Shown here piece by piece: positions 1 through 64,000 of a stretch of 64,000 nucleotides of DNA. Every line of letters begins with the position of its first letter. The stretch's first letter is position 1. This DNA comes from Panopea generosa (lineage: Eukaryota; Mollusca; Bivalvia; Adapedonta; Hiatellidae). The notes beneath the pieces were generated by a model. It had not been told where the DNA came from, searched no databases, and saw only the letters and a list, made by a program, of their open reading frames with translations. The stretch is from contig CM055896.1 of NCBI GenBank assembly GCA_029582155.1, forward strand, positions 31,060,609-31,124,608, in the 5' to 3' direction. The translations under genes and the position numbers were made by a program.

Positions 1-949
1 GAAACAAAGTAAGTAATTCAATAAATAAATGTTATTATAATCATTTTTTAACTAATATTATCTATTTTACTATAGAAAAACAGCGAAATTCGTCCCAGGG
101 GGGCGCTGTCAACGAGAAACAACGTTACTTTATCAAATAAAATAACGCTTAATCGAAAGCTGAGACTTTATAGATAAAGTGTTCAGGTTTTTGATAAATT
201 ACGCAAAATGTAAAACAAATCCAATAAGAACGCTGAGATACCTTAAGTGTGAAACTTCTATAGTTAAATGTGTAATTTTTATATTTATTGAGTAACTTCT
301 GTATTTAAGTATGTGAGTTCTATATCTAAGTGTTTGACTTCTATATTTAAAGCGTAACTTCTATATTTAACTATGTGAGTTCTATATCTAAGTGTTTGAC
401 TTATATATTCAATTGTGCAACTTCTATATTTAAGTGAGTAACGTCTATTTTAAAACATGGAGGCGGTGAAAGGTGCGGTGATGATTTGTTTTCACGTTGA
501 ATATCGTATAATAAACTAGAACATCACGTGACATGTTCAATACGTCACAAAATATGCAATTTTAAACGGGAAATCTATTATAGTCTAACCAAGGCGCATA
601 GCCCAAGTTAGGAAATACATTTTGGCATGTTTAAATATTATATAATATATCATTTCGACAATTCGGGTTCAGTGAGTATATATACGCATGATATAATGGG
701 AAAAGTCTGTTTTAGCCAATTCTGATATTTTTATATTTCCTCTCAACTTTAAAAGTGAACTCACTAAACAAGAGTCATTTGATTGAACATGTGTACAATT
801 TAATGCACAACAAACTGTAATAATATATCTGACACGACGAAGGATATAGCATATATTTCACGCATGGACATGTTGCACACATTTCAGCTATAATTTCAAA
901 CACCGCAAGTCAACTGCAGAGGGAGTCACATGGCGATTTCACCAACTAC
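1..949 (+). mobile_element. 5' region of a Harbinger-type element, non-coding
   Basis: This non-coding, AT-rich stretch precedes the Harbinger transposase relic and is repeated at 16333-17215. It contains a minisatellite at about 247-456. A block at 521-725 recurs in diverged form in four introns of the EGF array, so it belongs to a dispersed repeat. No terminal inverted repeat was identified, and the left end may lie outside the window. Assignment to the Harbinger element rests only on position next to the transposase. Confidence 0.5.
247..456 (+). repeat. Minisatellite of 17-23 bp units (10 units)
   Basis: Ten imperfect units have the core gtgtaacttctatatttaa. Copy B has only seven units at 16591-16737, so unit number changed after the duplication. 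The position upstream of the transposase relic would suit a subterminal repeat of the element, but that is inference. Confidence 0.75.
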
Positions 950-951
950 AT

Positions 952-2000
952 GTGCATGGAACCGAGCATGTTCCACGAACGGCTTCTCCAGGTTACGCCC
1001 GATTGTCGAATTGGGACACCAACTATTGACGTCCTCTCAAACCAGGGCCCGAGCTGGCTATCACATTACGGTAGATCGCCACTTGGAACAGCTACCACAG
1101 CATGTTTAACTCCTTCCGGGTGCAGCAAACCACAATCTCAAAATACGAAGGCGAGGTATTCGACTTTCCGGCTGTTTCACAGATGTTGCGTCAGTTGAAT
1201 GACATTCGGTAATAGTATTTGTACTAGAATTGAACTGAATTATATTTAAGTGTACGTGTTTTGTGAGTTGTCGCTTTTACTTAATATATTTCTGTATTGT
1301 GTTTTGCAGGTCGCCGTTCAATTTGGGCAGCGATGTAACTTCCACTATGCGTACGGAGCGCTGAACGGTAAACATATTGCGATCAAGGTCGCCAATTACT
1401 CCGGTACCATGTTCTACAAGTGGTTCTCCTCCATTGTACTCCTCGGCCAGGTTGACTCGGATTACATGTTCCTGTTTGGCGGACATCGGCAGTAACGGCT
1501 CCTCTTTTGACAGTGATATATTCAACACTTCTGCTCTCAAAACGTCCCTTAAAACTTGTGAAAACGGACTCCCGCCAGCTGAACCGCTACTTAACGACGA
1601 CCGTGGCATTCCGTATTTCTTCATTTGGGATGACACGTTTTTCCTGCAGGCCTCGATGATGAAGCCTTTTGAACATAGAAACATGACCGCGGAAAAGGGT
1701 TTCTTCAACAACCAATTCTCCCGTGGCCGCAGGATAGTGGAGAACGCTTTCCGAATACTGGCCTACGGCTGAAGGTGCCTCCTTACGATCATACAACAGG
1801 AACTTGATATTGTCAAGAATACCTCATGTGCGTGCCTCTGCCTGCATAACATGATGCAGGTTCGGTACCCTGGACTGAAGAACCGGGACGTTGACCGTGA
1901 GGAAAATGGTCACCAGATCATCATTGGCGCTTGGAGGAACGAGGCAGTGCTTCACGACATTCAGGACATACAGGACGGAATGTGCTACCAGGGAGGTTAA
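952..2000 (+). pseudogene. PIF/Harbinger transposase relic, two exons
   Basis: This is a degraded DDE-type transposase of the PIF/Harbinger superfamily (cut-and-paste DNA transposition). Read across frames, the N-terminal part shows ELAITLR and later FRVQQTTISKYEGEV, typical of the family's helix-turn-helix-like region. A plausible GT-AG intron lies at 1209-1309. The second part reads YGALNGKHIAIK, matching the family's GAIDGKHV motif, then SIVLLGQVDSDY. After a frameshift near 1480 come GSNGSSFDSDIFN, IPYFFIWDDTFF and SRGRRIVENAFRILA. The C-terminus at about 1800-2000 has CLCLHNMMQVRYPG and IGAWRNEAVLHDI before a TAA at 1998. Several frameshifts make it non-functional. Copy B retains only the first exon. 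Confidence 0.85.
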
Positions 2001-2469
2001 AGCCGTGCTACTACAACAACGTTGGCAGTGTCCCATGGCAGGATAACATGGCCTAAGAACTGTTGTGCGAATGTTGGATTTTGTTTTATTTTTAGATATG
2101 TGTATCATATATTATATGCTATGTGTATGATCTATTTTGCAATGAACTTGTATAATAAACAGGTTATTTCATGGTAAGCCAGGAGAAAAAGTAATAATTA
2201 GTTGTCTTTATTGTGTGTGAATGGTCTAAGTAATAAATGACTGGTTTATATTTAAATAGAAAAAAATATTATTTGAATTCAAATAATATCAATACATGTA
2301 TTCACAAACAAAGTTCATTGCAAAAGTAAAGTCTTTATCTCAAATGTGCAGAACTAAGCTGCTAGACAAATGTTAACAAAATAATTCCCAAAACATGCAA
2401 TACCTTTCATTGTCTGAAACAAACAACTATCACCGAAATTACACTAGAAAACGAGGAAAAAGTCCATCA
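2001..2469. other. Non-coding, AT-rich stretch after the transposase relic
   Basis: No gene is seen. AATAAA-like motifs near 2153 could once have served the transposase transcript. The rest is AT-rich, with no recognisable domain in any frame. Confidence 0.5.
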
Positions 2470-2990
2470 CTCGTTCAAGTGATCATGCCCATGCATGATC
2501 TGATTATTCCAATCTAACTGGGCTTCAGTGTCAGAAGTACGCAACTCAGTGTTTGTTGGAGTACCGGTACCAAACTTGGGTCCGCTGATTAGCCGGCTCC
2601 TGGGGTCAATTCTGGGTGACAATCTGAGTGGTTGCCTGGGTGGGCAGCTGCCAGTTCACAGTGTCGGACCGCGGAACCGAGGTAGGACGAGTGCTCGGAG
2701 TGCTTGTACGCTGCAGAATGACGGTTGGCACTGTAAAAACCTGGGGCCGCTGGGGCTGCTATGTCGCTTTACCTCATTACGGCCTCGAAAACACCCGTCT
2801 GGAACCGCCCGAACATCTCGTCAGTCAGGCACTCCGTCTCCGCTGCGATCCACTGGTTGAACACGGTGTGGGGTTCCGATTGGAGTGCAACAGCTTGTCG
2901 ACGTATTGGCGGAATAATTGTGTCCCTGACACCTGCTCTGCCTGATGCCGACAGCGGACTACGGACTAAATTCGATTAGGGTTTATTGCC
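2470..2990 (-). pseudogene. Possible second Harbinger ORF (Myb-like partner), C-terminal relic
   Basis: Behind the transposase, the minus strand reads HTVFNQWIAAETECLTDEMF, then GRFQTGVFEAVMR, a stop, and in another frame a Pro/Thr/Gln-rich stretch (TVPTVILQRTSTPSTRPTSV). Harbinger elements carry a second gene for a Myb/SANT-type DNA-binding partner, and such proteins can end in low-complexity tails of this sort. The position and base composition (GC-richer than the surroundings) fit. I could not see the SANT domain itself, so the call is tentative. Confidence 0.4.
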
Positions 2991-4089
2991 AATTATGCAA
3001 TGGGTGTTATTTTATTCCATGTGACAAATGGCACATGGATGACGTCATCTTTCTCTTTCATCTTTTCAACTGATACATTGTATCTCCCGAGTCAGGTCTA
3101 TAAACCCCCATTGAGGATAGCAGAGAATTAAATGCATGTCCCACAATTCAGAGCAGTTGAACGATTGCTAAACTATGACATCATTCAAACTTTCCATTAA
3201 ACTACGACAACGTGCTCGAATGTGTTGTTATTAAACGGAACCTATCGAGAGAGCTGGGTTCGTTTTACGGACTGGACTTATAACTAAGAACTAAGACAGT
3301 TTTACCATACTACATCCCTGTTTATAAATTGACATTCAGGAAACGTGCGCTTGTATAAACTATTGGCGTGCACAACAACACTAGTTTGGTGGTGAAGTAC
3401 AAATAATATCTAATATCAAGTTCATTTTTAAGCTGACATAAAACAGTAACCTGTATATAGAATTGTGTTGATTTACACCCTATGAAAGCATGCCCGTTAA
3501 CCGTAATGTTTAGTTATAATAGATAAAAATGTAACCGAGCTAGTATTATGGATCTTGTTCTCGTTTCTACCGTAGCAATTTAGTTTTACTTTGACAGCGG
3601 GGGGGGGGGGGGGGGGGGGGTACACAACATGCTGTAACATCAATCGACATGCAGATACAACAATCAAATAATTCGTTTGCTGTTTAAGCTGCTTGATAAT
3701 GGATACATTGTTTATTTTGGTACAGACTGTGTACATTCGTATTATAAATATAAACGTAATTTGTTGTTTCACTGAGATATGAAACTTTCATGCAATAAGC
3801 AACGAACCGAGAACACTTCGGGACTCATTTACGTTATATATGTCAAATCTAAATAAAAGAGAGTTCATCAATTGAAATAGACTGGACAAAATCAATTATG
3901 TAACATGTAATGTAAAACAATTGCTGCACAAGACACATCGTAATTAATATTAAAAAAATATCCGTATAATAATTTCTACGCGGTGGTATTCTTGTTCCTG
4001 TATATCATGCAAACAGTTTATAACAGTTTATATTGATTATCATATTATTAAATTCAGTTGCTTGCAGAGAAAGCTTAAATATTCAACGG
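2991..4089. other. Non-coding segment specific to copy A, with a G22 tract
   Basis: This part has no counterpart in copy B, apart from about 50 bp around 3120-3170 that appear inverted at the copy B junction. A run of 22 G residues lies at 3599-3620. Short ORFs on either strand show no family resemblance. Confidence 0.6.
3599..3620 (+). repeat. Homopolymer run of 22 G
   Basis: Twenty-two consecutive G residues occur in an otherwise AT-rich region. Such a run can form G-quadruplex DNA and is prone to sequencing and assembly error, so the true length is uncertain. Confidence 0.9.
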
Positions 4090-4205
4090 TTTTTTAATCC
4101 GCTTCCTGGGTAAAACCAGTATTAAGTTTTGTTATTTCAGTAGTATCAGGTATTGCTTGATATTGAACCCGCAACCAATGTCGTGAGCGGACAACATTTC
4201 ATTTA
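4090..4205 (-). repeat. tRNA-derived SINE fragment (family also at 26.2 and 46 kb)
   Basis: The minus strand carries ggttgcgggttcaatatc, close to a pol III B box, followed by a body ending cctacc/cagg-like near 4105. Related sequence occurs at about 26150-26275 and, best preserved, at 45933-46140. The shared body has tttcctgggtagaacaagta-like text. Confidence 0.55.
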
Positions 4206-4555
4206 CTACATAACCGCCCAATTTATAAATTGTTTGATTTGATATAAGATGGATGCACACAACATTCATTTTTTTATGTTTTTTATTTAACTTCCACGAT
4301 CCAAAACTATGCATTTGGAATATTAAAGCAGACACAGAATGTTTTGTGACGCATGTGCAAACAATTATTGAAGATGGGTTATAAAAATGGCATAAGTAAA
4401 TGCATAGTTATAGTTTATATGTATTGGTATAAATAGCCATGGCCTCAAGATAAAAATAGAAAGTTTGGCAAATATGGATTACAATTGTGCAGTCACGAAA
4501 TATTTATCTAGAAAACACATCAGATATATTGAATTGTAAAAACTAACTTGATTCT

Positions 4556-4772
4556 ATGAATCCTGGGAACAGACATTCACAAAGAGAGCTATTCAACATT
4601 TAGTAACAATCATCTCAATAAAATTGTTTTATACACCGATCACTATATGCTGCTGAGACCGCGATATACTGTCTTATCTTAACTATATGAAGCTTCGGAA
4701 CAGACATTCACACGACCGTCATTTAACAATTAGTCACAATCATCTAAATAAAAATGATTTATACACCGAACT
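4556..4772 (+). repeat. Direct repeat of about 90 bp, two copies
   Basis: Copies lie at about 4556-4650 and 4686-4772. Both contain gaacagacattcaca, then a stretch ending in acaatcatct, and finally gatttatacaccga or the close variant gttttatacaccga. The function is unknown. The 70-codon ORF across the second copy is not supported. Confidence 0.7.
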
Positions 4773-5048
4773 GGCAGGTCAGATTATTGATATAACTGAA
4801 CATTTAACTGTTCAGTTGGGGCCCTTATATAATTTTAAAAGCTTTCGACTCCCATCTACCAATTTATTTTATGTCGTTGTCAGACAAACCCCTAGCTGAG
4901 ACAATAGTGGATGCCCCAATGCGGAAGGAATGCGACTTATATTTACTTGGATCAATTTCTAATGCTGTGTTAGCCTTATTTAAAATTGAACAAAACTTAT
5001 CTAGTTACTAGCCTGCCACCAAAATGAATTAGCAATTTTCCAGGTTTA

Positions 5049-5660
5049 TTAGACCGGAGTTTTAATTATTTTTTTGGACGGCTGACTGGACATAAGGCAG
5101 AATTGAATGCTTACAGGGAAATCACAGTACCCTTGCCTAATTGATACAGAAAAAGCATGGCTAGAAAAACTTTTATAATCGGCAACAAGCTCCCCAACCC
5201 TTAACAATCCAAAATATGCTAACGAAAACGCTGTTGAGAACAATGTGGACTCGTATGCAGAACTGCAAATTACTGGTAATACTTCAATCAGATCAGGGGC
5301 AATTGGTAATCTACAGTCAACCCTCTTATGAAGGCGCTCCATACCGGAAACCATTTTTTTTTATAACGTAATTCTAAGTAATGTCATCAACATGATTCAT
5401 TTTGCATCTGAAACAATAACCTGCCAGATATGATTTAACGGTTGTTGGGGAATTTCCTTTTAATGACAAGTGGGCTATAAAGACTGATACTTGCTGTATT
5501 TTTGGAGGCCAAATTAACCTCATTTTTATAATTAACCAATTGAAATGCTCTGGTGTTATAAGCTTCTCTAGTATTGACCGCTAAAGATGAATCTAACAGC
5601 ACTTCAAATCGAGACGTGTTATCATCTGTTTGAAAGACATGGAACAGAAAAAAGGTGTCG
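5049..5660 (-). pseudogene. DIRS tyrosine recombinase, copy A
   Basis: The N-terminal part (about 5500-5660) shows LLDSSLAVNTREAYNTRAFQ, the SAM-like core-binding start seen in DIRS and Crypton recombinases. A frameshifted central part is followed by RVDCRLPIAPDLIEVLP, then AFSLAYFGLLRVGELV at about 5160-5330. The R in LRVGEL corresponds to the first catalytic arginine of the family. The C-terminal HxxR and tyrosine motifs were not found before similarity ends near 5049, so it is truncated as well as frameshifted. Confidence 0.75.
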
Positions 5661-5729
5661 CTCCGCCCTAGGTTCCAGTTGCGAAAGACGAACTCATTGC
5701 CTACGTAAAAGAGCATCTGCAGTACTTTT

Positions 5730-6115
5730 AAGTTTACCTTCAATGTGAATGCTTTTACACTGTACATTACAAAGCAGTGTTTGCAAAACGTCAAAACGTA
5801 TGGTCGTAATAAACATTACTCTCTTTGATTTGGACGACTTTCTGTTCAGGATAGAAACAAGAGCAAGGTCATCGGAAATCAGAACAATCTTTTTGCCCCG
5901 AAAGAAATTTCCCCAAGCTGAAAAGCCAATACAATTGGCACCAACTCTAAGAAAGTAATGTCCCTTAATATATCGGTTGACTGCCAGGCATCAGGCCATG
6001 CAAAGAAAATCCAAAAGGGTTCAAAAATATGCGGCGCATCCTAGACCAGCATAACCAGATGCATCTGTAAAGAGGTGTAAGTCGGAATTACTCTGGAAAG
6101 TAGCATATACCATTA
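5730..6115 (-). pseudogene. DIRS RNase H, copy A
   Basis: The minus strand reads NSDLHLFTDASG-like sequence near 6090 (better preserved in copy B). It continues with GKKIVLISDDLALVSILNRK, SSKSKRV and finally CKSIHIEGKLKSTADALLR. The ADALLR end corresponds to the conserved ADAISR-type end of DIRS RNase H domains. The frame is broken in the middle. Confidence 0.75.
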
Positions 6116-6131
6116 AAATAATCTAGAAAAA

Positions 6132-6850
6132 TCAACCAAGTTTTAATGTCCTCCCTAACTTTTCAATAGGGATTCTGATCTTCATTTCAATTGAATCAAT
6201 TTCCAGACTTAAAAATAGCAGAATGTGGGTAGGACCCACTGTCATATCATGTGCAAGAGGTACACCTAACTCTGAGCAAAGGTCTACAAAGGAATCCATT
6301 ATGGCTCCACATTCGCCAGAATTCCTTCGACCACCGAACAAAAAGTCGTCCAAATAATGAAGAACTTGTCCCCATTTGGCTCTTGTTATAGAACAGCCCA
6401 TGGGAAAACATTCATCATAAAAATATTTATTCCTACACTGAACCCTAAAAGCTCAAAGTCCATGGAATAACAGGTAGCACTCTAAATGCAGACTTGATAA
6501 CCATTTCAACTGCTTTATCAAAATATGTATAATGCACTCATATCACCAATAAAATCTTCCACACTTTCTCCTTGAGAATATGACAAGTGATGTATTAATA
6601 TAAAGATTTTATCCTTTTTTGACACAATGCCTATGGGAAACAGCCTTATATTTGTAAAGGTATGCTTTCGAATGCGCCTGCCATTCGACCTTAAGCTACT
6701 TCCTTAAGTTCCAAATTCAACGCTTTTTTTCATTATTTTTTACAGAAAACAAATTTTTACAACCAGTAAAGATTCTTGGACCTGAAAAATTCAAAGGAAA
6801 CCCGTTTTTAAAACCATTATTTAATCCTTATTGTGATTCTAGTTTAGGAT
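6132..6850 (-). pseudogene. DIRS reverse transcriptase, copy A
   Basis: The conserved block reads MGCSITRAKWGQVLHYLDDF with LFGGRRNSGEC directly after. LDDFLFGG is the catalytic-loop region of DIRS-group reverse transcriptases, and the stretch LCSELGVPLAHDMTVGPTHI with FLSLEIDSIEMKIRIP follows as expected. Upstream pieces, including GFKNGF and FSG.RIFTGCKNL, lie in other frames at about 6700-6850. Frameshifts and stops show that it is dead. Confidence 0.8.
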
Positions 6851-7309
6851 AGTAGCTTAAAACACGACATAAAGAATCAAATTTGATCGTTGTTTGACCG
6901 AGGACCAACGTATTCCGGGAAACCCCTTGGAAAACCTCGATCTGGTGCATTGGCGCTGGAACTTGCTCGAACGGGGAACCTTTTTGTAGATGTGAAGTGG
7001 GCACTCGCTGACCGCCGGCACCATTCCTAAAATAAGAACCATTAAAACCTTAGCTGAACCGTTTACATTGCAACGCCAATAAGGATGATTTCAAGAACAG
7101 CACGTGCAAATGTGTTTGTAAATGCACGGCTGTTTGCTACACCGACCATTATTGAAGTCATACTATTTACGAGCAGATTTGGAACCGTCACTGGATGTTG
7201 ACGTATGGAACATATATAGAAACCATAGTTTCTGGTCTACAATACTCTTACTTTTATTTGGTTCCCGAGCTTTATTTGCTCTAAATTGCTCATCATAAAG
7301 CTTTCACCC

Positions 7310-7924
7310 TATGTCACCATATCGCTGCGCACCAAGGAGGACTGTACTAATGTATTTCAGTAAGCCCTAAACACATTCTAGGTGGATTATTGTATACATA
7401 CTAATAAAAACTAAAAATGCATCAGATTACTGCCTTTTGACAATGATCTTTGTAGTTGGAACCCTTGGCTGCAACACCAGTTGCCCCGCAACCACAGAGA
7501 CGCTGTAACTGGAATCCCCTGGATGTGAAGCATTGCTGATGAGCAGTCCCAACTCAACAAACTCCCCATTCATAATTTTTAATTTTGTGGTGGCACCTAC
7601 ATTAACACCAAAAGCGTCATCATAGCTTAACATATTACCAGAGTCATTCCTGGGTAGCGGTGCCAGATGATCTTGCAATGGTGCTCGTTCACTCCGAGCT
7701 TTGATGGCCTCCACTTACTGGGGTATCACCTGCATAACGACCTCCTGTACCAGCTCTGGTGAAACTGCTGGAAGCTCCACCAAATCATCATCTTCCACCG
7801 CTGCCGCTGTAGGATCTTTATCCGACCTCTTCTTGCTGCGGGTGCCATACTGACTCATGGATCGTCGCTTTGGCATGCTTGTAGTTATAAATCTTGCAAA
7901 AATTACTACACATCTAATCTCCAA
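7310..7924 (-). pseudogene. DIRS gag-like ORF, copy A
   Basis: The reading frame opens near 7924, with a likelier start at MPKRRSMSQYGTRSKK. An in-frame TAA at about 7712-7714 breaks it, where copy B reads a leucine codon (QLAEAIKA). It continues with GNMLSYDDAFGVNVGATTK and SVSVVAGQLVLQPRVPTTKI. Basic and Ser-rich at the start, it resembles the first ORF of DIRS-type elements, a presumed nucleocapsid-like protein. The copy B version is intact over 206 codons, which helps to define the original frame. Confidence 0.65.
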
Positions 7925-8743
7925 TTGACTACATATTCATAACAATTCTTTGTTTACATATTATTATTATTTAAACAATGTAAAGAGTTAACGCACTTGA
8001 TTATTATGCGAAACGCTTTAAATTCGAATCCCAACAAAGCATGTGAGCTGCTGCTCCGGACGTGATACCTTATCACACGGTACCACCTTGTTTAATACAG
8101 GAAGCCATCGAGGGGGAAGTGTATAAATAACTGTTTTATTTTAATTTATTTATTTATTTATTTTAATTTTATGTTTTTTTACCCAAGGGAGACAACTACT
8201 ATCAAAATCTGATAACATACTACCAACAATTACTTCCCTTGATTGCAATAAATTTCTTATCCGTCGTGTCAATGGTCATTGACTTATATTCACTCCAACA
8301 ATTTAAATAGGTGAAATTGAATACTTATACGGTTAAAGATAAACCTACAGTACTAATCATAATAATTTTCAGTAATTCCAGAACACATTATATAACGGAT
8401 ACTGTAATACCATACAAACCGCTCGTGAAATTACCACTGTTACTCGGAACTGATCACGACGGTGCTTAAAACCTTACCTAAAACCAACCTAAACAAATTG
8501 ATGAACAGACAGTGAAATATATAAAAAAAAAAAAACACAAAAAAACAACATGTTCGAAAGAAATATCGACAAAACAAGCTGCATTAATATATATATTTAG
8601 TAGCGTTCCTTCTGTCTGAGTGGTTGTTTCAGTCCGTATTAAATCCCTCTAAAACCAATATCATCAGACAAATTACAGTGTTGGTTCACATATATAACAA
8701 TATTATAACAATTAAAGTATCATAATTTTGAATTTTTAGCGAC

Positions 8744-8779
<36 letters not shown>

Positions 8780-10290
8780 AAAAGTAATACATTTTTTTCA
8801 TAGTTCAAGAGCCGTTAAAAACACATATCGAATGGATACCGTTTTTGCTAAAAAGACGGCTATGCGGAGTCACCGTTTGAATCACTTTGTCATAATAAAC
8901 ACCACCAGTGAACCCCCTTCAATAACCCGATTTTGTCTTTTATACGACAAATCCTAATATGTGATTAACTAAATGCAGTTTAACGCCATTTTCTACACAA
9001 TTTAGGATATATACATGTACGACTTGCAGTATTACTGGTGGAAAATTAGCCAAGAAATAATCCGAGAAGAACCACTGCCTTTCTGCTTGTAACTGGCAAT
9101 TTTACTAATATAACGTATTTTGCATGTGGACTCAGCTGAGGTTGAATCTCTGATCTCAGCAGTTAGTAATCACGATTTGGCACCTCATACCATTCGCCCA
9201 TCATACCATCCAGGTAAAAATGTAGCCTAGTAAAGGTGTTATAAAAACAAAACAGAACGATAGTTATAATAGTAAATGTATATGTTAAACAGTGTAAAAG
9301 TTGATATAACATGTAATAGAATGTATATAGTTAATATGATTCCTTATTTACAATACTACGATAGAGCTGCTTTATCTTATTTTAGTATAAAAAAACATAT
9401 ACACATTATACAGAATGTATGTAACTGCTGTTTCTGGTTATTCAAAAACAGTTCACACCTTGCTGTTTGTGGATGGCCACTGCTGGGTTGGGAGTCCATC
9501 CTACTATTGGTAAATAGACAGGGTTGACCATTGAATGATTCTTTCTTATTCACAAATACATCCTGCTATTCTCAAATACATTGTGAGTTAATCTGCAGTA
9601 ACTAAAAACAATACTCAATAAAATAGCATTTCTTAAATAGTTGTTATATTCTAAATAAAACATTTTTGGTTAAAATATATATTTTTGTAACTTGTTAGAC
9701 ATTTTGAAATATGACCCGTATGCTTATCCTTTATAGTAAGTTTCTCTGCAATACAAACATCTGCATATATACCTTACTATAGTTTCAATAATGTTAGCCT
9801 ATACTGATTGCATTTTTGCATGCCATGAACAAAAACCAGTAAGAATAGTAGAACAAATGGAGACAATTGAATTTATTACACAACGTGTATACTTAATATG
9901 GAAAACATATACATATCGAATTGACTGAGTTGTGTTTAATATGAAAGTTGCATAACCAGTTACTAACGGTGTTTGTAATAAAGAAACCAACAACATGTTT
10001 ATGAATGACGATCTTTTTCGTGAACTTTCACCGCCTCCCATGGATTCATATCAGCCTGTACCCATCTTGCACGTCATTAAATCATTTAATCTATATATTT
10101 ACATATGAGTAATGCTTATATGCATATAAGCTGCATCGTTGACGGAACTCATCGCAATAGTTCCGATTCAGACGTATATACTGGGAAAACCCGCCATCCT
10201 TGATTATGAAACAGTGCCTACATTAAATGTTACGTATGTAATCTAATGTAGATATGAAATAGTTGCTAGGCCAATGAACAAAACCAACGT
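7925..10290. other. Non-coding duplicated segment with AT microsatellite
   Basis: No gene is seen. The segment holds a TTTA-rich stretch (8130-8165), an AT dinucleotide run (8746-8777) and unique AT-rich DNA, all mirrored in copy B at 19642-22060. The small ORFs here are not conserved between the two copies. Confidence 0.6.
8746..8777 (+). repeat. AT microsatellite (copy A)
   Basis: A pure AT dinucleotide run. The copy B counterpart at 20517-20550 has a slightly different length and an interrupted start. Confidence 0.9.
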
Positions 10291-10295
10291 AATTC

Positions 10296-10372
10296 TTATC
10301 ACCGGATTCGAACTCGGATCGCCTCATCGACAATCCGTTGATCTAACCCTCGCGCTATATAGGAATATAACA
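10296..10372 (-). repeat. tRNA-derived repeat (SINE head or tRNA pseudogene), copy A
   Basis: On the minus strand an A-box-like tagcgcgagggttagatcaa is followed after about 25 nt by gagttcgaatccgg, a good B box. The copy B version reads cagcgcagtggtagatcaac, closer to the A-box consensus. The acceptor stem does not pair and no SINE tail was delimited. It is therefore a tRNA-like relic, not a gene. Confidence 0.65.
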
Positions 10373-11716
10373 AGATCGTCGGTATAACTCATAGGAACTA
10401 ATTGAAGAAGTCGACAATAATAACATATTTTAGTCCAGGACCTGTTATCAAAATGACAATCAATAAATCGACCAGGTCACTATGTTATATTATATTTACA
10501 ATATACGTAGCAACAAACACGTACATGTACGCTGAATCCCGATCGGCCAGTGAGCTGTCACATTCCAACAATAGCTTTCACACAGTTACATATATATTCG
10601 GGATTTCAATGCAAAAAAGATGTCCATATTATTACATGAAGCCATATAAGCGGATAACATTCATTTTTACTGTCACGTGGTTTTAAACGTACTGATTTAA
10701 CAACAAATAAAACTACATTAACATGCTGTGAGTTCATACTGTCCAGTGGTTACATCATATGAATATCACTTGTCGTTGGTATTGACAACACAAGACACCG
10801 TTTAACGGAATACCACTGAGGCAAAAGGCGATGCTCTGAATTTGAGGAAAGACAATATCATTCTCACTTTCAAGTGTTTTATTATTGTATCATAACCACA
10901 CACTTTACCATTACATTTGAATTTTCATTTTCTAACATGTTTCAAAACAAGCCTTAACACATTTGTTCATATAATAGTTCTCAATGAAAATTGTTAAAAA
11001 TCATAGGAATTTTAAAAAAATGTTGGTGTCCACACCCCAACTGCCCCAACCCTACCAACCCCATTTAAATACCTTATATCCTAATCAAAAATTGATGCAA
11101 AACTCTACATATTACCTTTTGGATCATTACAAACACCACTAGATGGTTGCATATTTCAGATAACCCTGTTTTTTTTTCAATTATATATTAACCGGTTAAA
11201 ATTCAAAACTTTCTCGTTATAATTAACATTCAACTTTGAGCGATTACGTGCCAAAAATATGATTCATTTCGCGCTACATGTATGAACATTTTTAAAGAAA
11301 TGTCACATTTAAAAGATATTTCGATTAAGCAATAACAGTATAATTAATTTTGTTTGAAGAAAATCACACCACTAGTTTAGCGTTATCATTTTGATCATGC
11401 AACAATAGAATGTTGTTCCGATATCGATTTGGTAAGTCTACCCAATAATCCAGTTATATAGGTAAGTTGATATATCACTACTTGTGGATAAGTTCGATAT
11501 GTTACTTCGCCCATCTGATGCGTAAAAAGCACTGACCAGTTTTGAAGGTTCGAAAGGAATTTTTAGCTAATATCTTTAAATAAAATGATCACATGAATCT
11601 TCTCTAAGGTGTATTGATGCATAGAATGACACTTTCTTTTCATTTTTGTGTACCATATTTATAACAAACACTCATCTAAGATTCAACATGTGAAAACAGC
11701 AAACTGCTCAATTTAA
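10373..11716. other. Non-coding duplicated segment
   Basis: No gene is seen. The ORF of about 94 codons near 10402 is frameshifted in copy B by a 17-bp insertion near 22330, so it is unlikely to be coding. The same sequence lies at 22141-23501. Confidence 0.6.
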
Positions 11717-11717
11717 A

Positions 11718-12448
11718 GGCGATTGCGGTAGTTTCCGTTTTTCACAACGTTATGATTTTACGTGCGCACCGGTTGCACCGTTTGATGTTCTTTCGGATAA
11801 TTTGGACAAATTTTTATTGCAAGTTACATATTAAATCACAAACCTGAAATTAATTTTTTTATAATAAGAGCAAAAGAAGTAATAATTTATTGATTGGCAA
11901 AACATGAAAATTAAGAAAACTGAAAATAATTGCTTTGCCATGTAGAAGGTCAATTTCATTTTTTTCAAAAATAAGCATGGTGAGCTATTGTTTTTAAGAT
12001 GTTATATTATAGAACAATGTTGATCAATAATTCATGCAATTTTAACCAAATTCTATTGGTGAGAATTTATTTTTTTTCAATTTAAAAAAAGGGGAGATAA
12101 TTTGAGAAAAAAAAATTGCTCAACATGATATTTTTTTCCAAGAAGAAACTATTTGTATGTAATTTGTTGTTTATTTCTGGAAACTATTTGTATTCACATG
12201 TATTTAGTGTAGAATTCATGTTATGACTATGTATTATTTTCATTTTTTTGGGATTTCTCATATTTCATGGTATTTTCTTCTCCGAGCATAGGAAGTGTAC
12301 ATCTTAAAGGGTCAAAATAATAAAAAGAAGCATAGTGACATACTGTTTTTATTTCATTTTTGTATAACATTTGTAATTATCTAACAACCCTGAAAGTTTC
12401 AACAACATCTATTGGTTAGAAAAAAATGATGAAACTGTAGCAATCGTC
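11718..12448 (+). mobile_element. Non-autonomous inverted-repeat transposon (MITE-like), 0.73 kb
   Basis: The left end reads ggcgattgcggtagtttc. The reverse complement of the right end reads gacgattgctacagtttc, so the terminal inverted repeats match over about 18 bp with a few differences. Both flanks are tttaaa (11712-11717 and 12449-12454), while copy B has one uninterrupted tttaaa at 23502-23507. This defines a filled and an empty site. The duplicated site can be read as TTTAAA or as a TTAA core; a TTAA target would suggest a piggyBac-type source. No coding capacity is present. Confidence 0.85.
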
Positions 12449-12484
12449 TTTAAATACTACTTTTGTGTAGTATAACGAAACTTA

Positions 12485-13827
12485 TGTAGAAGTAGTGGTG
12501 ATGGATGTAGCAGTTGCATTAGTAGTAATGGTGGTAGTAGTATTAGTAGTAGTAGTTGTGGTAGTAGTAATAGAAGTAGTAGTAGTGTTGGTGGTAGTAG
12601 TTGTAGTAGTAATAATAGTAGTAGTAGTGGTCGTGGTAATAGCAGTTATAGTAGTAGTGATGATGGTTGTTATAATAATAGTAGTGGTAGTTATAGTAGA
12701 AGTTGTTGTAATAGTAGTGGTGTAGTAGTAGTGGTGGTGGTTGTGGAGGTGGTAGTAGTAGTAGTAGTATAAGTAGACGTAGTAGTAGTGGCAGTGATGA
12801 TGAAGGTAGTAATTGTAGTGGTTGTAGTAGTAGTAGTAGTGTAGTAGTAGTGGTGTAGTAGTAGTGGTGTAGGTTGTGGTGGTGGTGGTTGTGGTAGTAG
12901 TAGTAGTAGACGTAGTAGTAGTGGCAGTGATGATGGACGTAGTAATTGTAGTAGTTGCAGTAGTAGTAGTAGTGTAGTAATAGTGGTGGTGGTTGTGGTG
13001 TTGATGGTGGTGGTAGTTGTAGTAGTAGTGGCAGTGATGATGGAGGTAGTAATTGTAGCAGTTGTAGTAGTAGTGGTGGTAGTAGTAGTATTAGTAGTAA
13101 TAGTAATAGTTGTAGTAGTAGTACATGTAGTAGTGGTAATAGTTGTAGTAGTAATAATAGTAGTTGTATAAGTAGCTGTGGTAGTAGTGATAGTAGTAGT
13201 TGTAGTAGTGGTAGTAGTAGTAGTAGTAACATTAGTTGAAGCATTATCAGTATTGGTTACAATAGTAGTTGTAAAAGTAGCTGTAGTCGTAGTAGTGTAA
13301 TAGTAGAAGTAGTAGTAGTGATGGAAGTAGCAGTAGTAATAGTGGTTGTAGTTGTTTTAGTAGTAGTAGTAGTAGTAGTTGAGGTAATAGTTATGTTAGT
13401 AGTAATAGAAGTAGTAATAGTGGTGATAAAAATGGCAGTGAAGATGGTGTTAGTAATAGTAGTAGAAGTAGTAGTAGTAGTAGTAGAAGTAATAGTAGTT
13501 GTGGTTGTAGTAATAGAAGTAGTAGTAGTGGTGGTAGTGGTAGTAGTAGTAGTAATAGTAGTAGTTGAAGTAGTAGTAGTGGTGATGGATGTAGCAGTTG
13601 CATAAGTAGTTATGGTGGTAGTAGTATTAGTAGTAGTAGTTGTGGTAGTAGTAATAGAAGTAGTAAGTAGTGTTGGTGGTAGTAGTTGTAGTAGTAATAA
13701 TAGTAGTAGTAGTGGTCGTGGTAATAGCAGTTAAAGTAATAGTGATGGTTGTTATAATAATAGTAGTAGTAGTAATAGTAGTAGTTGTTGTAGTAGTAGT
13801 GGTGTAGTAGAAGTGGTGGTGGATGTG

Positions 13828-13858
<31 letters not shown>

Positions 13859-14133
13859 ACGTAGTAGTAGTGGCAGTGATGATGGAGGTACTAATTGTAG
13901 TAGTAGTAGTGTATTAGTAGTGTTGTAGTAGTAGTGGTGGTGGTTGTGGTGGTGGTGGTGGTAGTAGTAGTAGTAGTAGACGTAGTAGTAGTGGCAGTGA
14001 TGATGGAGTTAGTAATTGTAGTAGTTGTAGTAGTAGTAGTTGTGTAGTAATAGTGGTGGTGGTTGTGATGTTGGTGGTGGTAGTAGTAGTAGTAGTAGTG
14101 GCAGTGATGATGGAGGTAGTAATTGTAGCAGTT

Positions 14134-14181
<48 letters not shown>

Positions 14182-14310
14182 ATAGTTGTAGTAGTAGTAG
14201 TAGTAGTAATAGTTGTAGTAGTAATAATAGTAGTTGTATAAGTAGCTGTGGTAGTAGTGGTAGTAGTAGTTGTAGTAGTAGTAGTATTAGTAGTTGTAAC
14301 ATTAGTTGAA
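12485..14310 (+). repeat. GTA-rich trinucleotide satellite with higher-order repeats
   Basis: About 1.8 kb consists almost only of GTA, GTG, GCA and GAT triplets. It is not a simple expansion. Blocks such as ggcagtgatgatggaggtag recur every 110-130 bp. A whole unit starting ggtgatggatgtagcagttg at 12497 repeats at 13581, and the block ending aacattagttgaagcatta repeats at about 13228 and 14298, giving a period near 1.08 kb. Long poly-Leu, poly-Val or poly-Ser ORFs here are artefacts of the repeat. Copy B has no such array at the matching place. Confidence 0.9.
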
Positions 14311-16332
14311 GCATTAGTAAATATTTCACCAAAATATTATATTTTTGATATTTGCAAAAGAGTACAATTTATCGAGTAAATATGCATGCTATTGCAGAGT
14401 ATCAAAATATTGTTTTTGACATGAAAATCTAATTTCTGACAGGTTCCGTTGCTGTTATAAGAGAGGTACAAGACTTTCGTCGTCATCGCAGAAGTGTAAA
14501 AAAATATATTTTGTCTTGTTTTCGTTAGTTGAAATAATTCATTCGTGATAATCACTTTTTTCCTATAATCAGGTAGGATGAAGGTAGGTAGTCATTACTT
14601 TCAATTATCATAACAAACACATGTGAACACGGTGATAATTCATGTGTATGTGTCGAAAATAAAATCGTAGTTAAATGAAGCAAATAATCCATGTACTATT
14701 TGTTTAAAATTTAACATTCTTTCATCGGGGCACGTAATCTAAAATGAGAACGCAGCGGTGGGAATTCAACCAATTGTGTTGGATACACAAGCGTTTAAAT
14801 AAACAAAAGCAAAATGAAAAAAAATGTAACAAAAGGAAAAGCAAGCTATACAGAGAAGTGACAATGTTGTCTGATACATATAATGCCTTACAAGTTGGCT
14901 GATTCATATATTAATGCATGAACACTATTAGATACTGTATTAATTTAACATGAGGACAATACAGCCGTTTTAAACAGGGGGCTGTGCAGTTTTAATGAAT
15001 GATTTAACTGTAACTTTGGACCTGCTCAGCGCCAGTTCTTATCAGGTTTTCCTAGATTGAAAGGCAGATTGAATCATGGTGAAAGAAGATGTGTAGTGAG
15101 GTACTGATGAATGCTGGTGCTGACAAACGCTTCTGGTAATTAAAAGAAGCGATTCATTACGTTAACGTTTTCTAGCCGTTACATTTGTGATTGTGACTGG
15201 AGCAAACAATCACACCAGAACACACATAATGCTCTAGGAGGTGTACGTTAGCATCATCTTCTGATCCGACTGAAAGAAAATTATGTTATTATAAAGTACA
15301 TGATGTCTTGGGTTAATTGTTCTAATGGCCAAAATGCCGAAAGAACTTACCCACTTTCACAGTCCAGTCTAGGTCCCACTAAGGCGTGAGGTGAGTGTGG
15401 ATGCGGTAGTATACCGCCAATCTTCCCTTTAGATCCGTTAATAAAATTATTTTGACATCATTTATACAATTGATATAGTCTCTTAACAAAATGTTTGACA
15501 TGTCTAGCCTCCATATGTTATGTGTTTAACATAACTCTGACTTTGAATAGACACTGCATTCTTAAATTCGTGCGTGTGTAGGTCCGCTTTCAGTGTATTT
15601 AACGGCATTTTTAAACAGTGTATATGACCGTTACATAAATTAAAATTATTGAATATGATATGCTTTATATATTTTGTTTAAATTAGCCAGAAATATCATT
15701 TAATGTAGACGTTAATTATAACAACCATAATCATAATTTTGAATGCCTGAGCTTTAAACGATCATTTAATGTAACTCATTGAACATAACACATATACTAT
15801 ACGTACCTGCATATTGAAACTGAATACACAATATAGACAGCGTGTAAAGTAAAACGTTGGTTTTATCCATAATGATTTGTATGCGTGAACGCTTCTTTAT
15901 TTGCGATACAACTAACTACTAACACAAACGTGTACTACCTTATACTGATACCGATCGTTACATCAATGGAGAAGGAAGTAAAGATTGACAAACTTTGTGC
16001 GGGTATTATTTATTTTGTTGGTTTATTATCATTTCATATTATGGTTTATTTCGTCCGAAATCACAAGCAAACGTCGTGTTTTTTAAGTGTTTCAATTAAA
16101 TTTAGATTCAAATTTATGAAAAAAAACTTGTGTGAACACACCTTCTTTTTATTCAGTCATATTTTAGTGAAATTAATAAAGTTTAACATATGTGAAAATC
16201 AAAAACTTGACCTTGATCACGCAATCAGCCGTGAATTTCAAAATTCGTTGTTTTTAAACCCATGTTTATATCAACCCAAACGTAATGATTAGATTGTATT
16301 TTATCTGCATGAAAGTTATAATCTTATCACAG
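14311..16332. other. Unique spacer between the two duplicate copies, no gene seen
   Basis: This is AT-rich DNA with no counterpart in the window. An open frame of 135 codons at 15885-16292 has no recognisable domain and biased AT-rich composition, so it is not called as a gene. Confidence 0.5.
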
Positions 16333-16590
16333 GAAACAAAGTAAGTAATTCAATAAATAAATGTTATTAAAATCATTTTTTAACTAATATTGACTATTTT
16401 ACAATAGAAAAACAGCGAAATTCGTCCAAAAATATATACCACCAGGGGGGCGCTGTAAACGAGAAACAACGTTACTATATCAAATAAAATAAACTTTAAC
16501 TAAAGCTGAGACTTTATAGATAAAATGTTCAGGTTTTTGATAAATTACACAAAATGTAAAACAAATCCAATAAGAACGCTGAGATACCTT

Positions 16591-16737
16591 AAGTTTAAAA
16601 CTTCTATAGTTAAATGTGTAACTTTTATTTTTATTGAGTAACTTCTATATTTAACTATGTGATTTCTATATCTAAGTGTTTGACTTCTATATTCAATCGT
16701 GTCACTTCTATATTTAAGTGAGTTACGTCTATTTTAA
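16591..16737 (+). repeat. Minisatellite of 17-23 bp units (7 units)
   Basis: This is the copy B counterpart of the array at 247-456, with three units fewer. The first units and the last ones align with those of copy A. The missing units look like one internal three-unit block. Confidence 0.75.
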
Positions 16738-17229
16738 AACATGGAGGCGGAGAAAGTTGCGGTGATGATTTGTTTTCACGTTGAATATCGTATAACAAAC
16801 TAGAACATCACGTGACATGTTCAATACGTCACAAAATATGCAATTTTAAACGGGAAATCTATTATAGTCTAACCTAGGCGCATAGCCCTAGTTAGGAAAT
16901 ACATTTTGGCATGTTTAAATATTATATAATATATCATTTTGGCAATTCGGGTAGAGTGAGTAAATATACGCATGATATATTGGGAAAAGTCTGTTTTAGC
17001 CAATTCTGATCATTTTATATTTCCTCTCAACTTTCAAAGTGAACTCGCTAAACAAGAGTCATTTGACTGAACATGTGTACAATTTAATACACAACAAGCT
17101 GTAATAATATATCTGACACGACGAAAGATATAGCATATATTTCACGCATGGACATGTTGCACACATTTCAGCTATATTTTCAAACACCACAAGTCAACTG
17201 CAGAGGGAGTCACATGGCGATTTCACCAA

Positions 17230-17500
17230 CTACATGTGCATGGAACCGAGCATGTTCCACGAACGGCTTCTCCAGGTAACGCCCGATTGTCGAATTGGGA
17301 CACCAACTATTGACGTCCTCTCAAACCAGGGCTCGAGCTGGCTATCACATAATGGTAGATAGCCACTTGGAACAGCTACCACAGCATGTCTAACTCCTTC
17401 CGGGTGCAGCAAACCACAATCTCAAAATACAAAGGCGAGGTATTCGACTTTCCGGCCCTTTCACAGATGTGGCGTCAGGTGAATGATATTCCGTAATAGT
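17230..17500 (+). pseudogene. Harbinger transposase N-terminal fragment (copy B)
   Basis: This is the counterpart of the first transposase exon of copy A (952-1208), including the gtaatagt sequence that would be the splice donor. Similarity stops just after it, because the rest of the gene was removed by the rearrangement at 17500-17547. It carries frame disruptions like copy A and has no coding potential on its own. Confidence 0.75.
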
Positions 17501-17547
17501 GTATGTTTAGTAACCGTTCAACTGCTCTGAATTGTGGGACATGCATA
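17500..17547 (-). other. Rearrangement junction with inverted filler
   Basis: The text atgcatgtcccacaattcag with agcagttgaac after it lies on the plus strand at about 3131-3163 of copy A. Its reverse complement forms the 17510-17545 junction in copy B. It sits exactly where 1218-5837 of copy A is missing. This looks like a deletion repaired with an inverted, locally copied filler. Confidence 0.75.
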
Positions 17548-17559
17548 TAATTCTTTCTA

Positions 17560-17828
17560 TTTAGGATAGAAACAAGAGCAAGGTTATCGGAAATCAGGAT
17601 TATCTTTTTGCCCCGAAAGAGATTTCCTCAAGCTTGAAAAGCCAATACAATTGGCACCAACTCTAAGAAAGTTATGTCCCTTAATACATCGGTTGACTGC
17701 CCGGCATCAGGCCATGCAAAGAAAATCCGAAAGGGTTCAAAATATGCGACGCATCCTAGACCAGTATAACCAGATGCATCTGTAAAGAGGTGTAAGTCGG
17801 AATTACTCTGGAAAGTAATACACACCAT
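17560..17828 (-). pseudogene. DIRS RNase H N-terminal part, copy B
   Basis: The frame reads LHLFTDASGYTGLGCVAYFE, in which TDASG is the first catalytic motif region of retroelement RNase H. It continues with FRIFFAWPDAG and ITFLELVPIVLAFQA, which includes the catalytic-region LELVPI. The C-terminal half of the domain is only partly retained before the rearranged junction at about 17547. Confidence 0.75.
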
Positions 17829-17906
17829 TAAAATAATCTAGAAACATCAACCAAGTTTTAATGTCCTCCCTAACTTTTCAATAGGAATTCTGATCTTCAT
17901 TCCAAT

Positions 17907-18760
17907 TTAATCAATTTCCAGACTTAAAAATAGCAGAATGTGGGTAAGGCCCACTATCAAATCATGTGCAAGAGGTACACCTAACTCTGAGCAAAGGTTT
18001 ACAAAGGAATCCATTATGGCCCCACATTCGCCAGAATTCCTTCGACCACCGAACAAAAAGTCGTCCAAATAATGAAGGACTTGTCCCCATTTGGCTCTAA
18101 GACTTGTTATAGAACAGCCCATAGGAAAACATTCATCATAAAGATATGTATTCCTACACTGAACCCTAAAAGCGCAAAGTCCGTGGAATAACAGGTAGCA
18201 GTCTAAATGCAGACTTGATGACCATTCCAACTGCTTTATCAAAAGATGTTTAATGCACTCTAGATAGATTACCATCAATAAAATCTTTCACACTTTCTCC
18301 TTGAGAATATGACAAGTGATAAAGATTTTATCTTTTTATCCTTTTTTGGCACACTGTCGATGGGAGACAGCCTTATATTTGTAAAGAGTTTGCTTTCGAA
18401 TGCGCCCGCCATTCGACCTTAAGCTACTTCCTTAAATACCAAATTCAACGCTTTTTTTCATTATTTTTTACAGAAACCAAATTTTTACAACCAGTAAAGA
18501 TTCTTAGACCTGAAAAATGCAAAGAAAACCCGTTTTTAAAACCATTATTTAATTCTTTTTGTGATTCTAGTTTAGGATAGTAGCTTAAAACACGACATAA
18601 AGAATCAAATTTGATTGCTGTTTGACCAAGGACCAACGTATTCCGAAAAAAACTCGATCTGGTGCATTGGCGCTGGAACTTGCTCGAACTGGGAACCTTT
18701 GTGTAGATGTGAAGTGGGCACTCGCTGACCGCCGGCACCATTCCTAAAATAAGAACCATT
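17907..18760 (-). pseudogene. DIRS reverse transcriptase, copy B
   Basis: Pieces in several frames are, from the 5' side, ELNNGFKNGFSLHFSGLRIF, SYSQGESVKDFIDGN, CAFRVQCRNTYLYDECFPMG and WGQVLHYLDDFLFGGRR. Together they follow the order of DIRS reverse transcriptase motifs up to the catalytic LDDFLFGG. A SAFRLLPV motif lies near 18200 in an alternative frame. Frameshifts separate the pieces. Confidence 0.75.
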
Positions 18761-19020
18761 AAAACCTTAGCTGAACCGTTTACATTGCAACGCCAATAAG
18801 GATGATTTCAAGAACAGCGCGTGCAAATGTGTTTGTAAATGCACGACTGCTTGCTACACCGACCATTATTGAAGTCATAACATTTACGAGCAGATTTGGA
18901 ACCGTCACTGGATGTTGACGTACGGAACATATATAGAAACCATAGTTCCTGGTCTACAATACTCTAACTTTTATTTGGTTCCCGAGCTTTATTTGCTCTA
19001 AATTGCTCATCATAAAGCTT

Positions 19021-19641
19021 TCACCCTTTGTCACCATATCGCTGCGCACCAAGGAGGACTGTGCTAATGTATTTAAGTAAGCCCTGAACACATTCTAGGT
19101 GGCTTATTGCATATATACTAATAAAAACTAAAAAGGCATCAGACCATTGCCTTTTGTCAATGATCTTTGTAGTTGGAACCCTTGACTGCAACACCAGTTG
19201 CCCCGTTACCACAGAGACGCTGTAACTGGAATCCCCTGGATGTGAAGCATTGCTGATGAGCAGTCCCAACTCAACAAACTCCCCGTTCATAATTTTTAAT
19301 TTTGTGGTGGCACCTACATTAACACCTAAAGCGTGATCATAGCTTAACATATTACCAGAGTCATTCCTGGGTAGCGTTGACAGATGATCTTGTAATGGTG
19401 CTGGTTCACTTCGAGCTTTGATGGCCTCCGCTAACTGGGGTATCACCTGCATCACGACCTCCTGTACGAGCTCTGGTGAAACTGCTGGAAGCTCCACCAA
19501 ATCATCATCTACCACCGCTGCCGCTGTAGGATCTTTATTCGACCTCTTCTTGCTGCGGGTGCCATACTGACTCATGGATCGTCGCTTTGGCATGCTTGTA
19601 GTTATAAATCTGGCAAAAATTACTACACATCTAATCTCCAA
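19021..19641 (-). pseudogene. DIRS gag-like ORF, copy B (206 codons open)
   Basis: A continuous frame runs from MEIRCVVIFARF; the more plausible start is the internal MPKRRSMSQYGTRSKKRS. The N-terminus is basic, followed by an acidic stretch (VVDDDLVELPAVSPELVQEV), and the C-terminal part reads WSDAFLVFISIYAISHLECV before GLLKYISTVLLGAQ. That WxxAFLVFxxIY pattern recurs in DIRS first ORFs. It ends earlier than would be expected for the family, so it is probably truncated. No sign of selection can be judged from one copy. Confidence 0.65.
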
Positions 19642-20508
19642 TTGACTACATATTCATAACAATTTTAATCTCTCATACCTACATATTCATAACAATTCTT
19701 TGTTAAAATATTATTATTATTTAAACAACGTAAAGAGTTAACGCATTTGACTATTATGCAAAACGCTTTAAATTCGAATCCCAACATCGCATGTGAGCTC
19801 CTGCTCCGGACGTGATACCTTATCACACGGTACCACCTTGTTTAATACAGGAAGCCATCGAGGGGTAAGTGTATAAATAACTGTTTTATTTTGATTGATT
19901 GATTTATTTATTTTTATTTTAATGTTTTTTTACCCAAGGGAGACAGCTACTATCCAAATCTGATAACATACTACCAACGCTTACTTCCCTTGATTGCAAT
20001 AAATTTATTTTCCGTCGTGTCAATGGTCATTGACCTATATTCACTCCAACAACAATTTAAATAGGTGAAATTGAATACTTTTACGGTTAAAGATAAACCT
20101 ACAGTACTAATCATAATAATTTTAAGTAATTCCAGAATACATTATATAACGGATACTGTAATACCATACAAACCGCTAGTGAAATTCCCACTGTTACTCG
20201 GAACTGACCACGACGGTGCTTAAAACCTTACCTAAAACCAACTTAAAGAAATTGATGAACAGACAGTGAAATATAAAAAAAAAAAAAACACACAAAAAAC
20301 AACAAGTTCGAATGAAATATTGACAAAACAAGCTGCATTAATACTCATATATATATTAGCATTCCTTCTGTGTGAGTGGGGAATGGTTGTTTCAGTCCGT
20401 ATTAAATCCCTCTAAAACCACTATCATCAGACAAATTACAGTGTTGATTCACATATATAACAATATTATAACAATTAAAGTGTTATAATTTTGAATTTTT
20501 AGCGACAT

Positions 20509-20552
<44 letters not shown>

Positions 20553-22067
20553 GTATACATTTTTTTCATATTTCAAGAGCCGTTAAAACACATATCGAAT
20601 GGATACCGTTTTTGCTGAAAAGAGACAGCTAAACGGAGTCACCGTTCGAATCACTTTGTCATAATAAACACCACTAGTCATCCCCCTTCAATAACCCGAT
20701 TTTGTCTTTTATACGACAAATCCTAATATGTGATTAACTAAATGCAGTTTAACGCCATTTTCTACACATTTCAGGATATATACATGTACGACTTGCGGTA
20801 TTACTGGTGGAAAATCAGTAAAGAAATAATCCGAGAAGAACCACTGCCTTTCTGCAGGTAACTGGCAATTTTACTAATATAACGTATTTTGCATGTGGAC
20901 TCAGCTGAGATTGAACCTCTGACCTCAGCAGTTAGTAATCACGATTTGGCACCTTAAACCATTCGCCAATCATACCATCCAGGTAAAAATGTAGCCTAGT
21001 AAATGTGTTATAAAAACAAAACAGAACGATAGTTATAATAGTTAATGTAAATATTAAACAGTGTAAAAGTTGATATTACATGTAATAGAATGTATATAGT
21101 TAATATGATTCCTTATTGACAATACTAGATAGAGCTGCTATATCTTATTTCAGTATAAAAAAAATTATACACATTATACAGAATGTATGTAACTGCTGTT
21201 TCTGGTTATTCAAAAACAGTTCACACCTTGCTGTTTGTGGATGGGCACTTTTGGTTTGAGAATCCATCCTACTATTGGTAAAAAGACATGGGTGACCATT
21301 GAATGATTCTTTCTTATTCACAAATACATCCTGCTATTCTCAAATACATTGTGAGTTAATTTGCAGTAACTAAAAACAATGGTAAATTAAAAAGCATTTC
21401 TTTAATAGTTGTTATATTCTGAATAAAACATTTTTGGTTAAAATATATATTTTGTTACTTGTTAGACATTTTGAAATATGACCAATATGCTTATCCTTTA
21501 TAGTAAGTTTCTCTGCAATACAAACATCTGCATATATACCGTACTATAGTTTCAATAACGTTAGCCTACACTGATTGCATTTTCCATGACATCAACAAAA
21601 ACCAGTAAGAATAGTGGAACAAATGGAGACAATTGAATTTATTACACAACGTGTATACTTAATATGGAAAACATATGCATATCGAAAATTACTGAGTTGT
21701 GTTTAATATGAAAGTTGCATAATCAGTAACTAACGGTGTTTGTAAGAAAGAAACCAACAACATGTTTATGAATGACGATCTTTTACGTGAATTTTCACCG
21801 CCTCCCATGGATTCATATCAGCCTGTACCCATCTTACACGTCATTAAATCATTTTAACTATATATTTACATATGAGTAATGCTAATATGCATATAAGCTG
21901 CATCGTTGACGGAACTCATCGCAATAGTTCCGATTCAGACGTATATACTGGGAAAATCCGCCATCCTTGATTATTAAAACAGTGGCTACATTAAATGTTA
22001 CGTATGTAATCTAATGTAGATACGAAATAGTTGGTAGGCCAATGAACAAAAACAACGTAATTCTTAT
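19642..22067. other. Non-coding duplicated segment, copy B
   Basis: It corresponds to 7925-10295. Apart from the AT run at 20517-20550, nothing recognisable was seen. Confidence 0.6.
20517..20550 (+). repeat. AT microsatellite (copy B)
   Basis: An AT dinucleotide run preceded by acatacatat, corresponding to 8746-8777. Confidence 0.9.
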
Positions 22068-22140
22068 CACCGGATTCGAACTAAGATCGCCCAAGCGACA
22101 ATCCGTTGATCTACCACTGCGCTGTATAGGAATATAACAA
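22068..22140 (-). repeat. tRNA-derived repeat, copy B
   Basis: This is the counterpart of 10296-10372. The A-box region agcgcagtggtagat is intact in appearance, and the B box is tagttcgaatccgg. The middle could form an anticodon-like hairpin (gattgtcgcttgggcgatc), but the acceptor stem is not convincing. Confidence 0.65.
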
Positions 22141-23540
22141 GATCGTCGGTATAACTCATAGGAATTAATTGAAGAAGTCGACAATGATAACATATTTTAG
22201 TCCAGGGCCTGTTATCAAAATGACAATCAATAAAGCGACCAGGTCACTATGTTATATTATATTTACAATATACGTAGCAACAAACACGTACATGTACGCT
22301 GAATCCCGATCGGCCAGTGAGCTGTCACATTTATTTGACGGTCACATTCCAACAATAGCTTTCACACAGTTACATATATATTCGGGATTTCAATGCAAAA
22401 ATGATGTCCATATTATTACATGAAGCCATATAAGCGGATAACATTCATTTTTACTGTCACGTGGTTTTAAACGTACTGATTTAACAACAAATAAAACTTC
22501 ATTAACATGCTGTGAGTTCATACTGTCCGGCGGTTACATCATATGAATATCACTTGTCGTTGGTATTGACAACACAAGACACCGTTTAACGGAATACCAC
22601 TGAGGCAAAAGGCGATGCTCTGAATTTGAGGAAAGACAATATCATTCTCACTTTCAATTGTTTTATTATTGTATCATAACCACACACTTTACCATTACAT
22701 TTGAATTTTCATTTTCTAACATGTTTCAAAACAAGCCTTAACACATTTGTTCATATAATAGTTCTCAATGAAAATTGTTAAAAATCATAGGAAATTTAAA
22801 ATCATGTTGGTGTCTTTCATTCCACAACCCAACTGCCCCAACCCTACCAACCCCATTTAAATACCTTATATCCTAATCAGAAATTGATGCAAAACTCTAC
22901 ATATTACCTTTTGGATCATTAGAAACATCACTAGATGCTTGCATATTTCAGATTACCCTGTATTTTTCAATTATATATTAACCGGTTAAATTCAAAACTT
23001 TCTCATTATAATTAACATTCATCTTTGAGCGATTACGTGCCAAAAATATGATTCATTTCGCGCTACATGTATGAACATTTATGAAGAAATGTCACATTTA
23101 AAGATATTGCGATTAAGCAATAACAGTATAATTAATTTTGTTTGAAGTAGGTCACACCACTTGTTTAGCGTTATCATTTTGATCATGCAACAATAGAATG
23201 TTGTTCCGATATCGATTTGGTAAGTCTACCCAATAATCCAGTTATATAATTATGTAAGTTGATATATCACTACTTGTGGATAAGTTCGATATGTTACTTC
23301 GCCCATCTGATGCGTAAAAAGCACTGACCAGTTTTGAAGGTTCGAAAGGAATTTCTAGCTAATATCTTTAAATAAAATGATCACATGAATCTTCTCTAAG
23401 GTGTATTGATGCATAGAATGACACTTTCTTTCTTTTTGTGTACCATATTTATAACAAACACTCATCTAAGATTCAACATGTGAAAACAGCAAACTGCTCA
23501 ATTTAAATACTACTTTTGTGTAGTATAACGAAACTTATTA
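22141..23540. other. Non-coding duplicated segment, copy B, with empty transposon site
   Basis: It corresponds to 10373-12484 without the 0.73-kb element. The unoccupied target tttaaa is at 23502-23507. Confidence 0.7.
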
Positions 23541-23737
23541 GTATCAACTTATGTTGGAGTGACAATATGACCATTATACTTACATTCAGAAAAGACTGTA
23601 ACAGAGACGAAGAAGGTTCGACATAATAGATCATATTTATAATAGAAATAAGTTTAACATATGGACAATGATAACGTTACATGCATGTAACGTTTCTTAT
23701 ACAAATGATAAGTGTAATGAAATATAACGAATCAATC

Positions 23738-23908
23738 CACGTCAAGTGACGAGTTCTTTACAAGCCAACACAAGTCTCCACCCTCATATGATACTATATA
23801 TGAATGTTTTACTAAACGTTGTTGTGTTGCCGTCGGTGGCAATGTAAGGATTTTGTGGTGGGTTGATATCATCTTTCTGTCGGCAATATTCCCCAAATGC
23901 AATATCTC
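23738..23908 (-). pseudogene. Orphan first-half FTP (F5/8C fucolectin) exon, broken
   Basis: A splice acceptor (ttctaattcag) precedes a phase-1 exon reading GDIAFGEYCRQKDDINPPQN, then a short PYIATDGNTTTFSKTFIYS stretch, a premature TGA, and WRLVLACKELVT. The intact exon at 63113-63310 has the same layout (GDVAFKQ, NIFPPEYPERAADGN, WWRFWLPQKELITG). It is therefore a decayed relative of the receptor's first FTP exon, left of and in the same orientation as the gene's last visible exon. No partner second-half exon was found nearby. It may be a remnant of a neighbouring paralogue. Confidence 0.75.
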
Positions 23909-26149
23909 CTGAATTAGAAAACACATAGATTAATTATGATATGACATTACAATGAGTTTAATTTAGCCATAGTTGATTTCCTGCTACATGTATATGTACA
24001 ATGTAACAAGATTTGTTTTCAAAACAATAAGCAAATGCATATGTGGTTATCAATAATATTTACAAAGTAATTTTAAAACTTTATAATATAATATGATATG
24101 ATATAATATGATATAGTTTTATATGGTATGGTATGGTATAGTATGGTATGGTATGATATGGTATGGTATGGTATGGTATGGTATCGTATGGTATCGTATC
24201 GTATCACATCGCATCGCTTCGCATCGTATCATATAATAATATAATACACTTTACAAACCCAATATTGCAAATTATGTGTGTTTACCAAAAAATATCGATT
24301 TTGTTCTATTTGTCGAGACGATTTTATCAAAGGAGGTGGGAGTCTGGGTACACATTATCCCATTTATTTTTTATAATTTAGATAGATTTTCGTAACATCG
24401 TAAAGTCTGAGAAAAGTTGCAAGGGAGAGAAAGGATGCCACAATGCCACGCCCCTCTGGTGCTAATACAATGTACATTTTCGATGTGAACATACATGCAG
24501 GTCTATACATCAGTCCATTTTACAATGAAAGATGGAATATATGACAAGGAAGAAATGAACACACGAATTTGAACAATGAACTTCATCAATCTGCTGCTAA
24601 CATGATTACGATAGACGGTGATTAAGAAGAACTATTTAAACACCATATATGTATTTATTACTTAAATGGAACAATTTAAAATGTAATGCCAAAGTATTGT
24701 AACATTCTCTTGCTTTATGTTCTTAACATATTGTCGTTTATTTATTGGTTATTATATAGATGTAGTCAAAATACTTCCTTAGACACCCTTCCTATGCGGC
24801 TGTAGTTAGCCGATGTAATGCCTTGTAGAAGCAGTGTGGATGTTATCCAGAGCGAGCAATGTTATTTACCGGACATAAAACGTAATGGTTGCAAAAATAT
24901 ATGTTATTTCTGATCAGTGATGAAATTTTGAGTGCGTTACTCCTTTTTCGGTCAAACACCTACTTTGCTGGGTTTTTTTTTTGTAAGTATTCTATTAAAG
25001 ATTAGCATTAACATGTACGTCTACATTCAAATACATTCGACTAGCAAATGATTGGCGGAGCTAAACCGTATCAAACTATATCAAATAATAAAAATGCCGG
25101 AAAATCAGATTATCTATGTATGAAATATGAATTTAGTAATGAAATGAGTATCATGGTATAGAATGGTAAAAATTCGTGTTTGAGAAAAGATGTTCCAACA
25201 AGGCCTTATTTGGAGATTATGTACCATTTTTGCTGTGCGTACACAACATTGTAAAAAAATCAAAGCCCTGATGGCTTAACTAATAAGCATGTAGAAGAAG
25301 TTAGAACAAGGAAAAACAATTAGAATAAATGTGTCAAAAGTACACCTTTATTTTGTGAACATATGAATGACAAAATTTCTTTGAACATATGACTCTATAA
25401 ATAAATCTGTTATATCCGTATAATGTGTTCCTTTAAGATTCATATTTAAAGGAATTCAAAGTTTTGTTCCTAATCAAAACAATACGAGATTTCCCGTTAC
25501 TTTCTGGTTGCCAATTACTCCTGGAGTTAACTCTGTAATGATTGGTTGAACCACTTCGCTATAATATATACTAATGAGTTAGGTATCAGATATCGGTTGG
25601 TTTTACATAAAATCTAGTAAGTCCTCAAGATTCATAGTTTTCAACATTATATATTTATAATCCTCATCATAACATTTTATTTTCATTTTAGATATCTATA
25701 TTTTCTCGAGATTTTTTATTGTTTTCAATTAACCTTAACCTACTGCGAATTGGGTTTCAATATCAAAGTGACCATACCTATGTTTGGTACGATGTACATA
25801 TCATAACATTGGCTGAAAGCAGTGGAATTGTGCTTTACGAGTATTTTGATGTTGACTTATGTTTCCAATTTGGAATAACAACGAATACAATGCATTTTAC
25901 ATGGTACATGAAAATATGCATGTAATTGCACTCCAATTAGAAATAATTTTACTTTTACTATACAGATTATACATTACCAGCTGTCTTTTGTTTTTCGTTT
26001 TCGGTAACGTTGGAGCATCGTGTGTACAGAACATAACTATTGTACAGTATTGTAACAATTAATACTTGTTTGACAAAATGCCTTGAAATTGTTTAAATCG
26101 GTTTATTTTATACAATTTATATCAACTTAAATGCGAGTTAAGCTTAGTG
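23909..26149. other. Non-coding, AT-rich, no gene recognised
   Basis: Apart from the microsatellite at 24080-24235, nothing with family resemblance was seen. Short ORFs (60-72 codons) at 24163, 25719 and 25859 lack recognisable features. Confidence 0.5.
24080..24235 (+). repeat. Pentanucleotide microsatellite (GGTAT-type)
   Basis: It starts as ataat/gatat variants, becomes regular tatggtatggtatgg repeats at about 24120-24185, then drifts into gtatcgtatc and gcatcgcatc variants. No coding value. Confidence 0.85.
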
Positions 26150-26275
26150 CTCTTGTGAATCGTTCCTGAGTCTGTTTCCTGGGTAGAACAAGTACTTATG
26201 CTGTTTGAGAGTCATTGGGTCGGGCTTAACATCGATCATTAGGCGTCTAGTATGAGCGGACACTATCCACTATTC
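26150..26275 (-). repeat. SINE fragment, same family as at 4.1 and 46 kb
   Basis: The text tttcctgggtagaacaagta and the later gagcggacactatcc resemble the bodies at 4090-4205 and 45933-46140. The B box is poorly preserved here. Confidence 0.45.
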
Positions 26276-26792
26276 TATCTTCGCGGGATGAATAGTTAAT
26301 CTACCTTAATGATAATGTCTTATTACAATTAATTAATTGAGTGTGTGTTTGTTTGTCTAGTTTTTAAAATTGTTATCACCAATGCCATCTGAATCAATAT
26401 ATTATGTTTTATGGTAAACAAAATATATTTCCATGAATGTACTATACAAAAACAGCAAGTTAACATTTGTATTATTTGCTTTTTTATGCAGTTCAATAGA
26501 TGTTTACACATTATTTTCCCCCAATATTATTCATCAAAGACAAATGTAATAACAGTTTTGATATAAAGCATAATGTGACATACATGTGCGTTTACTGAAA
26601 TATCTTTATACTATACAAGTACCTAGATATATGACAGACCGTGTTAAGACTCCATCGCTTCGTAAACACCAGTGTCTTCTTCAGTAGTATCCAGTGTATC
26701 ATAAGGATTAACCTCTCCTGTGAATTCAGCAAATATTGAATATCACCGACTATGTTTACAGAGTGTATAGCTATAACTTATATTTAATGCAG

Positions 26793-26793
<1 letters not shown>

Positions 26794-26867
<74 letters not shown>
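26794..26867 (+). repeat. AT microsatellite, about 74 bp
   Basis: A pure AT dinucleotide run directly before the first of two SINE copies. The YIYIY open frame across it is an artefact. Confidence 0.95.
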
Positions 26868-26868
<1 letters not shown>

Positions 26869-27092
26869 GCCTATATGAGCTATTTGCGAAACGTTTTTTT
26901 TGGCGTTTTTGCGGTTGGTCAGTCGGTTTAGACGTCGTCATTAATATACTAGGCGCTGACGCCGCAAGGGCCGTGGGTTCGAATTCCGAAAATGGAAACA
27001 AATATTTTCTTAATTGTCCGTGTTCAGTTGAATAAGACATGTGTCACTCCTCTCCATTGATTCATTTAAAGTAGGAATAATACAAAAAAATA
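26868..27092 (+). repeat. tRNA-derived SINE, copy 1
   Basis: The head has gcggttggtcagtcggttta (A-box region) and gtgggttcgaattccg (B box), followed by a body with ttgaataagacatgtgtcac and tcctctcc, and an A-rich end (atacaaaaaaata). A second copy lies about 270 bp downstream. The copy has diverged, especially in the A box. Confidence 0.75.
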
Positions 27093-27136
27093 TATAACAA
27101 TAATACCAGCCTATGTCTTGTGTACATTAATGGCTA

Positions 27137-27365
27137 CGCCAATATATGCGCTATTTGTGCAACGTCTTTTGGCGTTGTTGTAGTGGCGCAGTCGGTAAAA
27201 ACATCGTCATTAATTTGCTAGGCGCTGAGGTCGCAGTGGACGTTGGGTTCGAATCCCGAAAAAGGAAAAAAAAATTTTTCCCAAATTGTCCGTAGTCAGG
27301 TGAATAAGACATGTGTCACTCCTCTCCACTGAGTTATTTAAAGTAGGAATAATACAAAAAAATAC
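27137..27365 (+). repeat. tRNA-derived SINE, copy 2
   Basis: It has the same structure as 26868-27092 with better pol III boxes: tagtggcgcagtcggtaaaa (A box) and gttgggttcgaatcccg (B box). The body and tail match copy 1 closely. The two copies in the same orientation could be two insertions or a local duplication. Confidence 0.8.
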
Positions 27366-28332
27366 AATTTACATCCAAATATCGCTAACAATTAAACACA
27401 CGTGAAATTAGACAAGTTTGATAATTTAAATTGGTCACGTTTACATGTAATAGTATGTGCTTTCGTACCATGGGTCACTTGTAAGGCATCGTACTTGTTT
27501 GCAGGATTGTCCGCATTATACACAACACTTGGAAAAGCATCATGTTGGTTTTCGTACCCTTGGGTGTTGCTTCAATAAAATAGGTATAAATGAAATGCTA
27601 TTCTCTTTTAAGTATTGTACGATATTACACAATCAGGTAAATTATTTACTAATTTGAAATTTTTAGCTTCCCAAAACCAGTTCAAGCATGAATTTAATGT
27701 GTAATCTTTATATAGTATTTGGGAAATGATCGATGACCTGGTACTATCTATACCACAGTATTCCATTGTTTTTAATTGATAACTGTATCTCATTAATATA
27801 TTCATTTCTGTGTCCAAATACTACTAATTAATTGATCTAATGATTCGTTTATAAGTGATATTTTATGCTGGATATCCAATATCAATCAGTTCAATTATAA
27901 ACAGTTAACTGTTTTTATTAATTTATTAAACTGAAATATTATATAAACTTATTATTATCACAACTCTCTATGTTTATACAGTAATAAAGTATGTATATTT
28001 TGTTTTTGTTTTATTTAACTCAAATATCTGGTCAATGAATTGCAGATATATTTATTATATTTAAACTGTAAATATACGTTTATAGTTTATTTGATTTACT
28101 TATTCCCTATTTGTTTACAAATTGACTCTATATATGGACATTATAAACGTCACAACACAAAGAAGAACATGATGAATATCAAGTATAAAATGTAAGATGA
28201 CATGCTGAAGTGACGAAGAACATGTGCACTTTAAACAACTTCATACATGATGGTACATGTAATAGTATTGAAGCTGAAATCAAGTATTATTGAATACACT
28301 CTTTATTTATTAGTACACTGTACGCAGTTTAT
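27366..28332. other. 3' flank of the receptor gene, possible 3' UTR at its right edge
   Basis: On the minus strand, AATAAA occurs at 28328-28333 (overlapping the stop) and at 28302-28307, about 26 nt past the stop of the membrane exon. These could end the transcript. Further left there is only AT-rich DNA. A 69-codon minus-strand ORF at 27608-27817 has no recognisable domain. I cannot exclude an additional cytoplasmic exon. Confidence 0.5.
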
Positions 28333-28448
28333 TTACCTCCTTTTTTTACGTCTGTGTCTTAAAACCACGACAATGACAACAGCGGCAACAACAACTGCTG
28401 CAGCAGCGGACACACCACCGACAATGGCTGCTTGTGGAGACGACGACG
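28333..28448 (-). CDS. Transmembrane exon with basic tail, probable last exon
   Basis: After the acceptor tatctcccccag, the frame (phase 1) reads SSPQAAIVGGVSAAAA then VVVAAVVIVVVLRHRRKKRR and TAA. A single hydrophobic helix of about 22 residues is followed by a basic stop-transfer cluster, giving a type I membrane protein with a tail of about eight residues. The sequence aggag|gtaaat at the end is also a passable splice donor (exon end 28337), so splicing to another cytoplasmic exon is possible. AATAAA motifs just downstream favour termination here. No signalling motif is visible. Confidence 0.75.
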
Positions 28449-31400
28449 CTGGGGGAGATACAAAATATATCGTATATATATGTATTTTCCGTATAACGTG
28501 ATAAACTAATATATTTATATCGTACATTATTACGGATAAACGCTCGAAAAGACGAGCATTAAGGATCCAACCATGATGTGTTACAATATTATTGGGCATA
28601 AAACAAATATGACGGAAATCGGTAGCGTCGTGGAGTTACATGAACTCCAGTTTGTTAAGCAGAAAATCTACATTTATCGCAACAACAGCCAAATAAAGGT
28701 ATAATAATTCCACAAAATAAAATTGAAAAAATTTAGATACAATTTCCTTGTGAAATAGTTAAATAGTTTTAAGCTTTTTCAAACTCTATCCTTTTGTGTG
28801 TGCTTTACATTTGCTTTTTGTCTGTTTCTATTGAAAATGGACAATTTTTAAAGCTGAAAAATTAAAATCAGTGGTTAGTGTATGAAGTGCTTTTTGGCTC
28901 GGTTGATATTCAAATTGTCAACAGTGATTGAAAGATTGTAGTTAGGTGCATTACAACATATCTAATTTAGGTTCATATGCCAATTTTGTAAGTCCCCTGT
29001 ATAAGCCAAAAAATGTAATGCTCATCAAAATTATAAAAATCAAGTTTAGATTGTGTATTGGTACATGGTGGTTATGTATTAAGCTTAAACAAGTATTTGA
29101 AATGTATAGTATTACACATAGTTGTACCTTTAATACAAACATATCCAACAAATCCATCGGCACACCCAAGTAAACAGGTCCCTGTAACCTTTTCACAATT
29201 TGCAATTCCTCCCTCACAATTTCCACATGTTCCTAAGCAGCTGAAGCCGTAGGTACCGTCAGAACATTCTAAAGATCAGAATTTAAAAACACAAAGGTTT
29301 CAATGCGCACCATATTGTTGTCAATGGCTATACAATAAGTGTGTTGGTAGAGTATCAACCATTGCGACACTTTAGAAAGAAGTACCTTAAATCGGAGAAT
29401 CATTTTTCAATAGTTCAGTCACCACTGCTTGTTTTTGTTATAATTTTGCATTCTACTCTATTATTGTTTTAATACATTTAATTGTTTTTTTTTTTCTAAA
29501 AGTGTTTGCTATATGTAGTTTGAAAACAAAGTTAACTTCAACTTGCAAATAATTGAAATTCTAGGGAGGAGCGTGTGAGTTCATGCTCTCTAAATTGTAA
29601 ACAAATGTACAAGCATCTGTGTCTATACACTATCTGCATGCTTAAAACAGACGGTGGTCTATTCTTAGCATACCGTACGATAACTGACAGTTAAAGCATA
29701 CAGTTGTTTGTACATAAGCCACTCCTACACTACTGTCTATCCTGGCAGAAAATGTTGGGCCTTTAAATCATAAGATTACATACCATCAGTACAGTTGGAT
29801 TCATATTTGTACCCGGGTTGACATCCACCATCACAAATGCAAGAAAATATGTTACATTGATCGGTTAAACAATGGCCACATTCATTCCTGCAATTAACTC
29901 CCCATCTTCCATTGTTGCATGAAGAAATTTGATTAGATTATTAGATATACTGTTACTTTATCGGACAGTTTGATAATAAAATAGTATTGTCTTAGTGATA
30001 TTTAACATAATACACACATGCTACTTCCTGTTATAGATGAAAGGATGCAGGATTATTTTTTTCTAAAAATTACAATGGACAAAATCACGTTTTTTTTCCC
30101 CCCAGTATATCATGTTACATATATTTACAATGACATGCACATTGCACAAAGATAATATTAGCACATGCACAAATATTATCCTGAAAGAAATGTTACGAGC
30201 TTGGTGTAAAATTTCATTATAATCTCTTTTCTAACGAAATTTTCAACATATTTCATGTTATATGTGGCATAATAGGTTGTATTGGCTAGAGGCAGAAATC
30301 CAAATAGAACCACCGTTCTACTGTTAGTAACTGACACACTTTCATGTCGGCTGCTATGGATATTACGCAATATGAATTACGGTTATAGATGGTACGGTAC
30401 AACTAAAATCATGATAACTTTAACTTAGTATGACGAAATTGAATGAGATTTTGAATAGTGAAATGATCATCTTTTGTGGAGATGTATTTTTCAATAATTT
30501 CTGTATAAAATGTTCTGTATGATATATTTATCGATAACAAATGAATTCAAATATGAAATTAAGTGCATTGATTAGGTTGAAATATGGATAAAGCGTTTGT
30601 TTTAATCTTTGATCTCATTCGTTGCATAAAATATGCTTTATATTTTTGTCAGGTGAATTTGCAATTTGCGATAACGATATTTTCACACCTTTCAACAACA
30701 ATATTAAACTATTGACATTTATATTCCAGATTACCCCATGTCACGATGCGCACTGATTTTTGCGTGTGTCAATAATTAAAATAGGTGTTCATATTTCCAT
30801 GTTTGCTTTTAAATATATAGAAACTATTTGGATACTTAAATTAAGTATTTAGTAATGGTAATGCTACCCTAAATATATAATTATATGAACTTATAATAAA
30901 AAGATAATTTTCTGAAATGCTAACGGCAAACGTTGTCGTGATGGCAGTGTAATTAACCCGGAGAATGTAAACTTATACCTCACCCTCAAAATAAAAATAT
31001 GTAAATATTCCAACACAAAATAGATAGTAAACTACGCTTAACAAAATTGGTAAGTATCAAATTTTATTTTTTAATATGCTATTTATTACATATATATAGA
31101 CATGATTTTTTTTCAAAATATTATAACAGTCTTTAAACTCGTTTTCCATGGGGCGTATTTTTGCTGTGCTGTTTTTCCCTAAGCTACTTTTTGCGCAGTA
31201 TTAACAGGCGCACAGACAATCAATTTTCATGATGCAGAATTTCTGAGCAGAGTTTATATAGGTACAAGCGTGGAAATATACATGTATTTATTGTGTAGTG
31301 CCCATCAAAAGTGAATTTCCACGCATTGTACATGCAGACAAGTGTAGAAAAATCGCTTATATTGTCGACTTTTGTCCGTGCGGTTATTAGTCAGCGCAGA

Positions 31401-34400
31401 AATCTGCTCCATTGGAAACGAAAGTATGCTAGATAGTGTGAAACGAATTTTTACAAAAGCAGCGCCTGTTCTGCGCATAGAAACCCCTGCAATTTAGGCG
31501 CCGAATCCGTCAGAATACGCGCCACGGAAAAAGGCCTTTAAGCGGACTCTTTAGCACAGAAATATTGTCCATTGTTATTACGTTCACTTAAGCATAGACA
31601 ATTGTTAAAAAGTGCACGATGTGCACGTGCAGCAAATCCTCTTCGCTTTAAGTCTCACCACATAGAAAAAACATAAAATCTGTAGAAATTATGCGTCGGA
31701 TGACAATTGAAGAGCGTGAACAGCAGTCGGCATGCCACTTGCTGGCAGGCCTATTCTACAAGTGCCTATAACTGCCCTGTTTTGCTTATATTGTGCATCA
31801 TTTTTATTGATTTAACTTAGAAATCCACACATCTGTCAGCAAAAACCATTGCCAACGTTCTTGTCGTCGACATAATTGCTGGCGGCATCGTCGCGAGCCC
31901 CCAAATGATTTGTTATTAAAACCAGTAATATAATTTGACTGTTTTTTTTAATCTATAAATTTGGAAAGTTTTGCCTGCCCTATACACAGCTATTAGTTCA
32001 TCTCGAGACCAGCACTGTTATGGTACAGTTGAGGACAAAATAACCAATAACACCTTGTATAATTTAAGTATGATATCGTTGTTTAGATTTCTATAAAATA
32101 CAGCAATACAGTTCGTATCAAAAGTTATTATCAACTGTAACTTTTACCCCGAACCTTCAAATGCGGGCGCTTAAAGCTGCATCACTTTACTTTTTACATG
32201 CATCATTTCAGGTCTCCATTCAATTCAATAGAACCCACCGGACGATCTAATGTTTGTGGCAAAAATATCAGAATACTTGAAGTGTTGCTGATCTGCCTCG
32301 CCGACGAAAGTAACGCGTTATTAAGGGCAACCAGGATCACCACATTTTCCTGACACACCTGCGTAATCGACGAATGGCGGGGTTTGAAGTTTGTATAAAT
32401 CAAGGGGATAGTGTTTATAGGTATCGCTACATTTTGACTTTTGTTCTTTGTCCTATATAAAATAAAGTCTCGGATTTCCATGGTAAAACAATAATTCCAC
32501 ATAGAATTGTATTTTTTTTTCATAGAAGGAATGTCTACCCACATAAAAATGCAGAATAACTGGTAGGATGACCTTGCAGTGACACCCTGAGTTTTTTTTT
32601 TAAAATGAAGTCCTCAAATGCTCATAAATTCATGCATATGTTGAAATCCTATAAAAGTCACTTTTTTAACACCAGTGACGTCTTATTGCAGTATATGATA
32701 TGCCAACTTTTGCTCTACTCAACTGCAGCAAGAAATTACAACCACTGTGAACCATTTTGAAAATATTTCAAACCAAAGGTTTTTTTAAGCGTAAGAGTCA
32801 TGTTACCGTGGGAAAAAAGGGTCGTGACTGTGTAGTGAGACGTTAAGACACTGCCCGTCGGACACTTGGGACCCATTAACGACCGATAAACGCACAGAAT
32901 GTCCGGAATAGACCGAAGGCAGAGGGCTTGATACATCGAAAGCCCATCGTCGGCATTATCCTGACCGCTCTATACCGTCGGGACAGACTTCATTGAGCGA
33001 GGCGCCATCTGGTTTCAATCAGATAGGCTAACGTCTTTTTACAGACATGTGTAAAATCCTGATGAAACATAAACTTTAGTGCATTTTAATACATTTTGTT
33101 TTTACATACTTTATTTACTATATATATATCATATACTTAGATTTTGACGTACTTACCTTGGTTACACAGCACTCCCTTCCATCCCGCCTCACACAGCTGT
33201 TTACAAGTACCGTTGATTTTATTACAGCTACCGTATCCGCCTTTACAATTGTCGCTACAATTTTGACTGCAGTTATCACCGAACGTGCCGGACACACATT
33301 CTATAAAATAATATATGTGATAAATTAGAAATATATTACCAGAAATGGGCACCTTTTAATTTCTAATGAATTATGTTTATATGTTAGAAAATAATATCTT
33401 CAAAATAAACGTTTAATAAAACAACAAATACATCTTGGCAACTTTAAGCTATTCGCCTATAATTGAAAACAATTTGTTTGCATCAAAATAATACTTTAGT
33501 TTTGTAACTTTAGGGAGACCTATATTACATGTTTACAATTAATGAATATTACTAGCGATATTTAAATAGCCTGATATTATAGAAAGCATAATTCAGAAAA
33601 AAACATACCTTTAAAATATGTTATATATATGATTGTAATAGTATGTGTGTAGATGTGTGTATTATATAAAAACTATGTCAGTGCTCTAAATTATACTTGC
33701 AAAACTTTGTAAATGTTTGATGTGAATAAAAACACATTATTGACAAAAATAGTGAAAAACGGTATTGTTGTGTATTCAATATACTATATAATGTCGGTAA
33801 TAACTCATATTCGTCCGGGAATGTTAATTCATTGCCACCAATGTTTTTCATCAAATTGACTGCTGCTCGTCATTTAAATTACCAAAATATGCTGAATCTA
33901 TGTGACAAAATATGTCTTCAAAATATATGGAGCTCGTGCGCTCAAATCCGTTTTTCTTTTTGATAGAAGGTTTATGACTAAAAAAGTACCAAAAATACTT
34001 GCTGCATTGCAAGTTAGTATATACAGCTTTGACTAACAGTATATGAATTAAATGAGTTTATTCTAGCATTGTATACATGTGCTGTGTCAGTTTAAGCCTA
34101 TTTTACAATTAATTTACAACTCAAATTTGAAAATGCTGCCCGAAAAATTACTATTTAGTCGTGCCTGCCTTTGTCCATCTTTACGCTCGGCCACCCCTCT
34201 TAGTTACGCGGTCGCCCACGGTGAGCTTTTGATATTACGATAAAGTAGTTCGACATACAACACCTGCGTCGTCTAACAGTGTGCATCACGCTTTACCCCA
34301 CCATGATCTATGTACAGCGTTTCGGGTTGAAGGAATACATAATAACATATATTTTAAGTGTATTGAATAAAAATTTGTTTTGAGAATGCCCCAACCCCCG

Positions 34401-37400
34401 GCCCCGAAAATCGGCGTAATACATTTTCATTGACGTAGTCTTGTATATAAACATTCACGCCCAAAAGGTCTAATTAGACATTTACAGTGAGTAAATAGCG
34501 AGCGGTCAGAAAGTAGCAGTCAGTAAACTTAGAGAAGTAAACATATAGCAACATTCGAGAGAATCAGAAAGCGAAATCTGTGACTGTTTATTTGATGTAG
34601 TTAAATTGTTTGAAGTGTTTTCTCTGAAATGCTGAAGAGATATTTTTTCAAAGTATGTACCGAACTTTCATTTCAAAGAGAGTACGCGTTGAATAAATGT
34701 AGGTGTTTTTTGGGTGAGTTCAGATGATAATCTTTGTTACCTAAATTTTATTTGCAACTCGTTTGTATATGTGATTCATCTATTTCTGGATGATGTGCAT
34801 ATAGCGAGTCATGACATTAAGCTGATTGATAATACAATGAGATGTCGTTCTATGTGAACATGTAATACATTCTAAGTGGAACGCGTATTATGTGATGTCG
34901 TTGAATAATATACATTATATGTGGTACATGTATGACAAGTATAAGTCACGATGGAGACCTGGGTGATAACTGTTATAAAATGTCAGTTGTGAAGAGATGA
35001 AACAACCTCTGTGGTACTCTAAAATATGCAATGTCGGTAGTATTAGATATAAGTAATACTATACATTTCAACTGTGTAATACATACACTTACATACTTAG
35101 AAATGCAAAACTGAAAATGTATAAATTTGTTTAAAGCATCCGAAGTAAGATTTTATTATTATTACTGCAGATATAATAGTCAATTCCATACACAATATCT
35201 GGGTAAGTTTCATGGAATAATTCTTAACAATATTGTGTCTAAGAACAATTACATCACACTACCGAAATAAACTGTTTCACATATCAATATCTCGTACGAA
35301 TCATTTGCGTCTATGCAAGCAATGTATCGACGCCTTATCGATAATGTTGAAACGCCTCTATGGCATGCTTGCCCTATTATTGGAGACTAAGGCTTGACGC
35401 AACTGTGGTAGTGTACGAGGTAAGGTACACTTGCATGCACTCGGCGTCCATACGACGGCAATTTTCCTGCATTGATTGCTGGTGGCTGAAAGCGATCTCT
35501 TCGGTGTAGCATGCGGATTGCTGCACCCTGCCTACTGGTTGTAACAGGTGGTTGGTTCGGTCTTTATGACAGCCCAAATGATCAGACCTGCTTGGAGCAT
35601 ATCAATCGCTTTCGCTATCGTGCTGTTAATCAATGCTATTTCAAGTTTTAAATTATCAGCGAGTAGTTTATGTGTATAAACATATCGATATCTCGTGTTA
35701 CTCGAGTTCCATGTGCGAAACTTGGTAAAAGTATGTGCCATGTTAAAGGGCATTACACATCGTAAAAGTTATAATGGAAACGTACCATTGGTACATGTAA
35801 GCTTATCAACTAGAAATAATAAATAAATTATATAATTGCCTACTATTTTATTAATTAACAAATAAAAGTGTTTCGTTTCTAAAGTCCGTCAGTGTATACA
35901 TAAAGGGAGAGATACTTTATCGGGAAACCTATATGGTAATAGCTGATAAACTTTGAAGCTAGAGAACGCCACTGAGTGTAGTCTAGTGGATAATTACAGG
36001 GAACGCGTGATGTTTAGTTAGTATTCTGTAAAGGTCTGTGTTAATCCTATTTAACAATTAATTTACAAATAAAAATACCAACATTAACATCATTGCTGTT
36101 GATTTTATAATGATATTTAATGATAAATCAAAATACAGGTGTAAAATTCAACCACTATTACGAACAGAATTTTAGGGACATCTATATTATACTTTTACTA
36201 TTAATAAATATTACTAGCGATATGTTAATAGCCTTATATTATAGAAAGCATAATTCAGAAAAAACATACCTTGAAAAAATTATAAATAATATATGATTGT
36301 AATAGTATGTGTGTATATGTGTGTATTATATAAAAAAGTCAGTGTTGTAAATTATGCATTGTAAATGTTTGATGTGAATAAAAACATTATTGAGAAAAAA
36401 AAATACAAAGGGTATTGTTATGCATTCAATATACAATATAATATCGATAATAAATATGTTATGCATACACTTATAAGCGATAACTGTACATCCTTTCGTT
36501 CCGATTATCGTTAATTGATTTAATTGATTATCATTAATTCGTTAAGTTTGATGTTTATTGAATAACCGATACATTTGTAACGCTGTTTTCAACAAACGTG
36601 TGTTTTGGTTTGAAATTAAACATAAACATATGCCAGATAACAAAACTATCTCGGAATGCATGTATAATGGGTCATTTTCAAAACATGTAGAAAAACGTTA
36701 GTTATTTTATTTGCTGATAGAAAATACTACACCTAATGTTATTCTAATGCTTGGAACCAACTCTAACAAAAGAGAACTTTATAAACTTACACTTCTTATA
36801 GAATATATCGAAGGTCAAATAGGCATTATCCACCTAGTATGATACACACTATAATTAACATCCGTATGTAAGTTTTTTAATGACTTTATTGCGTATTACG
36901 CTATGTTCATGAAGTGACTTTTTTATTAATTACTGATTACATACTATTGAAACATAGCTTCATATATAGCCTCTATTCCATAAGCATGTATTTTTGGCTG
37001 ATTGTATTTGTTTTACACAAAGCACGTCACTCACATACACATTTACACACGACCAAAACATGACTTTTACTATATTTAAAGGTTTAAGATTTTCATTAAT
37101 CAACAATAATACTATTTCGCTAACTGATTTAACACTACTGATTCTGGTTAACAGTGTATTTTAGCGCGCATCATTTTGTAAATTTTATGAAAAACATAAA
37201 GTTAAACGTTAGACCAGTGAAACTAATCAAATATGACCAGACAATAAAAATGTATACTAAAGTAAATTAAAAGAACAACAGGACATGTTTTGAAGTTATG
37301 TTTGAAGCAGATTTTGTAAACAATGATACACGATGTCAAGCTAGAAGAAACTAAATTAGATAAACACGCTACAATTTTGTTAAAACAATAAATTATTTTT

Positions 37401-40400
37401 TAATTGATAAAACGCATCTCATTATCAACAATGAATAAAATGCGAATTGTTTAGTATGCCAAATCCACCAAAACGTGACAAAATTTAAATCTGAATTGGA
37501 GGTAATAACTTGAAACAAAATCCTCATTAAAAAAAAGCATCATTTAAAAACTGCTTGACGTTCTTCACACCATTATACTGACTCTTTCAAATACGAAACA
37601 ATGTTAATTTGTGTAAACCTGTGTAATAATTAATTAAATCACATGACACATTTAATGCATTTCAAAATATGTTGTAATTTTAAGCGGAAAATCTATTGAT
37701 GTCTAAGTTAGGCGCTTTGACAAAGTTAGGAAATCCCTTTTAAATATATTGCTTTGGCATGTTTAAATATTTGTCCTTAGGGCAATACGGGGTCTTTGAG
37801 TATTTGAAAATATTGTGTTTAGCCAATTTTAAAAGTTTTAAAAGTAAAATCCTGATAGAACATAGACTTTAGTGCATTTTAATATATCTCGTATTTACAC
37901 CCTTTAATAACTATATATATCATATAATTAGAGTTTGATACACCCACCTTGGTCACACAGCACTTCCTTCCATCCTGCCTCACACAATTGATCACAAGTA
38001 CCGTTGACTTTATTACAGTTACCGTATCCGCCTTTACAATGGTCGCTACAATTCTGACTGCAGTTATCACCAAAAGTGCCAGGCACACATTCTATAAAAT
38101 AATATAGTTGATAAATTAGAAATATATGGCCAGAAATGGGCACCTTTTAATTTCTAATAAATTATATTAAATTATAAAATAATATCTTTAAAATAAACGT
38201 TTAAAAAACAACCAAGACATCTTGGCAACTTTCATCTTCTGCGGCAACTTTCACTTTTTCACTTTCGATCCTCTTTGTTTCTTTTTTAAACATCTCTAAG
38301 ATATCCTCCTATAATTGTAAACAATTTGTTTGCATTAAATAAATAGTTTAGTTTCGTAACTTTAGGGACATCTATATTATACTTTTACTATTAATAAATA
38401 TTACTAGTGATATGTAAATAGCCTTATATTACAGAAAGCATAATTCATAAAAAACATACCTTAAAAAATTATATATAATATATGATTGTAATAGAATGTT
38501 TGTATATGTGTGTATTATATAAAAAAATCAGTGCTGTAAATTATACATTGTAAATGTTTGATGTGAATAAAAACATTATTGAGAAAAAAAATATAGAAAG
38601 GGTATTGTTATGCATTCAATATACAACATAATATCGGTAATAAATATGTTATGCATAGACTTATAAGCGATAACTGTACATCCTTTCGTTCCGATTATCG
38701 TTAATTGATTTAATTGATTATCATTAATTCGTTAAGTTTGATGTTTATTGAATAACCGATACATTTGTAACGCTGTTTTCAACAAACGTGTGTTTTGGTT
38801 TGAAATTAAACATAAACATATGCCAGATAACAAAACTATCTCGGAATGCATGTATAATGGGTCATTTTCAAAACATGTAGAAAAACGTTAGTTATTTTAT
38901 TTGCTGATAGAAAATATTACACCTAATGTTATTCTAATGCTTGGAACCAACTCTAACAAAAGAGAACTTTATAAACTTACACTTCTTATAGAATATATCG
39001 AAGGTCAAATAGGCATTATCCACCTAGTATGATACACACTATAATTAACATCCGTATGTAAGTTTTTTAATGACTTTATTGCGTATTACGCTATGTTCAT
39101 GAAGTGACTTTTTTATTAATTACTGATTACATACTATTGAAACATAGCTTCATATATAGCCTCTATTCCATAAGCATGTATTTTTGGCTGATTGTATTTG
39201 TTTTACACAAAGCACGTCACTCACATACACATTTACACACGACCAAAACATGACTTTTACTATATTTAAAGGTTTAAGATTTTCATTAATCAACAATAAT
39301 ACTATTTCGCTAACTGAGTTAACACTACTGATTCTGGTTAACAGTGTATTTTAGCGCGCATCATTTTGTAAATTTTATGAAAAACATAAAGTTAAACGTT
39401 AGACCAGTGAAACTAATCAAATATGACCAGACAATAAAAATGTATACTAAAGTAAATTAAAAGAACAACTTGACATGTGTTGAAGTTATGTTTGAAGCAG
39501 ATTTTGTAAACAATGATACACGATGTCAAGCTTGAAGGAACTAAATTAGATAAACACGCTACAATTTTCTTAAAACAATAAATTATTTTTAAATGAATAA
39601 AACGCATCTCATTATCAACAATGAATAAAATGCGAATTGTTTAGTATGCCAAATCCACCAAAACGTGACAAAATTGATATCTAAATTGGAGTTAATAACT
39701 TGAAACAAAATCCTCAATAAAAAAGGACATCACATAAAAACTGCTTGATGTTCTTCACACCATTATACTGACTCTTTCAAATACGAAACAATGTTAATTT
39801 GTGTAAACTTGTGTAATGATCAATTACACCACATGACACATTAAATACATTTCAAAATAAGATGCAATTTTAAGCGGAAAATATATTTAAGTCTAACTTA
39901 GGCGCTTTGACAAAGTTAGGAAATCCCTTTTAAATATATTACTTTGGCATGTTTAAATATTTGTCCTTAGAGCAATACGTGGTCTTTGCGTATTTGAAAA
40001 TATTGTGTTTAGCCAATTTTAAAAGTTTTAAAAGTAAAATCCTGATAGAACATAGACTTTAGTGCATTTTAATATATCTCGTATTTACACCCTTTAATAA
40101 CTATATATATCATATAATTAGAGTTTGATACACCCACCTTGGTCACACTGCACTTCCTTCCATCCCGCCTCACACAACTGATCACAAGTACCGTTGACTT
40201 TATTACAGTTATCGTATCCGCCTTTACAGTGGTCGCTACAATTCTGACTGCAGTTATCACCAAACGTGCCAGGCACACATTCTATAAAATAATATAGTTG
40301 ATAAATTAGAAATATATGGCCAGTAATGGGCACCTTTTAATTACTAATAAATTATATTAAATTATAAAATATATCTTTAAAATAAACGTTTAAAAAACAA

Positions 40401-43400
40401 CCAAGACATCTTGGCAACTTTCATCTACTGCGGCAACTTTCACTTTTTCACTTTCGATCCTCTTTGTTTCTTTTTTAAACATCTCTAAGATATCCTCCTA
40501 TAATTGAAAACAATTTGTTTGCATTAAATAAATAGTTTAGTTTTGAAACTTTAGGGACATCTATATTATACTTTTACTACTAATAAATATTACTCGCGAT
40601 ATGTTAATAGCCTTATATTATAGAAAGCATAATTCAGAAAAAACATACCTTAAAAACATTATATATAATATATGATTGTAATAGTATGTGTGTATATGTG
40701 TGTATTATATAAAAAAAGTCAGTGCTGTAAATTATACATTGTAAATGTTTGATGTGAATGAAAACATTATTGAGAAAAGAAAATAGAAAGGGTATTGTTA
40801 TGCATTCAATATACAACATAATATCGGTAATAAATATGTTATGCATACACTTATAAGCGATTACTGTACATCCTTTTGTTCCGATTATCGTTAATTGATT
40901 TAACTGATTCTCATTAATTCGTAAAGTTTGATGTTTATTGGATAACCGATACATTTGTAACGCTGTTTTCAACAAACGTGTGTTTTGGTTTGAAATTAAA
41001 CATAAACATATGCCAGATAACAAAACTATCTCGGAATGCATGTATAATGGGTCATTTTCAAACATGTAGAAAAACGTTAGTTATTTTATTTGCTGATAGA
41101 AAATATTACACCTACTGTTATTCTAATGCTTGGAACCAACTCTAACAAAAGAGAACTTTATAAACATACACTTCTTATAGAATATATCGAAGGTCAAATA
41201 GGCATTATCCACCTAGTATGATACACACTATAATTAACATCCGTATGTAAGTTTTTTAATGACTTTATTGCGTATTACGCTATGTTCATGAAGTGACTTT
41301 TTTATTAATTACTGATTACATCCTATTGAAACATAGCTTCATATATAGCCTCTATTCCATAAGCATGTATTTTTGGCTGATTGTATTTGTTTTACACAAA
41401 GCACGTCACTCACATACACATTTACACACGACCAAAACATGACTTTTACTATATTTAAAGGTTTAAGATTTTCATTAATCAACAATAATACTATTTCGCT
41501 AACTGATTTAACACTACTGATTCTGGTTAACAGTGTATTTTAGCGCGCATCATTTTGTAAATTTTATGAAAAACATAAAGTTAAACGTTAGACCAGTGAA
41601 ACTAATCAAATATGACCAGACAATAAAAATGTATACTAAAGTAAATTAAAAGAACAACTTGATATGTTTTTAAGTTATGTTTGAAGCAGATTTTGTAAAC
41701 AATGATACACGATGTCAAGCTTGAAGAAACTAAATCAGATAAACACGCTACAATTTGTTTAAAACAATGAATAATTTTTAAAAGGATTAAATGCATCTCA
41801 TTATCAACAATGAATAAAATGCGAATTGTTTAGTATGCCAATCGACCAAAACGTGACAAAATTGATATCTTAATTGGAGGTATAAACTTGAAACAAAATT
41901 CTCATTCAAAAAGACATCACTTAAAAATTACTTGACGTTCTTCACACCATTATACTGACTCTTTTAAATACAAAACAATGTTAATTAGTGTAATCCCGTG
42001 TAATAAATCAATTGAATCACATGTGACATTTAATGCATTTCAAAATATGTTGCAATTTTAAGCGGAAAATCTATTTAAGTCTAACTTAGGCGCTTTGACA
42101 AAGTTAGTAAATCCTTTTTAAATATTTTACTTTGGCATGCTTATATATTTGTCCTTAGGGAAATACGGGGTCTTTGAGTATTTGAAAATATTGTGTTTAG
42201 CCAATTTTAAAAGTTTTAAAAGTAAAATCCTGATAGAACATAGACTTTAGTGCATTTTAATATATCTCGTTTTTATACCCTTTAATAACTATATATATCA
42301 TATAATTATAGTTTGATACACCCACCTTGGTCACACAGCACGTCCTTCCATCCCGCCTCACACAACTGATCACAAGTACCGTTGACTTTATTACAGCTAC
42401 CGTATCCGCCTTTACAATGGTCGCTACAATTCTGACTGCAGTTATCACCAAACGTGCCGGGCACACATTCTATAAAATAATATATGTGATCAATTAGAAA
42501 TATACTGCCAGAAATGGGCACCTTTTAATTTCCAATAAATTATATTAAGTTATAAAATAATATCTTTAAAATAAACGTTTAAAAAACAACCAAGAAATCT
42601 TGGCAACTTTCATCTTCTGCGGCAACTTTTAATTTTTCACTTTCGATCCTCTTTGTTTCTTTTTTAAACATCTCTAAGATATCCTCCTTTAATTGAAAAC
42701 AGTTTGTTTGCATTAAATAAATAGTTTAGTTTTGTAACTTTAGGGACATCTATATTATACTTTTACTATTAATAAATATTACTAGCGATATGTAAAAAGG
42801 CTTATATTACAGAAAACATAATTCAGAAAAAACATACCTTAAAAAAATTATATATAATATATGATTGTAATAGTATGTGTGTATATGTGTGTATTATATA
42901 AAAAAAGTCAGTGCTGTAAATTATACATTGTAAATATTTGATGTGAATAAAAACATTATCGAAAAAAAATAGAAAGGGTATTGTTATGCATTCAATATAC
43001 TACATACTATCGGTAAATATGTTATGCATACACTTATAAGCGATTACTGTACATCCTTTTGTTCCGATTATTGTTAATTGATTTAATTGATTAACACTAA
43101 TTCGTTAAGTTTGATTTTTTATTGAATAACCGATACATTTGTAACGCTGTTTTCAACAAACGTGTGTTTTGGTTTGAAATTAAACATAAACATATGCCAG
43201 ATAACAAAACTATCTCGGAATGCATGTATAATAGGTCAATTTCAAAACATGTAGAAAAACGTTAGTTATTTTATTTGCTGATAGAAAATATTACACCTAA
43301 TATTATTCTAATGCTTGGAACCAATTATAACAGAAGATAACTTTATAAACATACACTTCTTATAGAATATATCGAAGGTCAAATAGGCATTATCCACCTA

Positions 43401-46292
43401 GTATGATACACACTATAATTAACATCCGTATGTAAGTTTTTTACCGACATTATTGCGTATTACGCTATGTTCATGAAGTGACTTTTTTTTTATTAATTAC
43501 TGATTACATACTGTTGAAACATAGCTTCATATATAGCTTCTATTCCATAAGCATGTATTTTTGGCTGATTGTATTTGTTATACACAAAGCACCTCACTCA
43601 CATACACATTTACACACGACCAAAACATGAATTTTACTATATTTAAAGGTTAAAGATTTTCATTAAACACCAAAAATACTATTTCGCTTACTGATTGAAC
43701 ACTACTGATTCTGGTTAACAGTATATTTCAGCGCGCATCATTTTGTAAATTTTATGAAAAGCCTATAAAAGTTAAACGTTAAACCAGTGAAACTAATCAA
43801 ATATGACCAGACAAAAAAAAAGTATACTAAAGTAAATTAAAAGTACAACTTAACATGTTTTGAAGTTATGTTTGAAGCAGATTTTGTAAACAATGATACA
43901 CGATGTCAAGCTAAAAGAAACTAAATCAGATAAACACGCTACAATTTTCTTAAAACAATAGATTTTTAAATGGATAAAACGCATCTCATTATCAACAATG
44001 AATAAAATGCGAATTGTTTAGTATGCCAAATCCTCTAAAACGTGACAAAATTGATATATAAATTGGAGGTATAAACTTGAAACAAAATCCTCATTAAAAA
44101 AAGACATCACTTAAAAACTGCTTGATGTTCTTCACACCATTATACTGACTCTTTCAAATACGAAACAATGTTAATTTGTGTAAACCCGTGTAATAAATCA
44201 ATTAAATCACATGACACATTTAATGCATTTCAAAATATGTTGCAATTTTAAGCGGAAAATCTATTTAAGTCTAACTTAGGCGCTTTGACAAAGTTAGGAA
44301 ATCCCTTTTAAATGTATTACTTTGGCATGTTTAAATATTTGTCCTTAGCGCAATACGGGGTCTTTGAGTATTTGAAAATATTGTGTTTAGTGAATTTTAA
44401 AAGTTTTAAAAGAAAACTCCTGATAGAACATAGACTTTAGTGCATTTTATTATATCTCGTATTTACACCCTTTAATAATTATATATATCATATAATTAGA
44501 GTTTGATACACCCACCTTGGTCACACAGCACTTCCTTCCATCCCGCCTCACACAACTGATCACAAGTACCGTTGACTTTATTACAGTTACCGTATCCGCC
44601 ATTACAGTGGTCGCTACAATTCTGACTGCAGTTATCACCAAACGTGCCGGACACACATTCTATAAAATAATATATGTGATCAATTAGAAATATATGGCCA
44701 GAAATGGGCACCTTTTAATTTTTAAAAAATATATCAAATTATAAAATTATATCTTTAAAATAAACGTTTAAAAAACAACCAAGACATCTTGGCAGCTTTC
44801 ATCTTCTGCGGCAACTTTCACTTTTTCACTTTCGATCCTCTTTGTTTCTATTTTAAACATCTCTAAGATATCCTCCTATAATTGAAAACAATTTGTTTGC
44901 ATTAAATAAATAGTTCAGTTTTGTAACTTTAGGGACATCTATGTTATACTGTTACTACTGATAAATATTACTCGCGATATGTAAAAAGCCTTATATTACA
45001 GAAAGCATAATTCAGAAAAAACATACCTTAAAAAAAATATATATAATATATGATTGTAATAGTATGTGTGTATATGTGTGTATTATATAAAAAAGTCAGT
45101 GCTGTAAATCATACATTGTAAATGTTTGATGTGAATAAAAACATTATTGAGAAAAAAAAAATAGAAAGGGTATTGTTATGCATTCAATATACTACATACT
45201 ATCGGTAAATATGTTATGCATACACTTATAAGCGATTACTGTACATCCTTTTGTTCCGATTATCGTTAATTGATTTAATTGATTATTATTATTTCGTTAA
45301 GTTTGATGTTTATTGAATAACCGATACATTTATAACGCTGTTTTCAACAAACGTGTGTTTTGGTTTGAAATTAAACATAAACATATGCCAGATAACAAAA
45401 CTATCTCGGAATGCATGTATAATGGGTCATTTTCAAAACATGTAGAAAAACGTTAGTTATTTTATTTGCTGATAGAAAATATTACACCTACTGTTAATCT
45501 AATGCTTGGAACCAACTCTAACAAAAGAGAACTTTATAAACATACACTTCTTATAGAATATATCGAAGGTCAAATAGGCATTATCCACCTAGTATGATAC
45601 ACACTATAGTTAACATCCGTATGTAAGTTTTTTACTGACTTTATTGCGTATTACGCTATGTTCACAAAGTGACTTTTTATTAATTACTGATTACATACTA
45701 TTGAAACATTGCTTCATATATAGGCTCTATTCCATAAGTATGTATGTTTGGCTGATTGTATTTGTTATAAACAATTTTGGAGGGAGTAAACCACGGCCGA
45801 GTTTCATCAGCAATTGCTAAACTAAATTAGAACATGTAACATGTAATTTCTATTTTCTCAAGTCAGCATATATGTTTTTCTACCTTTAAGAAATTTATAC
45901 TAGTTCATTTTATCTCGGTTGCGATGAAAGTTCAGCGCTATTATGAATCGCCCCCAAGTCCGCTACCTTGGTAGAACCAGTACAGAGTGTTGTTTATTGG
46001 GAGGCATCGGGACGAGCTGGGGCTTGGGATTGAACCCGCAACCTCTGGCGATAAAAGTCTTTGCTACATGTAAGGTAAATATGGTGAAAAATGATCCAGG
46101 TTTATTGGTACAACAAACCTCGCTCTTAACAATATAATGACTATATCACAACAAGACTGTCGCCTTAGACAATCAATAACATACACATAAGTATATTATA
46201 AAAAACATTGCTTTAATTATAGATGTGTATACAATATAAAAATAAATAATACTGACTGTTTAATTATTCTATACCTATGAAATAGAACACTA

Positions 46293-46368
<76 letters not shown>

Positions 46369-49300
46369 TTGTGTTTTCCTTTGCTTATATTCTTTTCTAA
46401 ATTCTTTATGATTTTCATAATTAAAAAATCACTTATTACCTTGATCACACAGTTCAGCTCTCCATCCTGGTTTACAGTCACATTTACCACTTGTCGTATT
46501 ACAGTTGTTTTTATCTTGACAGTTTTCGCTGCAGTTGTTTTCACAATTCATTCCGTATGATCCTTTGGAACATGCTTAAAAAAATTGAAATATACATGAA
46601 ACAAAAACAAACTACAACAGAAAATGTAGCAATTAAAGATTACAGCTACCAAAACAAAATTAACGCAATAGCTATAATAAAATAACAGTACAATACATGT
46701 ATGTAGGATATATAACAACAAAAATCACATAACTGTTTTAAACAAGTTGTAAGTTATTGAATAAGCTTGGCAATCGAGAATTTACCTATTACTGATCGTT
46801 AACATCATTTAATGTATCTTTATAATAAATTCCGATTGCTACCGTCTATTTCTTTAAGCTCAATGAGTGGACTGTCTTTGGTTTCTTATCTAAATTTAAT
46901 GTTTTAATTGGTGAAGTGACCGTTCAAGTGTACGACCTAATTAGACAAATACCAATAAGAAGCGCCTAGGTCTGTCATCACATGCTACAAAAGTAAGATA
47001 GTGTGCATGATTTCTTTTCATTTATTAATTGACTAGCTGGACATGCTATAAATTGTTCCATGCTTGTTTTCGGTTACATTATAAAACCAATAACCTAGTT
47101 TAAGTAAGCTAGACTAAATCACATGGCTATTGAAGTAATACATGTACTAGATTTACTAGTAAATATTAGTATTAAGATTTAATATGATTATCAATTGTTG
47201 TAGAAATACAAATACCCGTTTCACACGTGGGTAAGTCTTTGAATCCATCTTCACATCCTTTCGGACAATGTCCTGTTTGACCACTACACGGTATTCCGCC
47301 GAGACAATGGCCGCAGATAAAATCACAACCAGGACCCCATCTACCAGCAGTACATTCTATAGAGGTAAAACAAACTCATGTCATCTTCATAATGTGTTAT
47401 AATAAATCGTATATGTTGTGTGTAAAAAGAAAAAAAGTATAACAATGTCATCAATTAATGCATAACATTACTTTTGCTATTAAGTTTTTAACTATCTTAG
47501 TTTAAAGGTAAATGTAAACATACCACCGAAAACTTGAACTTCGCAGATTATGAGATTCACATTTGATTTCGTACTATACAACCTAAGATAGCGCGCCTGT
47601 ATCAATACGGTGATGTTTCTTGTAGGAGGAGTCTTGTCCGTGTCATTATGGATTGTTACCCATTCGTCACTAGAATCATTGTTTGCATGTAATAGAAAGT
47701 TCGATAGCCCTTCTGAAATAAGTTTTGTCATAACATATAGCAATGATCGTAAGTTTTTTCCCAAGGCAATTTACTTGTAAACTACTTATTGATTTACAGT
47801 TCTATCAGGATATATATTTAAGTAATTAGGTCCAGTTTAATATGTTGTTAAGAAAGGTACACGAAATATTAATTTCCGTTCACTGTCACTTCTTTACATT
47901 ATGATATATCAATGTTCGCACAAAGAAAATGATAAAGATGCTGACTTGACCTTTTCTTGCACCACAATTAAAGCTGCCCAGGTGATTCTTAACCAAGTTA
48001 TAGGTAGCGTGCAATATCTGATTGTACTCATATTTAAACTTAAACTTCACCACTTGAATAAAGTCAGTTGATTCATAAACCTGCCGACGATATTAACAGA
48101 AGGTTTAAAACGTTTCTTATAAATACATATAATTGAAACTTTATACCAATATATTAGAGTTAATCAATAATTAGTAAAAGTGTTATAACAAAAGTGAAGT
48201 TGAATGAGATTGACAATATCACTAAGTCACTTTTCAAAATATAAATACAATAGATTATTATACTTTTTTAAACTCAATATGTTTTTATGCACTAAATATA
48301 TATAAAAACATAACACAGGGTTTCAAGAGGACTAACATTGGATATGAAATACATGACACCAATGCAGGAGACGCAGAATTACTCAGTGACATATCAAATA
48401 AAAAATCCAACAACATCAATAGACAATGATTACTCTAGGATATGGATGTATACATTCGTGTTAAATATGTTGCGTTTTCATATATCGTCATGTATTGCGC
48501 TTTAGTATAACTTGAATTTACATGCATGATAGATGTATAGATTCAAATTGACTATAAAATCATAAAATTGAGATACATCAATACTTCTAAAACAAATTCA
48601 TTTACATGCTACTATATTAAGAATACGAAAACCTCAAAGTTCCCACTGGAGCCATTTTAATTATACATTATTTTGAAAATTTGCTAAATTATGTATTTGT
48701 AAGACATAACCATACGCAAATAGAGTTGTGTTTAATCTGTCTTGTTTAAACACAAAATATATTAATTGTCTCATTTTGCGGTGTATGAATTGTTTTCTTA
48801 ACATTCAAACGCTAAAATATTATATTAAAACCTTTCCGATTAATGTCAAAAGACTACACGCATAACATACATGTATGCAATTATATATTTCAATTACTTT
48901 ATATTTTAAAATTTAAATCGAATGTCACACGCGCCACCGATTAAACACAAACAAAATACTTACCAGGTCTATCAGTCGAGATTCGTATAGATTGTATACG
49001 CATTATATGCTTGAGGTCAACACTCCACCATGGTTGATCCTGTACCTGTGTAGCGCTACATTCATCTACAGAAGTTCCTATCACACCATCTACTGTCAGC
49101 CCAGCATTATGACTAGGTCCGTTATATGTACTCAGGTTTGCTTGTCTTCCGAAAGCCAAATTTTTGCCTTAAATTTAAACAACATATTAAAACAGATAGC
49201 AGTCATTTAATTAAGTACACTAGTTAGAACTAGCACTGTCTTAAGTTTACTTGTATAATTACTTGCATTACAAATCGGGAGTGTATCTTAAATAATGATG

Positions 49301-52300
49301 TGGGCACACAGAGAAATAATACAAATCGATAAAAAGTATGAAACGTTGCGTTAATATTATGAAATATTATTATATTTTTAAATCAACACAGAAATGCCTA
49401 ATAATATTATAATATCCACAAAAGTATGGCCTTGCAAATAAAGTCTCTTGTCAAGGACCAATACAACTGCTGAGTCAAAACACAAACACAACCAATCAAG
49501 ACATTAAAGCTTAGATGATGCCGGACACCGTTACCGTTATTTAGATTAACACATACATTATTATTGTGTGTGTTCGAAAAATGCACATATATGTTTATCA
49601 TTCAGCTTGTTTTGTGATTATGTGTTTTAATGCATGTGTAAATACATGTTACAACGACATTGAAACTTGGTAACTATGTATAGTTTAAGTCGATAGAAAT
49701 AGTGATATGACTATAAATGATATTGGCGCTGATTCCAGTCATAACATGAAGGGTCTTGATTCTGATGATATAAACCACTGCTGTGGTCAGGGGATCTAGA
49801 CGGTCATAGGTTCGGCGAAACTAAATTGTGCCATTACTGCAAAGTTGTTGTAAACAACAATAAACACCCAACAATACAAACGGTTAACGGTAGTGTTCTT
49901 TGTTTGCTCAAACCACTGATGATTTTACATTGTCGTTGTTATTGTATTTACCGTCGCTTTTAACAATTTATAATCGTATTGCGACGGTTTCTACTTCAGA
50001 CAGTATTCTAATCAATGCCACAGTGTAGTATGGTGTTGCAGACACACGGTATGATAATTTAACACACCCAGTCATATAATACTGGATTCACCGGGCTGAC
50101 CAGACCTATAACTATCCTCTAAATGTTTAGTATCATCCGGGGAATCTTCTAGTACCATTTATTAAGTAGATTTTATGATCCGGTCGGGGATCGAATCCAC
50201 GACCTTTCACATGCGAGACTGACGGTTTTAAGACCACCGAAACGGTGTCATAATTTACAATGTCAATAGTGTTTTATATCATCACTAATGACTGATTCTC
50301 CAAATCCTTCCAACCAGTAAAGTATACGCAATATTGATTGACCAAATAATTAATAATATGATACTATATATCGTTGAATGTAATTATAGATCAGTGTATG
50401 ACCATCAATCCAGGGTTCGTGTGTTCGAAAAACGTCCTAGTCATGGTCTCCGTGACAATTGACTGATATACGACATTTTGCATCATTATAATTTGTCTCT
50501 CACCACTGATTAAAGCGAGATGTTATCGGTTACTTGCAGAGATAGGTGTGCTCGAATATTGGTCGACCTTCCAGAATCCCAGGAAAGAATGGTTACACTA
50601 AATGGTCGCCCGTTAGCTCTACATAGCATAAACATGCTGCAAAATAAATACACAATCGATCAAACAAGCAAACAAACAAACAAAAGCAACCATCCTAAAA
50701 TGATGTCAGTTATGTATTTAGGGTAATAGGTCAACTACAAATAGAGGATAAATGTATATCAAAACAAAAGAAGTTTAGTAAATGGGGGTCACAGCGCAAT
50801 TTTTCGACCACCTCAGAGTGACAAACTCGCCCGGACTCACCTCCAGGGCTCTCCCAGGCTCCCTTGTCATTTTAAGTGGTTGAACAGTTTCACTTTGATT
50901 CCCGTTTTCTATACAACTATTAGCACAACCGTTAAAATTGTATTAAATTTAGTTCTAATTCTACTACACTATATTTACGAATTTTATCTTCAAAATATAT
51001 CAAACTGTTGTTTGGTAAATCAGCGGCAACTGGTTTACCAATTTACTCGGATTTACTTAATCCGTATGCGACGGTCTTAACACCGTTATCTAATATATAT
51101 CGTTTATTATCGAAGCAAAATAAACTAATTTGTATTTAGTTTATAACTTTTTATTTGATGTTTGCTAGATTTTATAGTTTTTATCACATTCTATTGCATA
51201 CACGAATCGAATAAAACGTGTCTATAATCTTCATGTGTTATATTTTTCTTAATAACACCTTTAGTTATTCCGTTACATTTTTTAATATCTCTATCCTTTA
51301 ACATAATTGAATATTAGTTATGTCTTAAACCGACACATTCTGTAATTGGAATGCCTGCAGTCTCATCCTTCATCTTACCAATATCCTTTGTTATATTGTC
51401 GAAGAAGAATGGACTGTTTTTGGAGTAATCACTATTGTCAAAACGCTCCTTATCTTTAATCAAATTTGTTTATATATCTTCTGTTTTTATTTCATAACAT
51501 AAACTCTCTGTATTTGTAAACAATAATTGTACTTTATACTTTTCATATTTTTTTAAAATGTAATTGTAATGAAAATCAAATAATATAATTAGTTTTTGAT
51601 TATCCTTCTTTAAACATGAGAGACAAACAAGCGGTTGCTATTTCAACAATTACATTTAGAGATTTGCAACATATGACTGAAGCATTAAGATAAACTTTTA
51701 TGAAGATAACACACAATGCTTCGTCTTTTGTATTTTGTCACTTTGTTGCTGAACTCGTCGTTATCTCGTATTGGCAGGGAAAATCAGAATAAAAATAATA
51801 GCCTAATTTTAAATATTGTATTATATATTCATTGTTTGTAGTTAACGTGATTTTTATCCTCTATATAGCTGTTGCTGATGTTAAACAAATCATAATGCAC
51901 CATTTCTGCTATTGAATATTCGTAACACTTGTTTATAAAAAATGAAAATATATAATCGTATAGTATCATATAATGCGATCTCTTCATTTAACTTTTAATG
52001 TACATTTTTTTTTTTGAAGACATAATTTGGAACTAATACCACTTTCAATACCTATACTGTGTATGCTCTTATGGTTCGTTTCGACAAGTCATATCAGTCA
52101 TTGGGATAGATGTGGCAATATTCGTCTAAAAGTGGCAATATGTTTTGCACTTTGAATGGACATATAATTTATTTCGTTTGTTTATAATGATTTAAATTGA
52201 CTGATCTATCGCAAGTTATATCTTTGTCTGTGTTGTATACATTTGATTGACGTTCAATTGTGTATACAAGTATTATGTTTTTGTATATGTACTGTATTAC

Positions 52301-55300
52301 CTTGTTGTTGTTTATATGATTTTTTACGAATCAATCCCTTTGTTCATTATTCCGTTTTACCGACATTGCCATTTTATCAATCAATATTTTTTTTGTTCTC
52401 TGTTTTTCAAGCAAATCTTCCATGTGTTTATGTTCTTTCAACATTTTAATCCTTCTTTTCGTTTCACTTTCTTTATCACTTTCACTCTAAAGTTCCTTAT
52501 AATTTTGTCCTAATTGATCTATTTCTGTTTCCCCTTCTTTATTACCTGCACAATTATTCTGATAATCCATGTGTCTGTCTATAGAATAACTGTCTGTATG
52601 TCGTTCCTCTATTTCATCGTTTACTCTCTGCTTCCGATCAAAACACTGTAACCCTCTTTGTTTCCTAACTGTATAATATACAATGTCGTCACTATCCTTC
52701 TTCTCTCATGTATAATACTGTCCTTAGTATTACCTGTTTTATAGCTATACTCATCAGCTTCTTTCAATTTTAACTCAAGCCACTTCAGTTCTCTAGTAAA
52801 TGTGCTTTCAATGATATCTCTACTGTTAATTCATCTCTTTGCGCTCGTTGCATGTCCAATATCAAAGGTTTGATCTACTAGAAATCGTTAATATGTATTC
52901 ATTTCTCTTCTAACACCGAGTTTCCTACATTTTATCCAACCTCACACTTTTATCTAAAACATTATCTCCATGCTCTATCTGATTACAGTTTATTAATGCT
53001 TTATTTTCTATAGAATTGTCTATAATGCTTACGTATGGAAAGTCTTTTTTCTAAGTGATTTCCATGTGCTCTCCTTTGTAAGCTGTTTTTTTCGCTTATA
53101 CTTTCTATACTTATAACTTATAACATCGTGTTTCTAGTAATTCTGTATTTATCTCTGACATCACATGTACAAGGCTAAATCTACTACTTATTCTTACAGA
53201 TTATTCTCTTTTCGGTATTTGAAAATAATGGCGTCTAATTTTTCGATGACAAAGAAAATGTAAATTGTCATCAATTTCAACTGTTTCCTAAGGGGAAAAC
53301 ACGAACTACTTACAAGTGCTGTTAGCCAACAATGACAGACGGTAAAAACTTTATGTAAAACAATGTGAAACTATTAGAAATGTATTGTTGATCAGCCGAG
53401 TACATGCCGAATAGAAGACGAAAACTTAACAAATCCTCACCGGGCCAGAAACCATAAACGAAAAAGTATCGATTTGCTCAAGTAGCCCAGACCGATAGTC
53501 ATAGTGATAGTGAGGACTCTGTGTATTTTGAATCGTTAGACTTTTCTGACTCGGAAACATCATACACAGTTGAGGATACCACCCCGATTACCCCACCCAC
53601 ACTAGAACAATTCGCCATGAATCGCTTCTCAGACGAAGAACTGAAACAGTTAAGTGCTATATTGGGCCCAATAGTTGCACATTAATCAAAAATGAACTAA
53701 TTAATGAGCTCAAGCAAGAATTCAAAGCAGCAGTTGATGCTGAAACGTCAACATTGAAAGTGGAAATTTCAACATTGAAATCAGCCAATCATTGTTTGAA
53801 GACCGAACTAGATAAGACCAAGCTCGAATTAGATGAGCTCGAACAGTATGGTAGACGGATGTGTGTAGATGTATCTGGAATTCCTGGAGACATGGCTGAC
53901 CCACGAGAAGATGTTGTGTCCAAAATTTCGGAACACACCAGAAAACACATCATCCCCCTAACCAGTTCGGATATAGACAAGTGTCATAGAAAAGGCCGAC
54001 CTAAACACAACATTAACCGTAAGGTGATTATAAAGTTTACAAACTCAAAAGCAAGACAACGTGTCTACGAGGCTCGTAAACGTATGGGTGATGGGATTTT
54101 CGTTCAGGAAAATATTACGCGTTTACGTGAACACATTGGATTCGAAGCACGCCAATGAGTACGTGCTAAATTATTTACTACAACTTGGGTAGCTGGGTGT
54201 ACAATTTATGCTCTTTTCCCAGGCGATTCCCAGAGTCGTGTCATTGATAGTTTGGATGTGATCGACTGCATAAGAGAAGGAAGATCGACTTCCTAGGAAT
54301 AATAATTGAACGTTCACAACTGTCAATCAGTGCTTGTTTACAAACTAGCATTGAGCTAGATTCTGGCTTGTCGATTTATACACACCGGTCGAGTGTAAAC
54401 CAATACAAACAATATACAAATCACGTGTCGGGCAACTGGACTGTAAAAACATTGTGTTGTAACAAACATTCGTACCTGTATTCTTTACCTGGTCACCTAT
54501 CTGTTGCAACAGACGAAATTTATAATCCATCGTCTGCTTCTTCCATTTTTTTCCACAATATAATTTCACATGTTTTGACATTATCATATCCAGTTTTAAA
54601 TAATAATTGCACACATATCAAATACAGAAATTAAACGTTTTTTAATTAATGTATGTATATTTCACATGAAGTTAAAGTAATAAAACCAGACGTATCCATT
54701 CAATGATGATCACATTTATCAAATGTCGGTTGTAAATACAATTACCCACTGTACTGTACTACTAAAACCCATGCACTCGGATAATATTTTTAAGTATGGG
54801 GTGGAGCGGGGTCTCATGGGATCTGTTTCGATTGAAAATATTATAAGGACAGTGTCTTTTTGTGTTTGCAGACTTCCAAAGGTTGACAAATTATTAATTT
54901 TTACAAATTGGTTTAAATGTATTTAAAGATTTCATGTCAAAAATTATTTTCGACAGCAGCTGTTTGTTGCATGTATATTTGTTAACTTTATCTCAAAATA
55001 TTGCCATGACCACAATATCAACTTGTTTTACTTTTGATTTCATTTAAACAAGGTACATGTTATATTATATTTTAAAGGGTTATATATATAAATGTCATAA
55101 AAGACATTTAATCGCAAGCATGTTTCTCTATATACTGATATATCGGTAAGGATCAGCTTGTACGTTTTGTCTGAGCCGATATCTCAATATATGGTGTCTT
55201 TTTAACGTTTTATAATCCCTTGAAAATGTATTGTTTGCTTATACAATCAAACACCTCCCCGTTTTACTTTAATTGATAATAATTACCCTTGGCACCTATT

Positions 55301-58300
55301 CTCATACTCTGTTTACAGTGTACGTGCTACTTGGTTAGTTAAACATGTGTATGATTTTGTGTTGTTTTTAGGTTCCCATTTTCATACAATTAATGTTTGT
55401 GTTATAATACCAATGCATTAGATCACATATTTTATCATGTTATTGGGTGCATTATACATGACCCATTTATGCATAATTACTGTAGCGCTGTGTGGTTATA
55501 TAATTTATCTGTGGATTATTTCTAGAAGTCATAACTATTGTTAGTTATTTATTTCTGGTCATCTTTATTTGTGCACGCACATGACGTTCGCAACCCTGTG
55601 TTTAAATCAAATTATCACTTTATCTTGTCATGAATATTGATAATGAACAATTATTTCAAGCATTTCCCCCGTTTACTTTTGATCCCGTACTAGGAAACAG
55701 TTTATTTCTAGAAGTCATGATTTATTTTGTATTTTTTGTTTTTGTAATTTTCAATTTTGTACTCGCATGCCGTTCGAACCCCTGTGTTTGCTTATTGTTT
55801 CACCGCATACATTCCTGTTCACTGCCACTTTTGTTCACATGTTTTTGTGTCCAATGGTCACTCTTCATTAGAAATGATTACACGATATATCCTCATAGGT
55901 AATGGATGATTTAGGCCTTTGGAGAGCGACCACTGGATTTTATTATAACAGTAGACAGCGGACATCCAGATCATATACCTTTCACAAGTACCCACTTAAA
56001 CAGTTTCTAATAACATCGAAACGTATAATACATCGTTTAATAAGTGATATTCGTACCGTGAGTACTTTTATATTTTACAGTGTTTTTAACCTTCAATTTG
56101 CATTGATAAAAGTCTGTTTTTCTCTTAACTAACTCATTATATTTAGTTCATGTAAAATATGCAAATGATCGTATTTCAAAGAAGTATTTGCAAACTTCCA
56201 ACCTCCAAAACATATGTATGTCTTAAATATTGCGCTTTTTATTAATTTTATCTGGGGATATGGAACTTAATCCCGGGCCAAGTGAGAGTAACAATAAATG
56301 TTTTTCAATATTACATCAAAATATTCGTAGTATAAGAAACAAGCTTGACTATATCAAACATAATTTCTTAGATTTCGACATTTTATGTTTCACAGAAACA
56401 CACCTCTCGATAGATATCCATGACGATGATTTATTACTAGAAGGCTTAGATAAAATATATCGTAAAGACAAATCATGTCATTCGGGCGGGGTTTTAGTTT
56501 ATGTTTCATCCGATTTAAGTCCAACCAGAAATTTTGACTTAGAAAATATTGTTCCTGAATCTATTTGGATTGAAATTAAAGATCAAAGTCAATTTTATTT
56601 TATTTGCACTGTATACCGACCTCCACACTATCCAGTTGATTTTTAGAATAGAATTAACGTCTGTTTTGAAAAGGCTTCGGAAATACACTCAAATATAATA
56701 ATTTTAGGTGACATAAATGAGGATCAGTTAAATCCTTCTAATAAAAAATTTCGTAATAAACTTGAATTTAATAATATGTCTAATATAATAAAATAACCAA
56801 CGCGTGTAACTTATAATGCTCAAACATTGATAGATCCAATAGCACTTTCGAACCAGCTAACATGTTTTGACTCGGGTATTCACGAAACATCGGGTTTCCT
56901 TAGTGATCACTTTGGTACATATGTATTTATTAAAAGTGATATATATGAAAATATACTATTTAAAAGAACAGTTTGGAACTATAAGCGTGCTGATTTTAAA
57001 ATATTGAATAATTTAATTACCATTACAGACTGGTCATTTGTACTTGATGGATCTCTAGATGTTGCTACTAAGTCTTTTATTACAAAATTTATTGACTTAA
57101 CGAAATTATGTATTCCAACAAATCTTGTAACAATTCGTCCAAGAGACAAGCCGTGGTACAACTCCGAAATTAGACAAACATTCCGTAAGCGCGATAGGCA
57201 AAAACAATTAGCTCTCTGCACAGGAAAACAATCGGATTGGCAAGTTTTTAAACATTTAAGAAACAATGTAAATAACATGAAAAAAACACGCAAAATAAAC
57301 ATTTTTTAAAAATCTAGAATACTCATTGGGTGATATCAACTCAACAAATTCTAGCACTTATTAGAAAACAATCAAAATGTTAATTAAAGAAAAGTCTTAA
57401 AGTTGTTGCAGCATACCTCCTCTAATGAACAATGACAATTCGTATTCTGTGTCTGATGAAGATAAAGCCAATGCTTTAAACGATTTTTTTGTGTCAATTT
57501 CATAAATTAACGATTCTCATATCAATCTTCCAGCATTTTGGACGAAAACTAACAAAAACTTAACTGACGTCAAAATCACTGAAACGGAAATAACCGATAT
57601 TTTATTCAATTTAATTGTAAACAAATCCAGCGGACCCGATGAAATAAGCCACCGTGTGTTAAAAGAAACATGTAAAACTATTTGTCATTCACTTTGTATA
57701 TTATTCAATCGATCTTTGCAAGAAAGTAAATATCAAAATGCTTGGAAATTAGCAAATGTTATGCCATTATTCAAAAAAGGAACAAAAGACTCACCATCAA
57801 ACTACAGGCCAATTTCACTTATAAGTTGTGTAGGAAAGGTTATGGAACGTGTTATATTTAAACACATTCACAATTATTTACATGCGAACAAACTTATATA
57901 TAAAAAAAACAATCCGGTTTTTTACCTGGACATTCCACAGTTTACCAATTAATTGATATCTACAATCAAATTTGCAAAGCTTTTGATGATAAAAAATCTA
58001 CATGTATGGTGTTTTGTGATATTTCGAAGGCATTCGATCCTATCTGGCATAAAGGTTTAATTTTCGTTGATCACCATAAACATCTAGGAGTAACACTTAG
58101 TCACGACGGTACTTGGCACGAATACATTTCGAATATTGTATCTTCAGCATCCTAAGTACTCGGTTCGATGAGGATGATGAAATTCAGATTTAAACGCAAA
58201 ACCCTTAACCAAATATACATATCTTATCTTCGCTCTATCTTAGAATACTCATCCATAATTTGGGATAACTGTACTAAATACGAAACTGATACTTTGGAAA

Positions 58301-60980
58301 AAATTCAATATGAAGCGGCAGGAATTGTTACAGACCTAACGCGTTCTTTTTCAATTGAAAAAATACTAAATGAAATTGGTTGGGTTTCTTTGACAAACAG
58401 GAGGAAAATGCAAAAAATAATTTTATTTTATAAACAAAAACAAGACGGTTTACCAAGCTATTTGGAAGAACTGTTCCCTTTTACTTTATCCGAGTCAAAT
58501 CCGTACAATCTAAGAAACCATTCTGACTTTGTTACATTGACTAGGCGCACAGAAATATACTCAAGATCAGTTATTCCCTCATCATTGAAACTATGGAATG
58601 AACTTGGTATAAATATCCGAGAGTCTACATCACTCCTATCCTTAAAAAGCAAACTTAAAGATCTTTTTAAACCTCCAATAGTACCAAAGTTATTTTTATT
58701 CGGTGACCGATACCTATCAATTCAACACACTCGATTAAGAAATAATTGCAGTAATATAAACAACGACCTATATGTTAACCACTTAAGAAATATTCCCATT
58801 TGTGCCTGTGGTGATGAATTCGAAGATGCAGAACATTTTGTTTTTCGATGTGACCTTTTCAAAATTGAAAGACGGCAACTATTTACAAATACTCGTGAAT
58901 TCTACCCATTAAGTACCAATAAATTATTATACGGCAATGCAGATCTATCATTAGAGAATAATCAACTTATTTTTCAACATTTCCAGAAATATATTAAACA
59001 GACAAAACGTTTTCAACCTGAATACTTACTTTAATTAACTGGGTGCTGTCACTGTTGTAGCGTGAACAGTGTATGTGGTGCGGAGTGAGGATTCTATGGC
59101 GACTGGGCGGCATGGTATTGTTTTTGTTGTTTGTTTTCTCTCTTATTGATTTTTCTTTCTTTCAATATGGTTTTTGTTTTTGTACTAAGTTCCCTTTTCA
59201 TTTTTTTTCAACCCGGTAAACATATACATTCATACAGCCGCACTGGAGAGAACTGTAACTAATGTTGTTATAACTTGTAATTCAATCCATTTGCATATGT
59301 TATATATTTTGTTATAATTTAATGTTCATTTGTATATATTAATGTTATGTTATATACGTAATAAAATATGTTTAAACTAAATTATTCTCTTTGTTCCATA
59401 ATTTCTAATCGTTTCATTTTCATTTCTTCGATTTCTGATCTTTTCTCTATATATATATCTCACTGTGCTGCTTCTATAACCTTGTCTCTCAATCTAATTC
59501 CTCCTTATATTTCATTTCTTTCAATTATTTATCCTTCCTAGTTATCTTCTACATGTAGAAAGTCTCAGTCCTCTTTATGTCATATACTTTGCCATTTTAA
59601 TGTACACAAATTACATTACCATTTATTTGATATTTCATTCTTATTTTCTGACACAATCTTTATTAACATTTCAGTTCAACTAAATACATTTTATCTATCT
59701 GTTTGTTTTGTTGAATGACCACTGACGTCAATTTAGCTTCACTTCACTTTCAAATGTCAAATGTTTGTTATATATTGTATGTTATAGGATGAAATAAAAC
59801 AAAATTTAAAGCCATGTCGTAAATAGTGTTCTCTTCATTTGATATAAACAATTCATTAAGACAAGGAATTTGAGAGAAAAGAATCGCAATGGCGCTGATA
59901 TCCATAAACGTTATGTTATACCAGTTTATCACTTTTTGCGCAGATCGTCTGCTAAAATCAATATTTCATCTGCTAATCACTCTCGGGAATTGCCGGAAAT
60001 TAACGAGCGATACTAATCGATACTTTCGTAATATATCGACAGTGTCCGGTATTTTCATTTTATTTGATGGAACTCATATGAATTGCAAATACATTTATTT
60101 GAACTTGTTTATTAATTTCAGCGAGAAGGTAAACTATACAGACTTTCATTTTAGATGAAATGGTAACGTAAGTGTAATCAGCAAAAGTAAACAATCAATA
60201 TAGATCTATAACGTAAAAGATATAAGAAAAAAAAAGAAATGATAGAAAAACTTAGAGTATACCTTTATATTCTTATCAAGGGAATTTGAAAACTGACTTT
60301 TAACACGATTGATATCTTATTTCTATGGGAGGAACCAAAGTTATCCCCCCTAATTTATTTATAATTATCTATAAGGTGACGTTATGTTAAATACATTCTG
60401 CGATAAACACTAGGGTCATAAAACCTGGGGTGATCGATTATATTCACATTGCCACTGATGTGTGCAATATGCATACTTAAATAGCATTGCCACATGTTGT
60501 GAATGTTGGGAGGGGGATGAGGATACCGTATGTACCTATCTTGTTAATGGTTTACAATATGATTGCTAAAGATATGTTCTACCAGTTTTTGTAATTATCT
60601 AAAGCATATTGCTTTTTTTACAATCTATACATTTACATTACATGGTTTTTAACAATTTGGCCACTGTTTGTTTTTACCTAATTGTTTATATGTCTCTGGT
60701 TTGTGATATTTGGTGATATTATATTGCATTGTGGTTGAGATAATTTATAATTATGTTGAAAGTAGACAGTTGTAATTAACATTGAGATTGGAAATAGATA
60801 AAGTAATGGTGAAGATAACGCATTGATAATTGAATAATTAGTATGGATTTGAATTTCAGTTGAACCAATTGACCATGAATAAGAATACTGAAATGACTTT
60901 GAGAAAGCATTGCATGAAGAGTAATTAATTTGAAGTGAATTGATTACTGAATAACAGTCTATAACAAACCATTATACCAG

Positions 60981-61030
<50 letters not shown>

Positions 61031-63310
61031 TCAGATTAGATAAATAATACCCTTGACTTTATTATAAAGTAAAACTGTAAAACAAATAATTGTGTTTAGT
61101 ACACGATATGTATTACCTCCATAAACTCTAATATCACATATGACGAGTTGTGTAGAATTGCCATCTAGCGTGATCCTGACTTGATTGTTCAATAAAGGTT
61201 GGTTACACGTCACGTTGATTATATGATTAGGAGGATTCCAACCAGATTTAGCATAACATTTCTTTTGGTTGGTATAATTGTTTCTCCCCACGGCTTTCGT
61301 GGTTGCGCCTTCGACCGTTACAGTATAGCTTTTAAAATTATCTGAAAGCATAAAGTAGACTTGATTAATTTATTGTATTATGGATATTTATAAAAAAAGG
61401 GGAAAGCGTTAATATAAAAAAATACCGACATTGAAAAAATGAGTAATATAAAACCACAAGATTTTGGGAAACTTTTTTGACGAAAAAAGCAGGAGGACTA
61501 TGGGAATGTTACAAAGGAGGCGTTTTATAAGTATTTTTCTGAGTTATCGAATGATATTTCAACTGTTAAAATGCAGATGTTGGAGAATTCTGTTGTGGTA
61601 ATGACTTTAATGATTTGAAGTACAATTTTGATGTGTTGGACCAGGAAACAAGGATATCTGAGGTGTTGTCCGTGGTGAAAAGCCTGAAAGAAATAAAGCT
61701 TGTTCACGAGACTGTCTTTTAAGTGAATATTTCTTTGAAAGGTGGGTATCATTGCTTTGCACCTGACAGACATATTTAATGGTATTTTGAATTCTGGATA
61801 TTTCCCAGAAAGCTTGACTGGAGGTATTATTGTCCCTGTATTTAAAAAAATGACAAGGGCGATGTTAATAATTATAGAGGAATAACACAGGTAAGCTGTA
61901 TGTCTAAGATATTTACAGGTGTCCTTAACAAAACGTGTACATCTAAAAATATGTAAAAATTGGTTAGAAACAAAATCAACAACAGTTACTAGTAATGCAG
62001 GCGTGTATGAGGAACTTGGCCGATACCTTATGTATATATCAAGATATATCAGAATAGTAAGATATTTGAGTAAAGTTGTATCCTCAAACATATACTGATT
62101 TCTACTTTATATGAAGATTCATTGACAGATTGTGAGAAAGGATGTAACAATTGGACTAATAATATCAAAACAATGTTTAATGAGTTTGGTTTTAATCATG
62201 TTTGGAATGAGCCACATAGCAACAATCTAAATAATTGTACTGTCTAAATCAAACAAAGACTAATATATTGTTTTATACAGAAATGGCAACATGACATTGT
62301 AAATAACAGAGTTTTGGACATGTATAAAAACTTTAATATGTGTTCAGATATGAGATATACTTAGACATTATACCTTCTAAATTAAGACCATTTATGACTA
62401 AATTGCGGCTATTGGCACATACACTCAGAATTGAGTGCGTCTGTGCGTGTTGTCGTATGTGCGGGCTTGTGTGTGATAACTTTTCGCGTGTATATTGGAT
62501 TTATATACATGTATATGTTCTACGAGATACTATATGCATACGTCTAATAAAGTATATGTTCTGTTTTGTTCTGCTATTAATATTTTACTGACGACATTAT
62601 ATATTATTATATATTTCTTTAAGACAAATGTTGTTTCTAAAGGCACTTTTGTGGAAGTAAGACCATTATTATTAATCATTGCAATAAAGTGGAATAGAAT
62701 ACTAGGTGTTTTCACAATCTAAGAGTACTCTCTGAATAGAACTCGACAATAAACAACATTTTAATATCTTAATATTTCTCAAATCTGTGCTACACAATTA
62801 TCCAATTAAAAATTCTAATCAACACTTATAAGGCTTGAACTAGGCTCGTAACTGTTGATGATGTTTATGGTGAATACTTATGAATAGTTAAGAGTACGAT
62901 GACAGTTTTGCGAGTGTATTGATTATCAAAATTAAGTGTATTAATATCTTTACTATTTCATTGTTACAAATGATACAACAACTTTGAAAGACGCATTGAT
63001 GCTAAAAGTGTTAAAAAAAAAACCTATAAAAGAAATAAACATGCATCTGAAATGTGTTGAATTTGTTCTATTCTCGGAAGACAGCTTTAAAATAAGAATT
63101 TCATAATGTTACCTAACACTTTAGGGTCCGTGATAAGAACAAGTCCCGTGATGAGTTCTTTCTGGGGCAGCCAGAACCTCCACCACGGATTGTAAGTATA
63201 TGTAGATGTTCTGCTACATGTTGTCAGGTTACCGTCGGCGGCTCGTTCAGGATACTCCGGAGGGAAGATGTTATCTTTGTGATTAGAAATTTGCTTAAAT
63301 GCTACATCCC
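28333..63310 (-). CDS. FTP/F5-8C and EGF multidomain transmembrane receptor (5'-partial, multi-exon)
   Basis: This is the overall gene model assembled from the exons listed separately. In transcript order it has FTP domain 1 (63113-63310, 61117-61341), FTP domain 2 (48964-49167, 47524-47712), nine EGF-like exons (47216 to 29128) and a membrane exon with a stop at 28333. It gives about 2.2 kb of coding sequence, or 735 codons, without the signal peptide, which should lie to the right of the window. All boundaries are GT-AG in phase 1 except one damaged acceptor at 29922. FTP domains bind sugars in fucolectins and EGF repeats form stalks in scavenger-type receptors. A role in recognition at the cell surface is inferred. 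The 12-kb intron between the FTP domains leaves open that two genes are merged here. Confidence 0.65.
29128..29268 (-). CDS. EGF-like exon 9 (membrane-proximal)
   Basis: This is a 141-bp exon, phase 1-1, with acceptor tgatctttag and donor AAAG|GTACAA. It reads CSDGTYGFSCLGTCGNCEGG, then IANCEKVTGTCLLGCADGFV and GYVCIKG. The eight-cysteine MEGF/SREC spacing, with GTYG after the first cysteine, identifies an EGF/laminin-type module. It is distinct in sequence from the tandem-array exons and is the last extracellular module before the membrane exon. Confidence 0.85.
29784..29921 (-). CDS. EGF-like exon 8 with apparently lost splice acceptor
   Basis: The open frame reads CNNGRWGVNCRNECGHCLTD, then QCNIFSCICDGGCQPGYKYE and SNCTDG, with donor GATG|GTATGT. 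Length (138 bp with a CA start) and phase fit the other EGF exons. The acceptor position reads ttctt|CA instead of an AG dinucleotide, and no nearby AG restores the right phase. Either the exon is skipped, which leaves the frame intact because it is symmetric, or there is a sequence error. The body itself has no stop, so any loss is recent. Confidence 0.6.
29922..33156. other. Intron between EGF exons 7 and 8
   Basis: It contains a possible inverted-repeat element (31137-31538) and unrecognised ORFs (a 113-codon minus-strand frame at 32203-32544 and 64-66-codon frames). None shows a domain I know. Confidence 0.5.
31137..31538 (+). mobile_element. Possible MITE with imperfect inverted repeats
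   Basis: The left side reads ttttccatggggcgtatttt. The reverse complement of the right side reads ttttccgtggcgcgtattct, 16 of 20 matching. Both ends are flanked by ctttaa, consistent with a TTAA-type target duplication. The interior is GC-richer than the surroundings and non-coding. The element limits are approximate. Confidence 0.4.
33157..33300 (-). CDS. EGF-like exon 7 (array type, outlying copy)
   Basis: This is a 144-bp phase 1-1 exon, with acceptor tattttatag and donor CAAG|GTAAGT. It reads CVSGTFGDNCSQNCSDNCKG, then GYGSCNKINGTCKQLCEAGW and KGVLCNQG. It is closely related to the four tandem exons to the right but slightly more diverged (DNC for DHC, KINGTCK for KVNGTCD). Its donor GTAAGT is stronger than their GTGGGT. 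The adjoining intron is homologous to the array unit for only about 500 bp on the right. Confidence 0.9.
33811..36170. other. Spacer interrupting the EGF array
   Basis: About 2.36 kb has no counterpart in the other units. Near-identical short stretches (acaattaatttacaa with cctattt before it) occur near 34100 and 36050. A TATA-like tatataaacattcacgcc lies near 34445. Minus-strand ORFs at 35377-35753 (two overlapping frames) have no recognisable domain. No gene is called. Confidence 0.55.
37641..37835 (+). repeat. Intronic copy of the Harbinger-flank repeat, unit 1
   Basis: The stretch with catgacacatttaatgcat, aggcgctttgacaaagttag, ttggcatgtttaaatat and agccaatttt is a diverged copy of 521-725 and 16804-17010. 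The same stretch occurs once per unit, at about 39831-40025, 42018-42213 and 44209-44403. It was therefore in the ancestral unit before amplification. Confidence 0.75.
37948..38091 (-). CDS. EGF-like exon 6 (tandem array unit 1)
   Basis: This is a 144-bp phase 1-1 exon. It reads CVPGTFGDNCSQNCSDHCKG, then GYGNCNKVNGTCDQLCEAGW and KEVLCDQG. The acceptor is tattttatag and the donor CAAG|GTGGGTG. All cysteines of the MEGF-type module are kept. It lies in a 2.19-kb repeat unit whose intron is nearly the same as those of the next three units. Confidence 0.9.
39831..40025 (+). repeat. Intronic copy of the Harbinger-flank repeat, unit 2
   Basis: Homologous to 37641-37835 and, more distantly, to 521-725. 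Confidence 0.7.
40138..40281 (-). CDS. EGF-like exon 5 (tandem array unit 2)
   Basis: This is a 144-bp phase 1-1 exon with the same splice signals as the 37948 exon. Differences are GGYDNCN in place of GGYGNCN and KEVQCDQG in place of KEVLCDQG. No stop or frameshift is present. Confidence 0.9.
42018..42213 (+). repeat. Intronic copy of the Harbinger-flank repeat, unit 3
   Basis: Homologous to 37641-37835 and, more distantly, to 521-725. Confidence 0.7.
42326..42469 (-). CDS. EGF-like exon 4 (tandem array unit 3)
   Basis: This is a 144-bp phase 1-1 exon. It differs from its neighbours by GGYGSCNKVNG and GWKDVLCDQG. Splice sites are intact and all cysteines are kept. Confidence 0.9.
44209..44403 (+). 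repeat. Intronic copy of the Harbinger-flank repeat, unit 4
   Basis: Homologous to 37641-37835 and, more distantly, to 521-725. Here the last motif is changed to tgaatttt. Confidence 0.7.
44516..44659 (-). CDS. EGF-like exon 3 (tandem array unit 4)
   Basis: This is a 144-bp phase 1-1 exon, reading CVSGTFGDNCSQNCSDHCNG and ending WKEVLCDQG. It shares the CVSG start with the outlying exon at 33157 and has a unique HCNGG. Splice sites are intact. This is the rightmost exon of the array; unit homology continues to about 45770 and then stops. Confidence 0.9.
45933..46140 (-). repeat. tRNA-derived SINE (best copy of its family)
   Basis: On the minus strand agaggttgcgggttcaatcc is a good B box. 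It is followed by a body with ctctgtactggttctaccaa and ggtagcggacttggggg. The A box was not clearly identified. Related fragments lie at 4090-4205 and 26150-26275. The element sits in the intron right of the EGF array, just beyond the end of unit homology. Confidence 0.6.
46295..46368 (+). repeat. Compound AT/GT microsatellite
   Basis: An AT run to about 46348 changes into GT repeats up to about 46368. It lies in the intron after EGF exon 2, about 70 nt from the splice donor. Confidence 0.95.
46440..46574 (-). CDS. EGF-like exon 2
   Basis: This is a 135-bp phase 1-1 exon. It reads CSKGSYGMNCENNCSENCQD, then KNNCNTTSGKCDCKPGWRAE and LCDQG. The acceptor is tttttttaag and the donor CAAG|GTAATA. 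It ends LCDQG like the array exons but retains a CDC pair (KCDCKPGW) where they have CDQLCEAGW. A long AT/GT microsatellite begins about 70 nt into the following intron. Confidence 0.85.
47216..47356 (-). CDS. EGF-like exon 1
   Basis: This is a 141-bp phase 1-1 exon right after FTP domain 2, separated by a 167-bp intron. It reads CTAGRWGPGCDFICGHCLGG, then IPCSGQTGHCPKGCEDGFKD and LPTCETG. The acceptor is acctctatag and the donor ACGG|GTATTT. Its GRWG and CGHC match the exon at 29784, so these two form a second EGF subtype within the stalk. Confidence 0.85.
47524..47712 (-). CDS. FTP domain 2, second-half exon
   Basis: This is a 189-bp phase 1-1 exon, with acceptor cttatttcag and donor GGTG|GTATGT. 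It reads GLSNFLLHANNDSSDEWVTI, later PPTRNITVLIQARYLRLYST and NLIICEVQVFG. RYLRLY and ICEVQVFG are the closing strands of the F5/8C fold in the fucolectin group. It completes the domain begun at 48964-49167. Together they give 131 codons, somewhat short of the usual size of about 145. Confidence 0.85.
48964..49167 (-). CDS. FTP domain 2, first-half exon
   Basis: This is a 204-bp phase 1-1 exon, with acceptor taaatttaag and donor CCTG|GTAAGT. It reads KNLAFGRQANLSTYNGPSHN, then AGLTVDGVIGTSVDECSATQ and VQDQPWWSVDLKHIMRIQSI. NLAxG at the start, AVDG-like TVDG, and PWWSVDL are the hallmark motifs of FTP/F5-8C domains. Where fucolectins commonly have a CTHT-type motif before PWW, this one has CSAT. 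Sugar binding is therefore not assured. Confidence 0.9.
50157..50262 (-). repeat. tRNA-derived SINE head
   Basis: The minus strand reads gtttcggtggtcttaaaacc and, after cgtcagtctcgcatg, ggtcgtggattcgatcccc, a strong B box. The tRNA-like region resembles a Ser/Leu-type tRNA with a damaged A box. A presumed body extends left to about 50070. Confidence 0.6.
50396..50660 (+). repeat. SINE-like repeat with AAATA tail
   Basis: The head carries agggttcgtgtgttcgaaaa, a diverged B box. The body has gtcgcccgttagctctacat and ends in aaaataaatacacaatcgat. The structure suggests a tRNA-derived SINE, but the A box was not found. Confidence 0.45.
51035..51595 (-). pseudogene. Family-B DNA polymerase relic, Maverick/Polinton type, C-terminal part
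   Basis: The minus strand reads DFHYNYILKKYEKYKVQLL, then FTNTESLCYEIKTED at the place of polymerase motif C. The family has a D-T-D core there; this copy has N-T-E (51503-51517), so both catalytic aspartates are gone. It continues with NITKDIGKMKDETAGIPITE, then CVGLRHN, ITKGVIKKNITHEDYRHVLF and, after a frameshift, CFDNKRYILDNGVKTVAYG, the usual C-terminal end. In-frame stops occur near 51480, 51320 and 51195. Protein-primed polymerases of this kind replicate Maverick/Polinton elements. The rest of such an element was not found. Confidence 0.75.
52380..53199 (-). pseudogene. Unrecognised charged ORF relic, left part
   Basis: The minus strand gives long, lysine- and glutamate-rich pieces in changing frames: SLVHVMSEINTELLETRCYK, VSIIDNSIENKALINCNQIE, FTRELKWLELKLKEADEYSY, KQRVNDEIEERHTDSYSIDR and RRIKMLKEHKHMEDLLEKQR. 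Stops and frameshifts show decay. Composition suggests a coiled-coil protein, but I recognise no family. It lies upstream of the polymerase relic in the same orientation and may belong to the same element. The LINE at 53212 interrupts it. Confidence 0.45.
53404..54296 (+). pseudogene. LINE ORF1 (coiled coil plus RRM-like)
   Basis: A start at MPNRRRKLNKSSPGQKP leads, after a stop, to an acidic Ser-rich segment (QTDSHSDSEDSVYFESLDFS). A coiled coil follows (TLKVEISTLKSANHCLKTEL). Then comes LDELEQYGRRMCVDVSGIPG, the typical entry to the RRM-like domain of LINE ORF1 proteins, and KVIIKFTNSKARQRVYEARK. A TGA at 54156-54158, probably from CGA, precedes the C-terminal domain (FTTTWVAGCTIYALF). ORF1 proteins bind LINE RNA. 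A frameshift near 53690 also breaks the frame. Confidence 0.8.
54297..55901. other. Inter-ORF region of the LINE
   Basis: No gene is seen between ORF1 and ORF2. A loose direct repeat is present: tttctagaagtcat with cgttcg and cctgtgttt occurs at about 55522-55600 and again at 55707-55790. At 1.6 kb the spacer is long for a CR1-type element. Confidence 0.5.
55902..59034 (+). pseudogene. LINE ORF2: 2A-like leader, endonuclease, reverse transcriptase (broken)
   Basis: The likely N-terminal leader is open at 55902-56132 (WRATTGFYYNSRQRTSRSYT), then a frameshift region leads to a 2A-like motif (56236-56280). The endonuclease follows with FSILHQNIRSIRNKLDYI, CFTETHLS, CTVYRPP, ILGDIN and LSDHFGTYVF. 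A linker has RPRDKPWYNSEIR. The reverse transcriptase shows ANVMPLFKKGTKDSPSNYRP, ISLISCVGKVMERVI and FCDISKAFDPIWHKGLI. It then jumps in frame to VDHHKHLGVTLSHDGTWHEY, skipping the YADD catalytic motif. The C-terminal part is open for 288 codons (58168-59034) and ends with a CACGDEFEDAEHFVFRC zinc-binding-like motif. Stops near 56645, 56795 and 57308 are additional damage. Confidence 0.85.
56236..56280 (+). other. 2A-like ribosome-skipping motif before the LINE endonuclease
   Basis: The frame reads FLLILSGDMELNPGP. The 2A consensus is D-(V/I)-E-x-N-P-G-P preceded by a hydrophobic stretch; here Met replaces Val/Ile. 2A-like sequences are known in CR1-type LINEs of marine invertebrates. In such elements 2A would separate an N-terminal leader from the endonuclease-reverse transcriptase or act as a signal peptide. 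Activity of the Met variant is unknown. Confidence 0.8.
59393..59560 (-). pseudogene. Unrecognised charged ORF relic, right part
   Basis: Beyond the LINE the minus strand reads RLRDKVIEAAQ, a stop, and EKRSEIEEMKMKRLEIMEQR. Composition resembles the left part (52380-53199). Reading across the LINE as if it were absent keeps the frame, so the LINE probably split one already degraded ORF. Confidence 0.4.
59561..61030. other. Right part of the long intron, with a GA microsatellite at its end
   Basis: No gene is recognised. An open frame of 89 codons at 59889-60158 has no domain. The stretch ends with the GA run at 60984-61026, less than 100 bp from FTP exon 61117. Confidence 0.5.
60984..61026 (+). 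repeat. GA dinucleotide microsatellite
   Basis: A pure AG/GA run of about 43 bp in the intron just left of the FTP exon at 61117-61341. On the gene's own strand it is a CT tract located downstream of that exon's donor. Confidence 0.95.
61117..61341 (-). CDS. FTP domain 1, second-half exon
   Basis: This is a 225-bp phase 1-1 exon, with acceptor tgctttcag and donor GGAG|GTAATA. It reads NFKSYTVTVEGATTKAVGRN, later KKCYAKSGWNPPNHIINVTC and TQLVICDIRVYG. The VICDIRVYG end is the F5/8C closing motif. It completes the domain begun at 63113-63310 (141 codons together, normal for the family). The next matching exon downstream is about 12 kb away, across LINE insertions. Confidence 0.85.
61470..62480 (+). 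pseudogene. Second LINE fragment, ORF2 with internal deletion
   Basis: Plus-strand pieces are EDYGNVTKEAFYKYFSELSN, LDQETRISEVLSVVKSLK, DIFNGILNSGYFPESLTGGI and NNYRGITQVSCMSKIFTGVL, the pre-palm and early reverse transcriptase region. Then comes CNNWTNNIKTMFNEFGFNHV, VWNEPHSNN, QRLIYCFIQKWQHDIVNN and LRLLAHTLRIECV, the C-terminal region of LINEs with a short-spaced tail. The catalytic palm is missing and several frames are used. The family differs from the LINE at 53212. It sits in the intron between the two halves of FTP domain 1. Confidence 0.7.
62481..63112. other. Intron between the two halves of FTP domain 1
   Basis: AT-rich, no gene seen. ORFs of 61-83 codons show no domain. Confidence 0.5.
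63113..63310 (-). CDS. FTP domain 1, first-half exon
   Basis: This is a 198-bp phase 1-1 exon, with acceptor ctctgtgattcag and donor TTAG|GTAACA. It reads GDVAFKQISNHKDNIFPPEY, then PERAADGNLTTCSRTSTYTY and NPWWRFWLPQKELITGLVLI. ADGN, CSRT and NPWW are the expected landmarks; the arrangement WRFWLPQ differs from the usual WRVDL. The signal peptide exon must lie beyond the right edge. A broken relative occurs at 23738-23908. Confidence 0.85.
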
Positions 63311-64000
63311 CTGAATCACAGAGAAACAATATTAAAATGTATTCAGAAACAAAAACATTACGAATGCACCGAAACAAGAAAAATACAGCAAGAGCATTAA
63401 ATATCGTATTTCTACGTCATTTATCTATGTCTATGAAGTAAATCCTTTCAAATAAACCAACGTTGATGGTATTTCATGAAAGCGAAAGGATATATATGTA
63501 CATTCCCTTAATCCCAATTATTTACACAATGACATTATGTTTTATAGGTGGCCTGATGAATTAAAAATGTCGTATATCTGATTGTTCCTTAGTACAAGTA
63601 AACATCGAATTACATTTCCCTTCCGTAGGTTTCATTGTTTATGGGGAAGATAGTAATTGTTTATGTTTAGATGCAATATATTAACAACTGTAAAGAGTTG
63701 AGGGACTGGACAAGCATGACCGATAGACAGAGAAATGAATATATGAGAACATGATATCCTCACTCCCTCCCCCAAAGGATTAATGCAAAATAGCAATGAA
63801 AGTATTGTTTTATAGTTGTAAACATTCATGTTTCAGCACTTTGAAACACTTTTGATACTTATTTACTGAATGGTATTTACTCCGATGTCGTCTGCATTTA
63901 GCATGAGACTGGTGTGGTAATTCATGAAAGACACGCTAACCTTGACCCATTTTCTCAAAACAGTAACAGTTATGATACAAAAGCACATCACTTTATCGCG
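63311..64000. other. Intron upstream of the first visible receptor exon
   Basis: No exon with a phase-1 donor or a signal peptide was recognised on the minus strand in this stretch. The start of the receptor gene should therefore lie beyond the window. Confidence 0.5.

Follow-up and report, generated by a model that had tools for sequence, protein, structure and literature searches.

A predicted mollusc FTP-EGF receptor gene in Panopea generosa, with an apparently recent tandem array of EGF exons

The engulfment receptors MEGF10, Draper and CED-1 combine an ectodomain of EGF repeats with a single transmembrane (TM) helix and a tail containing tyrosine and an NPxY motif, which is joined by an ITAM in MEGF10 and Draper. 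Both Draper and CED-1 are described as having an EMI domain, and CED-1 as having a single YxxL (PMC8092387). A second group of described proteins, the F-type lectins or fucolectins, includes FBP32 and oyster bindin; their published fucose motif is HX24RXDX4(R/K) (PMC5712786). As regards gene structure, phase-1 symmetry is presented in PMC8001218 as a general rule for the shuffled extracellular modules of animals, and symmetric modules of length 3n as being well suited to exon skipping. Here we describe a locus in the bivalve Panopea generosa at which FTP domains, EGF modules and a TM helix appear to be encoded by one gene.

The window, meaning the whole 64,000 nt stretch of DNA analysed, contains 15 open exons on the minus strand between 63310 and 27395, of which four code for FTP halves, nine for EGF modules, one for the TM helix and one for the tail. 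They are listed below in order of transcription, together with the longest intron, phases being given as acceptor/donor. E values are the best per exon in tblastn comparisons of the exon regions with 84 homologous proteins as queries (identified by P numbers).

63113-63310, minus strand: FTP1a, first half of FTP1; acceptor AG, donor GT, phase 1/1; E 3.7e-6 to P0013
61117-61341, minus strand: FTP1b, second half of FTP1; phase 1/1; E 5e-10 to P0002
49168-61116, minus strand: intron between FTP1 and FTP2, 11,949 bp, phase 1
48964-49167, minus strand: FTP2a, first half of FTP2; phase 1/1; E 5e-6 to P0003
47524-47712, minus strand: FTP2b, second half of FTP2; phase 1/1; weak match, E 0.016, with FTP2 as a whole above the Pfam cut-off
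47216-47356, minus strand: EGF1; phase 1/1; E 6e-10
46440-46574, minus strand: EGF2; phase 1/1; E 1e-11
44516-44659, minus strand: EGF3, in the array; phase 1/1; E 2.7e-14
42326-42469, minus strand: EGF4, in the array; phase 1/1; E 1.6e-14
40138-40281, minus strand: EGF5, in the array; phase 1/1; E 1.4e-13
37948-38091, minus strand: EGF6, in the array; phase 1/1; E 2.7e-14
33157-33300, minus strand: EGF7; phase 1/1; E 6e-14
29784-29921, minus strand: EGF8; open frame, boundary acceptor without AG; E 5e-10
29128-29268, minus strand: EGF9; phase 1/1; E 1e-10
28337-28448, minus strand: TM exon; phase 1/2; identified by hydropathy; E 0.011
27395-27569, minus strand: likely cytoplasmic-tail exon, then stop; identified by its open frame and phase-2 acceptor alone

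The support from tblastn is uneven, with all EGF exons at 6e-10 or better and FTP2b and the TM exon being the weakest; the tail exon has no minus-strand match to any of the 84 homologues. A partial protein was spliced from these exons, with the EGF8 frame included, and has its TM helix at residues 706-726. It matches PF22633 with an E value of 1.3e-15; taken separately, FTP2 scores 43.9 bits, above the Pfam cut-off of 27.8, whilst FTP1 falls narrowly under it at 26.1 bits (E 1.3e-5). No Pfam EGF model matched the EGF modules in the search of the spliced protein; they do match the EGF region of Tie2 (2gy5) with an E value of 1.2e-13, and a regular expression counts eight modules of eight cysteines, missing EGF8, which has nine. 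FTP-type domains, at least three eight-cysteine EGF modules and a TM helix, the features by which we delimit a working group of mollusc FTP-EGF-TM receptors, are all present, and the gene appears to be a new representative of the mollusc FTP-EGF receptors already seen in databases.

These exons bear out a preliminary description of the locus as two FTP domains, nine EGF frames and one TM helix on a single strand. The range it gave, 28333 to 63310, holds for those exons but is incomplete, as the tail exon (27569-27395) lies outside it and the 5' end of the gene was not located within the window. Related proteins have an EGF module ahead of FTP1, and neither this nor a signal peptide was found in 63311-64000; hence the 5' end very likely lies beyond the window edge. 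A signal-peptide exon at 63829 looked plausible by eye, but was rejected: a donor-pattern script found no donor there, and the sole donor-like GT near its end, read by eye, is in phase 0.

All 14 donors are GT, and 14 of the 15 acceptors have AG at the module boundary (13 in phase 1 and one in phase 2), EGF8 being the exception. Phase 1 holds for 13 of the 15 acceptors and for all donors but one, the TM-to-tail junction being in phase 2. The claim that the gene is built only of phase-1 symmetric exons therefore goes too far, failing at that junction and at EGF8. Each FTP domain is interrupted by an internal phase-1 intron, such that a single FTP exon is symmetric, yet less than a whole module. 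Phase symmetry had also been said to suit a diversifying receptor; considered alone, it does not point to diversification, since it is the rule that PMC8001218 gives for shuffled extracellular modules. Better evidence for the gain of modules is a recent tandem array, and for their loss the missing acceptor of EGF8.

The array, which the preliminary description did not mention, was revealed by self-BLAST as approximately 4.4 head-to-tail units of around 2,189 bp at 36168-45774. The units are 94.5-95.1% identical and each carries one EGF exon, these being EGF3 to EGF6. Hence the stalk seems to have been lengthened recently, through tandem duplication of an exon-plus-intron unit. Site patterns that divide the copies two against two favour the pairs EGF3/EGF4 and EGF5/EGF6, with 12 sites as opposed to five and two. 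EGF7 differs from EGF3-6 by 7.6-10.4% in the exon and 11.7-13.6% in the aligned flank, and appears to be an older relative of the array exons. Pairwise divergence between the units is 3.2-5.9% in the intron and 3.5-4.9% in the exon; counting gap-free columns only, the four copies differ from one another at 11 of 144 sites in the exon and at 185 of 2,023 in the intron (Fisher p = 0.65). Seven of the 11 variable exon sites are third codon positions (p = 0.039). This variation fits mild conservation and not diversification, any selection on the new copies appearing to be mild at most.

It is possible, though we put it forward only tentatively, that the array is a live, copy-number-variable stalk, with individuals differing in their number of 2.19 kb units or in the splicing of the near-identical exons. 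A single gene would then give rise to receptors differing in reach. Four or more EGF modules are present in 71 homologues, a count that leaves out the window protein and draws on gene predictions which may have errors of their own. In eight of the 71, at least three modules form a cluster at an identity of 80% or above; were the stalk variable, these would make it a recurrent habit of the family.

The symmetric exons and the recent array might also be taken to favour the earlier proposal of a diversifying recognition receptor, the modules of which are varied by alternative splicing, and there is a precedent in oyster bindin, an F-type lectin for which PMC5712786 describes diversification through splicing, recombination and positive selection. 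Nevertheless, it is the stalk EGF that is repeated, rather than the binding FTP domain, and the array exons change no more than their introns; this proposal therefore seems unlikely.

EGF8 (29921-29784) is directly preceded by TT where the other modules have their boundary AG. Of six AGs in its vicinity just two, at 29990 and 29897, are in phase 1. From 29990 the reading passes through stops; the AG at 29897 is inside the EGF8 exon and follows a purine-rich stretch, and entry there would remove the first of the nine cysteines, leaving the eight found in the sister modules. Probably EGF8 has lost its acceptor and is skipped in frame, which is feasible because its flanking introns are in phase 1; entry at 29897, or an assembly error, may instead be the explanation. 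The missing AG could conceivably be the first sign of decay in a pseudogene or outgoing allele, a reading that the ninth cysteine would also fit. This too is improbable, given that all 15 frames are open, that the acceptors at 14 of 15 positions and all 14 donors are intact, that variable sites in the array exons are concentrated at third positions and that skipping of EGF8 preserves the frame. Within one gene there would thus be both a gain, in the form of the exon-plus-intron array, and a probable loss, in the form of the missing acceptor, both tolerated because the introns are in phase 1. Hence the locus may offer a DNA-level anatomy of stalk-length change in a large family of mollusc receptors.

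The ligand-binding properties of the FTP pair can be considered by comparison with the lectin FBP32, which is matched by both FTP2 (E 5e-9) and FTP1 (E 3e-6); the other PDB matches of FTP1, ranked behind FBP32, are antibody chains and were taken as noise. The fucose motif is absent from both FTP1 and FTP2 under a strict and a relaxed pattern, in a test run without a true fucolectin as positive control. The strict pattern matches three of the 84 homologues, all of them without FTP-type Pfam domains, and 33 fit the relaxed pattern; therefore the lack of the motif is not peculiar to this gene. Opposite the histidine of CTHT in the FBP32 alignments, which we read as that of the fucose motif, FTP2 has alanine and FTP1 arginine. 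The cation motif h2DGx is fitted by AADGN in FTP1, but not by TVDGV in FTP2, and some lectin-like binding may persist given the FTP1 motif. 'Fucolectin' is consequently used here as a label for a fold, without implying sugar specificity.

The preliminary description knew of no named gene with this exact architecture; judged by the homologues, the architecture is not an unusual one. Domain families for all 84 were transcribed by hand from precomputed lists that miss some domains, and the following counts, the first three of which were made by hand, are hence lower bounds. An FTP-type Pfam domain is present in at least 40, a protein tyrosine phosphatase (PTP) domain in at least 28 and a kinase in at least four. 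FTP with three or more EGF modules and neither PTP nor kinase is found in at least 18, all 18 from molluscs by source name and 14 of them with a TM helix; at least 17 more add a PTP to FTP and three or more EGF modules. The architecture is therefore common among predicted mollusc proteins, where it goes by the names MEGF10/11-like or, with the phosphatase, receptor-type PTP. Clams share the order EGF-FTP-FTP-EGFn with a land snail and a sea slug, and the named matches, both of the protein and of a retroelement in the window, are mostly from molluscs, including the clams Mactra, Ruditapes, Dreissena, Mercenaria and Mya. A separate search with residues 1-272, left out of these counts, failed to recover the double-FTP clam proteins; its four matches comprise two from vertebrates and two without a name. 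No title in our survey of paper titles, which is no proof of absence, names a mollusc receptor of FTP-FTP-EGF-TM type.

The frequency of phosphatase-bearing homologues, and in particular the identical ectodomain order of Ruditapes P0012, would be compatible with the gene itself encoding a receptor-type tyrosine phosphatase, with catalytic exons farther downstream and a tail exon that is wrong or skipped. This is quite improbable: tblastn gave the window no credible match to a PTP, and across the downstream 27 kb the sole minus-strand matches of a PTP homologue are pieces of P0039 (residues 872-902), at E values of 0.13-0.65 and within a TAG repeat array at 12.5-14.3 kb. Furthermore, the tail exon ends in a stop after 58 codons.

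The preliminary description placed the FTP and EGF exons in a single gene, despite the 11,949 bp intron that separates FTP1 from FTP2, the next longest being 4,647 bp. Alignments show FTP1 directly followed by FTP2, as here, in five relatives, namely Mactra P0002, two Ruditapes proteins (P0003 and P0012), Bradybaena P0025 and Elysia P0028, although Pfam detects a single FTP-type stretch in P0025 and P0028, their FTP1 being recognised by alignment only. Because of this adjacency in five relatives and the matching phases, a single FTP-EGF-TM gene is most likely, as that description supposed; against it, EGF modules follow FTP1 directly, without FTP2, in Mya P0013, a partial record that begins at FTP1. 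Two genes split at this intron, FTP1 in one and FTP2-EGF-TM in the other, would account for P0013 and for what is by far the longest intron, yet are very improbable in view of the five relatives, the matching phase-1 donor and acceptor and the opposite-strand retrotransposon remains that partly explain the intron's length. These remains, of a non-LTR element, lie on the plus strand at 56227-59034. The ORF at 58156-59031 has 71 matches, 16 of which are annotated RVT_1; of its two named matches, one, at 55% identity over 66%, is from Mercenaria, and the other, at 76% over 15%, is from Mya. Upstream of it, Pfam gives two weak matches under the cut-off, one resembling an endonuclease (E 0.0022) and one an RT (E 0.0044).

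The reading we favour, and consider probable though by no means assured, is of a single-pass cell-surface receptor of the mollusc FTP-EGF (MEGF10/11-like) kind, with binding by FTP domains, reach provided by EGF modules, signalling through the tail and recent growth of the stalk; receptor function is inferred from the sequence. The FTP pair at the tip would bind a ligand, probably not via the classical fucose triad, with the EGF stalk setting the reach. Clustering by the ligand could then engage SH2 adaptors through the tail tyrosines, which lie in a single YxxL and a single YxN, making this an engulfment- or adhesion-type recognition receptor with adaptor signalling. The recent tandem duplication would have lengthened the stalk with the frame preserved by phase-1 introns, the same property allowing EGF8, its boundary acceptor lost, to drop out in frame. 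A motif scan found neither NPxY nor ITAM in the inferred tail. Among the 24 homologues with a TM helix and a tail of 15-250 residues, YxxPhi is present in 18 tails, barely over the 13.2 expected by chance; this enrichment was too weak to be used as an argument and was dropped.

The window contains other repeats. Positions 1-11717 and 16333-23507 form a direct duplication in four pieces, 90-94% identical, the left copy having approximately 4.6 kb (roughly 1217-5837) that is absent from the right. Related 21 bp minisatellites lie in each copy, at 243-453 and 16599-16738. Pfam searches of ten ORFs in the left part, and of two more there, returned nothing at the thresholds applied. The TAG trinucleotide array occupies 1.8 kb (12520-14298), with around 586 units matching at 70% and a strong GC skew; matches of EGF-rich homologues here (best E 2.5e-7, filter off) were rejected as low-complexity noise. 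Just beyond the tail exon, at 26872-27364, are two tandem copies of a 272 bp unit with a B-box-like GGGTTCGAATCCC; by eye it looks like a tRNA-derived SINE, whilst ARAGORN and Rfam returned nothing for it. There is no Rfam match at gathering cut-offs and no tRNA gene.

In comparison with known systems, the F-type lectins share jelly-roll homology with the FTP domains, FTP1 having the cation motif; unlike them, the window protein is predicted to be membrane-bound on an EGF stalk, neither FTP domain has the fucose motif and the array repeats EGF exons, not lectin exons. MEGF10, Draper and CED-1 are alike in their EGF-repeat ectodomain, single TM helix and tail tyrosine, and the single YxxL of CED-1 resembles that of the inferred tail. 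However, that tail has neither their NPxY nor the ITAM of MEGF10 and Draper, and where Draper and CED-1 have an EMI domain, the visible part here has an FTP pair and no Pfam EMI match, the N-terminus lying outside the model. The mollusc FTP-EGF receptor-type tyrosine phosphatases Ruditapes P0012 and Haliotis P0011 have a similar FTP and EGF ectodomain, with the same two-FTP order in P0012, but carry the PTP that tblastn did not find in the window. Closest are the mollusc MEGF10/11-like or unnamed FTP-EGF-TM proteins P0003, P0025 and P0028, and P0002, which is without a predicted TM helix: all share FTP1-FTP2-EGFn, and in the first three a TM helix is followed by a short tail with neither PTP nor kinase. 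The best matches of this kind are approximately 30-36% identical overall to the window protein and differ in having an extra EGF module ahead of FTP1, for which no counterpart was found in the window, whilst relative to all four proteins the EGF array is specific to the gene described here.
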